From: Dysidea avara
Taxonomy: Eukaryota; Porifera; Demospongiae; Dictyoceratida; Dysideidae
Direction: 5' to 3'
NCBI RefSeq assembly: GCF_963678975.1
Contig: NC_089281.1
Location: 6,969,277 to 7,033,276 of the forward strand
DNA length: 64,000 nt
Shown: piece after piece, positions 1 through 64,000 of the stretch
Numbering within the stretch: position 1 is the first letter of the stretch
Layout of the letters: the number at the start of each line of letters is the position of its first letter
Notes under the pieces: model-generated
The model's database searches: none
Told to the model about the DNA's origin: nothing
Seen by the model: the letters and a program-made list of their open reading frames with translations, nothing else
Program-made: the position numbers and the translations under genes

Positions 1-415
1 AAAATAATTAAGCGCGAGAATGAGTCGGCCTATTGATTCTGGACCGTTCAGTTCTTTTGTTGAGGGAATGTTATATAAGTGCCTCCCCAAGAAAATAGGG
101 TCTGGCCACACGTGAGACTTATGCTGTCTATCAGCATCAACACAACAGTTAATATTATATGCTTACCAGTTCATTACTTCCAGGTTGTTCTGACTTGATT
201 GGTCGAATATTTGAGGTTGGGTCTGGTGGACCTACCAAAAATCTGTAGTACCGGACACATCCATTTGCTTTGACATTCAAACCTATGCATTGTAAAAGCG
301 TTAATAGTAGCGTAGGACTATTAATAACTAACCTCTGAGTGGCCTGGCGATGAAAGACATCGTAACGATAATATTAAATAGTGCGCACCACTACTTTCAA
401 TTAAAGCGCACCACA
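1..415. other. 5' flank of AP5M1, no recognised feature
   Basis: No coding exon, repeat or RNA gene was recognised here. The stretch lies just upstream of the start codon of the intact AP5M1 gene, so it should hold that gene's promoter and 5' UTR. No clear TATA or initiator motif can be defended by eye. Confidence 0.4.
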
Positions 416-3400
416 ATGAGTGTTAGAGGACTGTGGGTCATCAGAAGGACGAAAAGTGACACCCCAGGATACGACATTTTATTTTCAAGGTCAGCGATTA
501 ATCGTATGGTCAGCATGAGATATCGGAGGGTATCCAGGACTTCCTGGAAGGGTGAAGTAAAGGGTCTGAGGGGGTGCTTCCCCTGATTGCCAATTGCAAG
601 ACAGGGAATAATGCACACAGACAATGTGCCCTTATAGGCAGTAACTGTGACGTGTATTGTATGTGTGTCTGACTATCTGAAACCTACACAGTGCTGTTAT
701 GCAGCTTATAATTAATTAAGATACTTGTATTCTGGCTAACAACCTACTGATGGCTGACCCAGAACATAAATCTGGGTCATCCAATATAATCTGATTCAGC
801 CCCAAATGGATAGAATTTCTCGACAGATGAATTTTTTGTGATGTTTATAGTTTATTTTCAAGGATGCTCAATGATTCAGAACAGAAAGCTACTATGTGGA
901 TGTTGCAAAAAAAACCCATAGTTTTTCTCGCTAGCAAACTACATGCAGTGAGAAGTATTAGTCAGGAATTGTACTGCACAGCTACATAGTGCAAAGCAGT
1001 AATGACAATAGCTGCTACAAGTAGCAGCAATTTGTCAACTGTGTGAAGCTAGCGCCTACAAGTTAGACAGTAACTGATTTGTGCAACTGTGCTACTTCAT
1101 GTTTGCATAGTTCATTTGAAGTAATAGCCAGAAAAGTGGTAACAACGTTATCATGCTTTGCATTAAACTTGCAGAGACACTGCAGCAGTAGTGTGTCTTC
1201 AAGCATGCTAAAACATTGACAAGTTCTAATATTAAACAGCAAACACAACAGTTAGGAGGGAAGGACAAGGAGCATGCAACAGTGGTAGTATGTGCTAGTA
1301 TTAGTATGCAACAGAGCAACAGTGTGTGACAGCACCATCAGTGATGGTAACATTTGGCAAAAGCATATGAAAGCAGCTAGTACTGTTTAATGCTATTGAT
1401 ACTTTAATATCAACAATGTATGCTCTAATAGAGCAACAGTCAAACACTCTAATAGAACAGTCATTGTGTACAATATTTGAAGGGAATAATGTGCTGCTGC
1501 ATATTCAAGATTTCATAGTTAGTGTCACAGCTATAGCTAGGTCCATCAACCATTGATGAAAATTACCATTGATATATCTAGATGCTAATGACCAATGAGA
1601 AGACGGTTGAATGAAACAATTTGTTTTTATACTTATACACAATGAATATCATAATATCAACCTTACAATATTATGTGATGTGCCAACTTTAGTTGAACAT
1701 CTCTAGTGGCAATATGTGATAAGCAAATGCATGAGACATTCATGCAATGTGACAGCTGAAGCAGATACTGTATGGTAGGAAATTTTGACAGAAGGAAAAG
1801 TTAACGAATCCAAGTCCAGTCACCTCCTGGTTTGGGATTTCTTTCCAGAGTTAAAATGTCAATATGCTATACAGTAGGATACCTTAGTAATTAATAAATG
1901 ATAGACAGCATCATGTGACCTTATCGTTCATCAACAGCATATATTATGCTGTGGCATGTGGTGGCAGCATGTCATCCCATGAAACCACTTGTAACGATCA
2001 CATTAACAATTTTATTTTACACCTGTTTCATTGATGTACTATCCTTCTGTACTCAGTGTTACCATATGAATACACAATAGACCATGTAGTGTAGCGCCCG
2101 ATAATCATTCACTTTTTGATAAAAGCACCAAATTTCTTATGGGGTTTGTTTTATGTGTACTAAGTGATTTTAGAAGGGGAGGTATGTAAAAAGTCCTTTG
2201 GAACCTTATTTTTTGGACCTTGACAACAAAACTATTTGTTTAGATGGAAATCAATCAAGTTTAAAGGCTGGATCTAGTATTAGACCAGTACAAAGCCTTC
2301 AGCTGCAACATGATGGCCCATTAAAATGCCACATGAAACAAATTGTTTTCTCAACCTGGCAATAAACAAAATGATATTTTCAAGGGGTTCTATTAAAGTT
2401 TGCATTTCCAATTTTATTCAATAGCTTCTGTACTCATTGTGATACCATATGATTATACAGTATATCATGTATGTATGTTGCTTGTAATGCTTGATTAAAA
2501 GTTGTGTGTTTTCTGTTTAGACGATTTCCCACAGTAGAAAGAAGGGGAAAATTTGCTAAAGGATCTAATCCAGATAAATTCTTTCCTCTACCAGATGATG
2601 CAGTTGTGGCTGCTGAAGTAGTGAAGAAATGTAGTGTAGCAGATGAGCAAGTATGTTCAACTGGTGTTGTAATACTTTCAAGAGTTTTTCTCACTTAGTT
2701 TATTGAGGAACGAGATGACTGTGCAATTCACAACCAGAAACCAATTTATAATTTGTGCTCTGGCAAGTTATGGCCTGTGGTTTGTATTGAACAAGTAAAG
2801 TGACGGTATGGTTGTACTTGTTTTAGTTCTGTATTTATTTCAGAACAATTTGATATTCTGTGCAGTTGCATTAGTGGAATCTGCAGTTGAAGACAAGTTA
2901 GATGTGCTAGAAATGTGAGTTTCTTTTGTTATTGAAAGTTCATTTGAGTCCCACCCCCAACTCCACAGACCCAGTATCCCAGTAGCATTGTCATTGCTGG
3001 AGGGTATCGCAGAACTGATAGGCACCAACACTGAAGCCATTAGCCAGGTTAGTACGGAATCACATTTGCGACTAGATTTTACAAAACCACTTCAAATCAC
3101 ATAATGAACACAAAGTTGCTATACTACCAATACAGCATGTTCCTTAAACTACACAAGGCTGGTTTTAAGCATCCATTTTGAAGCCTAGCTGGTGCCCACC
3201 ATGTTGGAACTCAACAAGCTGCTATGGTGCAGGAAAAGTGGCATATGCATGCTGCTCACTATTTGAAACCACCTATCTTGAAATTGTTGATGTGTGATTT
3301 GGCTAAATCCAGTAACATTAAATGTTGACTGTTACTCTCATTTGTTTGCTGTATACACTTACAGTCTCACTACAAGATGATGGAGCTATACCAATATTTG

Positions 3401-5290
3401 TGTGTGGTTGCTCCATTTGGATCACTCCTTGACAACAGTGTTAGCAACACAAAGTTGTTGATGGTTAATGGCTACCCTCAGGGACCAATGCCTCGACAAA
3501 AGGTTAACAGACACACAGTACTTTTAGTAACTTGTATGTGTGCTCTATTAGAAATACTGTGTAAATAAACTTAGTATGTAAATTGTGTGCATGCATTTTG
3601 TACATCTACATATGTGTGAAGGTATATTTTCAGTTTTCTATATCACTACAGGTACCAGCCTGGAGACCTGTTGTACACAAGGGAGTGTCAAGGTTGATTT
3701 TACATATCAGAGAAGAAGTAAACACAATGCAATATGATAATCCCAACATACCAGATGATGGAGAAGTGTTTGGATCTGTCATATGCAAGGTATTGTCATT
3801 TCTATACATTGAATAGTGTCATGTCTGAGTGTGTGCATAATGAATTGGCCTAGTAATCACAAGGTAATGCCCAGTTGCTATTATTGTTGACTTGAGCAAG
3901 ATATTTTTTTCACAAAATAAGGATCTGTTAAAAGCCTACCTTCCTGTGGGGTACTAGTCCTGCCTTTGCCCACACTGACACTAATACTAGTGCACAGGTG
4001 TCCTGGTGTTCCTAGATAGGTGTGATCATGTACCATAAAAAAACAGAATTTTGGTAATCGAAGGAAATTTGTCAAACTTAATTCGTCAATAAACTACTTT
4101 ATATTGTTCAACTTATAGTAGTTTTATCCTCCAACTTGCTTCTTGTGTTGATTTGTCAACCTTAAGTCATGCCATGTGTGTGTGTGGGTGTGTGTGCTTA
4201 CATGTATTATGTTAGGCCGAGTTGGATGGATGTCCAGATGTACAGCTCACATTGGCAGTGCCTCCAGGTTGCCCACCTCTGGATAACTTTGTAATCCACT
4301 CCTGTGTTACATCTGCTGACACAAACCCCATAATGATGCAGGTAATGAAACAACACTTTGCTCTATATACCTGTACTCTCTGTAGGGTCCTGGTATTGCC
4401 ACTGCTACACCCATGCTAAGCCGCAAATTACGTTTCTCAACTCTACCAGAACAATTTACCTTATGTAGTTATACTATATCAGATTTGACATTTTTACCCA
4501 TTAGAGGTTTCTACCAGATGAAGGTAACTTGGTCCTACACAGTGAGGGTAGTTGTATTACACAATTGTTCTAGGGTGATTCAAGTCTTAAACTTTTACTG
4601 CAACTTAAACTGGATCAAAATGTCAAGAACAGTTTTGAGAAGTGTGAAGTCCACTTACCATTTTATCACAGGTTTGTGATACACTTTGTGGTAGCTATGA
4701 TACTTATTGTACACTTGTAGAGGTCCTATTGAAAGAGTGGACAACATCTCACCAGCCTCAGTACAACTTTCTTTATCACAAGACAAATATAAGATTATTT
4801 GGAACATTGGTCAGTGGGAATTGTATTTCACTATTTATACTTATTTACAATTCATTGGTATTTATAGGCCAGAAATTTCCTACCAAGAGTCTAGAGTTGT
4901 TCTTACAAGCTACGGTACATTTTCCTGAAGTAATTCCACCAGTACCAGAAGGTGTTGTAGTAGATCCATTTTGTGTTGGACTAAACTCTTATGCTGAAGT
5001 ATGTATAGTAGCTATATTCTAATTGTCTGGTTGATATTAACATTCTACTGAAGGTACACTTCAAACTATCAGACTACATGTTCAGTGGCTGTAGTATTGA
5101 TCAGAAATCAATATCACTTTTCCCGCAGGCCAAGTACAAGCTCCAGATGAGTTAGTGGAAGATATCTAGCAATTTGGTGCAATACCATGACATGTGTATT
5201 TCAGGTCGAGAATGTCAATCACGAGTCTACAAGATTTGGAACTCTCATGGCGATGTTGAATGTACTTTTCCACCACCTAAGAAAGCATAA
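416..5290 (+). CDS. AP5M1: AP-5 complex subunit mu-1, complete 14-exon gene
   Basis: This encodes the mu subunit of AP-5, the adaptor complex of late endosomes and lysosomes. Exons: 416-489, 2521-2650, 2699-2794, 2844-2914, 2969-3047, 3365-3502, 3652-3789, 4216-4341, 4386-4523, 4574-4671, 4721-4809, 4868-4998, 5054-5150 and 5205-5290. All introns are GT-AG, all phases agree, and the sum is 1491 nt (496 aa plus TAA); the human protein is about 490 aa. Exon 1 begins MSVRGLW and its end joins exon 2 to give FSRRFPTVERR, a close match to the family N-terminus. Later family landmarks are LWPVV, APFGSLLD, PAWRPVVHKG, MQYD, GFYQMK, WNIGQKFP and YKIWNS. The mu-homology domain spans about residue 195 to the end. 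A possible polyadenylation signal AATAAA lies near 5473. The family assignment rests on recalled human sequence, and the exon model is read directly. Confidence 0.9.
490..2520 (+). repeat. AP5M1 intron 1, holding a block repeated in other units
   Basis: This is the first intron of the intact AP5M1 gene. From about 760 to 2000 it matches blocks at about 8190-9480 and 27580-28790, with shared runs such as GAATTTTTTGTGATG and GCAAACTACATGCAGTGAGAAG. From about 1890 to 2520 it also matches 29910-31130. The match shows that those blocks are intron-1 debris of other AP5M1 copies. A palindromic motif TGCTCTAATAGAGCA lies at 1421. No coding exon was recognised inside. Confidence 0.7.
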
Positions 5291-5544
5291 TTTAATTCTA
5301 CAACCTTTTAGTGTTTTCATGTCTTTATCAAATTATTACAGCGAAGATGTTGATAAATGTATAGTAATTCCAGCTTGTATTGATTTGCAACATTTTGCAA
5401 ATCATAAAAAAAAACAGTCATCAACATAGTTCATAATTGTTATGATTCCATGCAGTGCTTGCATGTATTAAAAATAAATTCATTGTAAAATTTCTAAAAA
5501 CAGTCAAGAAGCTAGCCAATCAGTACAATAAATTCCATAACACG

Positions 5545-7713
5545 CTAGTATATTATAATCCTCTTATTTTTCCCATCACTGATGTAGACACTTCCATTAA
5601 GAGCAATAGCTATGCCATGAGGAAGACAAAATTGATTGTTACCAGTTCCCTTGGAGCCAAAGGAGTGAATGTAGTTGTAGTTTTTGTCAAAGATTGATAC
5701 TCGGTGGTTGTTTTTCTCTGTCACTAAGATAAACCCATTAGGATCAACAGTGATAGATGAAGGCCAGGTCAACTGACCCTCATCACTCCCTCTGGTGCCA
5801 AATTTGTGGATGAAGGTACCATCAAGTTGAAATGACTGGATACAATGACCCTCACTATCAACCACTAATAAAGTGTTGTCATGTGTGACAGCAACATCCC
5901 ATGGGTACTGGGTCCATCACCTCGTGACCCAAATGAGAAGCAGTAGGTATCATCTGTTTGATATACTGAAATACGACGATCAGCAATGTACACCTTGTTG
6001 TGATGGACTGTGATACCAACTGGACCATTCAGTTCCTTGTCATTTGATCCCTTCCTTCCAAAATGGAGAATATAGTGGCCAGTGAGATCAAATTTCTGTA
6101 CCCTGTGATTGTTACCATCCACTACATACAAGAAATTATCATCATCAAATGACACTCCACTAGGTGAATCAAACTGCCCAGCACCATCACCACGGCTGCC
6201 AAATTTCCTCACTAGTTGATCTTGTTCATTAAATATGTAAACACAGTGATTGATCCAATCAGCTACTGCCCAGTGATGGTTACTACTAAAAGCCACTCCC
6301 CAAGGTGTACCCATCTTACCATTATCATTGATGACTTTGTCGGACCTGCTCAATTTGGAGTAGTCTATTGAGGCAATGAAGGAAAGGGGACTTCCCTTAA
6401 TGTGCTGTCCTCCAATGGTCACTGATAGTTGCCACCCAGTTCAATGTTGAAGGATCCTGTGTATCTTCCATTATTGTTGTCCTTCACTGTCACTGATTGG
6501 ACATTGCCCCTCCCACTATCTAACTGCACCTTGACCACACCTCCTCCACTGGTGAGGGGAATTCCCTTGACATCTTTAGTAATGATAGTGAACTCAACTG
6601 GTTTGTTTTGTACAACCACAGGAATATCAGCTTCACATTGTGGGGGATACTCTTTAGTATGAACATGGCCAAATTGCGGAAATGGCTTGGGGTCACATGG
6701 TACAAAATAAGAACTGTCAATTTCTTTGGGAACCAAGTAAGTTTTGTAATAAGTGTCAGTCACTTCATGGACATGATGTACTAACTATTTCTCTCCAGAC
6801 AACATCTCATCACAGCTCTCCTCCACTTTACTAGCCAACTCATTCACACTCATCACATGAGCCTTGACACTCTCCACCTCTTCTAGTTGTAATGTCAACA
6901 TCTTTACTTTCCCACTAACTTTGTTGTGAAGTTCTTGTTTCAGTTGTTGACGTTGCTGCTCTACCTTCTGTATCACATTGTCAAAGAACTGATCAATGTC
7001 TTTGTCAGCAATTTTATGTTGTTGTAACACTCTCTCCTTAATGTCAGTGATGTTGTCATGAGCCTGTGACAATTTAGTGATCATGTCATTCAGTGGGGCA
7101 GTGGTCTTCTTCAGTTGTTCTCTGTATTTGGCAGCCATTTTCTTGACAGCACCATGAGAGTGTTGAGCGTGTTCATTTATGGTGCAGTACAGAGAACAAC
7201 ACACCAACCTCTCACAAGTGTCACAGTAAAACTTCAACTTAAGGTCATGATCTGGACAATTGGGAAGTGTCTTCAGAGATTGAGCAGCTTTAGGTTGACT
7301 AGGCTCCTCTATAGGTAGACAATGACATGTTGGTGTGTGTCCCTGCTGCGCTTGTGGAAGGTCTGACATGTCTGGCACATGAACAAGGAACAAGTAACAC
7401 AGAATGAGGTAACTGGATCTTTCTCTACACAAACTTCACAATTCACTTTGCCTCTGTCTTGACGCCTTAGGAAGAAGTCGTCAATTAGATGAGTGAGTGT
7501 AAAATTGGTAGGGAAATCTTTCACTCCTTTGGCTGGTACTTCTGCGATCTTTCTACATTCTGGACATGTGATCTTTTTACCTTTCTCTAACTTGATGAGG
7601 CATTCTTGACAGTAAGAGTGCTGACATGGCAATACTTTAGGACATTTGTATAGCTGTAAGCACACAGGACATGTGGCATGATCTGTGACTCTTTTCAGTT
7701 CTATGGCAGCCAT
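5545..7713 (-). pseudogene. TRIM-NHL pseudogene, unit 1
   Basis: It is homologous along its full length to the open TRIM-NHL copies: RING (7555-7680), two B-boxes, coiled coil, filamin-type domain and NHL repeats down to the final RIIIY and TAG. Comparison with the other copies shows four inactivating lesions. There is a 2-bp insertion near 7311 after HVIVYL, a CAG-to-TAG nonsense after MLSGEK near 6786, a 7-bp deletion near 6430, and a 10-bp deletion near 5915. In-frame losses and a 6-bp insertion in B-box 2 are also present. It lies tail to tail with the intact AP5M1, 254 bp from its stop. It is closest to the 12968-15148 copy, sharing its linker YYKTYLVPKEIDSSYF. Confidence 0.92.
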
Positions 7714-8180
7714 TGTGTATTGGGTGTGTAGTATTTATGTCAACCTGTAAAATATATTGCAATATTTACTAGACTCGACTATAACTGGTAGATTATACCT
7801 ACAGCTGCATTCAAACTAATTTCACCACTACAGTGAGACCTGTGTAGCATCTCAGGATAACCTGATCATCAAGGTGTCCTGATTATCCAGGGTCAGTTTA
7901 CATGCTATGGGACCATTATGAAATGCAGGTGTACAGACAATGAAACTATACTAAAAGTGTGTTACTGCACTTAAAAGACACCTATTATAGTATGTCTTTT
8001 GTACTTTGAAATAGTGGCATTGTGCTTAAAATACTAGCTGTGAGATACATCCCAGTTCAGAGTACAAGGACATTGCAGAGAAATCTCACTGTTGTGCTCT
8101 ATTTAGCTTAATTGTGAATCCATTCTGGAGCATAGAATGTCACTTTTTTTTGCTTCTTCTACCATGAATTGCTTGGAATA
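7714..8180. other. 5' flank of TRIM pseudogene, shared with other TRIM copies
   Basis: The sequence just upstream of the TRIM start is conserved among copies at 7714, 15149 and 57018, including a TGTGTATTGGGTGTGTAGTA run before the ATG. On the minus strand a TTTTACAG followed by GTTGAC lies about 35 nt upstream of the ATG and could be a 3' splice site of a 5' UTR intron. From 7850 to 8140 the flank also matches 57130-57450. No gene was recognised. Confidence 0.5.
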
Positions 8181-8189
8181 GTTAACATA

Positions 8190-9480
8190 GATAAAATTTC
8201 TTGACAAATGAATTTTTTGTGATGTTAATGTTAACTTTATATGCTCAAATGATTCAGAACATAAAGCTACTACTATTCTGTTGATGTTGCAAAAACCAAC
8301 AAATGTACCTAAAATTCTATAGTTGTTTTCTTGGTAGCAAACTACATGCAGTGAGAAGTGTTGTACTGCACAGCTACACAGTCAGCCAAAGCAGTGATGA
8401 CAATAGCAGCTGCAAGTAGCAGCAATTTGTCAACTGTGTGAAGCTAGTGTTGACAAGTTAGACAGTAACTTTACTCATGCAACTGTGCTACTATAAGAAA
8501 AGTGGTAACAAGGTCATCGTGTTTTTCATAAGTCAAGATAACAGCAAGCACAACACTGAGGAGGGAAGGACAAGGAGCACGCAACAGTGGTGGCATGTGC
8601 TAGTACGTATTAGCATGTAACAGAGTAAACACCAACAGTGATAGTAACATTTGACAAAAGTAGCTAGTGTTATTTGATACTATTGATACAGCGTACGCTT
8701 GTATCAATACTAGAACTGGTATCAATATTGTATCAACAATGTATGCTCTAATAGAGCAACAGTCAAACACTCCAATAGAACAGTCATTCATTGTTTGAAG
8801 GGACTAAAGGTAAGCTCACTGATGGATACATATAACATGCTGCTACATATTCAGATTTGTCACAGCTATAACTAGTTCAGAAACCATTGATGAGCATTAC
8901 CATTGGTACATCTAGAAGCAAATTACCATTGAGAAGACATAGTTAAATGAAACAATTTGTTTTATAGTTTTGGAATGGACACATACAGGGGCGGATCCAG
9001 AGTTTGGAAAGAGGGGGGGCACCTTGCTGAAAAACAGTTGAAGACCAAAAAAAAAAGGTCACAAAAATAATAGCTAGTAATCCTTTACCAAATATATCAA
9101 AATAAAATCCTATTTATAGCTTCATAGGTAAGCTACACTGCCTCATGAACATTGTGACTGCTTTATTAGAGTAACTAACTGCTCTATTAGAGTATCTCGA
9201 TCTTGTATGCAATTTCTTGAAGGGGGGGGGGGCATTTGCCCCAAATGCCCCATCCTGGATCCGCCATTGACATAGTGAATATCACTTACAACATTATGTG
9301 ATATGCCAACTTTAGTTGGTAGCTCTAGTGGCAGCATGTGATAAACAAATTCATGTGACAGTGGCAGTAAGTGACAAGAGCAGCATACCATATGGCAGGA
9401 ACTTTTGACGGAAGGAAAAGTCACACTTCATTAGCTTTGATGAGTTAACTTTTGCCGAAAATAGAAAACTTGCCTTTACA
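8190..9480 (+). repeat. Duplicated AP5M1 intron-1 block, unit 2
   Basis: This matches the middle of intron 1 of the intact AP5M1 (about 790-1800) and 27650-28700. Exon 1 and exon 2 are both absent, so unit 2 begins inside what was intron 1. A GGCGGATCCAG-ended MITE has inserted at 8986-9269. The palindromic CTCTAATAGAG motif is present at 8745. Confidence 0.65.
8986..9269. mobile_element. MITE with GGCGGATCCAG ends, copy 1
   Basis: The element has terminal inverted repeats CAGGGGCGGATCCAG and CTGGATCCGCCATTG and is flanked by ACATA on both sides (8981-8985, 9270-9274). The paralogous block near 28490 carries the empty site with a single ACATA. Inside lie the motifs ACTGCTCTATTAGAGTATCT and runs of G. 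There is no coding capacity. The superfamily is not certain; a 5-bp duplication is the only clue. Confidence 0.8.
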
Positions 9481-9554
9481 AATGCTTCATGAAATTATAA
9501 TCAAACATCTGCTACCATTTCTGTCTAATATCTGAACACATTTATAATTTTTTT

Positions 9555-12500
9555 TTATTGAGGAATGAGATGAATGTGCAATTCACAACCAGAAACCAGT
9601 TTATAATTTGTGCTCTGGCAAGTTATGGCCTGTGGTTTGTATTGAACAAGTAAAGTGACGGTATGGTTGTACTTGTTTTAGTTCTTCATTTATTTCAGAA
9701 CAATTTGATATTCCGTGTAGTTGCATTAGTGGAATCTGCAGTAGAAGACAAGTTAGATGTGCTAGAAATGTGAGTTTCTTTTGTTGTTGAAAGTTCATTT
9801 GAGCCCCACCCCCAACTCCACAGACCCAGTATCCCAGTAGCATTGTCATTGCTGGAGGGTATTGCAGAACTGATAGGCACCAACACTGAGGCCATTAGCC
9901 AGGTTAGTATTGGAATCACATTTGTGACTAGATTTTACAAAACCACTTCAAATCACACAATGAACACAAAGTTGCTATACTACCAATGTAGCATATTCCT
10001 TAAACTACACAAGACTGGTTTTAAGGATCCATTTTGAAGCCTAGCTGGTGCCCACCATGTTGTTTGGTGGGAACTCAACAAGCTGCTATGGTGCAGGAAA
10101 AGTGGCGTATGCATGCTGCTCACTATTTGAAACCACCTATCTTGAAATTGTTAATGTGTGATTTGGCTAAATCCAGTAGCATTAAATGTTGACTGTTACT
10201 CTCATTTGTTTGCTGTATACACTTACAGTCTCACTGCAAGATGATCTATACCAATATTTGTGTGTAGTTGCTCCATTTGCATCACTCCTTGACAACAGTG
10301 TTAGCAACACAAAGTTGTTGATGGCTAATGGCTAACCTCAGGGACCAATGCCTCCCCTCAGGGACCATTGCCTCGACAAAAGGTTAACAGACATACAGTA
10401 CTTTTAGTAACTTGCAGTGTTGGGCAAGTTACTTTTTAAAAGTAACTAGTTACATATTACTTGCAACTGAACTATTTAGTTACAGTTACATATTACCCAT
10501 AGAATAAAGTAACTATAATAATATTACATATTATATTACTTTGTGTCCACAGCCTTAAGCTGTCACGTGTGAAACTACCACCTTATCACATGACATAATT
10601 GCGTTGTTGGACAATGTGCAAATATTGGTTATAAGTAACAAACTGGTGAATAAGCTTTATTCAGTAGGCTTCATTACTTCATTGTGGCTAGGCGTTACTC
10701 AGTGGATTACTAACGAGATTAGTAACTTCGTTACTTGTAGTAATAATATTATGCAATATTAGATTCATTACAGTAACTATATTACTTAGGTAACGTGTTA
10801 CATTTGTAAGTAAAGTAACTTGAGTTATATTACCTGTTTTTATAGTGTATTTCGTTATATTACTTAGTTACCACAAAAGTAATAATATTATGTAACACGT
10901 TGCTTATGTAACGCGTTACTCCCAACACTGGTAACTTGTACGTGTGCTCTATTAGAAATACTGTGTAAACAAACTTAGTATGTAAATTGTGTGCATGCAT
11001 TTTGTACATCTACATATGTGTGAAGGTATATTTTCAGTTTTCTATATCACTACAGGTACCAGCCTGGAGACCTGTTGTACACAAGGGAGTGTCAAGGTTG
11101 ATTTTACACATCAGAGAAGAAGTAAACACAATGCAGTATGATAATCCCAACATACCAGATGTTGAAGAAGTGTTTGGATCTGTCATATGCAAGGTATTGT
11201 CATTTCTATACATTGAATAGTGTCATGTCTGAGTGTGTGTATATTGAATTGGCCTAGTAATCACAAGGTAATGCCCAGTTGCTATTATTGTTGACTTGAG
11301 CAAGATATTTTTTCACAAAATAAGGATCTGCCTTCCTGTGGGGTGCTTGTCCTGCCTTTACCTACACTGACACTAATAGTAGTGCACAAGTGTCCCGGTG
11401 TTCCTAGATTGGTGTGATCATGTACCATAAACAACAGAACTTTGGTAATCGAAGGAAGCTTAATTCACCAATTAACTACTTTGTATTGTTCAACTTTTAT
11501 CCTCCAACCTGCTTCTTGTGTTGATTTTGTCAACCCCAAGTCATGCCTTGTGTGTGTGTTGTGTTTGTGTGTGTGCTTACATGTATTATGTTATATAGGC
11601 TGAGTTGGATGGGTGTCCAGATGTACAGCTCACATTGGCAGTGCCTCCAGATTGTCCACTTCTGGATAACTTTGTAATCCACTCCTGTGTTACATCTGCT
11701 GACACAAACCCATAATGATGCAGGTAATGAAACAACACTTTGCTCTATATACCTGTACTCTCTGTAGGGTCCTGGTATTGCCACTGCTACACCCATGCTA
11801 AGTCGTAAATTACATTTCTCAACTCTACCAGAACAATTTACCTCATGTAGTTATACTATATCAGATTTGATATTTTTACCCATTAGAGGTTTCTACCAGA
11901 TGAAGGTAACTTGGTCCTACACAGTGAGGATAGTTGTATTACACAATTGTTCTAGGGTGATTCAAGTCTTAAACTTTTACTGCAACTTAAACTGGATCAA
12001 AATGTCAAGAACAGTTTTGAGAAGTGTGAAGTCCACTTACCATTTTATCACAGGTTTGTGATACACTTTGTGGTAGCTAATGACACTTATTGTACACTTG
12101 TAAGAGGTCCTATTGAAAGAGTGGACAACATCTCACCAGCCTCAGTACAACTTTCTTTATCACAAGACAAATATAAGATCATTTGGAACATTGGTCAGTG
12201 GGAATTGTATTTCACTATTTATACTTATTTACAATTCATTGGTATTTATAGGCCAGAAATTTCCTACCAAGAGTCTAGAGTTGTTCTTACAAGCTACGGT
12301 ACATTTTCCTTAAGTAATTCCACCAGTACCAGAAAGTGTTGTGGTAGATCCATTTTGTGTTGGACTAAACTCTTATGCTGAAGTATGTGGCTATATTCTA
12401 ATTGGTTGGTTGATATTATTGTTCTACTGAAGGTACATTTCAAACTATCAGATTAAATGTTCAGTGGCTGTAGTATTGATCAGAAATCAATATCACTTTT

Positions 12501-12666
12501 CCCACAGGCCAAGTACAAGCTCCAGATGAGTTAGTGGAAAGATATTTAGTAACTTTGTGAAATACATGTGTTTATTTCAGGCCGAGAATGTCAATCACGA
12601 GTCTACAAGATAAGGAACTCTCATGGTGATGTTGAATGTACTTTTCCACCACCCAAGAAGGCATAG
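9555..12666 (+). pseudogene. AP5M1 pseudogene, unit 2 (exons 3-14)
   Basis: Exons 3 to 14 of AP5M1 are recognisable at about 9555-9649, 9699-9769, 9824-9902, 10229-10382, 11056-11193, 11599-11723, 11768-11905, 11956-12053, 12105-12193, 12252-12382, 12434-12531 and 12582-12666. Exons 1 and 2 are missing, and the exon 3 acceptor AG is replaced by a T run. Lesions relative to the intact copy are CGA to TGA in exon 3, a 4-bp deletion plus TAC to TAA and a small internal duplication in exon 6, a 1-bp deletion in exon 8, and GAA to TAA in exon 12. A hAT-like MITE sits in intron 6. It cannot encode a full mu subunit. Confidence 0.9.
10415..10930. mobile_element. hAT-like MITE in AP5M1 pseudogene intron 6
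   Basis: A 516-bp element starts CAGTGTTGGGCAAGTTACTT and ends ACGCGTTACTCCCAACACTG. It is flanked by a perfect 8-bp target duplication GTAACTTG (10407-10414 and 10931-10938). The intact AP5M1 copy has the empty site with one GTAACTTG near 3528. The 8-bp duplication and CAGTG ends fit the hAT superfamily. It holds no transposase reading frame, so it is non-autonomous. Confidence 0.9.
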
Positions 12667-12967
12667 TTGTTTACAATTTTATACCTTTATTAATTTTTCC
12701 AGAGTGAAAATATGGACATGCAGTATGATGGTTAATTTAAGAAACAAACAAAATAAATAAACTCAAGTTGCAACTAATTTGCAAACATTTGGACTTTGTG
12801 CAATTCATACACAAAAACATTCCAACATGGCTTCATGCATACCAACGCAGGAATGTATTATATCACTAATTAAAGAATGCCATTGTATTGTAGAAAAATC
12901 TATAAAATTCAATAATGCGAACAATAGTGTACAATAAAAATTAGCTACCTATATGCTCCATAACACA
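12667..12967. other. Convergent intergenic spacer
   Basis: This 3'-to-3' spacer lies between the AP5M1 pseudogene and the minus-strand TRIM gene. It is AT-rich and has AATAAA-type hexamers on the plus strand near 12752 and 12934, but no reading frame of note. The equivalent spacer is 254 bp in unit 1 and about 214 bp in unit 4. Confidence 0.5.
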
Positions 12968-15148
12968 CTAGTATATTATAATCCTCTTATTATCATCGTC
13001 ACTGATGTAGACACTTCCATTAGGAGCAATAGCTATGCCACAAGGATAACTAAATTGATTGTTACCGGTTCCCTTGGAACCAAAGGAGCAAATGTAGTTG
13101 AATTTTTTGTCAAAGATTGACACTCGATGGTTATAATATTCTGTCACAAGGATATACCCATTAGGATCAACAGTGATAGATGACGGAGCGTTTAGTTGAC
13201 CCTTATCACTACCCTTGGTGCCAACCCTGTGGATGAAGGCACCATCAAGTTGAAATGACTGGATACAGTTACCCTGACTATCAGCCACTAATAAAGTGTT
13301 GTCAGGAGTAACAGCAACATTGAATGGGTACTGGAACTGACCAGGTCCACTACCTCGCGACCCAAATGAGAAGCAGTAGGTACCATCTGTTTGATATACT
13401 GAAATACGATGATTACGACGATCAGCAATATACACCTTGTTGTGATGGACTGTGATACCAAACGGACAATTCAGTTCCTTGTCATTTGATCCCAGTCTTC
13501 CAAACTGGAGAATGTAGTGGCCAGTGAGGTCAAATTTCTGCACCCTGTGATTGTCACCATCTACCACATACAAGAAATTATCATCATCAAATGATACTCC
13601 ACGTGGTCCATTAAACTGCCCAGCACCATCACCACAACTGCCAATCTTCCTCACTAGTTGATCTTGTTCATTAAATATGTAAACACAGTCATTGTTAATT
13701 TCAGCTACTGCCCAGTGATGATCACTACTGAAAGCCACTCCTCTGGGTTGACCCATCTTACCATTATCATTGATGACTTTGTTGGACCTGCTCAATTTGG
13801 AGTAGTCTCTTGAGGCAATGAAGGAGAGGGGACTCCCCTTAATGTGCTGTCCTCCAATGGTCACTGATAGTTGATGATGTCCTCCCAGTTCAGTGTTGAA
13901 GGATCCTGTGTATCTTCCATTGTTGCTGTCCTTCACTGTCACTGATTGAATGTTGCCCCTCCCACTATCCAGCTTCACCTTGACCACACCTCCTCCACTG
14001 GTGAGGGGAATTCCCTTGACATCTTTAGTGATGATAGTGAACTCAACTAGTTTGCTTTGTACAACCACAGGAATATCAGCTTCACATTGTGGGGAATACT
14101 CTTTAGTATGAACATGGCCAAATTGCGGAAATGGCTTGGGGTCACATGGTATAAAATAAGAACTGTCAATTTCTTTGGGAACTAAGTAAGTTTTGTAGTA
14201 AGTGTCAGTCACTTCATAGATACGATGTACTAATTGTTTCTCTCCTGACAACATCTCATCATCACAGCTCTCCTCCACTTCACTAGCCAACTCATTCACA
14301 CTCACCACATGAGCCTTCACACACTCCACCTCTTCTAGTTGCGTTGTCAACAGCTTTACTTTCCCACTAACTTTGTTGTGGAGCTCTTGTTTCAGTTGTT
14401 GACGTTGCTGTTGTACCTTCTGTATCACATTGTCAAAGAACTGATCAATGTCTTTGTCAACAGTTTTATGTTGTTGTAACACTCTCTTCTTTGTGCCAGT
14501 GATGTTGTCATGAGCCTGTGACAATTTAGTGATCATGTCATTCAGTGGGGCAGTGGTCTTCTTCAGTTGCTCTCTGTGTTTGGCAGCCATTTTCTTGATA
14601 GCACCATGAGAGTGTTGAGCGTGTTCATTCATGGTACAGTAGACACACACCAACCTCTCACAAGTGTCACAGTAAAACTTCAACTCAAGGTCATGATCTG
14701 GACAATTGGGAAGTGTCCTCTGAGGTTGAGCAACTTTAAGTTGACTAGGCTCCTCCAAGTAGACAATGACATGTTGGTGTGTGTCCCTGCTACGTTTGTG
14801 GAAGGTCTGACATGTCTGGCACATGAACAAGGAACAGAAAGAGGTAACCAGGTCTTTCTCTACACAAACCTCACAGTTCACTGTGCCTCTGTCTTGCCAT
14901 CTTAGGAAGAAGTCATCAATTAGATGAGTGAGTGTGAAATTGGTAGGGAAATCTTTCACTCCTTTGGCTGGTACTTCTGCGATCTTTCTACATTCTGGAC
15001 ATGTGATCTTTTTATCTTTCTCTAACTTGATGAGGCATTCTTGACAGTAAGAGTGCTGACATGGCAACACTTTGGGACATTTGTATAGTTGTAAGCACAC
15101 AGGACATGTGGCATGATCAGTGACTCTTTTCAGTTCTATGGCAGCCAT
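12968..15148 (-). CDS. TRIM-NHL protein, unit 2 (726 aa), altered B-box 1
   Basis: This is an intronless reading frame for a RING E3 ubiquitin ligase of the TRIM-NHL type. Domains: RING (Cys15, 18, 30, His32, Cys35, 38, 50, 53), B-box 1 (about 90-126), B-box 2 (about 147-180), coiled coil (about 185-315), filamin-type Ig fold (about 370-455) and six NHL repeats (about 465-726). I chose the ATG at 15148 because every paralogue starts MAAIEL. The frame runs 10 codons further upstream only from a TTG. A 9-bp deletion removes Val-Thr-Cys from FCVTCSLF, so B-box 1 has lost one zinc-ligand cysteine. It could still be active as a ligase because the RING is intact. Its linker type matches the unit 1 pseudogene. 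Confidence 0.93.
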   Translation of the reverse strand: MAAIELKRVTDHATCPVCLQLYKCPKVLPCQHSYCQECLIKLEKDKKITCPECRKIAEVPAKGVKDFPTNFTLTHLIDDFFLRWQDRGTVNCEVCVEKDLVTSFCSLFMCQTCQTFHKRSRDTHQHVIVYLEEPSQLKVAQPQRTLPNCPDHDLELKFYCDTCERLVCVYCTMNEHAQHSHGAIKKMAAKHREQLKKTTAPLNDMITKLSQAHDNITGTKKRVLQQHKTVDKDIDQFFDNVIQKVQQQRQQLKQELHNKVSGKVKLLTTQLEEVECVKAHVVSVNELASEVEESCDDEMLSGEKQLVHRIYEVTDTYYKTYLVPKEIDSSYFIPCDPKPFPQFGHVHTKEYSPQCEADIPVVVQSKLVEFTIITKDVKGIPLTSGGGVVKVKLDSGRGNIQSVTVKDSNNGRYTGSFNTELGGHHQLSVTIGGQHIKGSPLSFIASRDYSKLSRSNKVINDNGKMGQPRGVAFSSDHHWAVAEINNDCVYIFNEQDQLVRKIGSCGDGAGQFNGPRGVSFDDDNFLYVVDGDNHRVQKFDLTGHYILQFGRLGSNDKELNCPFGITVHHNKVYIADRRNHRISVYQTDGTYCFSFGSRGSGPGQFQYPFNVAVTPDNTLLVADSQGNCIQSFQLDGAFIHRVGTKGSDKGQLNAPSSITVDPNGYILVTEYYNHRVSIFDKKFNYICSFGSKGTGNNQFSYPCGIAIAPNGSVYISDDDNKRIIIY

Positions 15149-15178
15149 TGTGTATTGGGTGTGTAGTATTAATGTCAA

Positions 15179-15779
15179 CCTGTAAAATATATTACATTAT
15201 TTACTAGACTCAGCTATAACTGGTAGATTATGGCTACCTATTCAAACTAATTTCACCACTACAGTGAGACCTGTGTAACATCTGGGACCAACCAGATTAT
15301 CAAGGTGTCCTGCTTATCCAGGTCAGTTTACATGCTGTGGAACCATGTGACCTGTCTGAATGTTTTCAACTATTGAATAAAAAATATCGGTCAAGTGGCA
15401 CTCTGCTCATAGTGCTCAAGTCTTTCTGTGATTGATATGATAGAGTAACTCATATACTCTCCATATATATATGGAGATATTTGGCTTAGTTCTTATTGGC
15501 TACGAATTACAAAGCTCCAAAGTCACCTCTGTTGTACAATTTTTAATTCAGCCACATGTGAACTCATGTACATCATATAGTCACCTATATTGAATACAAA
15601 GCTATTTTTATGAACACTGAGAGCATCAGCTATCACTCAATAGTAAATAGATACATGCATGATGACCACATTTTGATTTTTACCCAAATAGCTACAGATT
15701 GATCAGGCGCATTAGTGTTGGTCTATCAGCTATTATGTATGCATACATGGTTGTATAAATTGGAAAGTATAATTGTAAA
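15179..15779. other. TRIM 5' flank and unassigned DNA
   Basis: The first 150 bp match the upstream flank of the TRIM copies at 7714 and 57018, including the TTTTACAG sequence that may be a UTR intron end. The remainder is AT-rich and shows no reading frame, RNA or repeat that I recognise. Confidence 0.4.
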
Positions 15780-16030
15780 TGTGACTGGGCCTGCGAAAAT
15801 AGGGCATGTGGGCACATGATTTTTGCCTACTTTTTCACACTTCCTTCACTCATAACATTTTGTACCATAATGCTATGGCAATGCAATTTTCAGCTCTGAG
15901 TAAGCATTTAATTGGCTTTAGGATGCAAGTTACAGAATGCAAATATTCTATTTCAGTACTGAGATACGACCTGTAAAGTGACGGGGTGTAGTTTGTGCCC
16001 ACATGCCCTGTTTTCGCAGGCCCAGTCACA
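15780..16030. mobile_element. Foldback MITE, 251 bp
   Basis: The ends are inverted repeats of about 36 bp with a single mismatch, starting TGTGACTGGGCCTGCGAAAA. The interior is noncoding. No convincing target duplication was found, and the superfamily is unknown. Confidence 0.8.
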
Positions 16031-17100
16031 AATATACATAATATTACATATTATAGTATATATATATATAGCACATTATATCATAAAGTACAATAGTAGG
16101 GATGGCGAAGGTGTGGGTGTGGTCCGTGATATAATATGACCCAAATCCTGCCTCTATTTTCCTTACAACATCATGACAGCATTGGTTGGGTAAAATTAAG
16201 CCCAAGAGTGTCTTTAGATCGACCCAAAATATTTCTGTCAAGTTGCTACAGTAATATTACATTTATGCATATCTGACAGTAGCAACCTAGCTACTGCACC
16301 AGGCACACATATACACAATCCAAATGTGGTTTTGACTGTCCTCTTTCTAAAAAAATTGTCAAAATGTCAAGGACATCAGCCAGATCAAACTACTCTAATA
16401 GAGCAGTCATGTACTCCAATATAACAATCAACCAAAGTATTATTACATTTAATTAAGTACCCCCTCACTGCAGAATTTGTAGAGTCTGCTGCTTCTAAAA
16501 CATCACACACCATACCATATAATCCTATAAAACTATATATCAAATTACTCACTATAGAACAAGGAGCCTCGAGTTTGATTATCGAGTTGCTGCTTACACA
16601 AGAACAACCACAAAGCCATCATATAACTTTAAATTGTCTTAGTGAAATGAAACGTGAAATTTTACAACTTTACTGGTTAGCACTGTTTATAATAATACAA
16701 TAAACATCATTAACCTGTTTACATGTACAGTTGACATGATTACCTCCAAGTCTGATTTTCTGGCATTTGAGCAAATGCGCATGTGCATACAGGTACTAGG
16801 TCACTGTTTCAAGGCATACAAAGTAGCAACATGTCTATATAATATAATCCTCTCCTCTTCATTAGTAGTGGCATTATCACTTTGAAGAATTGTCTACAAT
16901 GCTTGTTATCAACATTCTGAAAGTAGGCAATTACATCATCTAACTGCAAAAAGATCAGTTATCCTTGTTCCCGTTTACTTAAGGGCATGCCCGCTACAGG
17001 ATAAGCACAGAAACTACTAAAATGCTCAAGTGAAGTTGTAGAGCTCTTAGAATGTGATGATCTGGGAATTTATATATCAAAGCGATAGAGGGTTAAATTA
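16031..17100. other. Unassigned AT-rich DNA
   Basis: No gene was recognised. A palindromic CTCTAATAGAGCAGTCA motif lies at 16393. Only short reading frames without family resemblance are present. Confidence 0.4.
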
Positions 17101-18060
17101 AAGCATTGTAATCAACAAAATTAACATATTAACAGTCTTATTGAAGTGAATATATCTGAGCATGGTCCCCAGACCTTCCGGCTGTTCCAATTGTATAATA
17201 GGTGACTGCTGTCTTAGAGTGCTTTGATCTAGCTAATGTTCTGGACATATTGGAAAAAAATTATGGACATTTTTTTAAAGAGAGAGGATATAGGATGTGG
17301 ATTGTGTATATGTGTGCCAGGTGCAGTAGCTATAGTGCTACTGTAAGCGCATTGTGGCTATTTGGACAAAAATCAAGGTGTAGTCATCATGCATGCATCT
17401 AATTACTATTAAATGGTAGCTGATGCTCTCACAGTGTTCAATATAGGTGACTATTTGATGTGCATGAGTTTCACATGTGGCCAAATCAAAGATAGCACAA
17501 TAGAGGTGACTTGGAACTTTGTAATTCATACATAGCCAATAAGGACTAAGCCAAATATCTGCATATATTCAGAGAGTATAAGAGTTCATATCAAGTACAG
17601 AAAGACTTGATCAGCTTCAAGCATTAAGAGCAGTGCCACTTGACTGATAATCAATTTTTTGGTCCAATAATTGAGAACATTCGGAGGTTACTTTTGCAAA
17701 GACAAAGAAAACTGCAGGTCTGAAATTTTACATGCAAGAGTCTATGGCCTAGACCTCTCCAAGGGCACAGCAAGTGCAGGAATTTTTCTTTGTGAGTTTA
17801 AAGAAAAATCGCTGATGGTGGTTCAATATTGGTGGCTTACGCTATGTTTTTATAACCTTCATGGCTACCCTCGTACTTGAGATCATTATACAAGCATACA
17901 TTTTTATTTAGCCATAACCAAGGCGGTATCACTCCAATAACCATGGCCACTGCACTATATGATCTGCAACCGTGCAAAGTGATAATTCAACAAACAAGAC
18001 TGATTTTACACGATGAACGGTCAAGTTGCTTTTTTCCGGGCCCAGCATGGTTGAAAATAA
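17100..18060. repeat. Segmental repeat, first half of copy 1
   Basis: This is about 80-90 percent similar by eye to 46970-47940. Shared landmarks include CTGTTCCAATTGTATAA, ATGTGCATGAG, CATGCAAGAGTCTATGGCC and the GATCATTATA...TTTATTTAGCCATAACCAAG stretch. Both copies have short reading frames around CATGCAAGAGTCTATGGCC but no conserved long frame. It is therefore a noncoding duplicated segment or an old repeat. Confidence 0.7.
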
Positions 18061-18880
18061 ACTGAACCAGGTCAGTAAACAAAAAACAAAACAACTTTTC
18101 GACAAAAGCCAATGATCAAAGGTGACTTGACCGGCTTTGACTGTAGTCGCAGATTGTAATAAAGTACTAGTCTTGTGCCCAGAGTGTGTTTCTTTTTGTG
18201 TGGGGGTGGAGGGCCCCACACAACAAAAGAACTGGTCCATATCAAGAAGTTGGCGGACATTAGCTATACTTTTGTTCATGGCAATAATGCCAGCTGGAAC
18301 AGGCGTGTCCAATACATTTCGATTGAAAAACCATTAAAAATTAAATTAATTATCGTGTACCGCCTACCTCAATTCTGTTTAGTAACTTTCTAAATTCAAT
18401 ACGTGTGGAGCAAGTACAATAATGCCAAAAGAAGTCCAATTCACAGAAATTTTGGCTCGTCAAAATGGCCTAAACCAACCAGGTGTAGGAAATTTCCCCA
18501 TACATTCTGTATTGGGCGTTTCGGGGGCATGCAATAATAGGCGTAATAACTTGTGACACATGATAGATACCTCAGATTCCAAACAATATTTGGAAAGAGC
18601 AGTGAATAGCAATTAAGATGAGCTATAGCAGAAGGAAATCAGAGGATATTTAAGCTCGTCGTTTTAAGGTTGAAAATCACTTTTTCCAAGGCGAATTAAA
18701 TGGTGGATATTTGGAAAGGAACGCTCTGAGCTATTTCGATGTCTTGACAGCCATTAACCTTCACTACATTAGTGTTACAATGAAACAAAAGTACAGTGAA
18801 TTAGTTCTGCAGGTTAGTTTGTAAAAATTAGTGTTCCGTGATTAAGCAAAATAATGTCCGTGTCATATGTAGCAAACTTC
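18061..18880. other. Unassigned DNA
   Basis: Reading frames of 60-130 codons occur on both strands but none shows a recognised family or splice structure. I see no supported gene. Confidence 0.35.
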
Positions 18881-19567
18881 TTCATTTGTATCATTGGTAA
18901 GATCACAGTTACTCTATTGTATGCAAGTTTGGCGTCCTCACTTAATGAAAGGCATTTTAAACCTTGAAAGAATACAACGTCGTGCCACTAAGTACATCTT
19001 GAATGATTACACTAGTTGTTACTAAGACCGTTTGATAAATCTGAGGCTCTTTCCTTTAATGTACATATTTGAACTTCAAGACATACTGTTTGCTATTAAA
19101 TCTATCAAATCACCAACTAATCAGTTCAACATCAATAACTTCATCACTTTCAACTCTACCCAATACTAGACCAGGCTCCAGCAACAAACTCTTGTTACCT
19201 CAACATCTTAACAACATATCGCAACATTCTTATTTTCATCGTTTACCATCCCTGTGGAATGCCATATCAATTCTAGACCTAAACATGTCAGTTTGTTTGC
19301 TGAAATCTAAACTGAAATCATATCTGTGGGACCATTTTCTGACTAACTTTGATGAAAACAACAACTGCACTCTCCATTACTTGTGTCCATGCTCCAGAAG
19401 TCACCAAACTAAACCTCCAACTACCAATTTTAATCACTTATAATATGTAACTATGTAATTACTTAAGTAGTTAGTATTAATTGTACATATTTTATGGCTG
19501 TTGGTTGCTACCAACAGACCTTTGGTGTTTTTTTTTACACCATAAAGCCTAAATAAATAAATAAATT
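18880..19567 (+). mobile_element. CR1/L2-like LINE, 5'-truncated 3' end
   Basis: Frameshifted translation shows the C-terminal region typical of CR1/L2-like LINE reverse transcriptases. Landmarks are an LQRVQRRATKYIL-like stretch (18970-19010), LPLMYIFELQDILF, an FNINNFITF-like stretch, a FHRLPSLWNA stretch and a CTLHYLCPC end (about 19380). It ends in a 3' UTR with GTTGGTTGCTACCAACAGA and a terminal AAATAAATAAAT microsatellite, as in CR1/L2 elements. Several stops and shifts make it a dead fragment. A minus-strand copy of the same 3' end is at 32545-32670. Confidence 0.75.
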
Positions 19568-19646
19568 GTAGGCACGGCACTAGTAAAAGTACAGCGTCTA
19601 TTGGAATTACACCCCTTGCACAACAAAACTTTGTTATTTAGCTGAA

Positions 19647-20826
19647 CTGACCGGAAAGGGGTGGTCACTACCAATAGTAGGCATTCCAGTATCCGAGATT
19701 TTTTAATAAAAAAATTCTCCGTATATTCCCCAATAGACCCCTGGCACAAAATAACAACTCGTGTTTAAACTTGGGATTGCTCCGTCGTCCGAACTCCAAT
19801 GAGGATGAAAATCGCTGTGGGGTTTGTCCACACGTTGATCATCATGAAAATCTTAGTTTTATCGTGCGCATTACATATAAGTAAGTTTTGTGTTGTTTTG
19901 TAATCTTTTCAAACCATGCAATGTATGCAGAATACTTTAAAACTTTTAAAAACGTACTGTCGGGTGGAAGGTAGTCACTGGTGCTTACTTTAAAGTGCAT
20001 AGTTACTTCGCGGGTTAGCGATTTTCAGCTCCAGAGCAATTTTCTGATGGCTGTGTCATCAGCTCAAAAGTATAAACCACTTCATAGTCTGCATAACAAT
20101 GCCATAATTGAAACCACAACTCCACCTTAAGTATTGTTGCATCATTGTGGCACTTCCACTGTAGTTGTTTACCTTTATAAGTCGTTAACTTGGTGTTTTT
20201 ACTTACTTGAGATAGCCACTCACCTATAAATATACACCATTGTATTGAGAAGAGCGCAGTAGGTGAAACATATTTGCTCACCACAAAGCATACAAAGATT
20301 GCTGAGATCCGATATGATCTGAAGTTATTCTCATTACATGTACAAACTTGCAGCTAAAAGCAACTGCAGTTTCAAGATAGTCCAGATCACTAGATGGCTT
20401 CCTGATTCAATTGTGCCATATTTCCCTTTAAAATGTATGGGGAGCCCTGGAGAAAAAAATGTACCTTTTTTCAGTTTTTAAGCACTGTGCATGCCAAAGT
20501 AGCTAATTCCAATCCAACAAACTATATATTTCTGAGATCGGCAATCAATACTTTATCTATTGAGTATATAAAAAACCCATTTTTCCAAAATTTATAGAAC
20601 CATCTGCGACCGGGATCAAGGTTTTTGATCGACGAAAATATACCTTGATCGCTTGATTTCGCCAAAACATCCTTGATTTCTTGATAATTTAGCACACATT
20701 TTCGTAAATTCTTATTTTGGTTGCGAGCTAGCTTACTTGATCGCTCGATTCAGTGCTAATTTACCTCTTGATCGCTTGATTTGATTTTGATCCCGGTTGC
20801 AGATGTTCTACAGGACTATTAGTAGC
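19647..20826. mobile_element. TIR element of about 1.18 kb, shown by an empty site
   Basis: The segment is absent from the paralogous copy at about 48004, where flanking sequences join as GCTGAACTGA/TGGGATATGG. Its ends are imperfect inverted repeats (AAGGGGTGGTCACTACCAATAGT against CAAGGGGTAGTCGCTACTAATAGT). An ACTGA-like duplication flanks it. No transposase frame was recognised, and a second element is nested at about 20600-20806. Confidence 0.65.
20600..20806. mobile_element. Small TIR element rich in CTTGATCGCTTGAT
   Basis: The ends CATCTGCGACCGGGATCAA and TTGATCCCGGTTGCAGATG are inverted repeats. The interior has at least four variants of CTTGATCGCTTGATT. It is nested inside the 19647-20826 element and has no coding capacity. 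Confidence 0.65.
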
Positions 20827-22800
20827 GACTACCCCTTGACTGATGAGATATGGAATCAGCGATTTTTTTTTTATTCGGCTAATAATCACCGCTTCAGTAC
20901 GAATGCCGGGAAATACCTAAGGTGCGCAGCCATCATGACACACTGACCATCAAGTCAAGCGATAGCAGTCAGATCGTGCCACTATAGCTAGATTCATCCT
21001 CTCCAAAAAGTTCGCATCAAGCCGAATCATCTCACAGCATAGTCTCGTCACTCTCGCGTAGCCAGACCGTTTTATTTTTTCTTCTGTGTGGGCGTCGGGA
21101 AAAGCACACACAAAAGACGCGAGGCCCCTACTCACAACAGCTTCAGAGAGTATAATATTATCCAGCAGTCTTAACTATTTATACCCAGTCACAATACACT
21201 TATACATGTACACAACAAAATGCACAAGGAACATTACCTGCATGATCGGAAATTTCGGACAACGATGTAGCTACCAGCAACTGAACAAGAAGGCACCAAG
21301 CGGAAAAATGCCGGGGCGTCTAAAATACCGCACTCAGGTGTTGTTGACTCATGATCACTTGACAACTTCTTGGTTTATAGTCAACTACTGCATGATCCAG
21401 TACACAAGTTGCTATCTAGCCTAGTTTAGGCCACTCCAAATAAATTCTCTGCCAGTTTCCCGTCCTGGGCTCAAGCATATTTGCATGCGGGCGGGCGGTT
21501 CATTTCCATTATTCATTATAAGATTGGCAGCTTTTCAAACCATTATTTACCTGGCACAACCATAAAAAGCTACATAAATGCATGCTTAACTTCACCTTAA
21601 GCTTGTTCCTTCCTTTTTAAGTTGCAAAAATAACACAAACGTGAAGTTTGTGCCGACTTGATAGCACTGCTGACACGTGAGCTGACATGGTTTCAAGTGA
21701 GCCTGTCAGTATGCAACAATAACCGGAAAATAATGGAAGAATACGGAATAATGGAATATTTAGAGCTGACAGTAACTAGATGCGGGCGGTGGACGGGAAA
21801 CAGAGAATTTATTTGGAGTGGCCTTATTACAGACATTGCATGTTGCAAAAAAACACTGATAGGTCATTAACTGGGTATAGCTACCCCATTAACAGCTGGG
21901 ACTCAAGTTCACATGTTGCATGTAGCCTTTTTTCAATTGACAGCTAGTTTATCTGTAGCTCCACCCTCCATTGAATGCAATAACCATGTTGATGTTCATC
22001 ACTTCATGTTGAAAGAATGTGGTCATCATCAGTATACACATGTACAACTCTGTCATCACCATGCAGTGTTGGCAGCTATAACACCTGTTACCATGATGGC
22101 AATGCTGCCAAATAGTTAGGTTGTTTATTAAACTTCAGCATTCCTCAAGCTAATTTTGAGAACAGTCTCTTCAGTGACTAGCAACTTTGTAAGAAGTGGA
22201 TGGGAAATAAGGTCATGGCTTTGATACAGTTGGTCAAACATTTCTGTGTTGAATGTGCTACATTTTAGCCATTAAGACCCAGCACAGCCCCTTTCAAGTA
22301 TCATGTCATCACCATCCATTTCAAAGCCTCATTACGGCACTACCATCCCTCTGGGACCCCACTCATGCTCCTCAAACTTTCTTTGAAAAACTCAACTGAC
22401 TGGCATGCAGACATCTCAGCAGCTATATGCAGCACTGAAATGCTCTGAAGTGATAAATTGAAGTGAAAATTTTATATACCAGCATGTTGGCGAGTTTAAA
22501 TGTGGCTAAAGTCAACTATAGCTAGTGTTGTGTGATTGCTAGCTAGCTCTTCTAAGACTGTTAGGACTTCCCTCCCTAAAATCTCAGACTCACCCCCTAA
22601 AATTGTGATCGACTAGTCAGTACACTAAAGCTTGTTACTAAAAGACAGACAAGACTTCTCAAAATGCTCTAGCTTATAATCAATCTTAGAGTGCTATATA
22701 TAAAATTTTCCCTAGTTAAAAATTGCAAATACTATCTTAAAATGCTCTCAGATTCAGTATTAGATTATTTAATTTTATATACAACTAGCTAACAAAATTC
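20827..22800. repeat. Segmental repeat, second half of copy 1
   Basis: Blocks match 48004-48050 and 50520-51720, for example TGCACAAGGAACATTACCT, TGATTGACAGTTAG-type runs, TCTGTAGCTCCACCCTCCATTG and GATACAGTTGGTCAAACATTTCT. No conserved reading frame spans the blocks, so the similarity is that of duplicated noncoding DNA. Confidence 0.65.
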
Positions 22801-24260
22801 ATAGTGATGGCTATTCAATAACTGAGAGCCCAAGTTTACTCAGCTTCTTAGCTTGTTTTTTTTAAGTAGCACACTTAACTCCTTAAATAAAGTAAAAATT
22901 ACTAAGCCAGTTTACTTTCAAAATGGTATGCACATCCAGCAAAACTATATACCCCTAGATTTAATCTCAGAAAGCCTGATTTTAAAAGATTTCCATAATC
23001 ATGAAAATACCCTAACATTTCAATTTCAAGTTTCTTGGAAGACATCCATGCACCCATGTAGACCTATTAATTTGCTATAGTGCTTTTGTTGTATCATACA
23101 TTGAGGTGCACATCAGGGTGTCCTAGATATTACATCATTGTCTACTACATGCATCAAGTTCTACCAACCATAGGATCTGGCTTCACCTAATTACAACATC
23201 AACACTCAGGACACAGCCTTAATTAAATGACCATAACCAGTTTCACAACTATTTTAACTGTTTTATATTGTTGTGAACTTAGACAACTTTATATAATTTA
23301 AGTAGACTTTCACCTGGTCAGTGGTCACCCCCCAAATTCTTGATCCCCCCAAAGGAGAAATCCTAGAATAAACACTGAACGAGCTTAAAATTCTAATAGA
23401 AAGCTTAAATGAGAAGCTGTTACAGCTTCTTTGGCTAGATGGATCAATTCCAACAGATAAAAATTAGTATTAAGCTTTGCTACTAATATCTTCCACATGC
23501 AGTATTCACTAAGTTGTGACCTTTACTACTTTCTTGTAGTGAACGTCACTACATAAAAATGGTGAGTATTGTGGCAGACATTAGTAGTGACATTTACCAC
23601 TTTGTTTTTATTATGTATACTCTGTTCCTGTACACAAGCTGCTAGCCTATAGTAGTTAATGAATGATCTATAGACTGCTGCAAAAAAGTGTGGAGTTAAT
23701 TTTCTCTTTTAATTTGTGGCCCATTGAATGTAATCACCAACGGTGTGATGATCATGAGGTATGCAGTTTGATTTGCTTCATGTTTAAAAAGAAGCTAGGT
23801 GGTCATCATCAATCCGATGCAACTGTGATAACCACCAGTGTTAGCCATGAAAATACCGCTATATACCCATACATGATGCAATACATTGCCTGTGATACCA
23901 TGCACAGTTACCCATGATACCAGTTACCTGTCATACCACTGTTATCCCATGATATACAATAGTTACCCATGATACTATTGCACTTATCCAAGATACCTGT
24001 TACCCCATGATACCCTACATATGAATAAGCATTTATAAATTCATCTACATGTGGAACAGAAGCTATACACGTATACCAGCTGCATGCAATAAATAATTTG
24101 ACAGCTATTAAAGAATTTAAAGTCACTAGGAATTCTAAGAGACTCTGTAAACACATTATAGTTCTTTAATTATGTATATTTTATTATGCTGCATGCAAGC
24201 TCCATATATAATTTTTAATGATTGTACCTAGACATGTGCATTGATAGCACCTAATACACA
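22801..24260. other. Unassigned DNA with a short degenerate satellite
   Basis: No gene was recognised. From about 23890 to 24020 there is an imperfect array of units resembling TTACCCATGATACC, repeated about seven times with variable spacing. In the array logic an AP5M1 copy would be expected here, before the TRIM relic, but no exon is visible. Confidence 0.45.
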
Positions 24261-24424
24261 GTTATCCTCTTATTAAGATGGTCACTGATGTAGACATTTC
24301 CATTATGAGCAACAGCTTTGCTACGAGGTTGATTAAACCAATTGTTACAAGTTCCCTTGGAGCCAAACTGAGGTGGAATATTGGCAGTGGTGTTTGTCAA
24401 AAATTAACACTTGATGGTCATAAC

Positions 24425-25248
24425 CAGGGGCGGATCCAGAGTTTGGAAAGAGGGGGAGGGGCACCTTACTGAAAAAAGTTGAAGAGCCAAAAAAAAGAAA
24501 AGAAAAAGAAAAACGAAGTGGATATTTAGCCGGTCACCGATCACCGTGCAAATATTTATTTAGCCGGTCGTTTGTTGGGAAGTGTCACCTATAACTCTAG
24601 TATCAAACACACTAGTTGTATGAAGGTAAGTTTTTGGGTGAGCTCGCCTCGAACTCACCCAAAAGCTTACCTTCATACAGGCAGTGAAAGTCATCATTAC
24701 GTTTAACAGGCAAACGTCAGGTTAGCGCTAGGGTTAGGGTCGGGTTCGGTTCGGTTCAGCTTTGGTTTCTTCTTCACTGGTACTATAGTATTTTATATTT
24801 GTAACATTTAAATAGTACAAAAACAAGAGGCGTAGCCAGCAAGCACCGGTGGTACAGTGGTAGAGCGTTGGTATTATAAACCTGAATGTGTGGGTTCGAG
24901 TCTAGATCACGTCACACTCTTTTTCTTCGTTTCTTAAACCTTTTTGTGTCACGATTTTCTAAGTTTTTTATTTTAATTGCAATGACCAGCTAGTCTAAAT
25001 ATCAACAGCCAAAGAAAAAAAGGTCACAGCAATAATAGCTAGTTATCCTTTACCAAATATATAATTATATATATATACTCTAATAAAGCAGTCACAGTGT
25101 TCATGAGGCAGTGTAGCTTACCGATAAAGCTATAAATAAGGATTTTATTTTACATATGTGATAATATCGTAATTGACTGCTCTATTAGAGTATCTCGATC
25201 TTGTATGCAATTTTTTGAAGGGAGGGGTGGGCACTGGATCCGCCACTG
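24425..25248. mobile_element. MITE with GGCGGATCCAG ends, copy 2, with nested insertion
   Basis: The ends CAGGGGCGGATCCAG and CTGGATCCGCCACTG are flanked by ATAAC on both sides (24420-24424 and 25249-25253). Outer parts match copy 1 at 8986. A foreign segment of about 520 bp splits it between two AGCCAAA sequences (about 24490 and 25011). The host is the NHL part of the TRIM pseudogene. Confidence 0.8.
24490..25010 (+). mobile_element. Nested element with tRNA-like stretch and 25-bp hairpin
   Basis: This segment interrupts the MITE and is bounded by AGCCAAA repeats that look like a target duplication. At 24618-24678 it has a hairpin with 25-nt arms (GTATGAAGGTAAG...CTTACCTTCATAC), one wobble pair and an 11-nt loop. 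At about 24843-24915 a tRNA-like stretch has an A-box-like GGTACAGTGGTAGAGC and a B-box GGTTCGAGTC, but the acceptor arms do not pair. A SINE-like origin is plausible but unproven. Confidence 0.55.
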
Positions 25249-25394
25249 ATAACAGTAGTACAATCCTGTTACAATCAACAGTTAGAGATGATGGTAAGTT
25301 CAATTAACTCTTATTGCCAATACCAGACTTGTGGATGAAGATACCATCAAGTTGAAATGAGTGGATACAGTGACCATAAGTGTTAGTTATATAC

Positions 25395-25632
25395 TACCAT
25401 AGATTCTTTACACAGGATCTTGGGGACCCCCCCCCCAAAAAAAAACATACAAGATCGAGATGCTCATCAGTCTAATACTCTAAGCAGTATGATTAAGATA
25501 TTTGTGCATAAAACCACAAAAATTTAGTCCCAAAGCATACAAAATAGCTAGCTTCTGGGGGACTGTGCTCCCCAGAGTCCCAGACCCCCTGCTATTACCC
25601 TGGTGCATCCCACCATGTCAAATCCTGGATTC
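25395..25632. mobile_element. Degraded MITE in TRIM pseudogene
   Basis: This segment is missing from the intact TRIM copies. It starts near AGGATCTTGGGG and ends near CATGTCAAATCCTGGATTCAC. It contains AAGATCGAGATGC and ACTCTAAGCAG, worn forms of the internal motif of the GGCGGATCCAG MITE family. The ends are too worn to define exactly. Confidence 0.45.
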
Positions 25633-26202
25633 ACTCCCTGTGTTTGATATGCAGAAACAATACCGCAGTCAACAATGTACACCTTGTTGTGATGGACTGT
25701 GATGCCAATGGGTAAGCTCAGTTCCTTGTCACTTGCATATAATCCCTTCCTTCCAAACCGAAGTAGATATAATGACCACTACAATTAAATTTCTGTACCC
25801 TGTGATTAAATCCATCCACAACATACAAAAAATTATTATCATCAAATGGTACTCCACATGGTTCATTAAACTGCCCGTCACCATCACCACAGCTGCCAAA
25901 TTTCCTCACCAGTTGCCAAATTTCCTCACCAGTTGATCTTGTTCATTAATTATGTAAACACAGTGATTGGTACTGTCATATACTGGTCAGTGATGGTCAC
26001 TGCTGATAGCCGCACTCCTGAGTTTACCCATTTTACCACTGTCACTGAGTCATTGATGGCTTTCTTTGGACTGCTTAATGTGGAGTAGTCTCTTGAAGCA
26101 GTGAATGAAAAGGGACTTCCGCCCTGCAGTAGTCACAGAAAGTCGATGATGTCCTATCAGTTCAGTGTTGAAGGATCCTGTGTACCTGATCCAGTAGTGA
26201 CA

Positions 26203-27108
26203 TTCTGTCCTAACTGTGTGTGGTTCATGTGATGATCAACACAGGCGTAGCAAGACCACTTGTCAACATGTCATCATACCGCCACATCACAAATCATTGA
26301 AGTCAAGAAAACAACTTGCTATATGTAAGAAACATGCCATATAGAAATGAGGTTTTATTGTGAGACATATGTGAAGAGCTAATTTGTCTTACTGTACCAA
26401 CTACTACTAACGCTCATTCTACACATCATGATACAGTCAAGGAAGTAGCTGACAAACACAGAAAACAACTGAAGAAGACTACTGCTTTACTAAACAATCA
26501 CAAAATTGTCACAACATCACTGAGACACTGACACAAAGGAGAGAGTGTGACAACAACATAAAACTGTTGACAAAGACATTGATCAATACTTCTACAATGT
26601 AGCTAATACAAAAGGTCAAGCAGCAATGTAAACAACTAAAGAAAGAGCTCCACAACAAAGTGAGTAACAAAGTAAAGTTACTGACATCACAACTAAAAGG
26701 TGGACAGTGCCCAGGCTCATGTGATGAATGTGAATAAATTGGCTGGTAAAATGGAGGAGAGCTGTGATGATAAGATATCAGTGCTATCAGGAGAGAGACT
26801 GTTGGTGTACCATGTCTCTAAAGTGAATGACACTTATAATAATAAACTTCAAACTGATCCTGTAGAATCATATGTGTATTTTGTTTTGTTCCATTTTCCC
26901 CATTTTCACAACTTGGGTGTATCTTTAATCCAATCCCTTCACAATGTGAAATCAGTGATATTCCACATGTACTGTCACTATGTTAAACAGTTCACCACAA
27001 AAGAGGTCAGAGGTTCTTCTCTCACTAGTGGAGGTGTGGTCAAGGTGCAGTTGGATAGTGGGAAGGGTAACATCCAATCTGTGACAGTGAAGGACAACAA
27101 TAATGGAT
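26203..27108 (+). pseudogene. TRIM-NHL pseudogene, N-terminal part, inverted
   Basis: On the plus strand this shows B-box 1 (an FCPNC stretch near 26210), the start of the coiled coil (NAHSTHHD...KHRKQLKKTT near 26440), the end of the coiled coil (from 26700) and the filamin domain up to VKDNNNG at 27108. Stops and deletions are frequent. The other half on the minus strand resumes at the very next residues (R/YTGSF) at 26190. This is one gene split by an inversion. The linker KLQTDPVESY places it with the copies at 34193 and 54825. No RING sequence was found. Confidence 0.85.
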
Positions 27109-27580
27109 GACTCTTTCTAGGGCTACTTAGGATGAGGATTACAATGCTCTTAGATTTCTGCATGATGTATATGGTCAATATAAATTGCAATTGCAATTTT
27201 ATTTGTTTTGTGAAAATGACCCAGCACGTGCTGGTTACAACAAGGTCAACTGTAGAAAGTCAGAAAACTTGTAGGTATTGTTTGGTGTACCACTTTGATA
27301 GAATTCAGGGAGCTGACTCATTGTTGTATGCACATTGTGAAGGAGACTGGTACAGAGCACATGTACTCAGACCATGTATACACTTACATGTTGTTTTGCT
27401 ATCTGTAATATCATGCAAACAAATGCTACCCTAGGGAAAAGCACAGCTCATTGCATTTTTTTTCTTCAAAATCACTGGTGATGACCTACTTTGAAACTCC
27501 TTAAGTACGTATTCTTACATCGTCACACAATTAATCATCACACGTAATCCAATCTGTAAGGCAGATGATATATATGTATG
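27109..27580 (+). other. Unassigned DNA with possible Tudor-like fragment
   Basis: A plus-strand frame around 27270-27370 reads LVYHFDRIQGADSLLYAHC then EGDWYRAHVL. The last part resembles the core of a Tudor domain. There is no start, splice context or continuation to support a gene. The rest is unassigned. Confidence 0.25.
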
Positions 27581-28790
27581 CATTGTTTGACCCAGAATAA
27601 AATCTGCATCACCCAATATTATATAACCTGGGTTCACCTCCAAATGCAAACATGGATAAAATTTCTTGACAAAATGAATTTTCTGTGATGTTAATGTTAA
27701 CTTTATTTTCAAGGATGCTCAAATGATTCAGAATATAAAGCTACTACTATTCTGTGGATGTTGCAAAAACCAGCAAATGTACCTAAAATTCTGTAGTTGT
27801 TTTCTTGGTAGCAAACTACATGCAGTGAGAAGTGTTGTACTGCACAGCTACACAGTCAGCCAAAGCAGTGATGACAATAGCAGCTACAAGTAGCAGCAAT
27901 TTGCCAACTGTGTGAAGCTAGTGTTGACAAGTTAGACAGTAACTTTACTCATGCAACTGTGCTACTATAAGAAAAGTGGTAACAAGGTCATCATGTTTTT
28001 CATAAGTCAAGATAACAGCAAGCACAACACTTAGGAGGGAAGGACAAGGAGCACGCAACAGTGGTGGCATGTGCTAGTACGTATTAGCATGTAACAGAGT
28101 AAGCACCAACAGTGATGGTAACATTTGACAGAAGTAGCTAGTGTTATTTGATACTATTGATACAACGTACGCTCGTATCAATACTGGACCCGGTATCAAT
28201 ATTGTATCAACAATGTATGCTCTAATAGAGCAACAGTCAAACACTCCAATAGAACAGTCATTCATTGTATACAATATTTGAAGGGACTAAAGATAAGCTC
28301 ACTGATGAATACATATAACATGCTGCTACATATTGCTACATATTCAGATTTCATACTGAGTGTCACAGCTATAACTAGGTCAGAAACCATTGATGAACAT
28401 TACCACTGGCTGGTACATCTTGAAGCTAATTACCAATGAAAAGACATAGTTGAACGAAACAATTTGTTTTATAGTTTTGGAATGCATGGACACATAGTGA
28501 ATTGGGCGAATATCACTTACAACAATTATAAGATATGCCAACTTTAGTTGGTAGCTCTCGTGGCAGCCTTGACAACCAAATTCATGTGACAAGAACAGAA
28601 TACCATATGGCAGGAACTTTTGACAGAAGAAAAGGTCACACTTCATTAGCTTTGATGAGTTAAATTTTGCAGAAAATAAAGAACTTGCCTTTGCAAATGC
28701 TTCACGAATTTATAATCAAACATCTGCTACTATTTCTGACTAATATCTGAACACATCCATAAAGGTTGTACAGTACTATAAAGTATGACC
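27580..28790 (+). repeat. Duplicated AP5M1 intron-1 block, third copy
   Basis: This matches about 760-1800 and 8190-9480, including GTAGCAAACTACATGCAGTG and the pair of CTCTAATAGAG/CCAATAGAACAGTC motifs near 28216. It lacks the MITE seen in unit 2 and so supplies the empty site. No exon 1 was found upstream. Confidence 0.65.
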
Positions 28791-29910
28791 AAAAGTATGT
28801 CCAACCACGTACATAACAGGATTTGTCAAGATCATTTCCAAACTTATAATTTCAGGCCCTGGTTTGATGAATTACAGTCCATTTAACTGATTGCAACCTT
28901 TTCTTTTGTCAAAATTTCCTGTTATACGATACAACAACAGCTGCATATGAGAGGTGGCAGCAGCAACAGGATATATCTGGATATGTATAAACATGTGGCA
29001 ACAAGCAATGGCGCCAGGAATAAATTTTTACTGAGGCAAAGCTTATACATTGACCTAATTGAAAGGGTCTGCTTCTGACTCAAATGATTCACAAATACTT
29101 TCAAGTATGGGTGGTACAACATTTGCAAGTTGACTCTCTGGTTGGATGGAAGAAACTGTTTCAGAAGACTCTGAGCGTTTTCTAAATGCCATAAGAAATG
29201 CTCCAGCTTAGTTAATGCTACAGTATACCATGCTTCAATTATTAAACTGGTTTAGTTGCAATCAACTGGCACAAAAAACTGAATTAATCCAGAGATAATT
29301 TGAGTGGTCAAGCCATCCATGGATTCATAGTCATGCACACTATACTTGTTATTGATCTGATGTGATGTTTAAGTCAGAGATTATCTCTTTCATGTGATGC
29401 TCAACTGCATGTGCTAAGCATGTAAAGCTAGGGACTCTGGGAAGTAATTTAATACAATAATAAATGTAAATGATTTAGACCAAGCAATGTAATGAGAACG
29501 GTGGCTAATCTGTACTGAATGCTCTATTAGAGTATATTACGATGACTGCTCTATTAGAGTATCTCGATCTTTTACAATGTATAGAATCTATGGCTGTAGT
29601 ACTAAGTAGGGCAAGAGCCTACGACTATGGTGACACGGTACTGGACCACTTCTCAGCTGCTTGAATCACAGAAATGCTGTCTAGTATAAACGTTTTAGTA
29701 GAAAATCAGGAGTGCCCTCGGGAGTGCCTAAACCCAGGTCTCAGTGCTCAGCCTGTTGTTGAGAATTTTTACCGAGGCAGCTGCCTCGGTTGTCTCAATG
29801 GTAGCTACGCCACTACAAGTACGAAAGGAAGTATAGTTTCTGGGTTGTGCAGTTCCTTAAGAACTTTCCGCCTATCTTAAAATTTCTTTTCAGCATACAA
29901 TGATGTCAAT
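28791..29910. other. Unassigned DNA
   Basis: No gene was recognised. Two copies of the GACTGCTCTATTAGAGTAT motif lie at 29518 and 29550. The stretch interrupts the AP5M1 intron-1 homology, which resumes near 29910, so it may be an insertion. Confidence 0.35.
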
Positions 29911-31132
29911 ATTCATAATTAATAAATGATAGACAGTATCATGTGACTGCATTGTTCATCAACAACATTATGCTGCATGGCAGTGGCAGTAGCATATGGT
30001 AGCTGTGGCATGTTACGTCTCATGTATATGTGGGTATTACGAGTCACTTAAGTTAAAAGCTTTCCTATCACCTAATAATGTGACCCCAATTTTTCATACT
30101 ATAGTATGTTCACGTTGAGCTGAATCCTGAAAAACAGCTAAAAATTAAAAGTGGATTTTTTCTCAACAGGGTTAACATTTCAACCAACCAGATGATTAGT
30201 GGTAACAGCAAAGGTGTCAACAACAGACACGTACGGTTTAGCTCCATTACGGCTGTAATGGACACTGTACTTATATTGCTTCCCCATAGGAAATGTGTTG
30301 TGAAAATTTTGATTGGTTGTAAATATTATGTCAAACATTTGAACAACAGCATTTTGAAATATTTTTAGTGGGTCAAGCAGTACTACAAATGAGCCAAATT
30401 TCAAGATCGTGTGTAATTACATTCATGAGTTATTAAATGTTTTTGAGGATTCAGCTCAACGTGAACATACTATACTTGTAGGCAAAGGTGTAACTGTAAA
30501 CTATACTATCCTAAAATTTCAAAAATTATCCTACCATGTGGTTGGCTGTATGATCTTTTCTCTAAAGTACTGTATGTGCTCCTATTATGAGTCATATGTG
30601 GGTATTATGGGTCACAATATTCATTATTTCATAAGTTAATTATCTTATATCCTATTATGGTAAATGTTGCGGAAATATTTACAGGCTTGCACCCCTAATG
30701 GCATTCAAAACACCATAGTTGACTTGGTTTTTGCACTTTATATCTTCGTACTCCTTACTACATGGTGAGAGGTACGTGTAGCTAATCTGGACCAGTATTC
30801 CTGCTTAATAAACTAAGATATCTCTTAATTGGATTGTGGTCAGCTTATGATCACTGTTTATGTTGATCTGAGGTAGTATTATCCATTTCTTCCTAAATCT
30901 GCAGGATTTAACACTCTGAGCATATTTTTAACTATGCGACCCTTAATACAACCTGACCCAAAATACCAGCATATACCTAACAAGATCACACCAACAATTT
31001 TATTCTGCATCTATTTCATTGATGCGCTATCCTTCTGTACTCATTGCAGTGTTATAAGATTACACAGTATATCATGTATATAAGTTGTTTGTAATATATA
31101 CTTGTTTTAAAGCTATATGTTTTTTTGTTTAG
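29910..31132 (+). repeat. AP5M1 intron-1 remnant, 3' part
   Basis: This matches 1890-2520 of the intact gene, for example AATAAATGATAGACAG and the run leading to the exon 2 acceptor TTTTTTGTTTAG. A TIR element at 30100-30474 interrupts it. Confidence 0.6.
30100..30474. mobile_element. TIR element with TA ends, copy 1
   Basis: The ends are perfect inverted repeats of about 28 bp, starting TAGTATGTTCACGTTGAGCT, flanked by TA. This fits a Tc1/mariner-type target site. There is no transposase frame. A diverged copy in opposite orientation lies at 53157-53475, sharing the internal run GCAGTACTAC and its neighbourhood. Confidence 0.7.
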
Positions 31133-32243
31133 ATGATTTCCAACAGTAGAAAGAAGGGGAAACTTTGCTAAAGCCAGATAAATTCTTTCCTCTACCAGAT
31201 TACGCAGTTGTGGCTGTTAAAGTAGTGAAGAAATAGATGAGCAAGTGAGTTTGTTTAACTGATATTGTAATACTTACTATATAAAATTTTTTTACACTTA
31301 TTTTTTTATTGAGAAACGAGATTAATGTGCAATTCGCAACCAGAAACCGGTTTATAATTTGTGCTCTGGCAAGTTATGGCTGTGGTTTTATTGAACAAGT
31401 AAATGACGGTATGGTTGTACTTATTTTAGTTCTTCATTTATTTCAGAACAATTTGATTTGCATTAGTGGAATCTGCAGTAGAAGACAATTTAGAAATGTA
31501 AGTTTCTTTTGTTGTTGAAAGTTCATTTGAGCCCCACCCCCAACTCCAAAGACCCAGTATTCCAGTAGCATTGTCATTGCTGGAGGGTATTGCAGAACTA
31601 ATAAGCACCAACACTGAAGCCATTAGCCAGGTTAGTATTGGAATCACATTTGTGACTAGATTTTACAAAACCACTTCAAATCACACAATGAACACAAAGT
31701 TGCTATACTGCCAATGCAGCATATTCCTTAAACTACACAAGACTGATTTTTAAGCATCCATTTTGAAGCCTAACTGGTGCCCACCATGTTGTTTGGTGGG
31801 AACTCAACAAGCTGCTATGGTGCAGGAAAAGTGGCGTATGCATGCTGCTCACTATTCGAAGCCAACTATCTTGAAATTGTTGATGTGTGATTTGGCTAAA
31901 TCCAGTGACATTAAATGTCGACTGTTATTCTCATTTGTTTGCTGTATACACTTACAGTCTCACTACAAGATGATGGAGCTATACCAATATTTGTGTGTAG
32001 TTGCTCCATTTGGATCACTCCTTGACAACAGTGTTAGCAACACAAAGTTGTTGATGGCTAACGGCTACCCTCAGGGACCAATGCCTCGACAAAAGGGTAA
32101 CAGACATACAGACTTTTACTAACTTGTACGTGTGCTCTATTAGAAATACTGTGTAAATAAACTTAGTGTGTAAATTGTGTGCATGCATTTTGTACATCTA
32201 CGTATGTGTGAAGGTATATTTTCAGTTTTCTATATCACTACAG
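31133..32243 (+). pseudogene. AP5M1 pseudogene, exons 2-6 only
   Basis: Exon 2 (31133, with a 9-bp loss), exon 3 (about 31305-31400, acceptor AG lost), exon 4 (shortened), exon 5 (31552-31630) and exon 6 (31960-32095) are recognisable. Homology stops exactly at the exon 7 acceptor CACTACAG at 32243, after which the sequence is unrelated. Exons 7-14 are absent. Confidence 0.85.
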
Positions 32244-33091
32244 GCTGCAAAAGTATGAAGTCCAGCTGGTAGAAAAAGTCCTAATATAATACACTATGTA
32301 TAACTCCTGGTGATATTATCCCCCACACGAATCGTAATTAAATTAGAGGTGTGCACTATGTTCAGAGGGGTTTCAGCTGAAACCACTGCAACCCCCTTGT
32401 ATCCGCCACTAATGGAGGCATGCTCCAAGAAAAACTTTTAGGTCTTTAACACTTAAAGATACTATTTTTACTGTGTTGGTAAAAGAACTTTCCAAAAAAT
32501 ACAAAAGGTGACTGTTCTATTAAGGTATGTGACTGCTCTATTAGAGTATTTTATTTATTTATTTTTGAAAACACCAAAGATCTGTTGGTAGCAACCAACA
32601 GTCATAACAACGTACAATCATTACTAACTACATAGTTAATTATAAGTGTTTGAAGTTGGTAATTGGAGATTTTGTTTGATGACATCAGGCACTTCTATCT
32701 GAACCTTTAATACCTTTGCAAATCAATGCAAAATCTTGCCTGAATATACTTGACCAGTTTCTGAAAACTTCAGAAACCCCCTTGGATTCATCCTTACTTC
32801 TCACACCTACAATATGAACAAATCAATTAATACCACTATAGCTCACTTGTTTTTTTGTGTAAGTTGCATTATTTTTCAGTCTAGTATGTGATTTTCTGAT
32901 GCCAGATAAACTCCCTTCAAGTCCCTTGCTTGTGTATGCATGCATATCATTTCCGTCGGCACACACACTGCTCTTATATAGTACTGGCTATTGCACTGCT
33001 TATAGATGCTGTAGGTTGTCACGTTGGTGCAATTGGTTGTATGTAACCCGGTCCTAGAGTACTAATAATAATAATAACAATAGACCATACT
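32244..33091. other. Unassigned DNA with LINE tail
   Basis: No gene was recognised. It contains a minus-strand LINE 3' end at about 32545-32670 and copies of the CTATTAGAG motif near 32516 and 32538. Confidence 0.4.
32545..32670 (-). mobile_element. CR1/L2-like LINE 3' end, minus strand
   Basis: Read on the minus strand this repeats the 3' UTR of the LINE at 18880-19567, with GTTGGTTGCTACCAACAGA and a terminal (AAAT)n tract. Only the last 100-150 bp remain. Confidence 0.7.
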
Positions 33092-33568
33092 CAGTGTTAG
33101 GCAAGTTACTATATAAAAGTAACTAGTTACATATTACTTGCAGCTGAATTATTTAGTTACAGTTACATATTACCCACTATAGTAATATTACATGTTATAT
33201 TACTTTGTGTCCACAGCCTTAAGCTGTCACGTGTGAAACTACCACCTTATCACGTGGCATGATTGCGTTGTTGGACAATGTGCAAATCTTGGTTATAAGT
33301 AAGAAGCTGGTGAATAAGCTTCATTCAGTAGGCTTCGTTACTTTGTTGTGGCTAGGCGTTACTATGTGGATTACTAACGAGATTAGTAATGTAGTAATAA
33401 TATTATGTAATGTTAGATTCGTTACAGTAACTATATTACTTAGGTAATGCATTACATTTGTAAGTAAAGTAACTTGAGTTATATTACCAGTTTTTATAGC
33501 ATATTTCGTTATATTACTTAGTTACCACAAAAGTAATAATATTATGTAACACGTTACTCCCAACACTG
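33092..33568. mobile_element. hAT-like MITE, copy 2
   Basis: This is 477 bp, starting CAGTGTTAGGCAAGTTACT and ending ACGTTACTCCCAACACTG. It is flanked by a perfect 8-bp duplication ACCATACT (33084-33091 and 33569-33576). It belongs to the same family and orientation as 10415-10930 and is shorter by internal deletions. Confidence 0.9.
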
Positions 33569-33576
33569 ACCATACT

Positions 33577-34192
33577 ATACATGCCAGGAGGCCTGATATT
33601 GTTGTTGTTGACAAGTCTGCACATACAGTGTCTTCAATTGATTATTTCAATTCCAGCAGATCCAAGAGTTGTCATATAGGAGGATGAAAGAATAAAACAA
33701 ATATCAAGATTTCCAAATTGGGCTGAAACATTTGTGGAACATGAAAACATTTGTTATTCTGATTGTGATTGGCTCCCTTGGTTGTGTGTCTAAACATTTC
33801 CAGTCTTTTGTTTCCAGTTCCATGACTGAAATAGGATTAAACGTCCACTAGTATATCTTGAGGTGTAGGTGACCTCCCTTGTTTCACTACTTTATATTTC
33901 CTAAAATATTACTAAATTTTTCCTTGTACCTGCATAAACAGTCATAGCTTTCACTCTTACTCACTGTAACTGACCATTATTTATGTACATTTTTCCTCTT
34001 ATAGAGGTAGTACATTAATAAAAACAATACAAATTAAAGGTTCTTAAAATGCTCTGTGCATGTATTATCATGTGTGCATGTTATCTCATTGGTCACAAAG
34101 TATGCCACAATTAAAAAAACAACAAAAAAACTAATTGACTAAAATGCAGTTATATTGTAATACATAAGCCTAGCTACCTTCCATAGCAAACA
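33577..34192. other. 3' flank of TRIM gene, nothing recognised
   Basis: No reading frame, repeat or RNA gene could be supported. The segment is AT-rich. On the minus strand it is the 3' region of the TRIM gene at 34193-36379. Confidence 0.35.
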
Positions 34193-36379
34193 CTAATATA
34201 TCACAATCCTCTTATTATTAGTATCGCTGATGTAGATACTTTCATTAGAAGCAATGGCTATGCTATAAGGAGAATTGAACTGATTGTTACCCGTTCCTAT
34301 GGAGCCAAAGGAGTGAACATGGTTGTAGTATTTGTTAAAAACTAACACTCGATGGTTGTTACAGTCTGTCACAAGGATAAACCCATTAGGATCAACAGCG
34401 AGAGATGATGGGCAGTTTAATTGACCTTCATCACTACCCTTCGTGCCAAATTTGTGAATGAAAGTACCATCAAGTTGAAATGACTGGATACAGTGACCAA
34501 AATTATCAGCCACTAATAAAGTGTTGTCAGAAGTAACAGCAACATCGAATGGGAACTGGAACGGACCAGGTCCGTTACCATATGACCCAAATGAGAAGCA
34601 GTAAGTACCATCTGTTTGATATAGTGAAATACAATGATTACAGCGGTCAGCAACGTATACCTTGTTGTGATGGACTGTGATACCAACTGGTCTATTCAGT
34701 TCCTTGTCACTTGATCCCTTCCTTCCAAACTGGAGAATATAGAGGCCAGTGTTGTCAAATTTCTGCACTGTGTGGTTTTCACTATCCACCACATACAAGA
34801 AATTATCATCATCAAATGATACTCCACGTGGTGCACTAAACTGTCCAGCACCATCACCATGACTGCCAATCTTCCTCACCAGTTGATCTTGTTCATTAAA
34901 TATGTAAACACAGTGATTGGTACTATCAGCTACTGCCCAGTGATGGTCATTGCTGACAGCCACTCCTCTGGGTTGACCCATCTTACCATTATTATTGATG
35001 ACTTTGTTGGACTTGCTCAATTTAGAGTAGTCTCTAGAGGCAATGAAGGAAAAGGGACTTCCCTTAATGTTCTGCCCTCCAATAGTCACAGATAGTTGAT
35101 GATGTCCTACCAGTTCAGTATTGAAGGATCCTGTGTATCTTCCATTATTGTTGTCCTTCACAGTCACTGATTGGATGTTGCCTCTCCCACTATCCAACTG
35201 TGCCTTGGTTATGCCTCCTCCAATGGTGAGGGGAGTTCCCCTGATATCCTTTGTTATGATAGTGAACTGAACCTCATCACCTGACAACATTGTTGGTGGA
35301 ACATCACTGATTATGCATTGTGGAAGGTGGACATAGGACAACACACCCAACTGTGGAAACGGGTCACTGTGAGATGGAGTAAAACAATAGGCATATGATT
35401 CTATTGGATTAGTTTGAAGTTTATTGTAAACGTCAGTCACTTCATGGACACGATGCACCAACTGTAACTTTCCTGACAACATCTCATCATCACAGCTCTC
35501 CTTCACTTTAATAGCCAACTCATTCACACTCATCATGTGAGCCTGGACACTCTCCACTTTTTCTAGTTGTGATGCCAGCAGCTTTACTTTCCCACTAACT
35601 TTGTTGTGGAGCTCTTGTTTCAGTTGTTGACGTTGCTGCTCTACCTTCTGTATCACATAGTCAAAGAACTGATCAATGTCTTTATCAACAGTTTTATGTT
35701 GTTGTATCACTCTCTTCTTTGTGTCAGTGATGTTTTCATGAGCCTGTGACAATTTAGTGATCATGGCATCCAGTGGGGCAGTGGTCTTCTTCAGTTGTTC
35801 TCTGTGTTTGGCAGCCATTTTCTTGATAGCACCATGAGAGTGTTTAGCATGTTCATTCATGGTACAGTAGACACACACCAACCTCTCACAAGTGTCACAG
35901 TAAAATTTCAACTCAAGGTCATGATCTGGACACTTGGGAAGTGTCTTCTGAGGTTGGGCAACTTGACTAGGCTCCTCTAGGTAGACAATGACATGTTGGT
36001 GTGTGTCCCTGCTACGCTTGTGGAAGGTTTGGCATGTCTGGCACATGAACAAGGAACAAGTAACACAGAATGAGGTAACCAGGTCTTTCTCTACACAAAC
36101 CTCACAGTTCACTGTGCCACTATCTTGCCGTCTTAGGAAGAAGTCATCAATTAGATGGGTGAGTGTAAAATTGGTAGGGAAATCTTTCACTCCTTTGGCT
36201 GGTACTTCTGCGATCTTTCTACATTCTGGACATGTGATCTTTTTATCTTTCTCTAACTTGATTAGGCATTCTTGACAGTAAGAGTGCTGACATGGCAAGA
36301 CTTTTGGATTTTTGTACAGTTGAAGACAAATGGGACAAGTTACATGATCAGTGACTCTTCTCAGTTCTATGGCAGCCAT
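34193..36379 (-). CDS. TRIM-NHL protein, unit 3 (728 aa)
   Basis: This is an intact intronless frame. RING C3HC4 (Cys15, 18, 30, His32, Cys35, 38, 50, 53) begins MAAIELRRVTDHVTCPICL. B-box 1 (about 92-129) keeps the full FCVTCSLFMCQTC ligand set, followed by B-box 2 (about 150-182), coiled coil (about 188-318), filamin-type domain (about 370-455) and six NHL repeats to the C-terminal RIVIY. Expected role: RING-dependent ubiquitin ligase, with the NHL propeller binding RNA or protein. It is the most diverged of the three open copies. It shares the KLQTNPIESYAYCFTPSH-type linker with the copy at 54825, not with unit 2. Its AP5M1 partner is the 3'-truncated relic at 31133. Confidence 0.95.
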   Translation of the reverse strand: MAAIELRRVTDHVTCPICLQLYKNPKVLPCQHSYCQECLIKLEKDKKITCPECRKIAEVPAKGVKDFPTNFTLTHLIDDFFLRRQDSGTVNCEVCVEKDLVTSFCVTCSLFMCQTCQTFHKRSRDTHQHVIVYLEEPSQVAQPQKTLPKCPDHDLELKFYCDTCERLVCVYCTMNEHAKHSHGAIKKMAAKHREQLKKTTAPLDAMITKLSQAHENITDTKKRVIQQHKTVDKDIDQFFDYVIQKVEQQRQQLKQELHNKVSGKVKLLASQLEKVESVQAHMMSVNELAIKVKESCDDEMLSGKLQLVHRVHEVTDVYNKLQTNPIESYAYCFTPSHSDPFPQLGVLSYVHLPQCIISDVPPTMLSGDEVQFTIITKDIRGTPLTIGGGITKAQLDSGRGNIQSVTVKDNNNGRYTGSFNTELVGHHQLSVTIGGQNIKGSPFSFIASRDYSKLSKSNKVINNNGKMGQPRGVAVSNDHHWAVADSTNHCVYIFNEQDQLVRKIGSHGDGAGQFSAPRGVSFDDDNFLYVVDSENHTVQKFDNTGLYILQFGRKGSSDKELNRPVGITVHHNKVYVADRCNHCISLYQTDGTYCFSFGSYGNGPGPFQFPFDVAVTSDNTLLVADNFGHCIQSFQLDGTFIHKFGTKGSDEGQLNCPSSLAVDPNGFILVTDCNNHRVLVFNKYYNHVHSFGSIGTGNNQFNSPYSIAIASNESIYISDTNNKRIVIY

Positions 36380-36507
36380 CGTGTATTCTGTGTGTAGTAT
36401 TTATGTCTGCCTGTAAATTTATAATATATACTGCATCATTTACTAGACCCATCGGACTGTAACTGGTAGATTACATATTTCACACAATACCAAAAATATA
36501 TAAAATA
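36380..36507. promoter_or_regulatory. TRIM unit 3 upstream flank
   Basis: This is the short region upstream of the start codon. It keeps part of the flank seen at other TRIM copies (GTGTGTAGTATTTATGTC) but has lost the TTTTACAG acceptor-like sequence. Promoter function is inferred from position only. Confidence 0.3.
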
Positions 36508-37470
36508 GTCACCGTATACCCGGAAATTTTCTTGGTATGTAATTTTCACGGTTAGTAAAGCTACTGTGAAATTTCATCATGTGAAAATTTATGTGTGTCC
36601 TACAAACTTCAACTCACCTTACTCACCTTACGTAATAGTTAGACTTCAGACCACATGGGTCTAAGTAATTTAGTAACCCAATGGCCCTGTGTTGTGGCAT
36701 CTGAGCGAAGCGAAGGCGCTACTACAGGACCTGAGGGTTACTAAATTACTTAGACCCCTGTGGTCTGAAGTCTAAGTTATTTAGACCCTTTATGTAGTTG
36801 TTGTACCTTAACATTACTGACAGCTGCTTGTAACAGAGAAATGTAGTGTTCATTAGTAGAAACAAGCCATTGCTCCACCTTTTTCAGGTGGCGATGCGTT
36901 GCCAATGCTACCAACACTATCAGTGCAAGTGCACGTAATAAACATGAAAAGGGTCTAAGTAAACATGAAAAGGGTTTAAGTAACTTAGACACCTCCAAAA
37001 TCCACCAAATCCACCACCAAAAGGGTCTAATAATAAATTAGTGTGGTTCCTGGTGTGTGATAGTAAGTATTGTAGGCATATGTGGACTCTACACATATGC
37101 TTACAAACAGTATCACACATTTCCGATTTTAAAGTGGGTGTGACTTGCGAACAAAGCTGACCTACTGCAAGACTATAGCCTACCAGTAGGTATGCCTTGT
37201 AGACAGATTGCCACTACTGTGTTACTTTGTTCAGATGCACTTTAGTAATCTGTATGATGATTGAAGTAAATATCAATGCAGTAGCTGTGTGGTTGAGAAG
37301 CTGTGTGGTTGAGAACAAAAATTTTCAAATTGAGCAACAGTAATCTGTGAAATTTAAAATGCTAAAATTCTGGGCTAAGAGGCATCCGTGAAATTTATAA
37401 AACATGAAATCTTAATTAAGAACATAATGGTGAAATATGCATACTGTGAAAATTTCCGGGTATATGGTAA
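36508..37470. mobile_element. TIR element with CCGTATACCCGGAAATTTTC-type ends
   Basis: The left end near 36508 (ACCGTATACCCGGAAATTTT) and right end near 37447 (AAAATTTCCGGGTATATGGT) are inverted. Further inward the arms share CTGTGAAATTT runs. A separate 40-bp-arm hairpin is nested at 36641-36778. There is no coding capacity. A member of a known invertebrate MITE type is likely, but the superfamily was not assigned. Confidence 0.65.
36641..36778. repeat. Long hairpin nested in TIR element
   Basis: The arms begin TAGACTTCAGACCACATGGG and end with its inverse (CTGTGGTCTGAAGTCTA), about 40 bp each with few mismatches around a loop of about 60 bp. Downstream at 36948-37035 parts of the arm (GGGTCTAAGTAA) recur several times. 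Confidence 0.75.
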
Positions 37471-39232
37471 TCAGTGAATAAAGATTGGCTAATTTCATTC
37501 AAATTGCCAAATTCAACAAACTTTATTCACATCAAACGTTCATCATTTATGGTTTCTACAGACAACAAAACCACATTAAAAGTGTACTACTGTACTTACA
37601 ATGATATAATACATAATATTATTGTTTACTTCAAGATTGGGCATTGGTGTATACCTGATCTAAGCTCTGGACCATTTTACAATTCTTTCAGGTTCTGTAT
37701 TCACTACAAATACATTAATGCATGGAGAATAAACTAGTATATGTCAGCATCATTCATGCTTATTTCCTGTGATTTCACTTTCAAAGTATACGAGCCTTAT
37801 GCCGACCAGGTCTACATTTGGTACCTAGACTGAAACCCTGACTAGTTTGCATACAAAAAGCCATCCGGTAAAAATGCATGCTACAAAAATAATTATATGT
37901 GCATTTTAATCACTTCAGTAAACAAGACAAAACTACTATATCATCCATCGAACTTAATGTTCATTAAGAGCAATACCATTAAGGAAACACGAGTTATGTG
38001 CTTTTTTTACATTGCACTTTATTGTTGTCATTCAAATATAGCCTTTTAATTTAAAAAATAAGTAGGGATATATGATCCAAACGATAAAAGTTGAGTGATG
38101 GTATTAGGGCTGTGCAATAATAGTAAAACATATCTCGATAAGTGACTACCATTTTATCTTGATAATCGATATTATCGCTGACCCAAAACAGTCCTAATCG
38201 ACTCATAGGACTGTTTTGTAAACACAGTTTTACATACTTATTAGGGTGACTGCTGTGTCTTGAGTCAGCCTTTCACCTACACATGTCACTATTTCATATT
38301 TTCACTGAGCTAGCATTATGAACACAGCTATACCAACAATAAGGATGTGTGGTCATCACGATCAAGTAAATAGATTGTTAAGAGATGTGGTCTCCGTGCT
38401 CGATCATTATTAATCAACATTATTAATCAACCAAGATCATTAATGGGTGTGGTCTTGAGCCTATAGCAAAGTTACAAGTATCTACCAAGCGTAAGCGCTT
38501 TAAATAATTTTGTGTCATCTAAATATGCAAAGTGTTAACAGGGAAATTAATGCTTCAATATGGTTTCATTGCATGAAGAAGATGACGACCAACCTGATAG
38601 AAAATAAAAGGAAATACAAGGCAAAGAGGGCACATACTCGTTGGAACCCCAAAGGGTACATGTCACTGGTGAGTTTGTTATTGTGGCATAAAATGGTAGC
38701 TGTGCACTGCTTCGTTTGGCCTGCAGCCTTGCAACTGTGGTCAGGCTGGCAGACAGACAAAAATTGAGTTTCGGGATAATTTTTTTGAAATTCTATATCT
38801 GGCCGCCTGTATGTGTTTTCTTCTTTCTATGCTAGATAGACTAACATTATTCTGTATAGGTGTTTAAAGGTAGGTGGCGCACATCACTTTTGGGGGGGGG
38901 GGGGATCCCTACTTAAACAGTGCTACCATACTGTTTGATAAGCCAAAAACTATATCTTGGATTTGCCAGTTCATGGTGAATATAATGAACAAGTCATGAC
39001 TATATAGACTGCTGTACTCATGTTGATTAAATAATTTATTTCAGTATGTCAGCTGTACAGATCAGTTGTGATGACGTTCTGGCTTTCTTCACCAAGAGTA
39101 TCCAACATATGATCAGGCTGAAACTCTAAATCCATTTGCTATGCCCTCTAGAAAGAAGGCATAAAAGAAATTGGAGAGAAGAGCCAGTTGAGTTTTGCTT
39201 AGCAGGTACACACTATCTGTTTATAGCATATA
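37471..39232. other. Unassigned DNA
   Basis: Short frames occur (for example 38510-38767, 85 codons on the plus strand) but none has a recognised motif or supportive splice structure. A G run lies near 38894. Confidence 0.3.
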
Positions 39233-39474
39233 CAAGTACACAAAAATTTTGGAGTTTTCAACTAGAGTAGGGACCATAGCACATCAATAAAAAGTACTGA
39301 AACAAGTTGGAGTAGTGCATGATATTAAATCATAGTAAAACAATAAGAAGTGTTATATCCCTACTGTGCTTCTTATTGTTTTACTGTGATGTAATATCGT
39401 GCACTATTCCAGCTTGTTTCAGTATGTTTTGGTATGCTATGGTCCCTACTCTAGTTGAAAATTCTGTGTACTTG
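39233..39474. mobile_element. Foldback MITE, 242 bp
   Basis: Nearly the whole element is one inverted repeat. Arms of about 110 bp start CAAGTACACAAAAATTTTGG and meet near AGTGTTATATCCCTACTGTG. It has no coding capacity and would fold into a long hairpin if transcribed. Confidence 0.8.
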
Positions 39475-39499
39475 TTTGTTTACTTTTTTTTGTAATTAT

Positions 39500-40230
39500 G
39501 ACTGGTGAACCCACGCATATCGCATCAAAAGGAAGAAATAGCACCATGCACCCCATCGTCTGAAAAGTGAAGTGTCCATTATGCTTCATTGTCAGCTATG
39601 TTCAACCCGTTACACAGCATTACAAATCAAGAACTGTTCAAAAGTACCTCTGAAATTAAAGTAGCCACTATGAAAAAAATGGATGGTTTCCGTTATGAAG
39701 GGAAGCCATCATGTGCTACTGCCACATCAACACCTTTCTCTGTCAGCAAAGATGAATGGGATGCAAAGGAGACACTGGTAAGTCCAAGAAGAATATATTT
39801 TATGTACTGCAGTATGCCAAAAGGCATGTGTCTGGCTGAAGTGACATCAAACAGTGAAAAAATCAAACTCATAGCCTTAGCCATTATCAAGTTACATTTG
39901 TCTGAAGGCATCAGTCATTTACTCAGTCAGTCAGTAGAAAATTCTGTTTAATAATTTTTATTTGATAGCAACTTGTTGAAGCGTTTTGGGTTGATCTGAA
40001 GGCATCAGTCAGTTACTCAGTCAGTCAGTGGAAAATTCCGTTTAAAAAATAATTTCATAGCAACTTGTTGAAGCATATTGGGTCAATTTGAAGGCTTGTT
40101 TGGGCTTAACCAATACTGCTTCATCGTCATCTGGGAAAAGTGAGGCTGGTTTTTGGGTGATGCTTTATCATGGGTCACACCCAAACTGTTGTGGTCCCTA
40201 CTATACAGCACTATTGTACCGTATAATATA
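39500..40230 (+). repeat. Dispersed repeat with short MSAMFNPLHSITNQELF frame, copy 1
   Basis: This matches 62250-62880 over most of its length. Shared landmarks are GACTGGTGAACCCACGCATA, a frame starting MSAMFNPLHSITNQELF (39589 in this copy), VSKDEWD, MPKG and a tail with GGTCCCTACTATACAG. The two frames differ by indels, so no conserved protein is proven. The repeat may be a fragment of a mobile element. Confidence 0.6.
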
Positions 40231-41049
40231 TAAGAAAGTAGAAAACTAGTGTTGAAGGTCACCCTAATAGAAGACATGGGGACAAGCACACACTAATTGG
40301 ACTGCCCATGCCTGCCTTATACCTGTCAAATACAGATCCATATGCTGTAAAGCAACATCAGGATACTTAAAAGATTAAAAGTTGCAATAAAAACCTTTAG
40401 TATGATTGTCACTTAATTTGTGAGATTGTAAAATTAATTGACATAATATCTGGCTGTCACCTTTGATATCACACATTTTTCATACTAGCCTAATTTTGGA
40501 AAGTCACACCCTTTTTCTCAGCTTGGCTGTTTTGGATTAGATTTTACTTTTGTATTTGTATATGCTGGCTTTTGTCTATCTTTTTTATTTTCCCACAGAT
40601 AAACAGAAGAACTAAATTTTAAGAGACAATTGTACTAATTTTAGTTGCATGTATGTGACTGCTCTATGCATTTGGTTCAAGCATGTATGGCTGGTTTCAT
40701 ACTATAAATCATTGATATTTAAACAAATTTCCACTACATTACCAAAGGCATGTACTCTGACATGTGCAAGAAAATTCAACCAGTTTACATAAGCTGTTCA
40801 GCCAATAGACGTGACAACAAATTGTAGTGGGACTGACTACTCTAGACCTATTACAGTATCTTGGACTTCCATTTATAAGGTAGAAAGACAGCATGCAAAG
40901 GCAGAGTGGTAAGGGTCTAAGCGTGTAAGTGTTGAGGTCCCTGAATGATTTTTTCCTAATATTATTTGCACACGTTTTTATAACTTCTTGGTGACTGTTC
41001 TATTAGAGTATCTCGATTCATATGTATGTCTTTTGCTTTATATGTAACT

Positions 41050-41890
41050 AGCATAGGTACCTGCCTTACGTGCAGGACCATTTCACATTTTCACATTAGC
41101 AAGCCTAATAATGTGAACATGGGGTTAACTAAACAGCAGAATTGTATGTAAGCTAAACCAATAATTATCAAGATATGTGCAAATTATGTGGTACTATCCT
41201 ACTGTAATAACGTACTTGGTCAATAGTATTTAAAGCACTTGTAGCTATACTGCAAGCAACTGAAAGATTGAGCAAAATTAACTTAATACACAGGTAGACA
41301 CTTCCTGGCTATAATTTAGGCATTAACATCACAAAGAATTGGAGTTAAAAAGAGAAGGCACTACTGTGCATGGGACAAACAAATAGACAAACCAATTGGC
41401 CTGCCCATGCCTGAATATTCATGGTACCTGCCCTACGTGCACATTTTCATATTAACCACAATAACATGAAGCAGTGCTTTAGGAATGAAGCATGTCCTAA
41501 ACTGAGTAGCATATCATGAACTTATTTCACCATCATGCAAGCCTAATAGTTAAAGTGATATGAACATGGAGTTAACTAAACAGCAGAATTGCATGTAAGC
41601 TAAACTAATAATTATCAAGACATGTGCAAATTATGTGGTGCTATCCTATCATGCAGGCACTCTAATAACGTAGTCAACAGTATTTAAAGCACTTTTAGCT
41701 ATACTGCAAGGGGTTTGAGCAAAATTAACTTAATACACAGGTACACACTTCATCCCATCACAAAGAATTGGAGTTACAAAGAGAAGGTACTTACTCTAAT
41801 AGAACACACAGGAGAAACACACAGACAAACATACATGCACCCAATTGGCTTGCCCATGCCTGTCCTATGCCTACCAAATGTGCTACTGTA
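41050..41890. repeat. Tandem duplication of about 370 bp
   Basis: Two diverged units start at about 41053 and 41420 with GGTACCTGCC. They share CATGGGGTTAACTAAACAGC-type runs, AATTATCAAGA, ACAAAGAATTGGAGTTA and CAATTGGCCTGCCCATGCC. Partial relatives lie at 45055-45360 and 40265-40330. No frame is conserved. Confidence 0.7.
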
Positions 41891-41994
41891 TACTTTTCCA
41901 ACAGTCCATATGCAGTGTAGCAATACCTGGATGCTATGAACTTATATGAGAAAAAAAAGGTGAGTTAGAAAAAGTATGCACCAAAAAGGTATAT

Positions 41995-42300
41995 AAACGA
42001 AAAAAAAAAGTTTTGTCACTGGCAGGATTCGAATCCACACGCTACACAGCTGTAACCACATCAACTTCAGGGAGGTGCTTTGCAGCTGAGTTGTTTATCC
42101 GGTGTGTGGTTAGCAAATGGAATGTAGCTGAAGTTTTCTCTACATCATGGCCTTCAACGTGCTGTAGTGGATGAAGGAACGCACATAGAAACTTGCAATA
42201 AACTTTGCGACGTAGCCAGATGGTGAGTGTTTCATTTCGCGTGTGAATCATGTCGATACGTGCACAGACTGCCAAGTAATCGCTGTCAATAGCTGACATA
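41995..42300 (-). repeat. tRNA-like repeat (SINE-like), copy 1
   Basis: On the minus strand a tRNA-like end (GTGGATTCGAATCCTGCCAG) is followed by a T run, a possible Pol III terminator. The upstream body shares CAGATGRTGAG and TCGATACGTGC with the neighbouring copy. The D arm is not convincing, so a functional tRNA is unlikely. Confidence 0.5.
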
Positions 42301-42329
42301 TGAAAAAGTGTGTCACGAAAAGGAGAAAA

Positions 42330-42605
42330 AAAAAGTTGTCATGGGCAGGAATCGAACCTTGGACCTTTGGGTTAACAGTTCTATGCGCTAACGCTTTGGC
42401 TGTGTTTTGACAGGAATTTAGCTCAAGCTTTCCTCTACACCAACACCTTCAACCCTTTATAGAGAACGAACGGAAGCATGTAGCGACGTGTAACAACAAA
42501 CTTGGAGTTTCCAGATGATGAGCGCTTAATTTCATTAAAGTCCCTTTCGATACGTGCTTTGGTTGTTGAGTTAGCGGCATAACTAAGCAGACAGACAGCT
42601 TTTCA
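42330..42605 (-). repeat. tRNA-Asn-like repeat (SINE-like), copy 2
   Basis: A 74-nt minus-strand stretch (about 42338-42411) starts GTCA and ends TGAC. It has an anticodon loop CTGTTAA (GTT, Asn-like) and T arm GGTTCGATTCC, followed by a T run. Inner acceptor and anticodon-stem pairs fail, so it is tRNA-derived rather than a clear tRNA gene. The body at 42480-42600 is related to copy 1. Confidence 0.5.
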
Positions 42606-44029
42606 GCTTTATATATGTGACTGGATTTGCAAAAAGGTATATACCTTTCCCACATATTTTACATAGCTACCAGCAAACAAAATGATGTAACACCTGACTC
42701 CATAATACTGATTAACTTGGTCTTAGTATCATAATGTGGCCAGATATTGTACTGAGCTATCTATACTCATGGCAAATTTCAGGAAATTATATGCCAAGAT
42801 AAAGCAGTTATGAAACCTCTAAGTTCAAGAAATGGATGAAATTTTGTGTGTGAAAAAGGTACCTTTTCACAAATCCGGTCACATAATATAGATAGTTGTG
42901 ATATGGGCATGAGGGATTTGCCTAACATGTATACCCGGTTTGAACATGCATATCAGGCAAATCCCAAGTGCCTATGTTATAGTTAATGTGTAATGCTTCT
43001 GTTTCAGGCTAGTGAGTAATCACCCATGCCAATACGAGTGAACTACTTGATTTATTTTATATGCATGCCTGAAAGATTTGATTATGGCTAGGCAGCAGTA
43101 GCTATGTTTGTTATAATGAACGGATGAGTCCTAAGGATATCATGGAAAAAGTCAAATTGGGTGAATCTCGGGGAATTTGCAAGTGGTTTAATGCTATCAC
43201 GTTTAAAGACTAATTACAACGTATACTAAAGGCCTAAAGGGGTAAGCTTCATTATAGAGTGGTTAACTTGTGTTATCTGTAGTAATGTCCGTATTCAAAA
43301 ATGTGCTGAAATGCTTGTGAATGCACTATAAGACTAGTTGTCACCTTTAACTAATGTTTCCTGACTCATAGAATGGCAAGGATACTTCATCTGAGTGCTT
43401 CTTGTGGCAGATTCCAATTTGTGAAAATAGTCACGTGAGCATTAATTAATTCCCACAATCAATCTCAGCCTTTATAAAACAAACAGGGCAGTACCACTAT
43501 ACCTCATTCACATCAAGGCAGCTTGCTTTGATGAAAGCTTTTGAAGTGCAACCACTTTCCTGGGATACATCTCAATGGACATTTAGTTGTTTCTCTGTAA
43601 AGAGGTATACATGGCAAATGTATCCTCTGAAATTCCTTTGAACTGGGATGTGAAAGTGTTACATATCCCCAGCCTTAGCTACTACTCTCAGTGATTTCAA
43701 ATCACAAAAGGTTTGTGGTTCAATGGTCAGCCTATTTGCATACTGAGTTTTATAAATTGTTTCTGCCAGTAGTTTACTGTGCAGAAGTGACAAAAAAAAT
43801 AGCATTTGTAATTTTTGAAAACTGCTTGTAACTTTTGACCACTTTTACCAAACTGTTCACAAATTGGAAGATAATCATGCTATAAAATGCTCTTTATACG
43901 TTCAAAATTTGAAAAGAATCCAGAAAAGCTTGAGCAAGTTATGACAATTTTTGTAAGTGGAGCAAAAAGAAATAATAATGCAGAATATGAAGAGAAAGAC
44001 AACTTTGAAGGGGCACATCTCAAAGATGA
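42606..44029. other. Unassigned DNA
   Basis: No gene was recognised. A loose inverted repeat around GGATTTGCCT and AGGCAAATCC lies near 42912-42966. Reading frames are short. Confidence 0.35.
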
Positions 44030-44545
44030 CAGTGTTGGGAGTAACGCGTTACATAAATGTTATGTAATATTATTACTTTTGTGGTAACTAAGTAATATAA
44101 CGAAATATGCTATAAAAACAGGTAATATAACTCAAGTTACTTTACTTACAAATGTAATGTGTTACATAAGTAATATGGTTACTGTAACGAATCTAATATT
44201 ATGTAATATTATTACTATAAGTAACAAAGTTACTAATCTCGTTAGTAATCCACTGAGTAACGCCTAGCCACAACAAAGCAATGAAGCCTACTGAATGAAG
44301 CTTATTCACCAGCTTCTTACTTATAACCAAGATTTGCACATTGCCCAACAACGAAATCATGTCACATGATAAGGTGGTAGTTTCACAGGTGACAGCTTAA
44401 GGCTGTGGACACAAAGTAATATAATATGTAATATTATTATAGTCACTTTATTTTATGGGTAATATGTAACTGTAACTAAATAGTTCAGTTGCAAATAATA
44501 TGTAATATGTAACTAGTTACTTTAAAAGTAACTTGCCCAACACTG
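44030..44545. mobile_element. hAT-like MITE, copy 3, opposite orientation
   Basis: This is 516 bp, starting CAGTGTTGGGAGTAACGCGT and ending AAGTAACTTGCCCAACACTG, the reverse orientation of 10415-10930. Flanking octamers AAAGATGA and AAAGACGG match at 6 of 8 positions, a worn target duplication. Confidence 0.85.
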
Positions 44546-45519
44546 AAAGACGGCTAGACCAATTTAGCTCAAATTTAGCATGAAAGATGTCCCACCCCAA
44601 GGGATGTTGAACCAGAAAATGGGCCATTTCTGTTCAACCATTACTGAGATATAAGTGCATGAAAATCGCTTTTTTTTTTTGGTTCCACACTTGTCTGTCG
44701 TGTGCCCAGATGCATAGCTTTTTTCAACTGCACGACACACTATTGTGTGTCCTAATGGGCAAGAAAATTATTTTTTAAAGTGTGCACAAAGCAAAAAAGA
44801 AAATAATAATTATAGCCTTAACCCAAAACCTGTGGCATGTTAGTCAGGTGCTCTATATACCAGTTAAACAGTTTTCCTGTAGGATGCAGTTCAAGTATTT
44901 TCTGTATACACGCTGGCTGTAGAGGACAAAAGGATGCATGCAGAAGTTCAAAAAGACAGCTTCATTTTGAGGATGAAACATATTGATCTATATAGGGACT
45001 GGCAAGGAATCATCATTACAGACAGCTTTCTAGGTAGGAAATATCACTGCCTAGCATTGGTACCTGCCCTACATGCAGGGCCATGTTAGACACACCTTCA
45101 GTTTTCATTAATCAAATGGTAAATGTCCTATCATGCAAGTAACATAGTTTTAGCTACATTATATTTTACTTGAAGAGGTGAATTTATGCTAAGTTAGCAA
45201 AAATTCAAGCAGAATTTAATTAATACACAAGTGCATCCTTTAGTCTGGTAACCACATTTACTGTTTTAATATTGTAAGCTAGCAGAAAGGAATTGTTTTA
45301 AAATCAAGAAGTAATGAAAGTTAAGTTGTCTAACAGAACACACTGGGAAAATACACAGTCTAACGAAAGATCTACTGTACAGTCTGAAATTTTTGAGACA
45401 AAACTTTTGTGAATTTTGCAAGTAATGACAACTCCATAAACATGGAATGCTTGAGGTTACATACACTCAGCTATTACCTGATGCTGTGTATAGTAAAAAC
45501 AAGATGGTCCAGACAAGCA
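44546..45519. other. Unassigned DNA with a relic of the 370-bp repeat
   Basis: From 45055 to about 45360 it resembles the tandem units at 41050-41890 (GGTACCTGCCCTACATGCAG, TTAATACACAAGTG). No gene was recognised. Confidence 0.4.
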
Positions 45520-46965
45520 AAAATCCTAGTAAACAGCAATTGAATGGTCAAGGATTCATTACTACAAAAATTGCAAGAGAAGGACTGGAGACCTAAGAAA
45601 CAGCATACATCATTGAAGGACTGCAGAAACCACTAGTAGGTCGACTGACAATTCAGGCTCTTGGACTAGTAGCCCAGATACAAACAGTTCACATACTCAA
45701 AATGCTAGTTAGTAACTTTCCACAATAGTTTTCAAGCCTCAGCACAATTGAAGGTGAATATTATACTGAAACCTGAATTTGTGTTCTCAGTACACAAACA
45801 GTTCACATACTCAAAATGCTAGTTAGTAACTTTCCACAATAGTTTTCAAGCCTCAGCACAATTGAAGGTGAATATTATACTGAAACCTGAATTTGTGTTC
45901 TCAGTACACCAAGAAGGATAGCAATCCCTTTACAACCTAAAGTGAAACTGAGCTGCAACACATGGAGCAAATGGGGGTGAATCAGCCGGGTGATCATAAA
46001 ACTTCACAAACCTGCTGAATGGTGCTCAGGTATGGTCAAACTGAATGGCTGTAAAAATTTGTGCAGATTGAACAAAGCTTATGCCGTGAACTCCAAGAGA
46101 CACTTGCTCAACTACATGATGCAAAACTATTTTCCAAGCTTGATGCCAACTCAGGATTCTGGCAAGCAAGAGCTCCTTACTACTGACTACATTCATTACA
46201 CCCTTTGGTAGATATTGTTTCAATCACTTACCATTTGGAATCACCTCAGTTCCTGAGCACTTTTAGAAGAAAATGTCAGTCATACTCTCAGATGAAGAAG
46301 GGGTTGTATGCAGTATGGACAACATGCTAATTATAATGAAAAAGAGACTTGAGAAAGCTTCTAATAAACTGAGAGAGGCCAATGTCACCTTAAATGTTCA
46401 AAAATGGCATTTCTCACAACCATCAATGAAATTCTTAGGCCAGTTAGTGAACAAAGATAGTATTAAACCAGACCTCACAAGTAATTAGAGTGATGCCAGC
46501 TCCCACAAACATTTCAGAGGTTAGACATTTCATGGGTATGGTGAACCAACTTGGAAAATTTTGTCCACAGGTGGCAAACAAGGCTAAGCCAATTCATGAG
46601 CTACTAAGTAACAAGAATGACTGGAGAACAACAGCAACAATCATTTAAATTCGGCTCCTCTACTTGCCCTATAAAATCTTCACTTTGCTACAACAGTTTC
46701 AGCAGATGCTTCTTTGTATGGACTTGGGGCAATCCTTACCCAGAAACAATAAACGGGTGAGTGTTGACCAGTTGCTTACATTTCCACAGCTTTAACCCCA
46801 GCTATATACTTAAATTGAAAAAAAGGAAGCATTAACAGTAAGCTGGGTATGCAAGAGATTGAGTCACTACCCCACTGGAATGTACTTCCACATTGAGACT
46901 AATCACAAACCATTGGTTCCCTTGTTCAGCCACAAGAATAAACCTGGGAGAATTGTAGTGAATAT
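45520..46965 (+). mobile_element. Ty3/gypsy retrotransposon pol relic 1
   Basis: Broken frames show the protease-RT linker (YIIEGLQKPLVGRLTIQALGL near 45610), RT N-terminal motifs (KPAEWCSGMV near 46010), FITPFGRYCFNHLPFGITS-like residues (near 46190), SVILSDEEGVVCSMD (46274), a KFLGQLV stretch (46430) and an RNase H piece (GMYFHIETNHKPLVPLFSHKN near 46880). Stops and frameshifts are frequent, and the active-site YVDD block is altered (CSMDNMLI). No LTR was found. Host sequence resumes near 46970. Confidence 0.85.
45680..45908 (+). repeat. 114-bp tandem duplication inside gypsy relic
   Basis: Two essentially identical 114-bp units start ACAAACAGTTCACATACTCA at 45680 and 45794. The near identity suggests the duplication is much younger than the decay of the retrotransposon around it. 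Confidence 0.9.
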
Positions 46966-46969
46966 ACCT

Positions 46970-48050
46970 GTGAATATACCTTATTGAAGTGAATATACCT
47001 GGGCATGGCCCTCAGACCTTCTGATTGTTCCAATTGTATAAAAGGTGACTGCTCTACTAGAGTGCTTCAATCTGGCTAATGTCCTGGACATTTTGGAGAA
47101 AAACTGTTAACATTTTTTGAGAGAGAGGATAGTCAAAACCCCATTTAAGTGGATTTGGATTGTGTATGTGTGTGCCAGGTGCAGTAGCTAGGCTGCTACT
47201 GTAAATGCAATTTGGGAAAAATCAAGGCGCAGTCATCCCACATGTATCTAATTGCTATTGAACAGTAGCTGATGTTCACAATGTTCATAAAAATAGCTTT
47301 GTATTTGGTATAGGTGACTATATGATGTGCATGAGCTTCACATGTGGCCGACTTAAAGATTGCACAACAGAGGTGACTTTGGAGCTTTGTAATTCATAGC
47401 CAATAAGGACTAAGCCAAATATCTGCTTACATTTGGAGAGTATAAGAGTTGCATGCTCTTTCATATCAAGCACAGAAAGACTTGATCAGCTTCAAGCATT
47501 ACGAGCAATGCCACTTGACCGATAATAATGTTTTTGACCCGATAATTGGGAACATTTAGACAGGTTACTTTTGCAGCTCCTGCAGCCAGACAAATAAAGT
47601 TGCAGATCTGAAATTTTGCATGCAAGAGTCTATGGCCTAGATCTCTCCAAGTGCACAGCAAGAGCCAAGAATTTTATCTGTGGGTTTAATCCAATGGTGG
47701 TCAAACATTGGTGGCTTATTCTATGTTTGCATAAGCTACAGTACGTACCCTCATACTTGAGATCATTATATACAAGCATACATTTTTATTTAGCCATAAC
47801 CAAGGGGGTATCACTCCAATAATTGTTGCCACTGTACTATATGACCTACAACCGTGGTCAAAGTGAAAGGTCAAACGAACAAAACCGATTTTACACAGTG
47901 GACAATGGTCAAGCTGTATTCCCAGCATGGTTAAAGCTGCCCCAGTAAGTACTGGTCGAAATTACACCCCCTTGCACAACGAAACTTTTGTTATTTAGCT
48001 GAACTGATGGGATATGGATTTTTTTTTATTTGGCTAATCACTGCTTCAGT
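46970..48050. repeat. Segmental repeat, first half of copy 2
   Basis: This matches 17140-18060, then 19597-19646, then 20827-20890. The 1.18-kb TIR element found in copy 1 is absent here, leaving the join GAACTGATGGGATATGG at 48002. No conserved reading frame is seen. Confidence 0.7.
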
Positions 48051-48056
48051 AAGGGG

Positions 48057-48350
48057 ACATCTCCAAACTGATTTTGGTACGCTTAACGTCATAATGACGT
48101 TAAGGGGGGAGGGGGGTTCAGCCCATGACGTTATTATAAAGCAGTTATAGTGTAAACAGCTAGGAATAGAGAAAGTGATGTAATTAAGCAGCTATACTGT
48201 TTGTAGACTATGTTTTCAGGTAAAGAATATAACATTTTGTGCTTCTATTGCCAATGCATTGCTTTCATAGTGTGACGTTAAGGAGGGGGGAGGGGGTCTG
48301 AAGTTAGTGTCATTATTACGTAAAGCGTACCAAAATCAGTTTGGAGATGT
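48057..48350. mobile_element. MITE with perfect 26-bp TIRs
   Basis: The ends ACATCTCCAAACTGATTTTG... and its exact inverse close a 294-bp element. Just inside lie TTAACGTCATAATGACGTTAA palindromes and G-rich runs (GGGGGGAGGGGG). No clear target duplication was found. The LINE fragment begins within 10-30 bp of the right end. Confidence 0.85.
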
Positions 48351-48359
48351 ACCAAAATC

Positions 48360-49935
48360 AAAATCAATTTGGAGATTTTCTGCTTCACCTGCATTTGAAT
48401 CTGACCAAGTGTGAAGTATTTTGGCCTTCTGGAGACTTCTTTCCCAATCTCCCAACTGACATCAAGCGAGTCAAAAGTTTGGAACTGCTGGGTTCTCCTC
48501 TTTGGGGTGATGACATTTTCTTTAATGATTTTCTTTCTTCTCGAATGGACAAAGTAGCATTAACTCAGGAGAAACTTTCTCTGTTAGATGACCCTCAGGT
48601 AGAGCTCCATCTTTTACGTAGTTGCCTCAGTAGTTGTAAAATTATTCACCTCCTTCGCACTGTGCCTTTCACCATCCTGAAACCCTTTCTTCTTCAATTT
48701 GATCATAATCTTCATTCCTGCCTTGGTAGGATTATACAGTGCAGTCTTTTCGACACTTCTTGGAGACAGGCATCTTTGCCTTTTCAATTATGAGGCCTGG
48801 GGTTACGTGAATCTGCTTTTTCTGCTTCACCTGCATGTTTGGGTTCATGTAACAGTGTTCGTGAATTAGCCTCCACCCTTCTTTCTGTTGATATTAATCA
48901 GCTCAGTCTCCCTAATGAGGAGGATGCTGCTACCTTACTTTCTGAATCGGGTATTTCCAGTGGTCATTTGCTTTTCTCAGCCTCTCAGAAGGACCTGCAA
49001 GCTACATTAGACAAACATTTATTTGATAACTTATTTGCAACCTTTGGCATTCGCGATCAAGCTCGTTTGACTGCTTTGTCACACCCTTCTGGCACAAGTA
49101 ATGGCTGGCTCAAAGCTATTCCTCAAGTCAGTCTGGGTTTGGCTATCCCTGGGCCTGAATTTGTTATTGGATTACGTATATGGTTGGGTGTTTCTTTGTT
49201 TCCGCTCTCTCCTTTGTGTACCTGTCTTTCTACCATCGATAACTATGGTGACCATCTGTTAGGTTGCTCTCAAGGCCCAATGAGAATACGTCGACATGAT
49301 GCTCTGGTAAACATCATTTATAATGCCCTTTCACAGGATCACCCTGGGGTTCTTAAGGAACAGAGAGCTTCTTATGATGATGGGTTGTGCCCTGGCGATG
49401 TTTTTCATCCTGACTTCCAGCATGGTCGTCCAGCTTACTTCGATGTCTCCATACGCTGCACCACTCAGCCTGCTTTTATCTCCTCCTGTGCTTCATGTGC
49501 TGGGGTGGCTGCTGCTGCTGGAGAGGTTGCCAAGGATAAGAAGCATTTGGCAGCTGTGGAGAAGGTGGGGTCAGATTTCATTCCTTTAGTTGTGGAAACA
49601 TTTGGAGTTTGGACACCTTTTGCTCTAAAAACTTTACAGAATATAGCTGACCGTACCACTCCTCGCAGCGGTGTCCCTCGGAAAGTTGCTAGAAAGAACT
49701 TGCTACAACAACTGTCTGTGCAACTGTGGTCCAACAATGCTAAGATGATCTTGAGGTCCTGGGCCCTTCAGGGCTCGGATGATGATGACAATCCCCTTTT
49801 CCCCTAGTAATAGTTTTCCCCCTGTAGCTTATGTAGTTATAATAGTTGTTTGTACTCTTTAAGGTGGTTTTCGTGTCTGTCATTACGTGCTAACCTTGGT
49901 TGCGAGATACTTAAAATAAAAAAATAAAATAAAAA
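48360..49935 (+). mobile_element. LINE C-terminal fragment with R2-like endonuclease signature
   Basis: One frame runs from about 48341 to 49807 with a single TGA at 48791. It begins with an RT-like stretch (LTKCEVFWPSG, KSLELLGSPLWGD near 48400) and continues as 322 codons without a break. The C-terminal part has CTCLSTIDNYGDHLLGC (a C-x-C...H-x4-C zinc motif), then RRHDALVN, a downstream PGDVFHPDF and YFDVSI. These are the landmarks of the restriction-like endonuclease of R2/HERO-type non-LTR elements. A 3' (AAATA)n tail lies at 49914-49935. The 5' part is missing. The family assignment is from motif pattern only. Confidence 0.7.
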
Positions 49936-49956
49936 GTTTGGAAATGTCCCCCAATT

Positions 49957-50440
49957 CACCTATCAAGGTTTTGCCCCACCTAACCCCATGCGGGCAAGGA
50001 GGGGGAATAGGAGAGGAGTTGACTAAATTCTACCCTACACTGAGCAAAATTGTAGGTCTAATCCCTTCCTTTCAGTTTCCATTAGAATCAACATCTCGAT
50101 CATGCATGCATTGCCACCTTTTTTTATTATTTATTTATTTTTTAATGTTATTTAAACAGGGAGACAGCATCAGCAAAAGTTGTTTTTCAGCTGTGCCCTG
50201 AACAAGCATACAAAACAATATAGGTACATATATACACACAATTAACTAAATATGACTTAAATAAGCTAGCTTAAAGCTATTTAATGAGTTCATCTCGGTG
50301 ATTGAGGTAGGCAGCCTTCAAGCATGTAGCCTAATTCTCCACACCTGAGGCCTAGATTTTTGCCAAATCCTCTCGTAATGCCCCTCGTTTTCCCGCATGG
50401 GGTAGGTGGGGCAAAACTTTGATAGCTAGGTGCATAAAGT
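49957..50440. mobile_element. TIR element with CACCTATCAAGGTTTTGCCC ends
   Basis: The left arm (about 49957-50020) and right arm (about 50375-50440) are inverted copies containing TTTTGCCCCACCTA and CCCATGCGGG. The centre holds a poly-T and TTATTTATTTA stretch that may be another LINE tail. It is noncoding. Confidence 0.6.
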
Positions 50441-50519
50441 TGGAGGCTGCTTGTGTGCAACCATCATGAGACTCATGGATCCCACTCAAATTGAATTTTT
50501 CAGCATAGGGATTATACTA

Positions 50520-51720
50520 TCTATGACAAAATGCACAAGGAACATTACCTCACGATCGTAAATTTCGGACAATGCACCAGCAGCTGAACAAAAAGTTTGG
50601 CAAGAAGGCACCAAGAAAAAAGGGGCGTCAAATATGCCGCGCTCACGTGTTGTTAGCATGCACGTGACAACTTCTTTGGTAAGACTGAACTTGATATGAT
50701 CCGGCTGTTCCAGTACACGAGCTGCTATCTAGCCTAGCAGTTTTATGGCTAAGCAACATTCAAGATTGTTATGCAGATCTAATTACTTTATGAACAGAGT
50801 GATTAATGAATGATTGGAGCAGTTTACCTATCTCTGTTGTAGAAAGTACTTCAATTAACTTTTAAATCGCTGTTAGATAATTATTTATTAGAGTATAGAT
50901 TTACTTTTGTATAATGCATTGATCGGGTATACAGGCTTTGTCTTTACCCGTATTTAATCATAATCATAATCATAAACTAATGAACAATTCAGACATCACT
51001 GTAAAAAAAACACTGATACGTAGATCATTAACTGGGTACTCCACTAACTTTACCAGGACTCAAGTTTACATTGCATGAAGTGCAATTTCCTTTTTTTGAT
51101 TGACAGTTAGTTATCTGTAGCTCCACCCTCCATTGCATGTAATAACCATGGTGATGATCAGGAGTATATGCACTTTGATTCACTTCATGTTGAACTGAAG
51201 AGTGTGTTGCCGGTCATCATCAGTATACAACTCTGTCATCACCAGTGCTGCCTATGATAACACCATTATGCCAACACTACCAAATTATTAGGTTGTTTGT
51301 TAAGCCTCAGCATTCCTCAAGCTAGTTTTGAGAACTGCCTCTTCTGATTAATGTGAATGGCAACTTTTAGTGGCCTTGGTAAGAATCTGGAATGATGTGA
51401 AGTAGTGGGTGGCTTTGATACAGTTGGTCAAACATTTCTATATTGAATTTGCTATATTTTAAAGAGCCAGCACAGCTCTATAATACATCACCACCATCTA
51501 TTTCAAAGCTCATTATGCCCACCCCCATCCCAGTGAAAAGCACTTGTTGCTGCACTCATGCTCCTCAACTACTTTCTTTGGAAAACTCAACAAGACAGCT
51601 ACTACATGTAGCAAGTACTCTGAAGTGTCGATAAATTGAAGTGAAAATTTTATATGCTGACATGTTCACTTAAACTATGTGGCTAAAGTCATTTATCTTG
51701 AAACTATACTGATGTGTGAT
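50520..51720. repeat. Segmental repeat, second half of copy 2
   Basis: This matches 21210-22520 with scattered indels, for example AAGGAACATTACCT, CTGTAGCTCCACCCTCCATTG and CAAGCTAGTTTTGAGAAC. A LINE-type tail with (AATCAT)n near 50950 is specific to this copy. Confidence 0.65.
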
Positions 51721-51739
51721 TGCTAGCTAGCTAGCTACA

Positions 51740-52040
51740 ATTGTTAACATTTGGGTGTCCTTGTAACACCCTTGTTTAACTGGAAAAGCAGTTGTGACTG
51801 CACTCCTTGAAAGCAAAAAGCCTATAGCACCCCAAAATGATGTGTTACAACACCCCTTTAATTCTGTAGCACCGTGTGTCAGGGAGCTATGATTGCACCT
51901 ATTCTGTATAACACCCAAAATGATGCGTTGCAACACCTCTTTTAGTTCTGTAGCACTGCATGTGTGTCAGGGGCTATGACTGTATCTTTTCCAATATAGC
52001 TGCCACTTTTAGTTCTGTAGCACTGTTTGTCAGGATTCCA
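51740..52040. repeat. Degenerate tandem repeat, about 110-bp unit
   Basis: Two to three diverged units contain TTTTAGTTCTGTAGCACTG, TGTCAGGG and a CAACACC run. There is no frame and no known family. Confidence 0.6.
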
Positions 52041-52287
52041 CTTCTTATAGGATAAGTTGCTGCAACAATATTGTAATCAACACCATGGCCACCAAAAAGA
52101 TCATAGCAGCATATTATTTATGCAATTTAAGGTGCTTTTGAGTACAAAAAGCTCAAGCTAATGTAATTTATAAGCTGACAATACCCCACACTCCATTCTG
52201 GAATCTATAAATTGTCTATGACAAAACCTACAGAAAGAAACAGCAGTACTTATGTTAAAGTACTATGTCTGTGTTCTATTAGAGTAG

Positions 52288-52761
52288 TTGGTTGATATCA
52301 ATAAATGTAACAGTAACACCTTCTATAGGAATACTGTACTTAAGACGCCCAGCATATATCCTCCAGGATGTGTTGTGGAGACATTGATAACTGAGCAACA
52401 CTGGATCCTGACCCTTATAGCTATAGTGGCAGCATTGGCAGGTCTAATCAGCTGGTTCCACTTTAGGTATATACAGTGGAATTCTCCAAGTTGGAGAATG
52501 TATTTCTTCCACCATAAAGATGTGTCAATGGGTACACAAACTGCTAATATACTGTTGATTTATTTGATTTGGAGCCTAGTCCTTTATACTTATATAGAGG
52601 CTGTCCCCTATTCAGGGGTGGCCTTTTTAAAGAGGTATTCCATCTTATATGGTAGCATTAGTAACATACATTCATGCATGTATATGATACAGAACACAAC
52701 CTTATCCCATTCAATTACAACAACTAAAAGTGAACAGAAAGCCATAAGGGAGTCTTGTTAA
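52288..52761 (+). other. Open stretch with a possible transmembrane segment
   Basis: A 157-codon stretch has no good ATG start; it opens after a TTG. Around residues 41-60 it reads LTLIAIVAALAGLISWF, a likely membrane helix, with a second hydrophobic run further on. An acceptor-like TTCTATAG precedes GAATACTG at 52329, so it could be a terminal exon. No family was recognised and it may be chance. Confidence 0.25.
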
Positions 52762-53156
52762 AAGTGGACTATAGAGGGAGCGCAAAAATACCTAGTAAGT
52801 TATCCTAACTTTGTAATCCACTCTTGTGTTACGTATACTGACACAACCCCATAGCTATGCGGGTAACAAAGCAACAGTTTACAGTAACTATACTTGAATA
52901 ACTAGAACAATTTACCTTATGTAGTTATACTATATCAGATTTGACATTTTTACCCATTAGAGGTTTCTACCAGATGAAGGTACGTAACTTGGTCCTATGC
53001 AGTGTGGGTAGTTGTATTACACAATTGTTCTAGAGTGATTCAAGTCTTAAACTTTTACTGCATCTTAAACTGGATCAAAATGTCAAGAACAGTTTTGAGA
53101 AGTGTGAAATCCACTTACCGTTTTATCACAGGTTTGTGATACACCTTGTGGTATGG

Positions 53157-53475
53157 TATGTACGTGTTGAGCTGAACCCTCAAAACTCAAGGATAGTTTT
53201 TGAAATTTGGCTCATTTGCAGTACTACTTGACTTGTTATAAATTGTTTCATTCAAACGTTTGACACAATATTTATGACCAATCAAAATTTTCACCATACA
53301 TTTCCAATGGGATCTGTTGCATCCTTTTCCCGAACTTGTAAACCATACATATATGCTGTTGACACCTTTACTGACACCACTAATCATATGGTTGGCTGAA
53401 ATGTTATTTCTCTTTAGAAAAAATCTTTTCTTTTTAAACTTTTTCTCAGGGCTCAGCTCAACTTGTACATGCATG
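53157..53475. mobile_element. TIR element, copy 2, in AP5M1 relic
   Basis: The ends TGTACGTGTTGAGCTGAACC and its diverged inverse bracket sequence related to 30100-30474 in opposite orientation (shared AAATTTGGCTCATTTG). The intact AP5M1 intron near 4690 lacks it. Confidence 0.65.
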
Positions 53476-53587
53476 CTATAGCTATTGTACACTTGTAGAG
53501 GTCCTATTGAAAGAGTGGACAATATCTCACCAGCCTCAGTACAACTTTCTTTATCGCAAGACAAATATAAGATTATTTGGAACATTG

Positions 53588-54230
53588 CATTGATCAGTAT
53601 ATATATAGCTAGCTAGGAATTTTTCTTTGATTAAAATACTATTTGTGATTGGATTTTGGAAAAACAATCCAAATTGCACATGAGATTAAGAAGTCAGATC
53701 AGCATAACTTGCCAAAGATAGCAAGCATGCATATGAAATGTACACAAGAGATGCGTCAATCTATTACCACTTTCAGTATTAGTAGCTGCTTGTACAGTTT
53801 TGCACCAAATAAGATAAAAAATCTGAGCAGTTGGACAAGCAAAGTAGCATCATGAGTACTCACAAAGGAGAGGAGGGTGGGGGGTGGCAAAGTGGACAAG
53901 AGATAGACTTCAATATGGAGGCAGACCACAATTGAAGTCCATGCAGACACAAAAATTACAGGGCTGTGCTGGCTTCTTAGTGGCTGATATGCAGCAAAAT
54001 CTACAGAAAAAATGTTTGGCGAACATTATCAGGCCATCCACCAGTAAACCACTGATTCTTGCTAAGCCAGAAACTGCCATTCGAGCTCCACACCACCCAG
54101 GAAAGACATCTGTTAAAACTAGCCTTGAGCAGTTTGAATTACGATGATGTATAGCTATCCACTGGTGGTGTTAGTTTGATTTTGTCTAGGATTGGTTATG
54201 TAAAATCTGGTCACATTTGTATTTCTACAG
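53588..54230. other. Insertion between AP5M1 relic exons 11 and 12
   Basis: About 640 bp replace the 58-bp intron of the intact gene. Frames of 64-87 codons exist but none is recognised. The origin is unknown. Confidence 0.4.
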
Positions 54231-54824
54231 AAATTTCCTACAATGAGTCTGGAGTTATTCTTATAAGCTACAGTACATTTTCCTGAAGTAATTTCACTAG
54301 TACCAGAAGGTGTTGTAGTAGATCCATAGTTGTGTTGCACTAAACTCTTATGCTGAGTATGCATAGTAGCTATATTTTAATTGTTTGGTTGATATTATAA
54401 TGTTCTACTAAAGGTACATTTCAAACTAGTTCAGTGGCTGTAGTATTCACCAGAAACCAATATCACTTTTCCCACAAGCCAAGTACAACCTCCAGATGAC
54501 TTAGTAATATTTAGCAATTTTGTGAAATACATGTGTGTATTTCAGGCCGAGAATATATGGAATTCTCATGGTGATTTTGAATGTATTTTTCCACCACCCA
54601 AGGAGGCATAGTTATTCACTATTTTAATACCTTTAAATATTTGGACTTTGTGCAGCTCATACACAAAACCATTCCGACATGGCTTCATGGGCAACACAGA
54701 AGAATACCATTGTTTTACAGAAAATCTGATTCAGTGCATAAAATGCAGTTGTGCAAACAAATAGCGTACAATTACTACAATAAAAAGATAGCTACCTATT
54801 TTATATTATATGCTACATGATACA

Positions 54825-57017
54825 CTAGTATATTGTAATCCTATTGTTATTGTGGTCAGTGATGTAGACACTTCCATTAGGAGCAATAGCTATGCCACGA
54901 GGCTGGTCAAATTGATTGTTAACAGTTCCTTTGGAGCCAAAGGAGTGGATGTGATTGTAGTTTTTGTTGAAGATTGACACTCGATGATTATTACGCTCTG
55001 TCACAAGGATAAACCCATTAGGATCAACAGTGATAGATGATGGAAAGTTCAACTGACCCTCATCACTACCCCTGGTGCCAAACTTGTAGATGAAGGTACC
55101 ATCAAGTTGAAATGACTGGATACAGTCAGCCTCACTATCAACCACTAATAAAGTGTTGTCAGGAGTAACAACAACATCCCATGGGAACCGGAACTGACCA
55201 GGTCCATTACCTCGTGACCCAAATGAGAAGCAGTAGGTACCATCTGTTTGATATACTGAAATACGATTATTGCCACGATCAGCAATGTATACCTTATCGT
55301 GATGGACTGTGATGCCAACAGGTTTTTTCAGTTTATTGTCATTTGATCCCTTCCTTCCAAACTGGAGAATATACTGACCAGAAACGTCAAATTTTTGCAC
55401 CCTGTTGTTGCTACATTCTACCACATACAAGAAATTATCATCATCAAATGATACTCCAAGTGGTTTATTAAACTGGCCAGCACCATCACCATGGCTGCCA
55501 AATTTCCTCACTAGTTGATCTTGTTCATTAAATATGTAAACGCAGTGATTGGTAGTGTCAGATACTGCCCAGTGATGGTGACTGCTGAAAGCCACTCCCC
55601 AAGGTTCACCCATCTTACCATTATCATTGATGACTTTGTTGGACCTGCTCAATTTGGAGTAGTCTCTAGAAGTAATGAAGGAAAGGGGACTCCCTTTAAT
55701 GTTCTCTTCTCCAATAGTCACAGATAGTTGATGAGGGCCTACCAGTTCAGTGTTGAAGGATCCTGCGTATCTTCCATTATTGTTGTCCTTCACTGTCACT
55801 GATTGGATGTTGCCCCTCCCACTATCCAACTGTACCTTGATTAGGCCTCCTCCAGCAGTGAGAGGAGTTTCCCTGACATCTTTTGTGGTAATAGCAAATT
55901 GAACCCTTTGACCAGCAAACATTGTTGGTGGAATATCAGCAATTTCATATTGGGAAGGGTGTGGGTTAACAATTTGGCCCAACCGTGGAAATGGGTGATT
56001 GTGTGAAGGAGTAAAACAAAATGCATATGATTCTACAGGATCAGTTTGAAGTTTATTGTAAGTGCCAGTCACTTCATGGACACGATGTACTAACTGTTTC
56101 TCTCCAGACAACATTTCATCATCACAGCTCTCCTCCACTTCACTAGCCAACTCATTCACACTCATCACATGAGCCTGGACACTCTCTACCTCTTCTAGTT
56201 GTGATGTCAGCAGCTTTACTTTCTCACTAACTTTGTTGTGGAGTTCTTGTTTCAGTTGTTGACGTTGCTGCTCTACCTTATGTATCACACTGTCAAAAAA
56301 TTGATCCATTTCTTTGTCAGCAATTTTCTGTTGTTGTAACACTCTTTCCTTTCTTTCAGTGATGTTGTCATGAGCCTGTGACAATTTAGTGGTCATGGCA
56401 TTCAGTGGGGCAGTGGTCTTCTTAAGTTGCTCTCTGTGTTTGGAAGCTATTTTCTTGATAGCACCATGTGAGTGTTTAGCATGTTCATTTATGGTACAGT
56501 AGACACACACCAACCTCTCACAAGTGTCACAGTAAAATTTCAACTCAAGGTCATGATCTGGACAATTGGGAGGTGTCTTCTGAGGTTGGGCAGCTTTAGG
56601 TTGACTAGGCTCCTCTAGATAGACAATGACATGTTGGTGTGTGTCCCTGCTGCGCTTGTGGAAGGTCTGACATGTCTGGCACATGAACAAGGAACAAGTA
56701 ACACAGAATGAGGTAACTGGGTCTTTCTCTACACAAACTTCACAGTTCACTTTGCCTCTGTCTTGTCGCCTTAGGAAGAAGTCATCAATTAGATGAGTGA
56801 GTGTAAAATTGGTAGGGAAATCTTTCACTCCTTTGGCTGGGATATCTGTTATCTTTCTACATTCTGGACATGTGATCTTTCTATCTTTCTCTAACTTTAT
56901 GAGGCATTCTTGACAGTAAGAGTGCTGACATGGCAACACTTTGGGGCTTTTGTATAGTTGTAAGCACACAGGACATGTGGCATGATCTGTGACTCTTTTC
57001 AGTTCTATGGCAGCCAT
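54825..57017 (-). CDS. TRIM-NHL protein, unit 4 (730 aa)
   Basis: This is an intact intronless frame starting MAAIELKRVTDHATCPVCL. RING Cys15, 18, 30, His32, Cys35, 38, 50, 53; B-box 1 Cys92, 95, 105, 108, 113, 116 with His120 to 129; B-box 2 from Cys152/His155 to His184; coiled coil about 190-320; filamin-type domain about 375-460 (DSGRGNIQSVTVKDNNNGRY); six NHL repeats about 470-730, ending RITIY. All expected zinc ligands are present. Likely a cytoplasmic E3 ubiquitin ligase with an RNA- or protein-binding propeller, as known for TRIM2/3/32/71 relatives; orthology to any one of these cannot be settled. It shares its linker type with the copy at 34193. Confidence 0.95.
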   Translation of the reverse strand: MAAIELKRVTDHATCPVCLQLYKSPKVLPCQHSYCQECLIKLEKDRKITCPECRKITDIPAKGVKDFPTNFTLTHLIDDFFLRRQDRGKVNCEVCVEKDPVTSFCVTCSLFMCQTCQTFHKRSRDTHQHVIVYLEEPSQPKAAQPQKTPPNCPDHDLELKFYCDTCERLVCVYCTINEHAKHSHGAIKKIASKHREQLKKTTAPLNAMTTKLSQAHDNITERKERVLQQQKIADKEMDQFFDSVIHKVEQQRQQLKQELHNKVSEKVKLLTSQLEEVESVQAHVMSVNELASEVEESCDDEMLSGEKQLVHRVHEVTGTYNKLQTDPVESYAFCFTPSHNHPFPRLGQIVNPHPSQYEIADIPPTMFAGQRVQFAITTKDVRETPLTAGGGLIKVQLDSGRGNIQSVTVKDNNNGRYAGSFNTELVGPHQLSVTIGEENIKGSPLSFITSRDYSKLSRSNKVINDNGKMGEPWGVAFSSHHHWAVSDTTNHCVYIFNEQDQLVRKFGSHGDGAGQFNKPLGVSFDDDNFLYVVECSNNRVQKFDVSGQYILQFGRKGSNDNKLKKPVGITVHHDKVYIADRGNNRISVYQTDGTYCFSFGSRGNGPGQFRFPWDVVVTPDNTLLVVDSEADCIQSFQLDGTFIYKFGTRGSDEGQLNFPSSITVDPNGFILVTERNNHRVSIFNKNYNHIHSFGSKGTVNNQFDQPRGIAIAPNGSVYITDHNNNRITIY

Positions 57018-57450
57018 TGTATATTGGGTGTGTAGTATTTATGTCAACCTGTAAAATATATTGCATTATTTACTATAGACTCAGCTATACTAAACTGGTA
57101 GATTATACCTATTCAAACTAATTTCACCACTACAGTGGGATCTGTGTAATATCTTGGGATCAACCTGATTGTCAAGGTGTCTTGACTATCCAGCTACATG
57201 TTATGGGAGTCCATTATGAAATGCAGGTGTACAGACAATGAAACTATACTAAAAGTGTGCTACTGCACTTAAAATACACTTATTATAGTACATCTTGTGT
57301 ACTTTGAAATAGTGACATTCTGCATTAAAATACTAGCTGTGAGATACGAGTACAAGGACATTGCAGAGAAATCTCACTGTTGTGCTCTATTTAGCTTAAT
57401 TGTGAATCCATTCTAGAGCATAGAATGTCACTTTTTTTCACTATGAATTG
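57018..57450. promoter_or_regulatory. TRIM unit 4 upstream flank
   Basis: This is conserved with 7714-8140 (for example ATGAAATGCAGGTGTACAGA and AAATCTCACTGTTGTGCTC) and in part with 15149-15350. It contains the same TTTTACAG/GTTGAC junction 5' of the ATG. Any promoter or UTR intron here is inferred from that conservation. Confidence 0.4.
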
Positions 57451-58519
57451 TTTGGAATAGTTCAACACGTCACATGCATCTGACATCATTACTATTGGAA
57501 TAGCAAAAAGACTTCAAGGCAATTGTCTTTCTGTATAAAATTGTATTGTTAGTTACCAAATTTAAGGAGAATTCAGTTCCATAGAACATGCTACATGATG
57601 TAGAGAATTAGCTGGTAGAGCATGAAGCGAATCACTGGCCAATTGTTGTGGAGGTAGTATGTGGTTGAAAATGAATAATTGTTTTATACCGAAGCAACAA
57701 CCTAGAAGAAGAGATCACCATGTATTCCCACCAATGGGTGTGCCTTTTAATGCCAACCACAGCAGTACATGGATATTTTATCAACTGTAAAGTAACTGTG
57801 TCTGAAAATCTTGTATACAGAAGTACAGCAATGGCAATTTTTTCACTCAAACAAAACATGCAAGAAATTAAAAAAAAAACAAAAAAACTTGCAGATGCCA
57901 GGCTGGTGGGGATAAATGAGCAACAAGTTCCAGGTTGATTGGTACGAGTGTTAGAGAGTTAGCTCGATCATGGATAGACAGACAGACAGACAGCTTTAGG
58001 CCAGATTACCATTTTTTCACCAGCCACTCCCTCAATTTTGATGTGGGCATGCAATCATGTTTTCTATTAAAGAAAGTATCCATATCTGAGAATCTTTAAA
58101 GTTATCCATGCCAAATCACAACAACAACAGGCTATGTGTCACTATAATGATTATCAGAGGCCTTCTAAAAGCCTAAGCTTATACTTTACTGCCTCTCTAG
58201 AGCAGAAAGAAATGTTTTCTTAGCTCTAAATGATGGTTAGTATGTCTCAACGTTGACACGCTTGTGCACATGACTAATTATGTCCTACACGCTCGACCAT
58301 ATTATGAGCCAAGTGAGCACACTCCCAGGGATTCTTTCTAACATATCTCCTATTTTTACACATGCCCTTAATAATCTGTTGACAACAATAGGGTAGTATA
58401 GTACATATTATTAACTGTACTTAAATGCCTAGTTGTAATAGATGTACAAGTAGACATGTCATAATATTTATGACAACTATAAATGTGTGCACAATAATTT
58501 ATTTTAACTCTGTTATAAA
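57451..58519. other. Unassigned DNA
   Basis: No gene was recognised. A short (GACA)n run lies near 57974. AT-rich sequence precedes the second gypsy relic. Confidence 0.35.
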
Positions 58520-61105
58520 ATAAACAATGTGAACCCTCTGTGCATCCGACGTGGCATCAGAAGCTAATGGTGATGCAGCAACAGCTATGGCAATGTTTCA
58601 GTGGTCCCCACCAGAGACATTCACTTTCCAAATCCAGACGAATGGCCAAGATGGATCCGTCTTTTCAAGAGGTTTCTTCAAGCATCAGGCCTTGCTAGCA
58701 AGGTGACAAGATCCAAGTCAGTGCTTTAGTTTATGCAGTGAGCAATAAAGCAGATGACATCCTACATTCCTTTTATTTATCAGAGGATAATGCCAAGAAG
58801 TACATCAGAAAGTTAGAAGTTTAAGAAAAGGAATGTTATCCATGAAAGAGCCAAGTTCAATCAAAGAATACAGTAGCTCAGTGAACCAGTTGACAGTTTT
58901 ATTACTGATTTACATACTTTAGTTAAATTTTGCGACTATGGAGCTCTCCACGACCAACTTATTCGTGATAGAATGGTATTCAAGATTGAAAGCTATCTGA
59001 AAGATTAACTTTGCATCACTAGCATTGAAGCTGTCAAACTTCAGCAGCATACCCAACACAGCCAATCAGATGCTGCTAATTCAATTGCAACTGCAACCAT
59101 TAGCAGAGGAGGCACTGCACCCAAAAATGAACAATTTAGCCACAACAAAAGACTCCAACAAGTCATGCAGCAGATGTGGTAAATATCCTCTGCATTCCAA
59201 AGAACCAGTGTCCTGCAAAAGAAGCCACATGCAAGAGATGCCACAAAAAAGGGATGCACCCAAAAAGGTCATTTTCAAACAGTCTGCAGTATTACATACA
59301 AAAGAATGTTTGAAGTTGAAATGGAGGATGAAAAAGATACTTTCCGGGGAGCAATCAGTGACACTGATCAGTCAGAGTCATGGCCTATTCAATTCTCACT
59401 CAGCAATAGCCTCTTGAGTTTATAACTACTGAATGGTGATCAGGTATGGTTGTTGTGCCCAACCAAATAAGAAAGACTGTACACATTTGGTGCAGATTTA
59501 ACAAAGCATAATAAAGGTTTCTCAGGTGCGGATCCAGACTTTTTAAAAGGGGGTTCCACTCTGGAATTGCTACTTCAGCCTAGCTGTAAGTCGAAGAAAA
59601 AAAAATGTCATCACCTGCTGACAATAGCTGCCCTCACCATAGATGCCCTCACCAACTATATTTCCTTACTTATAACTCCACACATAGCCTGCTACACTGC
59701 TTCTCTTAAGCTCTTAAGAATACTGTGACTGCTCTATTAGAGTATCTTGAGTAAGAGAGGTTCTTTCAAAAGAGGGGTTCCATGGAACCCTTTGAACCCC
59801 CCCTGGGTCCGCCCCTGTGTCTGTCGTGAATGCCACATATTACCTTCTGCACAGGCTCAACTGCATGATGCAAAACTACTTTCCAAGCTTGACACCAACT
59901 CAGAATTTTAGCAAGTAAAACTAGACAAGAGTTCATCACTACTGACCACATTCATTATGTCCTTCGCTTTAACTGCTTAACATTTGGAATCACCTCAGTT
60001 CTTAAGTATTTTCAGATGAAAATACTCTCAGGCGAAGAAGGGGTTGTGTGCCTTATGGATGAAATACTAATTTATGGCAAGAATAATGAAGAACAAACAG
60101 AGACTTGAGAAAGTGTTGAATAAACTCAGAGAAGCCAATGTCACCTTGAATGTTGAAAAATGCCAATTCTCAGTCATCAATAAATTCTTAGGCCAGATAG
60201 TGAAAAAGATGACAATAACCACATCCCACAAAAGCACAAGCAGTCAGAGAGATGCCAGCTCCCACAGACATTTCAGGAGTTAGACGTTTCATGGTTATGG
60301 TGAACCAACTTGGAAAAGTTTTGTCCACAGCCGATAAACAAGATTCATGAGCTACTAATGACTGGTATTGGGGAGAACAACAGCAATGATCATTTTAGTT
60401 AATCAAACAAGACAAAGCTCAGCTCCTCTACTTGCCCTATAAAGTCTTCAACTTGCAATTGCTACAACAGTTTCAGCAGACACTTCTTCATATGGACTTG
60501 GGCCAGAAACAACAAGTGTTGACCAGTTGCTTACATTTCCAGAGCTTTAGCCCTATAATTGCATTAACAGTAAGCTTGGCATGTAAGAGATTGAGAAACT
60601 ATCTCACTGGAATGTACTTCCACATTGAGACTGATCACAAACTACTGGTCTCCTTGTTCAGCCACAAGAATGTAGATGAGTTACCCTTTCGGGTACAAAT
60701 ATTTCGAAAGAAACTGATACATTTTGACTATAGCATTTCTCATGTCGCTGGTAAATTGCTCACCATAGTAGACACGCTGACACAATTAAGCCTATTAATC
60801 CCCAATAATAACAAAATAGTATATTTCCATTATACTGATCTCTACGTAAACATGATCATGAACCATTTACCTGCTTCCAATCAAAGTAAAACAGGCTCAA
60901 GAAAGCGATGATACTTGTAAAGCTGTGATGTACTACTGCAGAGTATTCTGCAGTGTCTAGTGAGTTATCAATATAACGGTTTGTTGTTAAAAGGTCATCA
61001 ACTAGTTATACCACCTTCCTTACAGCCTAACATACTTGACAGTATTTGTGCAGGTCATTAAGGCAGTACAAAGTGTAGACAAAGAACTAGAACATGATAC
61101 TCTGG
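58520..61105 (+). mobile_element. Ty3/gypsy retrotransposon relic 2 (gag to integrase N-terminus)
   Basis: Broken frames show gag (NPDEWPRWIRLFKRFLQASG near 58640), a zinc-knuckle region (KRCHKKG...GHFQTVC near 59230-59285) and RT fragments (LTTFIMSFALTA near 59935, LREANVTLNVEKCQFS near 60130, NKFLGQIV near 60180). RNase H (MYFHIETDHKLLVSLFSHKN at 60614) and the integrase zinc-finger lead-in (GLLLKGHQLVIPPSLQPNIL near 60980) follow. Homology ends near 61105. Many stops; no LTR seen. A MITE interrupts it at 59523-59817. Confidence 0.85.
59523..59817. mobile_element. MITE with GGCGGATCCAG-type ends, copy 3
   Basis: The ends CAGGTGCGGATCCAG and CTGGGTCCGCCCCTG are flanked by TTTCT and TGTCT (one mismatch). 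It splits the gypsy RT frame between HNKGF and VCRECHILPS. It carries the internal ACTGCTCTATTAGAGTATCT motif. Confidence 0.8.
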
Positions 61106-62249
61106 ATTTTGCATGCATAAGCATAGCCAAGGGTGGGCATTAAGTTATGTAAACACATAAACAATTCTGTGGCAGTCTATAGTATCGCACCAAATTGTTG
61201 GGTCAGACTACAAACAAGTACAACTCCTATTGATAGACATCACGTGATGTATTCCTTTCACACCTCCAGTAGACACATGTGACACACCATTTAAATTTAT
61301 ATGCATATTTAAAATAGAGTCAAAGCTCTAATTGAAGTATTGACAGTTCAAGTACAGATATTAAACACCTGAGTCAGTTGGATTCTACCACTAAGATATT
61401 TCATTCTATGACGCTTTATTTGTCAAGCATATTATAGTCAGAAAGTGCTGTACACCCAAGGCATGCTGTACACCGCCGATGAAATCAAGTGGAAAAGAAG
61501 CAAATGCTTGTCTAGAATGATGATACACTTGATGATCTATGCCATGGAACAGGGAATGGAGAGAAGGTCAGGTCATTTTGAAGTGTCACATGTACCACAC
61601 ACTGTTTATGCAGTTATTATGCAAAGTGTACATTTGTTAGACCAAACTGAATTCGTTACAAGCACTGAAGCAGCCTGTTGCATAAGGTGCATGCCATGTT
61701 TGCCAGGTTCATACATTAGTGCCCATGACCTTCATTTAGGGTGCAATGTTTATTTGAGTAGACATTGTATATCACAGGTCTCTCCTACCAGTTGATTGTA
61801 GCTTGTAATTCAGATATGATGAATTGTTTATATACTTTGTTCTTGTCCCAGACTCATTTTGATGCCATGTGATGTTCAACTACGATGATCGCTGCCAATG
61901 GATACTACTGTCCATAGCTACCTGTGAAGAAGACCAGAGCTAAAAGTTATAGAATAGTATATAGTTAGGTGTATCAATTTGCATGCCATGCTAGCAGCAT
62001 TTATAGTACAGCTAGCTATAGACCTTGTGTGCATACACTTTTATAATTTTTTTATATTGCCTCATGTGAATGTGAGTGTATTTCTATATGTGTATAAAGT
62101 TGATACTAGCTATGCCCAACCATCAGAAATGGGCTGGCTACACCCCTGTTTGCATGAAGACGCAGTGTAAAGGTTTTCAGTGGACAAATGTTGAAATGAT
62201 ACTTGTTTAAAGAAAACAAAAAAAAAAACTTTTTTGTAAAATAAAATTA
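61106..62249. other. Unassigned DNA
   Basis: A 116-codon plus-strand frame (61445-61795) has no recognised motif and no splice support. Nothing else was recognised. Confidence 0.3.
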
Positions 62250-62880
62250 TTATGACTGGTGAACCCACGCATACCACATCAAAAAAGAATGGTGTTGTGT
62301 GCCCCAGCTATCATTTATCATCTGTAAAGTGAAGTATCCATTATGTTTCGTTGTCAGCTATGTTCAACCCGTTACACAGCATTACAAATCAAGAACTGTT
62401 CGAAAAACACCTCTGCAATCAAAGTAGCCACTATGAAAAATACTATTACAAATGGAAGCTATCTCACACTACCGCCAAGTTGACACCTTTTGCTGTCAGC
62501 AAAGATGAATGGGACACAAAGGAGGACACTGGTAAGTCCATGAAGAATGCATTGTACGTAGTGACTACGTACTGTGGTATGCCAAAAGGCACGTGTCCAG
62601 CTGAAGCAACATCGCACAGTGAAAAAATCAAGCCCATAGCCTTAGCCATGCTTGTCTGAAGGCATCAGTCAGTCAATCACTAAAAAATTCCATTTAATAA
62701 TTAAAAAAAATTCCATAGCAACTTGTTGAAAGCATTTTGGGTTGATCTGAAGTATTGTTTGGGCTTAGTTTTACCTAACATACTGCCTCATCGTAATCAC
62801 GGAAAAGTGAGGCTGGTTTTGGGTGATGTTTTTCATGTGCCACACCCAAACCTTGTGGTCCCTACTATACAGTACTATCA
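62250..62880 (+). repeat. Dispersed repeat with MSAMFNPLHSITNQELF frame, copy 2
   Basis: This is the counterpart of 39500-40230. The frame starts at 62351 and shares VSKDEWD, MPKG, SEKIK and LALA with the first copy, but the middle is shifted. The tail GGTCCCTACTATACAG is shared. Confidence 0.6.
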
Positions 62881-64000
62881 TATGTAACACTTTCACACCT
62901 CAGATCAAAGGAACCACCTGGACTACATTTCGTATGTAGCTGGGCTACATCTGGGCAGCGATTATATAAATGTTAAGGCTGAAATCAATTGTGGGTATTG
63001 ATTAATACTCATGTGATTAGTATGCACGACTCCATGAAAACCACTCAGACAGAGTGTGTTTTGTTATCTTCACTATTCTACAAGTTGAAAAACTTTGGGA
63101 TAAGGTGAGAACTAGTGCTATAGCTTATTCACCAATCGTTTCTGCACATTTCTGAATACAGACCACGCACCCATCAAGAAGTTACCACTCTGCACGAAGT
63201 AATTACTCTACAAGCAAGCTTACCTATCTAGGCCATTTAGTAAACTCCATAATTGTTCCATAAACGATTAAATAACACTGATTAAAACATTAAACTCACG
63301 TAACCAAATTCTCTGTGATATCTCTAGGATTTGTCCGTTCATTGTAACCAAACATAACCAGAATGTACTAGCTGCTGACTCATAATCAAAATTTTTAAGC
63401 ATGTATATAACACTTGTGTTCGCTTGGATGATTGATCACCCTGTGCAGGCTATCAGCCTGATACGGATGGGAAGTGTTATATATTAGCTGTAACAAGGGG
63501 CATTTGGGCTTTAGCCTGATATGTATGCACTCAATACCCAAGTTACAACTATATGTGTTATACCACTACTGTACCCTAATGTACATATTGGCTTAGTATC
63601 ATTATACATGTGTATAATTCTTATCTGCAAAATAGAATGATTTGGTAGAGAAGGCCAAGGAGGGATTTCTAAAAAGTAAATTTTAATAAGGAAACTAATA
63701 CATCACCAATACAATAGCTAATGCAATAATCTTGGGACATGTCACAGTCAAGCAGTTCTGAAGAAAGTGTAACAGCCAATGTGCCTAACAAAAGTGTTGA
63801 AAAATGCAATTAAACATGAAGCCCAGTAGTTCATTCCAGTAGTCCAGTGATCTAGTTCAGTATTTTGTACCTTCCCCTAGAACATCAGTGTGGTAGTCAG
63901 GCATTAACCAGAAGCTTGAAGAGTATGTAACAAATTACCCAACATGTGCCTAGCGCCAGCAGAATCTCTACTTGTTACAAAGCTACCTCAGTATCCTTGG
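62881..64000. other. Unassigned DNA at window end
   Basis: No gene, repeat family or RNA was recognised. CTGATATGTATGCAC-like and CAGCCTGATACGGATG runs near 63450-63530 are weakly similar to each other. Confidence 0.3.

What the first reader, a model, noticed from the sequence alone, without database searches (positions are those of the whole stretch)
416..57017. Co-duplicated AP5M1/TRIM-NHL array with opposite fates
At least three convergent AP5M1(+)/TRIM-NHL(-) pairs, plus a TRIM relic without its partner, can be traced. Exactly one AP5M1 is intact and three are broken, while three TRIM genes are open and two are dead. The only intact AP5M1 is paired with a dead TRIM. This fits purifying selection to keep a single adaptor gene and retention of extra TRIM ligases. 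Linkage of these two genes in one amplification unit is not something I know to be described.
Basis: partly seen in the sequence, partly recalled or inferred. Interest (0 to 1): 0.75.

Follow-up and report, generated by a model that had tools for sequence, protein, structure and literature searches.

The report
Diversifying TRIM-NHL genes dragging AP5M1 fragments
A large family of animal ubiquitin ligases keeps duplicating and changing the residues on the predicted binding face of its propeller, much as some immune genes do, while pieces of a neighbouring trafficking gene were copied along as dead passengers.

Summary
The units are real. The window holds one complete AP5M1 (14 exons, 506 aa), three truncated AP5M1 copies, three open TRIM-NHL genes (B, C, D) and two dead ones.

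The "opposite fates" has a simpler cause. Detectable homology of copies B and C begins inside AP5M1 intron 1, and exon 1 exists only in unit A, so B (sharp junction) and probably C began without it. AP5M1-A is constrained; the copies look neutral. In the own-genome search AP5M1 occurs at five places, all on this contig; the fifth is a full inverted copy with an 8-bp deletion.

The TRIMs are the finding. About 98 open frames of at least 700 aa with NHL or TRIM matches were listed. For B, C and D whole-frame dN/dS is 0.36-0.45, yet 22 of 24 propeller positions equivalent to LIN-41's RNA-contact positions differ (rest of NHL 63 of 240), with dN/dS 3.4. Three clades elsewhere, not used to choose the positions, gave 5.0, 5.8 and 9.9.

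Best reading: an NHL-propeller counterpart of fish finTRIMs, probably recognition proteins. The immune role is inferred. A raised substitution rate confined to those codons is not excluded.

The parts
416..5290 (+). AP5M1-A, complete, 14 exons: 416-489, 2521-2650, 2699-2794, 2844-2914, 2939-3047, 3365-3502, 3652-3789, 4216-4341, 4386-4523, 4574-4671, 4721-4809, 4868-4998, 5054-5150, 5205-5290
   Evidence: Hand-placed splice model, one 506-aa frame; PF00928 E 4.9e-20; 8yab_E AP-5 mu-1 E 2.3e-79
5548..7713 (-). TRIM-NHL A, dead; mosaic of D-like and B-like tracts
   Evidence: Frameshifts, stop and deletions in the alignment; tblastn pieces in 3 frames; informative-site tracts
8184..8187 (.). A/B tandem junction: TRIM-upstream sequence shared with unit D runs to 8187; the copy of AP5M1 intron 1 begins at 8184
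8184..12665 (+). AP5M1-B remnant: part of intron 1 plus exons 3-14, no match to exon 1 or 2; frameshifting deletions in exons 6 and 8; about 500-bp repeat element at 10411-10930
12968..15148 (-). TRIM-NHL B, open; 3-residue deletion in the first B-box removes one cysteine
24254..27107 (-). TRIM-NHL E relic, partly inverted, many stops
27588..32244 (+). AP5M1-C remnant: part of intron 1 plus exons 2-6
34193..36379 (-). TRIM-NHL C, open
52806..54610 (+). AP5M1-D remnant: part of exon 8 to exon 14, interrupted
54825..57017 (-). TRIM-NHL D, open; RING, B-boxes, filamin, six-bladed NHL propeller
54828..55619 (-). NHL propeller of TRIM D (264 codons analysed) with the 24 face codons: P-1, P+1, D+1, D+2 of each blade
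   Evidence: coordinates are the last 264 sense codons of the frame, by arithmetic

Best explanation
The window is part of one cluster of a very large, single-exon TRIM-NHL family (RING, B-boxes, filamin, NHL) in an animal genome. These genes multiply by local tandem and inverted duplication. Shown for the genes analysed: the RING-to-coiled-coil part and most of the propeller stay constrained, while the positions at the top of the propeller (P-1, P+1, D+1, D+2 of every blade), equivalent to the RNA-contact positions of LIN-41, change to different amino acids far faster than the rest. Shown: AP5M1 is a neighbour with one intact copy; in unit B (and, inferred, C) the duplication edge lies in its intron 1, so its 3' part was copied along with the adjacent TRIM, and the copies look neutral. 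Inferred: each TRIM is a ubiquitin ligase whose variable propeller face binds a different target, and the target pressure is an arms race (viruses, mobile elements or other non-self), by analogy with TRIM5 and finTRIM.
For: In the window, B/C/D differ at 22 of 24 face codons against 63 of 240 other NHL codons (Fisher 3e-10). Fixed-sites ML gives omega_face 3.39 against 0.38, 2dL against omega_face=1 of 24.2, p 9e-7. The 14 equivalents of the DrLIN41 contact residues named in PMC5908797 differ at 13 of 14 against 72 of 250, omega 3.1, p 2e-4. 100 random sets of 24 NHL codons reach at most omega 1.14. Three clades elsewhere, not used to choose the positions: C8 5.0 (p 2e-7), C10 17.6-17.9 Mb 5.8 (p 9e-10), C6 9.9 (p 3e-16), rest 0.52-0.57. 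RING-B-box-CC pN/pS is 0.22-0.34 in the 4 clades. Codons 1-3 away from the face have pS close to the rest (0.265/0.250, 0.074/0.054, 0.066/0.059, 0.029/0.049). Over 26 genes, mean column entropy is 2.62 at the face and 1.02 elsewhere; 16 of the 24 most variable NHL columns are face columns. The predicted propeller puts the 24 positions in the b-c loops (12), at the end of the d-a loops (6) and at the start of strand a (6); nearest folds are Thin, TRIM71 and TRIM2 NHL domains. AP5M1 as passenger: exon 1 only in A within the window, edges in intron 1, branch omegas, 5 places in the genome.
Against: If the face codons get their own overall rate, omega_face above 1 is weak per clade: p 0.096 for B/C/D with F3x4 frequencies, 0.035 and 0.008 with two other frequency models; for the four larger clades p 0.72, 0.0099, 0.053 and 0.06, combined p 0.007. 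Face pS itself is higher than elsewhere in three of four clades (0.373, 0.110, 0.123 against 0.250, 0.059, 0.049), lower in C8 (0.037 against 0.054). So part of the signal could be a higher substitution rate confined to those codons. With 5 window-clade genes omega_face falls to 2.1, and pairwise C-D at the face is 0.92. In C6 the neighbours of face codons also have pN/pS 1.86. I chose the 24 positions after seeing the B/C/D alignment as well as the paper, and chose the clades from the tree after seeing the 26-gene alignment; only the positions were fixed beforehand. A column scan of the whole protein puts 13 face columns in the top 24; several N-terminal and linker columns also rank high. Gene conversion, and pS that differs between domains of the same genes (C6: 0.155 in RING-CC, 0.043 in NHL), violate a single tree.
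Confidence: 0.8

Rival explanations
1. One reading: AP5M1 and TRIM amplify as one unit and selection afterwards keeps one AP5M1 and several TRIMs.
For: AP5M1-A omega 0.10 against copies near 1. A2 is a full copy with exon 1 that carries an 8-bp deletion in exon 5, so for A/A2 a real choice of one working copy may have happened.
Against: Homology of B and C starts inside intron 1 and exon 1 is absent; D lacks exons 1-7. AP5M1 is at 5 places against about 98 frames, and no AP5M1 exon is found in the 90 kb of flank fetched, which holds several more TRIM copies (one piece of intron 1 does match L033:501-651).
Confidence: 0.15
2. The face positions are merely unconstrained loop residues (relaxed selection), and the TRIM copies are redundant.
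For: They lie in loops or at strand starts. Top loops as a whole are only marginally more variable than bottom loops (40 of 91 against 14 of 49, p 0.054).
Against: Omega well above 1 in four clades under the shared-rate model; b-c loops 17 of 24 variable against 14 of 49 in bottom loops, p 7e-4; Tyr/Ser-rich composition.
Confidence: 0.08
3. Raised substitution rate restricted to the face codons (hot spot or targeted diversification), not selection alone.
For: Own-rate fits give r 1.2-1.5 for B/C/D and 2.0, 2.2 and 3.8 in three of the four larger clades; face pS is raised in the same three; NRY codons 61% against 39%, serine AGY 56:22 against 201:220.
Against: C8 clade r 0.13; neighbouring codons are not clearly raised in pS; face third positions are less variable than first and second positions.
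Confidence: 0.12
4. Assembly artefact: the units are haplotigs.
For: A and A2 are 98.2% alike in introns, within the range of alleles in a very heterozygous animal (recalled).
Against: A2 is inverted and on the same 30.7-Mb contig. B/C/D TRIMs differ at Ks 0.27-0.30. A against B/C in intron 1 is about 70-83% while B-C is 86-96%. Copies carry private insertions, and the A/B junction is sharp.
Confidence: 0.06

Closest known systems
finTRIM family of teleosts (PMC2657112; abstract and passages read)
   Same: Large clustered TRIM family (84 genes in zebrafish), nearly identical RING/B-box parts, positive selection on the ligand-binding loops of the C-terminal domain
   Different: Variable domain there is B30.2/PRY-SPRY; here it is a filamin-NHL six-bladed propeller, the frame is a single exon, and the host is an unnamed animal
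TRIM71/LIN-41 and Brat, class VII TRIM-NHL (PMC5908797; passages read)
   Same: Domain order RING/B-box/filamin/NHL; best solved relatives; the paper already describes rapid change of the NHL RNA-binding face between subfamilies
   Different: There the change is between a few subfamilies; here it is among recent paralogues. At most 2 of the 10 DrLIN41 contact residues compared (R564 R581 R611 K628 D629 Y658 R676 R707 R752 R770) are identical in B, C or D (compared by eye, blades taken in order), so the LIN-41 stem-loop mode is not kept
Filamin-type TRIM expansion of invertebrates (PMC2533329; passages read)
   Different: Far fewer genes there, and the passages shown do not report positive selection on the NHL face
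TRIM5alpha PRYSPRY (described in PMC2657112 passages)
   Same: Diversifying selection at the surface that decides target range
   Different: Other fold; compared across primate species rather than as a paralogue array
AP-5 complex subunit mu-1 (8yab_E)
   Same: AP5M1-A aligns nearly end to end, E 2.3e-79
   Different: Nothing unusual in the intact gene; only its truncated copies are odd

Membership tests
Class VII TRIM-NHL (RING-B-box-CC-filamin-NHL) | RING finger | tested here: met
   zf-RING_UBOX and zf-C3HC4 above cut-off in B, C, D
Class VII TRIM-NHL (RING-B-box-CC-filamin-NHL) | B-box zinc finger(s) | tested here: met
   zf-B_box in B, C, D above cut-off; in B the first, B-box-1-like stretch has lost one cysteine of CVTC
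Class VII TRIM-NHL (RING-B-box-CC-filamin-NHL) | Coiled coil between B-box and filamin | not tested
   No coiled-coil predictor run; D has a phmmer match over residues 15-338 to 6qaj_A, transcription intermediary factor 1-beta
Class VII TRIM-NHL (RING-B-box-CC-filamin-NHL) | Filamin domain and six-bladed NHL propeller | tested here: met
   PF00630 and PF01436 above cut-off in B, C, D; AF2 model of D, filamin part at low confidence, and Foldseek hits to Thin, TRIM71, TRIM2
LIN-41/TRIM71 stem-loop RNA binders | Basic RNA-contact residues on the propeller face | tested here: not met
   Equivalent positions carry Q/E, I/S/T, G/A/K, C/R/K and so on; most are not basic. Blade register assumed by order
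finTRIM | C-terminal B30.2/PRY-SPRY domain in the long forms | tested here: not met
   No SPRY/PRY family among the Pfam matches of B, C, D at E 0.001
finTRIM-like diversifying TRIM receptor (works like) | Large clustered paralogue family with positive selection at the ligand surface | tested here: met
   About 98 frames of at least 700 aa (not each checked for RING); omega_face 2.1-9.9, with the own-rate caveat
finTRIM-like diversifying TRIM receptor (works like) | Role in innate immunity, induction by virus | not testable with these tools
   No expression or infection data
AP5M1 (AP-5 mu-1) | Full-length match to AP-5 mu-1 with mu homology domain | tested here: met
   PF00928; 8yab_E residues 1-500

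The most novel reading that the evidence does not exclude
An animal carries a germline repertoire of a hundred or so propeller-based recognition ligases, an NHL counterpart of variable-domain receptors, whose 24 face codons are diversified by a codon-focused process (selection plus a locally raised substitution rate favouring N-R-Y codons), giving Tyr/Ser/Gly/His/Cys/Asn/Arg-rich binding faces that differ at most positions between close paralogues.
Probability: 0.1. Interest if true: 0.93.

Novelty: new variant of a known kind. Interest (0 to 1): 0.64.

Why it matters
TRIM-NHL proteins are known mainly as a few conserved developmental regulators. A genome with about a hundred of them, in which the ligand face of the propeller evolves several times faster than the rest while the ligase part is constrained, would add a second TRIM recognition domain (NHL beside B30.2) to the list of diversifying receptor families. 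It also offers a direct test of what NHL faces bind: close paralogues whose face residues mostly differ. For AP5M1, the case shows how an apparent 'co-amplified pair with opposite fates' arises when duplication breakpoints fall inside a neighbour's first intron.

Tried and rejected
Relatives in public contigs: the search for related loci with TRIM D (viral contigs; genome contigs) and with alignment A1 (genome contigs) found none, so the pair could not be checked in other species. The species and even the phylum are not identified; a sponge is only a guess from gene style.

A 'regional hypermutation' reading was tested through silent changes in codons 1-3 away from the face and not supported; a hot spot restricted to the face codons themselves is not excluded. 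A 'loops vary' reading was tested against bottom loops: all top loops together are only marginally more variable (p 0.054), b-c loops clearly so. Whole-gene dN/dS alone would have hidden the signal (0.36-0.45). The haplotig reading was considered; it remains open mainly for A2 against A. The blade register against LIN-41 is by order of blades; phmmer's best local alignments prefer a shift of one blade, which does not change the 24-position test but would change the 14-residue one. Ten further open frames of the window gave no Pfam match at E 0.01.

Sequences dropped: L001-L008 are the same genes as L009-L016 and were not used. Of 26 genes aligned, 17 entered the four main clade tests; L035b entered an extra window test, L013, L019 and L021 the wide C6 test, and L012, L015, L023, L026 and L027 no omega test. 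TRIM A was left out of the omega tests (dead) and used only for residue comparison. In the AP5M1 branch tests, codons with a gap or a stop in any copy were dropped, and exon 8 of D was not used. The count of 98 rests on capped listings: one search scored 61 of 949 first-look candidates, 60 of 965, 150 of 1681 (NHL family), 61 of 987 (not in the count).
Full report
WHAT IS THERE. Self-BLAST and exon searches show four units, each AP5M1-derived (+) followed tail to tail by TRIM-NHL (-), and one further TRIM relic. AP5M1-A is complete: 14 exons whose edges I placed at GT/AG, one frame of 506 aa, PF00928, match to AP-5 mu-1 8yab_E over residues 1-500 at E 2.3e-79. TRIM B, C and D are single-exon frames of 726-730 aa from MAAIEL with RING, B-box, filamin and NHL domains above Pfam cut-offs. 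TRIM A and E are dead. B has lost one cysteine of a CVTC pair in its first B-box.

WHY ONLY ONE AP5M1 IS INTACT. Exon 1 (416-489) has one BLAST match in the window, itself. Detectable homology of unit B to unit A starts at A 806 and that of unit C at A 755, both inside intron 1 (490-2520). At the A/B junction the TRIM-upstream sequence shared with unit D ends at 8187 and the intron-1 copy begins at 8184. B therefore never had exon 1 by that event; for C, which follows the E relic, this is inferred. D keeps only part of exon 8 to exon 14. On three-copy star trees (A, B and C or D; 314 codons) the A branch has omega 0.10 (2dL against 1: 12.6, p 4e-4), B 0.73 and the third copy 0.81, neither different from 1. 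Taken apart, A/B/D gives omega_A 0 (p 3e-5) and A/B/C gives 0.37, not significant (p 0.27). A search of the own genome with AP5M1-A scored 34 of 34 first-look candidates; its 43 matches lie on C10 between 6.868 and 7.024 Mb and fall into five loci: A, B, C, D and A2. A2, inverted and about 96 kb to the left, has all 14 exons with splice sites but an 8-bp deletion in exon 5. It differs from A at 11 silent and 4 amino-acid codons, with introns 98.2% alike. So one intact AP5M1 in this assembly is right. A2 is the only copy for which 'selection kept one' is an apt description, and it is also the one that could be an allele.

THE TRIM FAMILY. Searches of the genome with the NHL family, TRIM D and a C8 relative list about 98 distinct places with open frames of at least 700 aa (places typed and clustered). 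The listings are capped, so this is a lower bound for NHL-bearing frames; I did not check each for a RING. One search adds a few. Most are on C6 (26), C10 (20), C8 (16), C13 (8), C7 (6) and C12 (5). The window clade continues to the right: a dead copy in L033, frames of 747 and 599 aa in L035 and 733 aa in L036, and an E-like relic across L032/L033. No AP5M1 exon is found in the 90 kb of flank, only a piece of intron 1 in L033. AP5M1 is thus a passenger of a local set of duplications. TRIM A is a mosaic: informative sites unite it with D in alignment columns 701-900 (6 against 0 for B) and with B in columns 1401-1900 (57 against 1 for D). The copies exchange sequence.

SELECTION ON THE TRIMS. 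Whole-frame pairwise omega is 0.44, 0.45 and 0.36 for B-C, B-D and C-D, with upper bootstrap limits of 0.61 or less; outside the face each branch is below 1 (B 0.60 p 0.015; C 0.40; D 0.40). The differences in NHL are not spread evenly. Kumari et al. (PMC5908797, passages read) name the DrLIN41 residues that touch RNA. Counted along the 6fpt chain printed, they fall just before and just after the blade's proline and at the two residues after the blade's aspartate (C563 is one further back). I took P-1, P+1, D+1 and D+2 of the six blades, 24 positions. B, C and D differ at 22 of 24, the other NHL codons at 63 of 240. Shifting the set along the chain by -6 to -3 or +3 to +8 gives 2-11 variable positions. 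Under one silent rate the face has omega 3.39, the rest 0.38 (p 9e-7 against 1); the profile interval is roughly 2.1-5.7, and 100 random 24-codon sets reach at most 1.14. The AF2 model (NHL pLDDT mostly near 90, filamin part poor) places the positions in b-c loops, d-a loop ends and strand-a starts, which in propellers form one face (recalled architecture).

FRESH TESTS. Twenty further genes were fetched and aligned with B, C, D and three frames from the right flank (26 in all). I picked four groups of close paralogues from the tree. The same 24 columns gave: window clade of five 2.12 (p 3.5e-5); C8 clade of four 5.0 (p 2e-7); C10 clade of four 5.8 (p 9e-10); C6 clade of four 9.9 (p 3e-16); a wider C6 clade of seven 4.5; window clade plus L035b 2.0; rest 0.33-0.57 throughout. 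The 14-residue set gave 1.9, 5.1, 7.8 and 11.5, all p below 0.005. In the same genes RING to coiled coil has pN/pS 0.22-0.34. Codons 1-3 from the face have pS close to the rest, though in C6 their pN/pS is 1.86. Face residues are rich in Tyr (15%) and Ser (13%), then Gly, His, Cys, Asn and Arg; 61% of face codons are N-purine-pyrimidine against 39% elsewhere.

RESULTS AGAINST. With a separate overall rate for the face codons the test weakens: window clade p 0.72, C8 0.0099, C10 0.053, C6 0.06, combined 0.007; B/C/D alone 0.096, 0.035 and 0.008 under three frequency models. Face pS is above the rest in three of four clades. Twenty-four codons hold few silent sites, so this test has little power, but a rate increase confined to these codons is not excluded. 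A scan over all 732 scored columns puts 13 face columns among the 24 most variable; N-terminal columns around 142-177 and linker columns also rank high. Silent divergence differs between domains of the same genes, a further sign of exchange.

HOW IT PROBABLY WORKS. Shown: constant ligase part, changing propeller face, repeated local duplication with exchange. Inferred: each protein binds a target with its face and ubiquitylates it or its surroundings, and the copies are kept because their targets differ and change. The nearest precedent is finTRIM (PMC2657112, passages read), with B30.2 instead of NHL. The RNA-contact residues of LIN-41 are not kept, so whether the targets are RNA or protein is open.

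IN PRINT. Searches of the held library for TRIM-NHL with sponge and expansion, TRIM and NHL with positive selection and lineage-specific expansion, tripartite motif with Amphimedon and NHL, NHL repeat with positive selection, TRIM2/NHL/cnidarian, NHL domain with positive selection and paralogs, tripartite motif with Porifera and TRIM/NHL/diversifying selection listed no paper whose title or abstract start describes diversifying selection on an NHL face. The passages shown from PMC3503706, PMC2533329, PMC3137616, PMC6723221 and PMC7895826 do not mention it either; PMC2533329 does note an invertebrate expansion of filamin-type TRIMs. PMC5908797 describes rapid change of the face between NHL subfamilies. 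The library lacks most subscription papers.

Noticed in passing
G000:C12:22422139-22479981: Filamin repeats in one open frame reported as 20,420 aa, about 61 kb without a stop; a frame of 3,280 aa nearby and frames of 6,816, 2,386 and 2,254 aa on C11.
   Followed up: no
G000:C1:48.2-49.4 Mb: At least 16 filamin-domain matches in the capped list, each in an open frame of 181-182 aa, mostly tens of kb apart: another local gene array.
   Followed up: no
window 10411-10930, 33092-33555, 44030-44549: A repeat element of about 500 bp in both orientations, inserted between exons 6 and 7 of AP5M1-B and in unit C, 88-92% alike; further copies in flanks L031, L033 and L034.
   Followed up: partly
window 48308-49807 and 60399-60911: Probable retroelement remnants: two consecutive open stretches of 161 and 337 aa without Pfam match that look to me like a reverse-transcriptase C-terminal part, and an RNase H-like stretch (PF17917).
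   Followed up: no
window 15347-27728 and L032:553 to L033:651: Much of the segment between units B and C, including the TRIM E relic and the edge of AP5M1 intron 1, is found again to the right of the window at about 75-96% identity.
   Followed up: partly
TRIM A/B/C/D, residues about 324-388 of D (linker between coiled coil and filamin): A and B share one linker type (97%); C and D are 51-62% like it and 63-69% like each other, while the windows on both sides are 81-94% alike between these groups: old linker variants, perhaps carried by recombination.
   Followed up: partly
face codons of 26 TRIM genes: Serine at the face is mostly AGY (56 of 78) against 201 of 421 elsewhere in NHL, as recalled for antibody CDRs; cause unknown.
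   Followed up: partly
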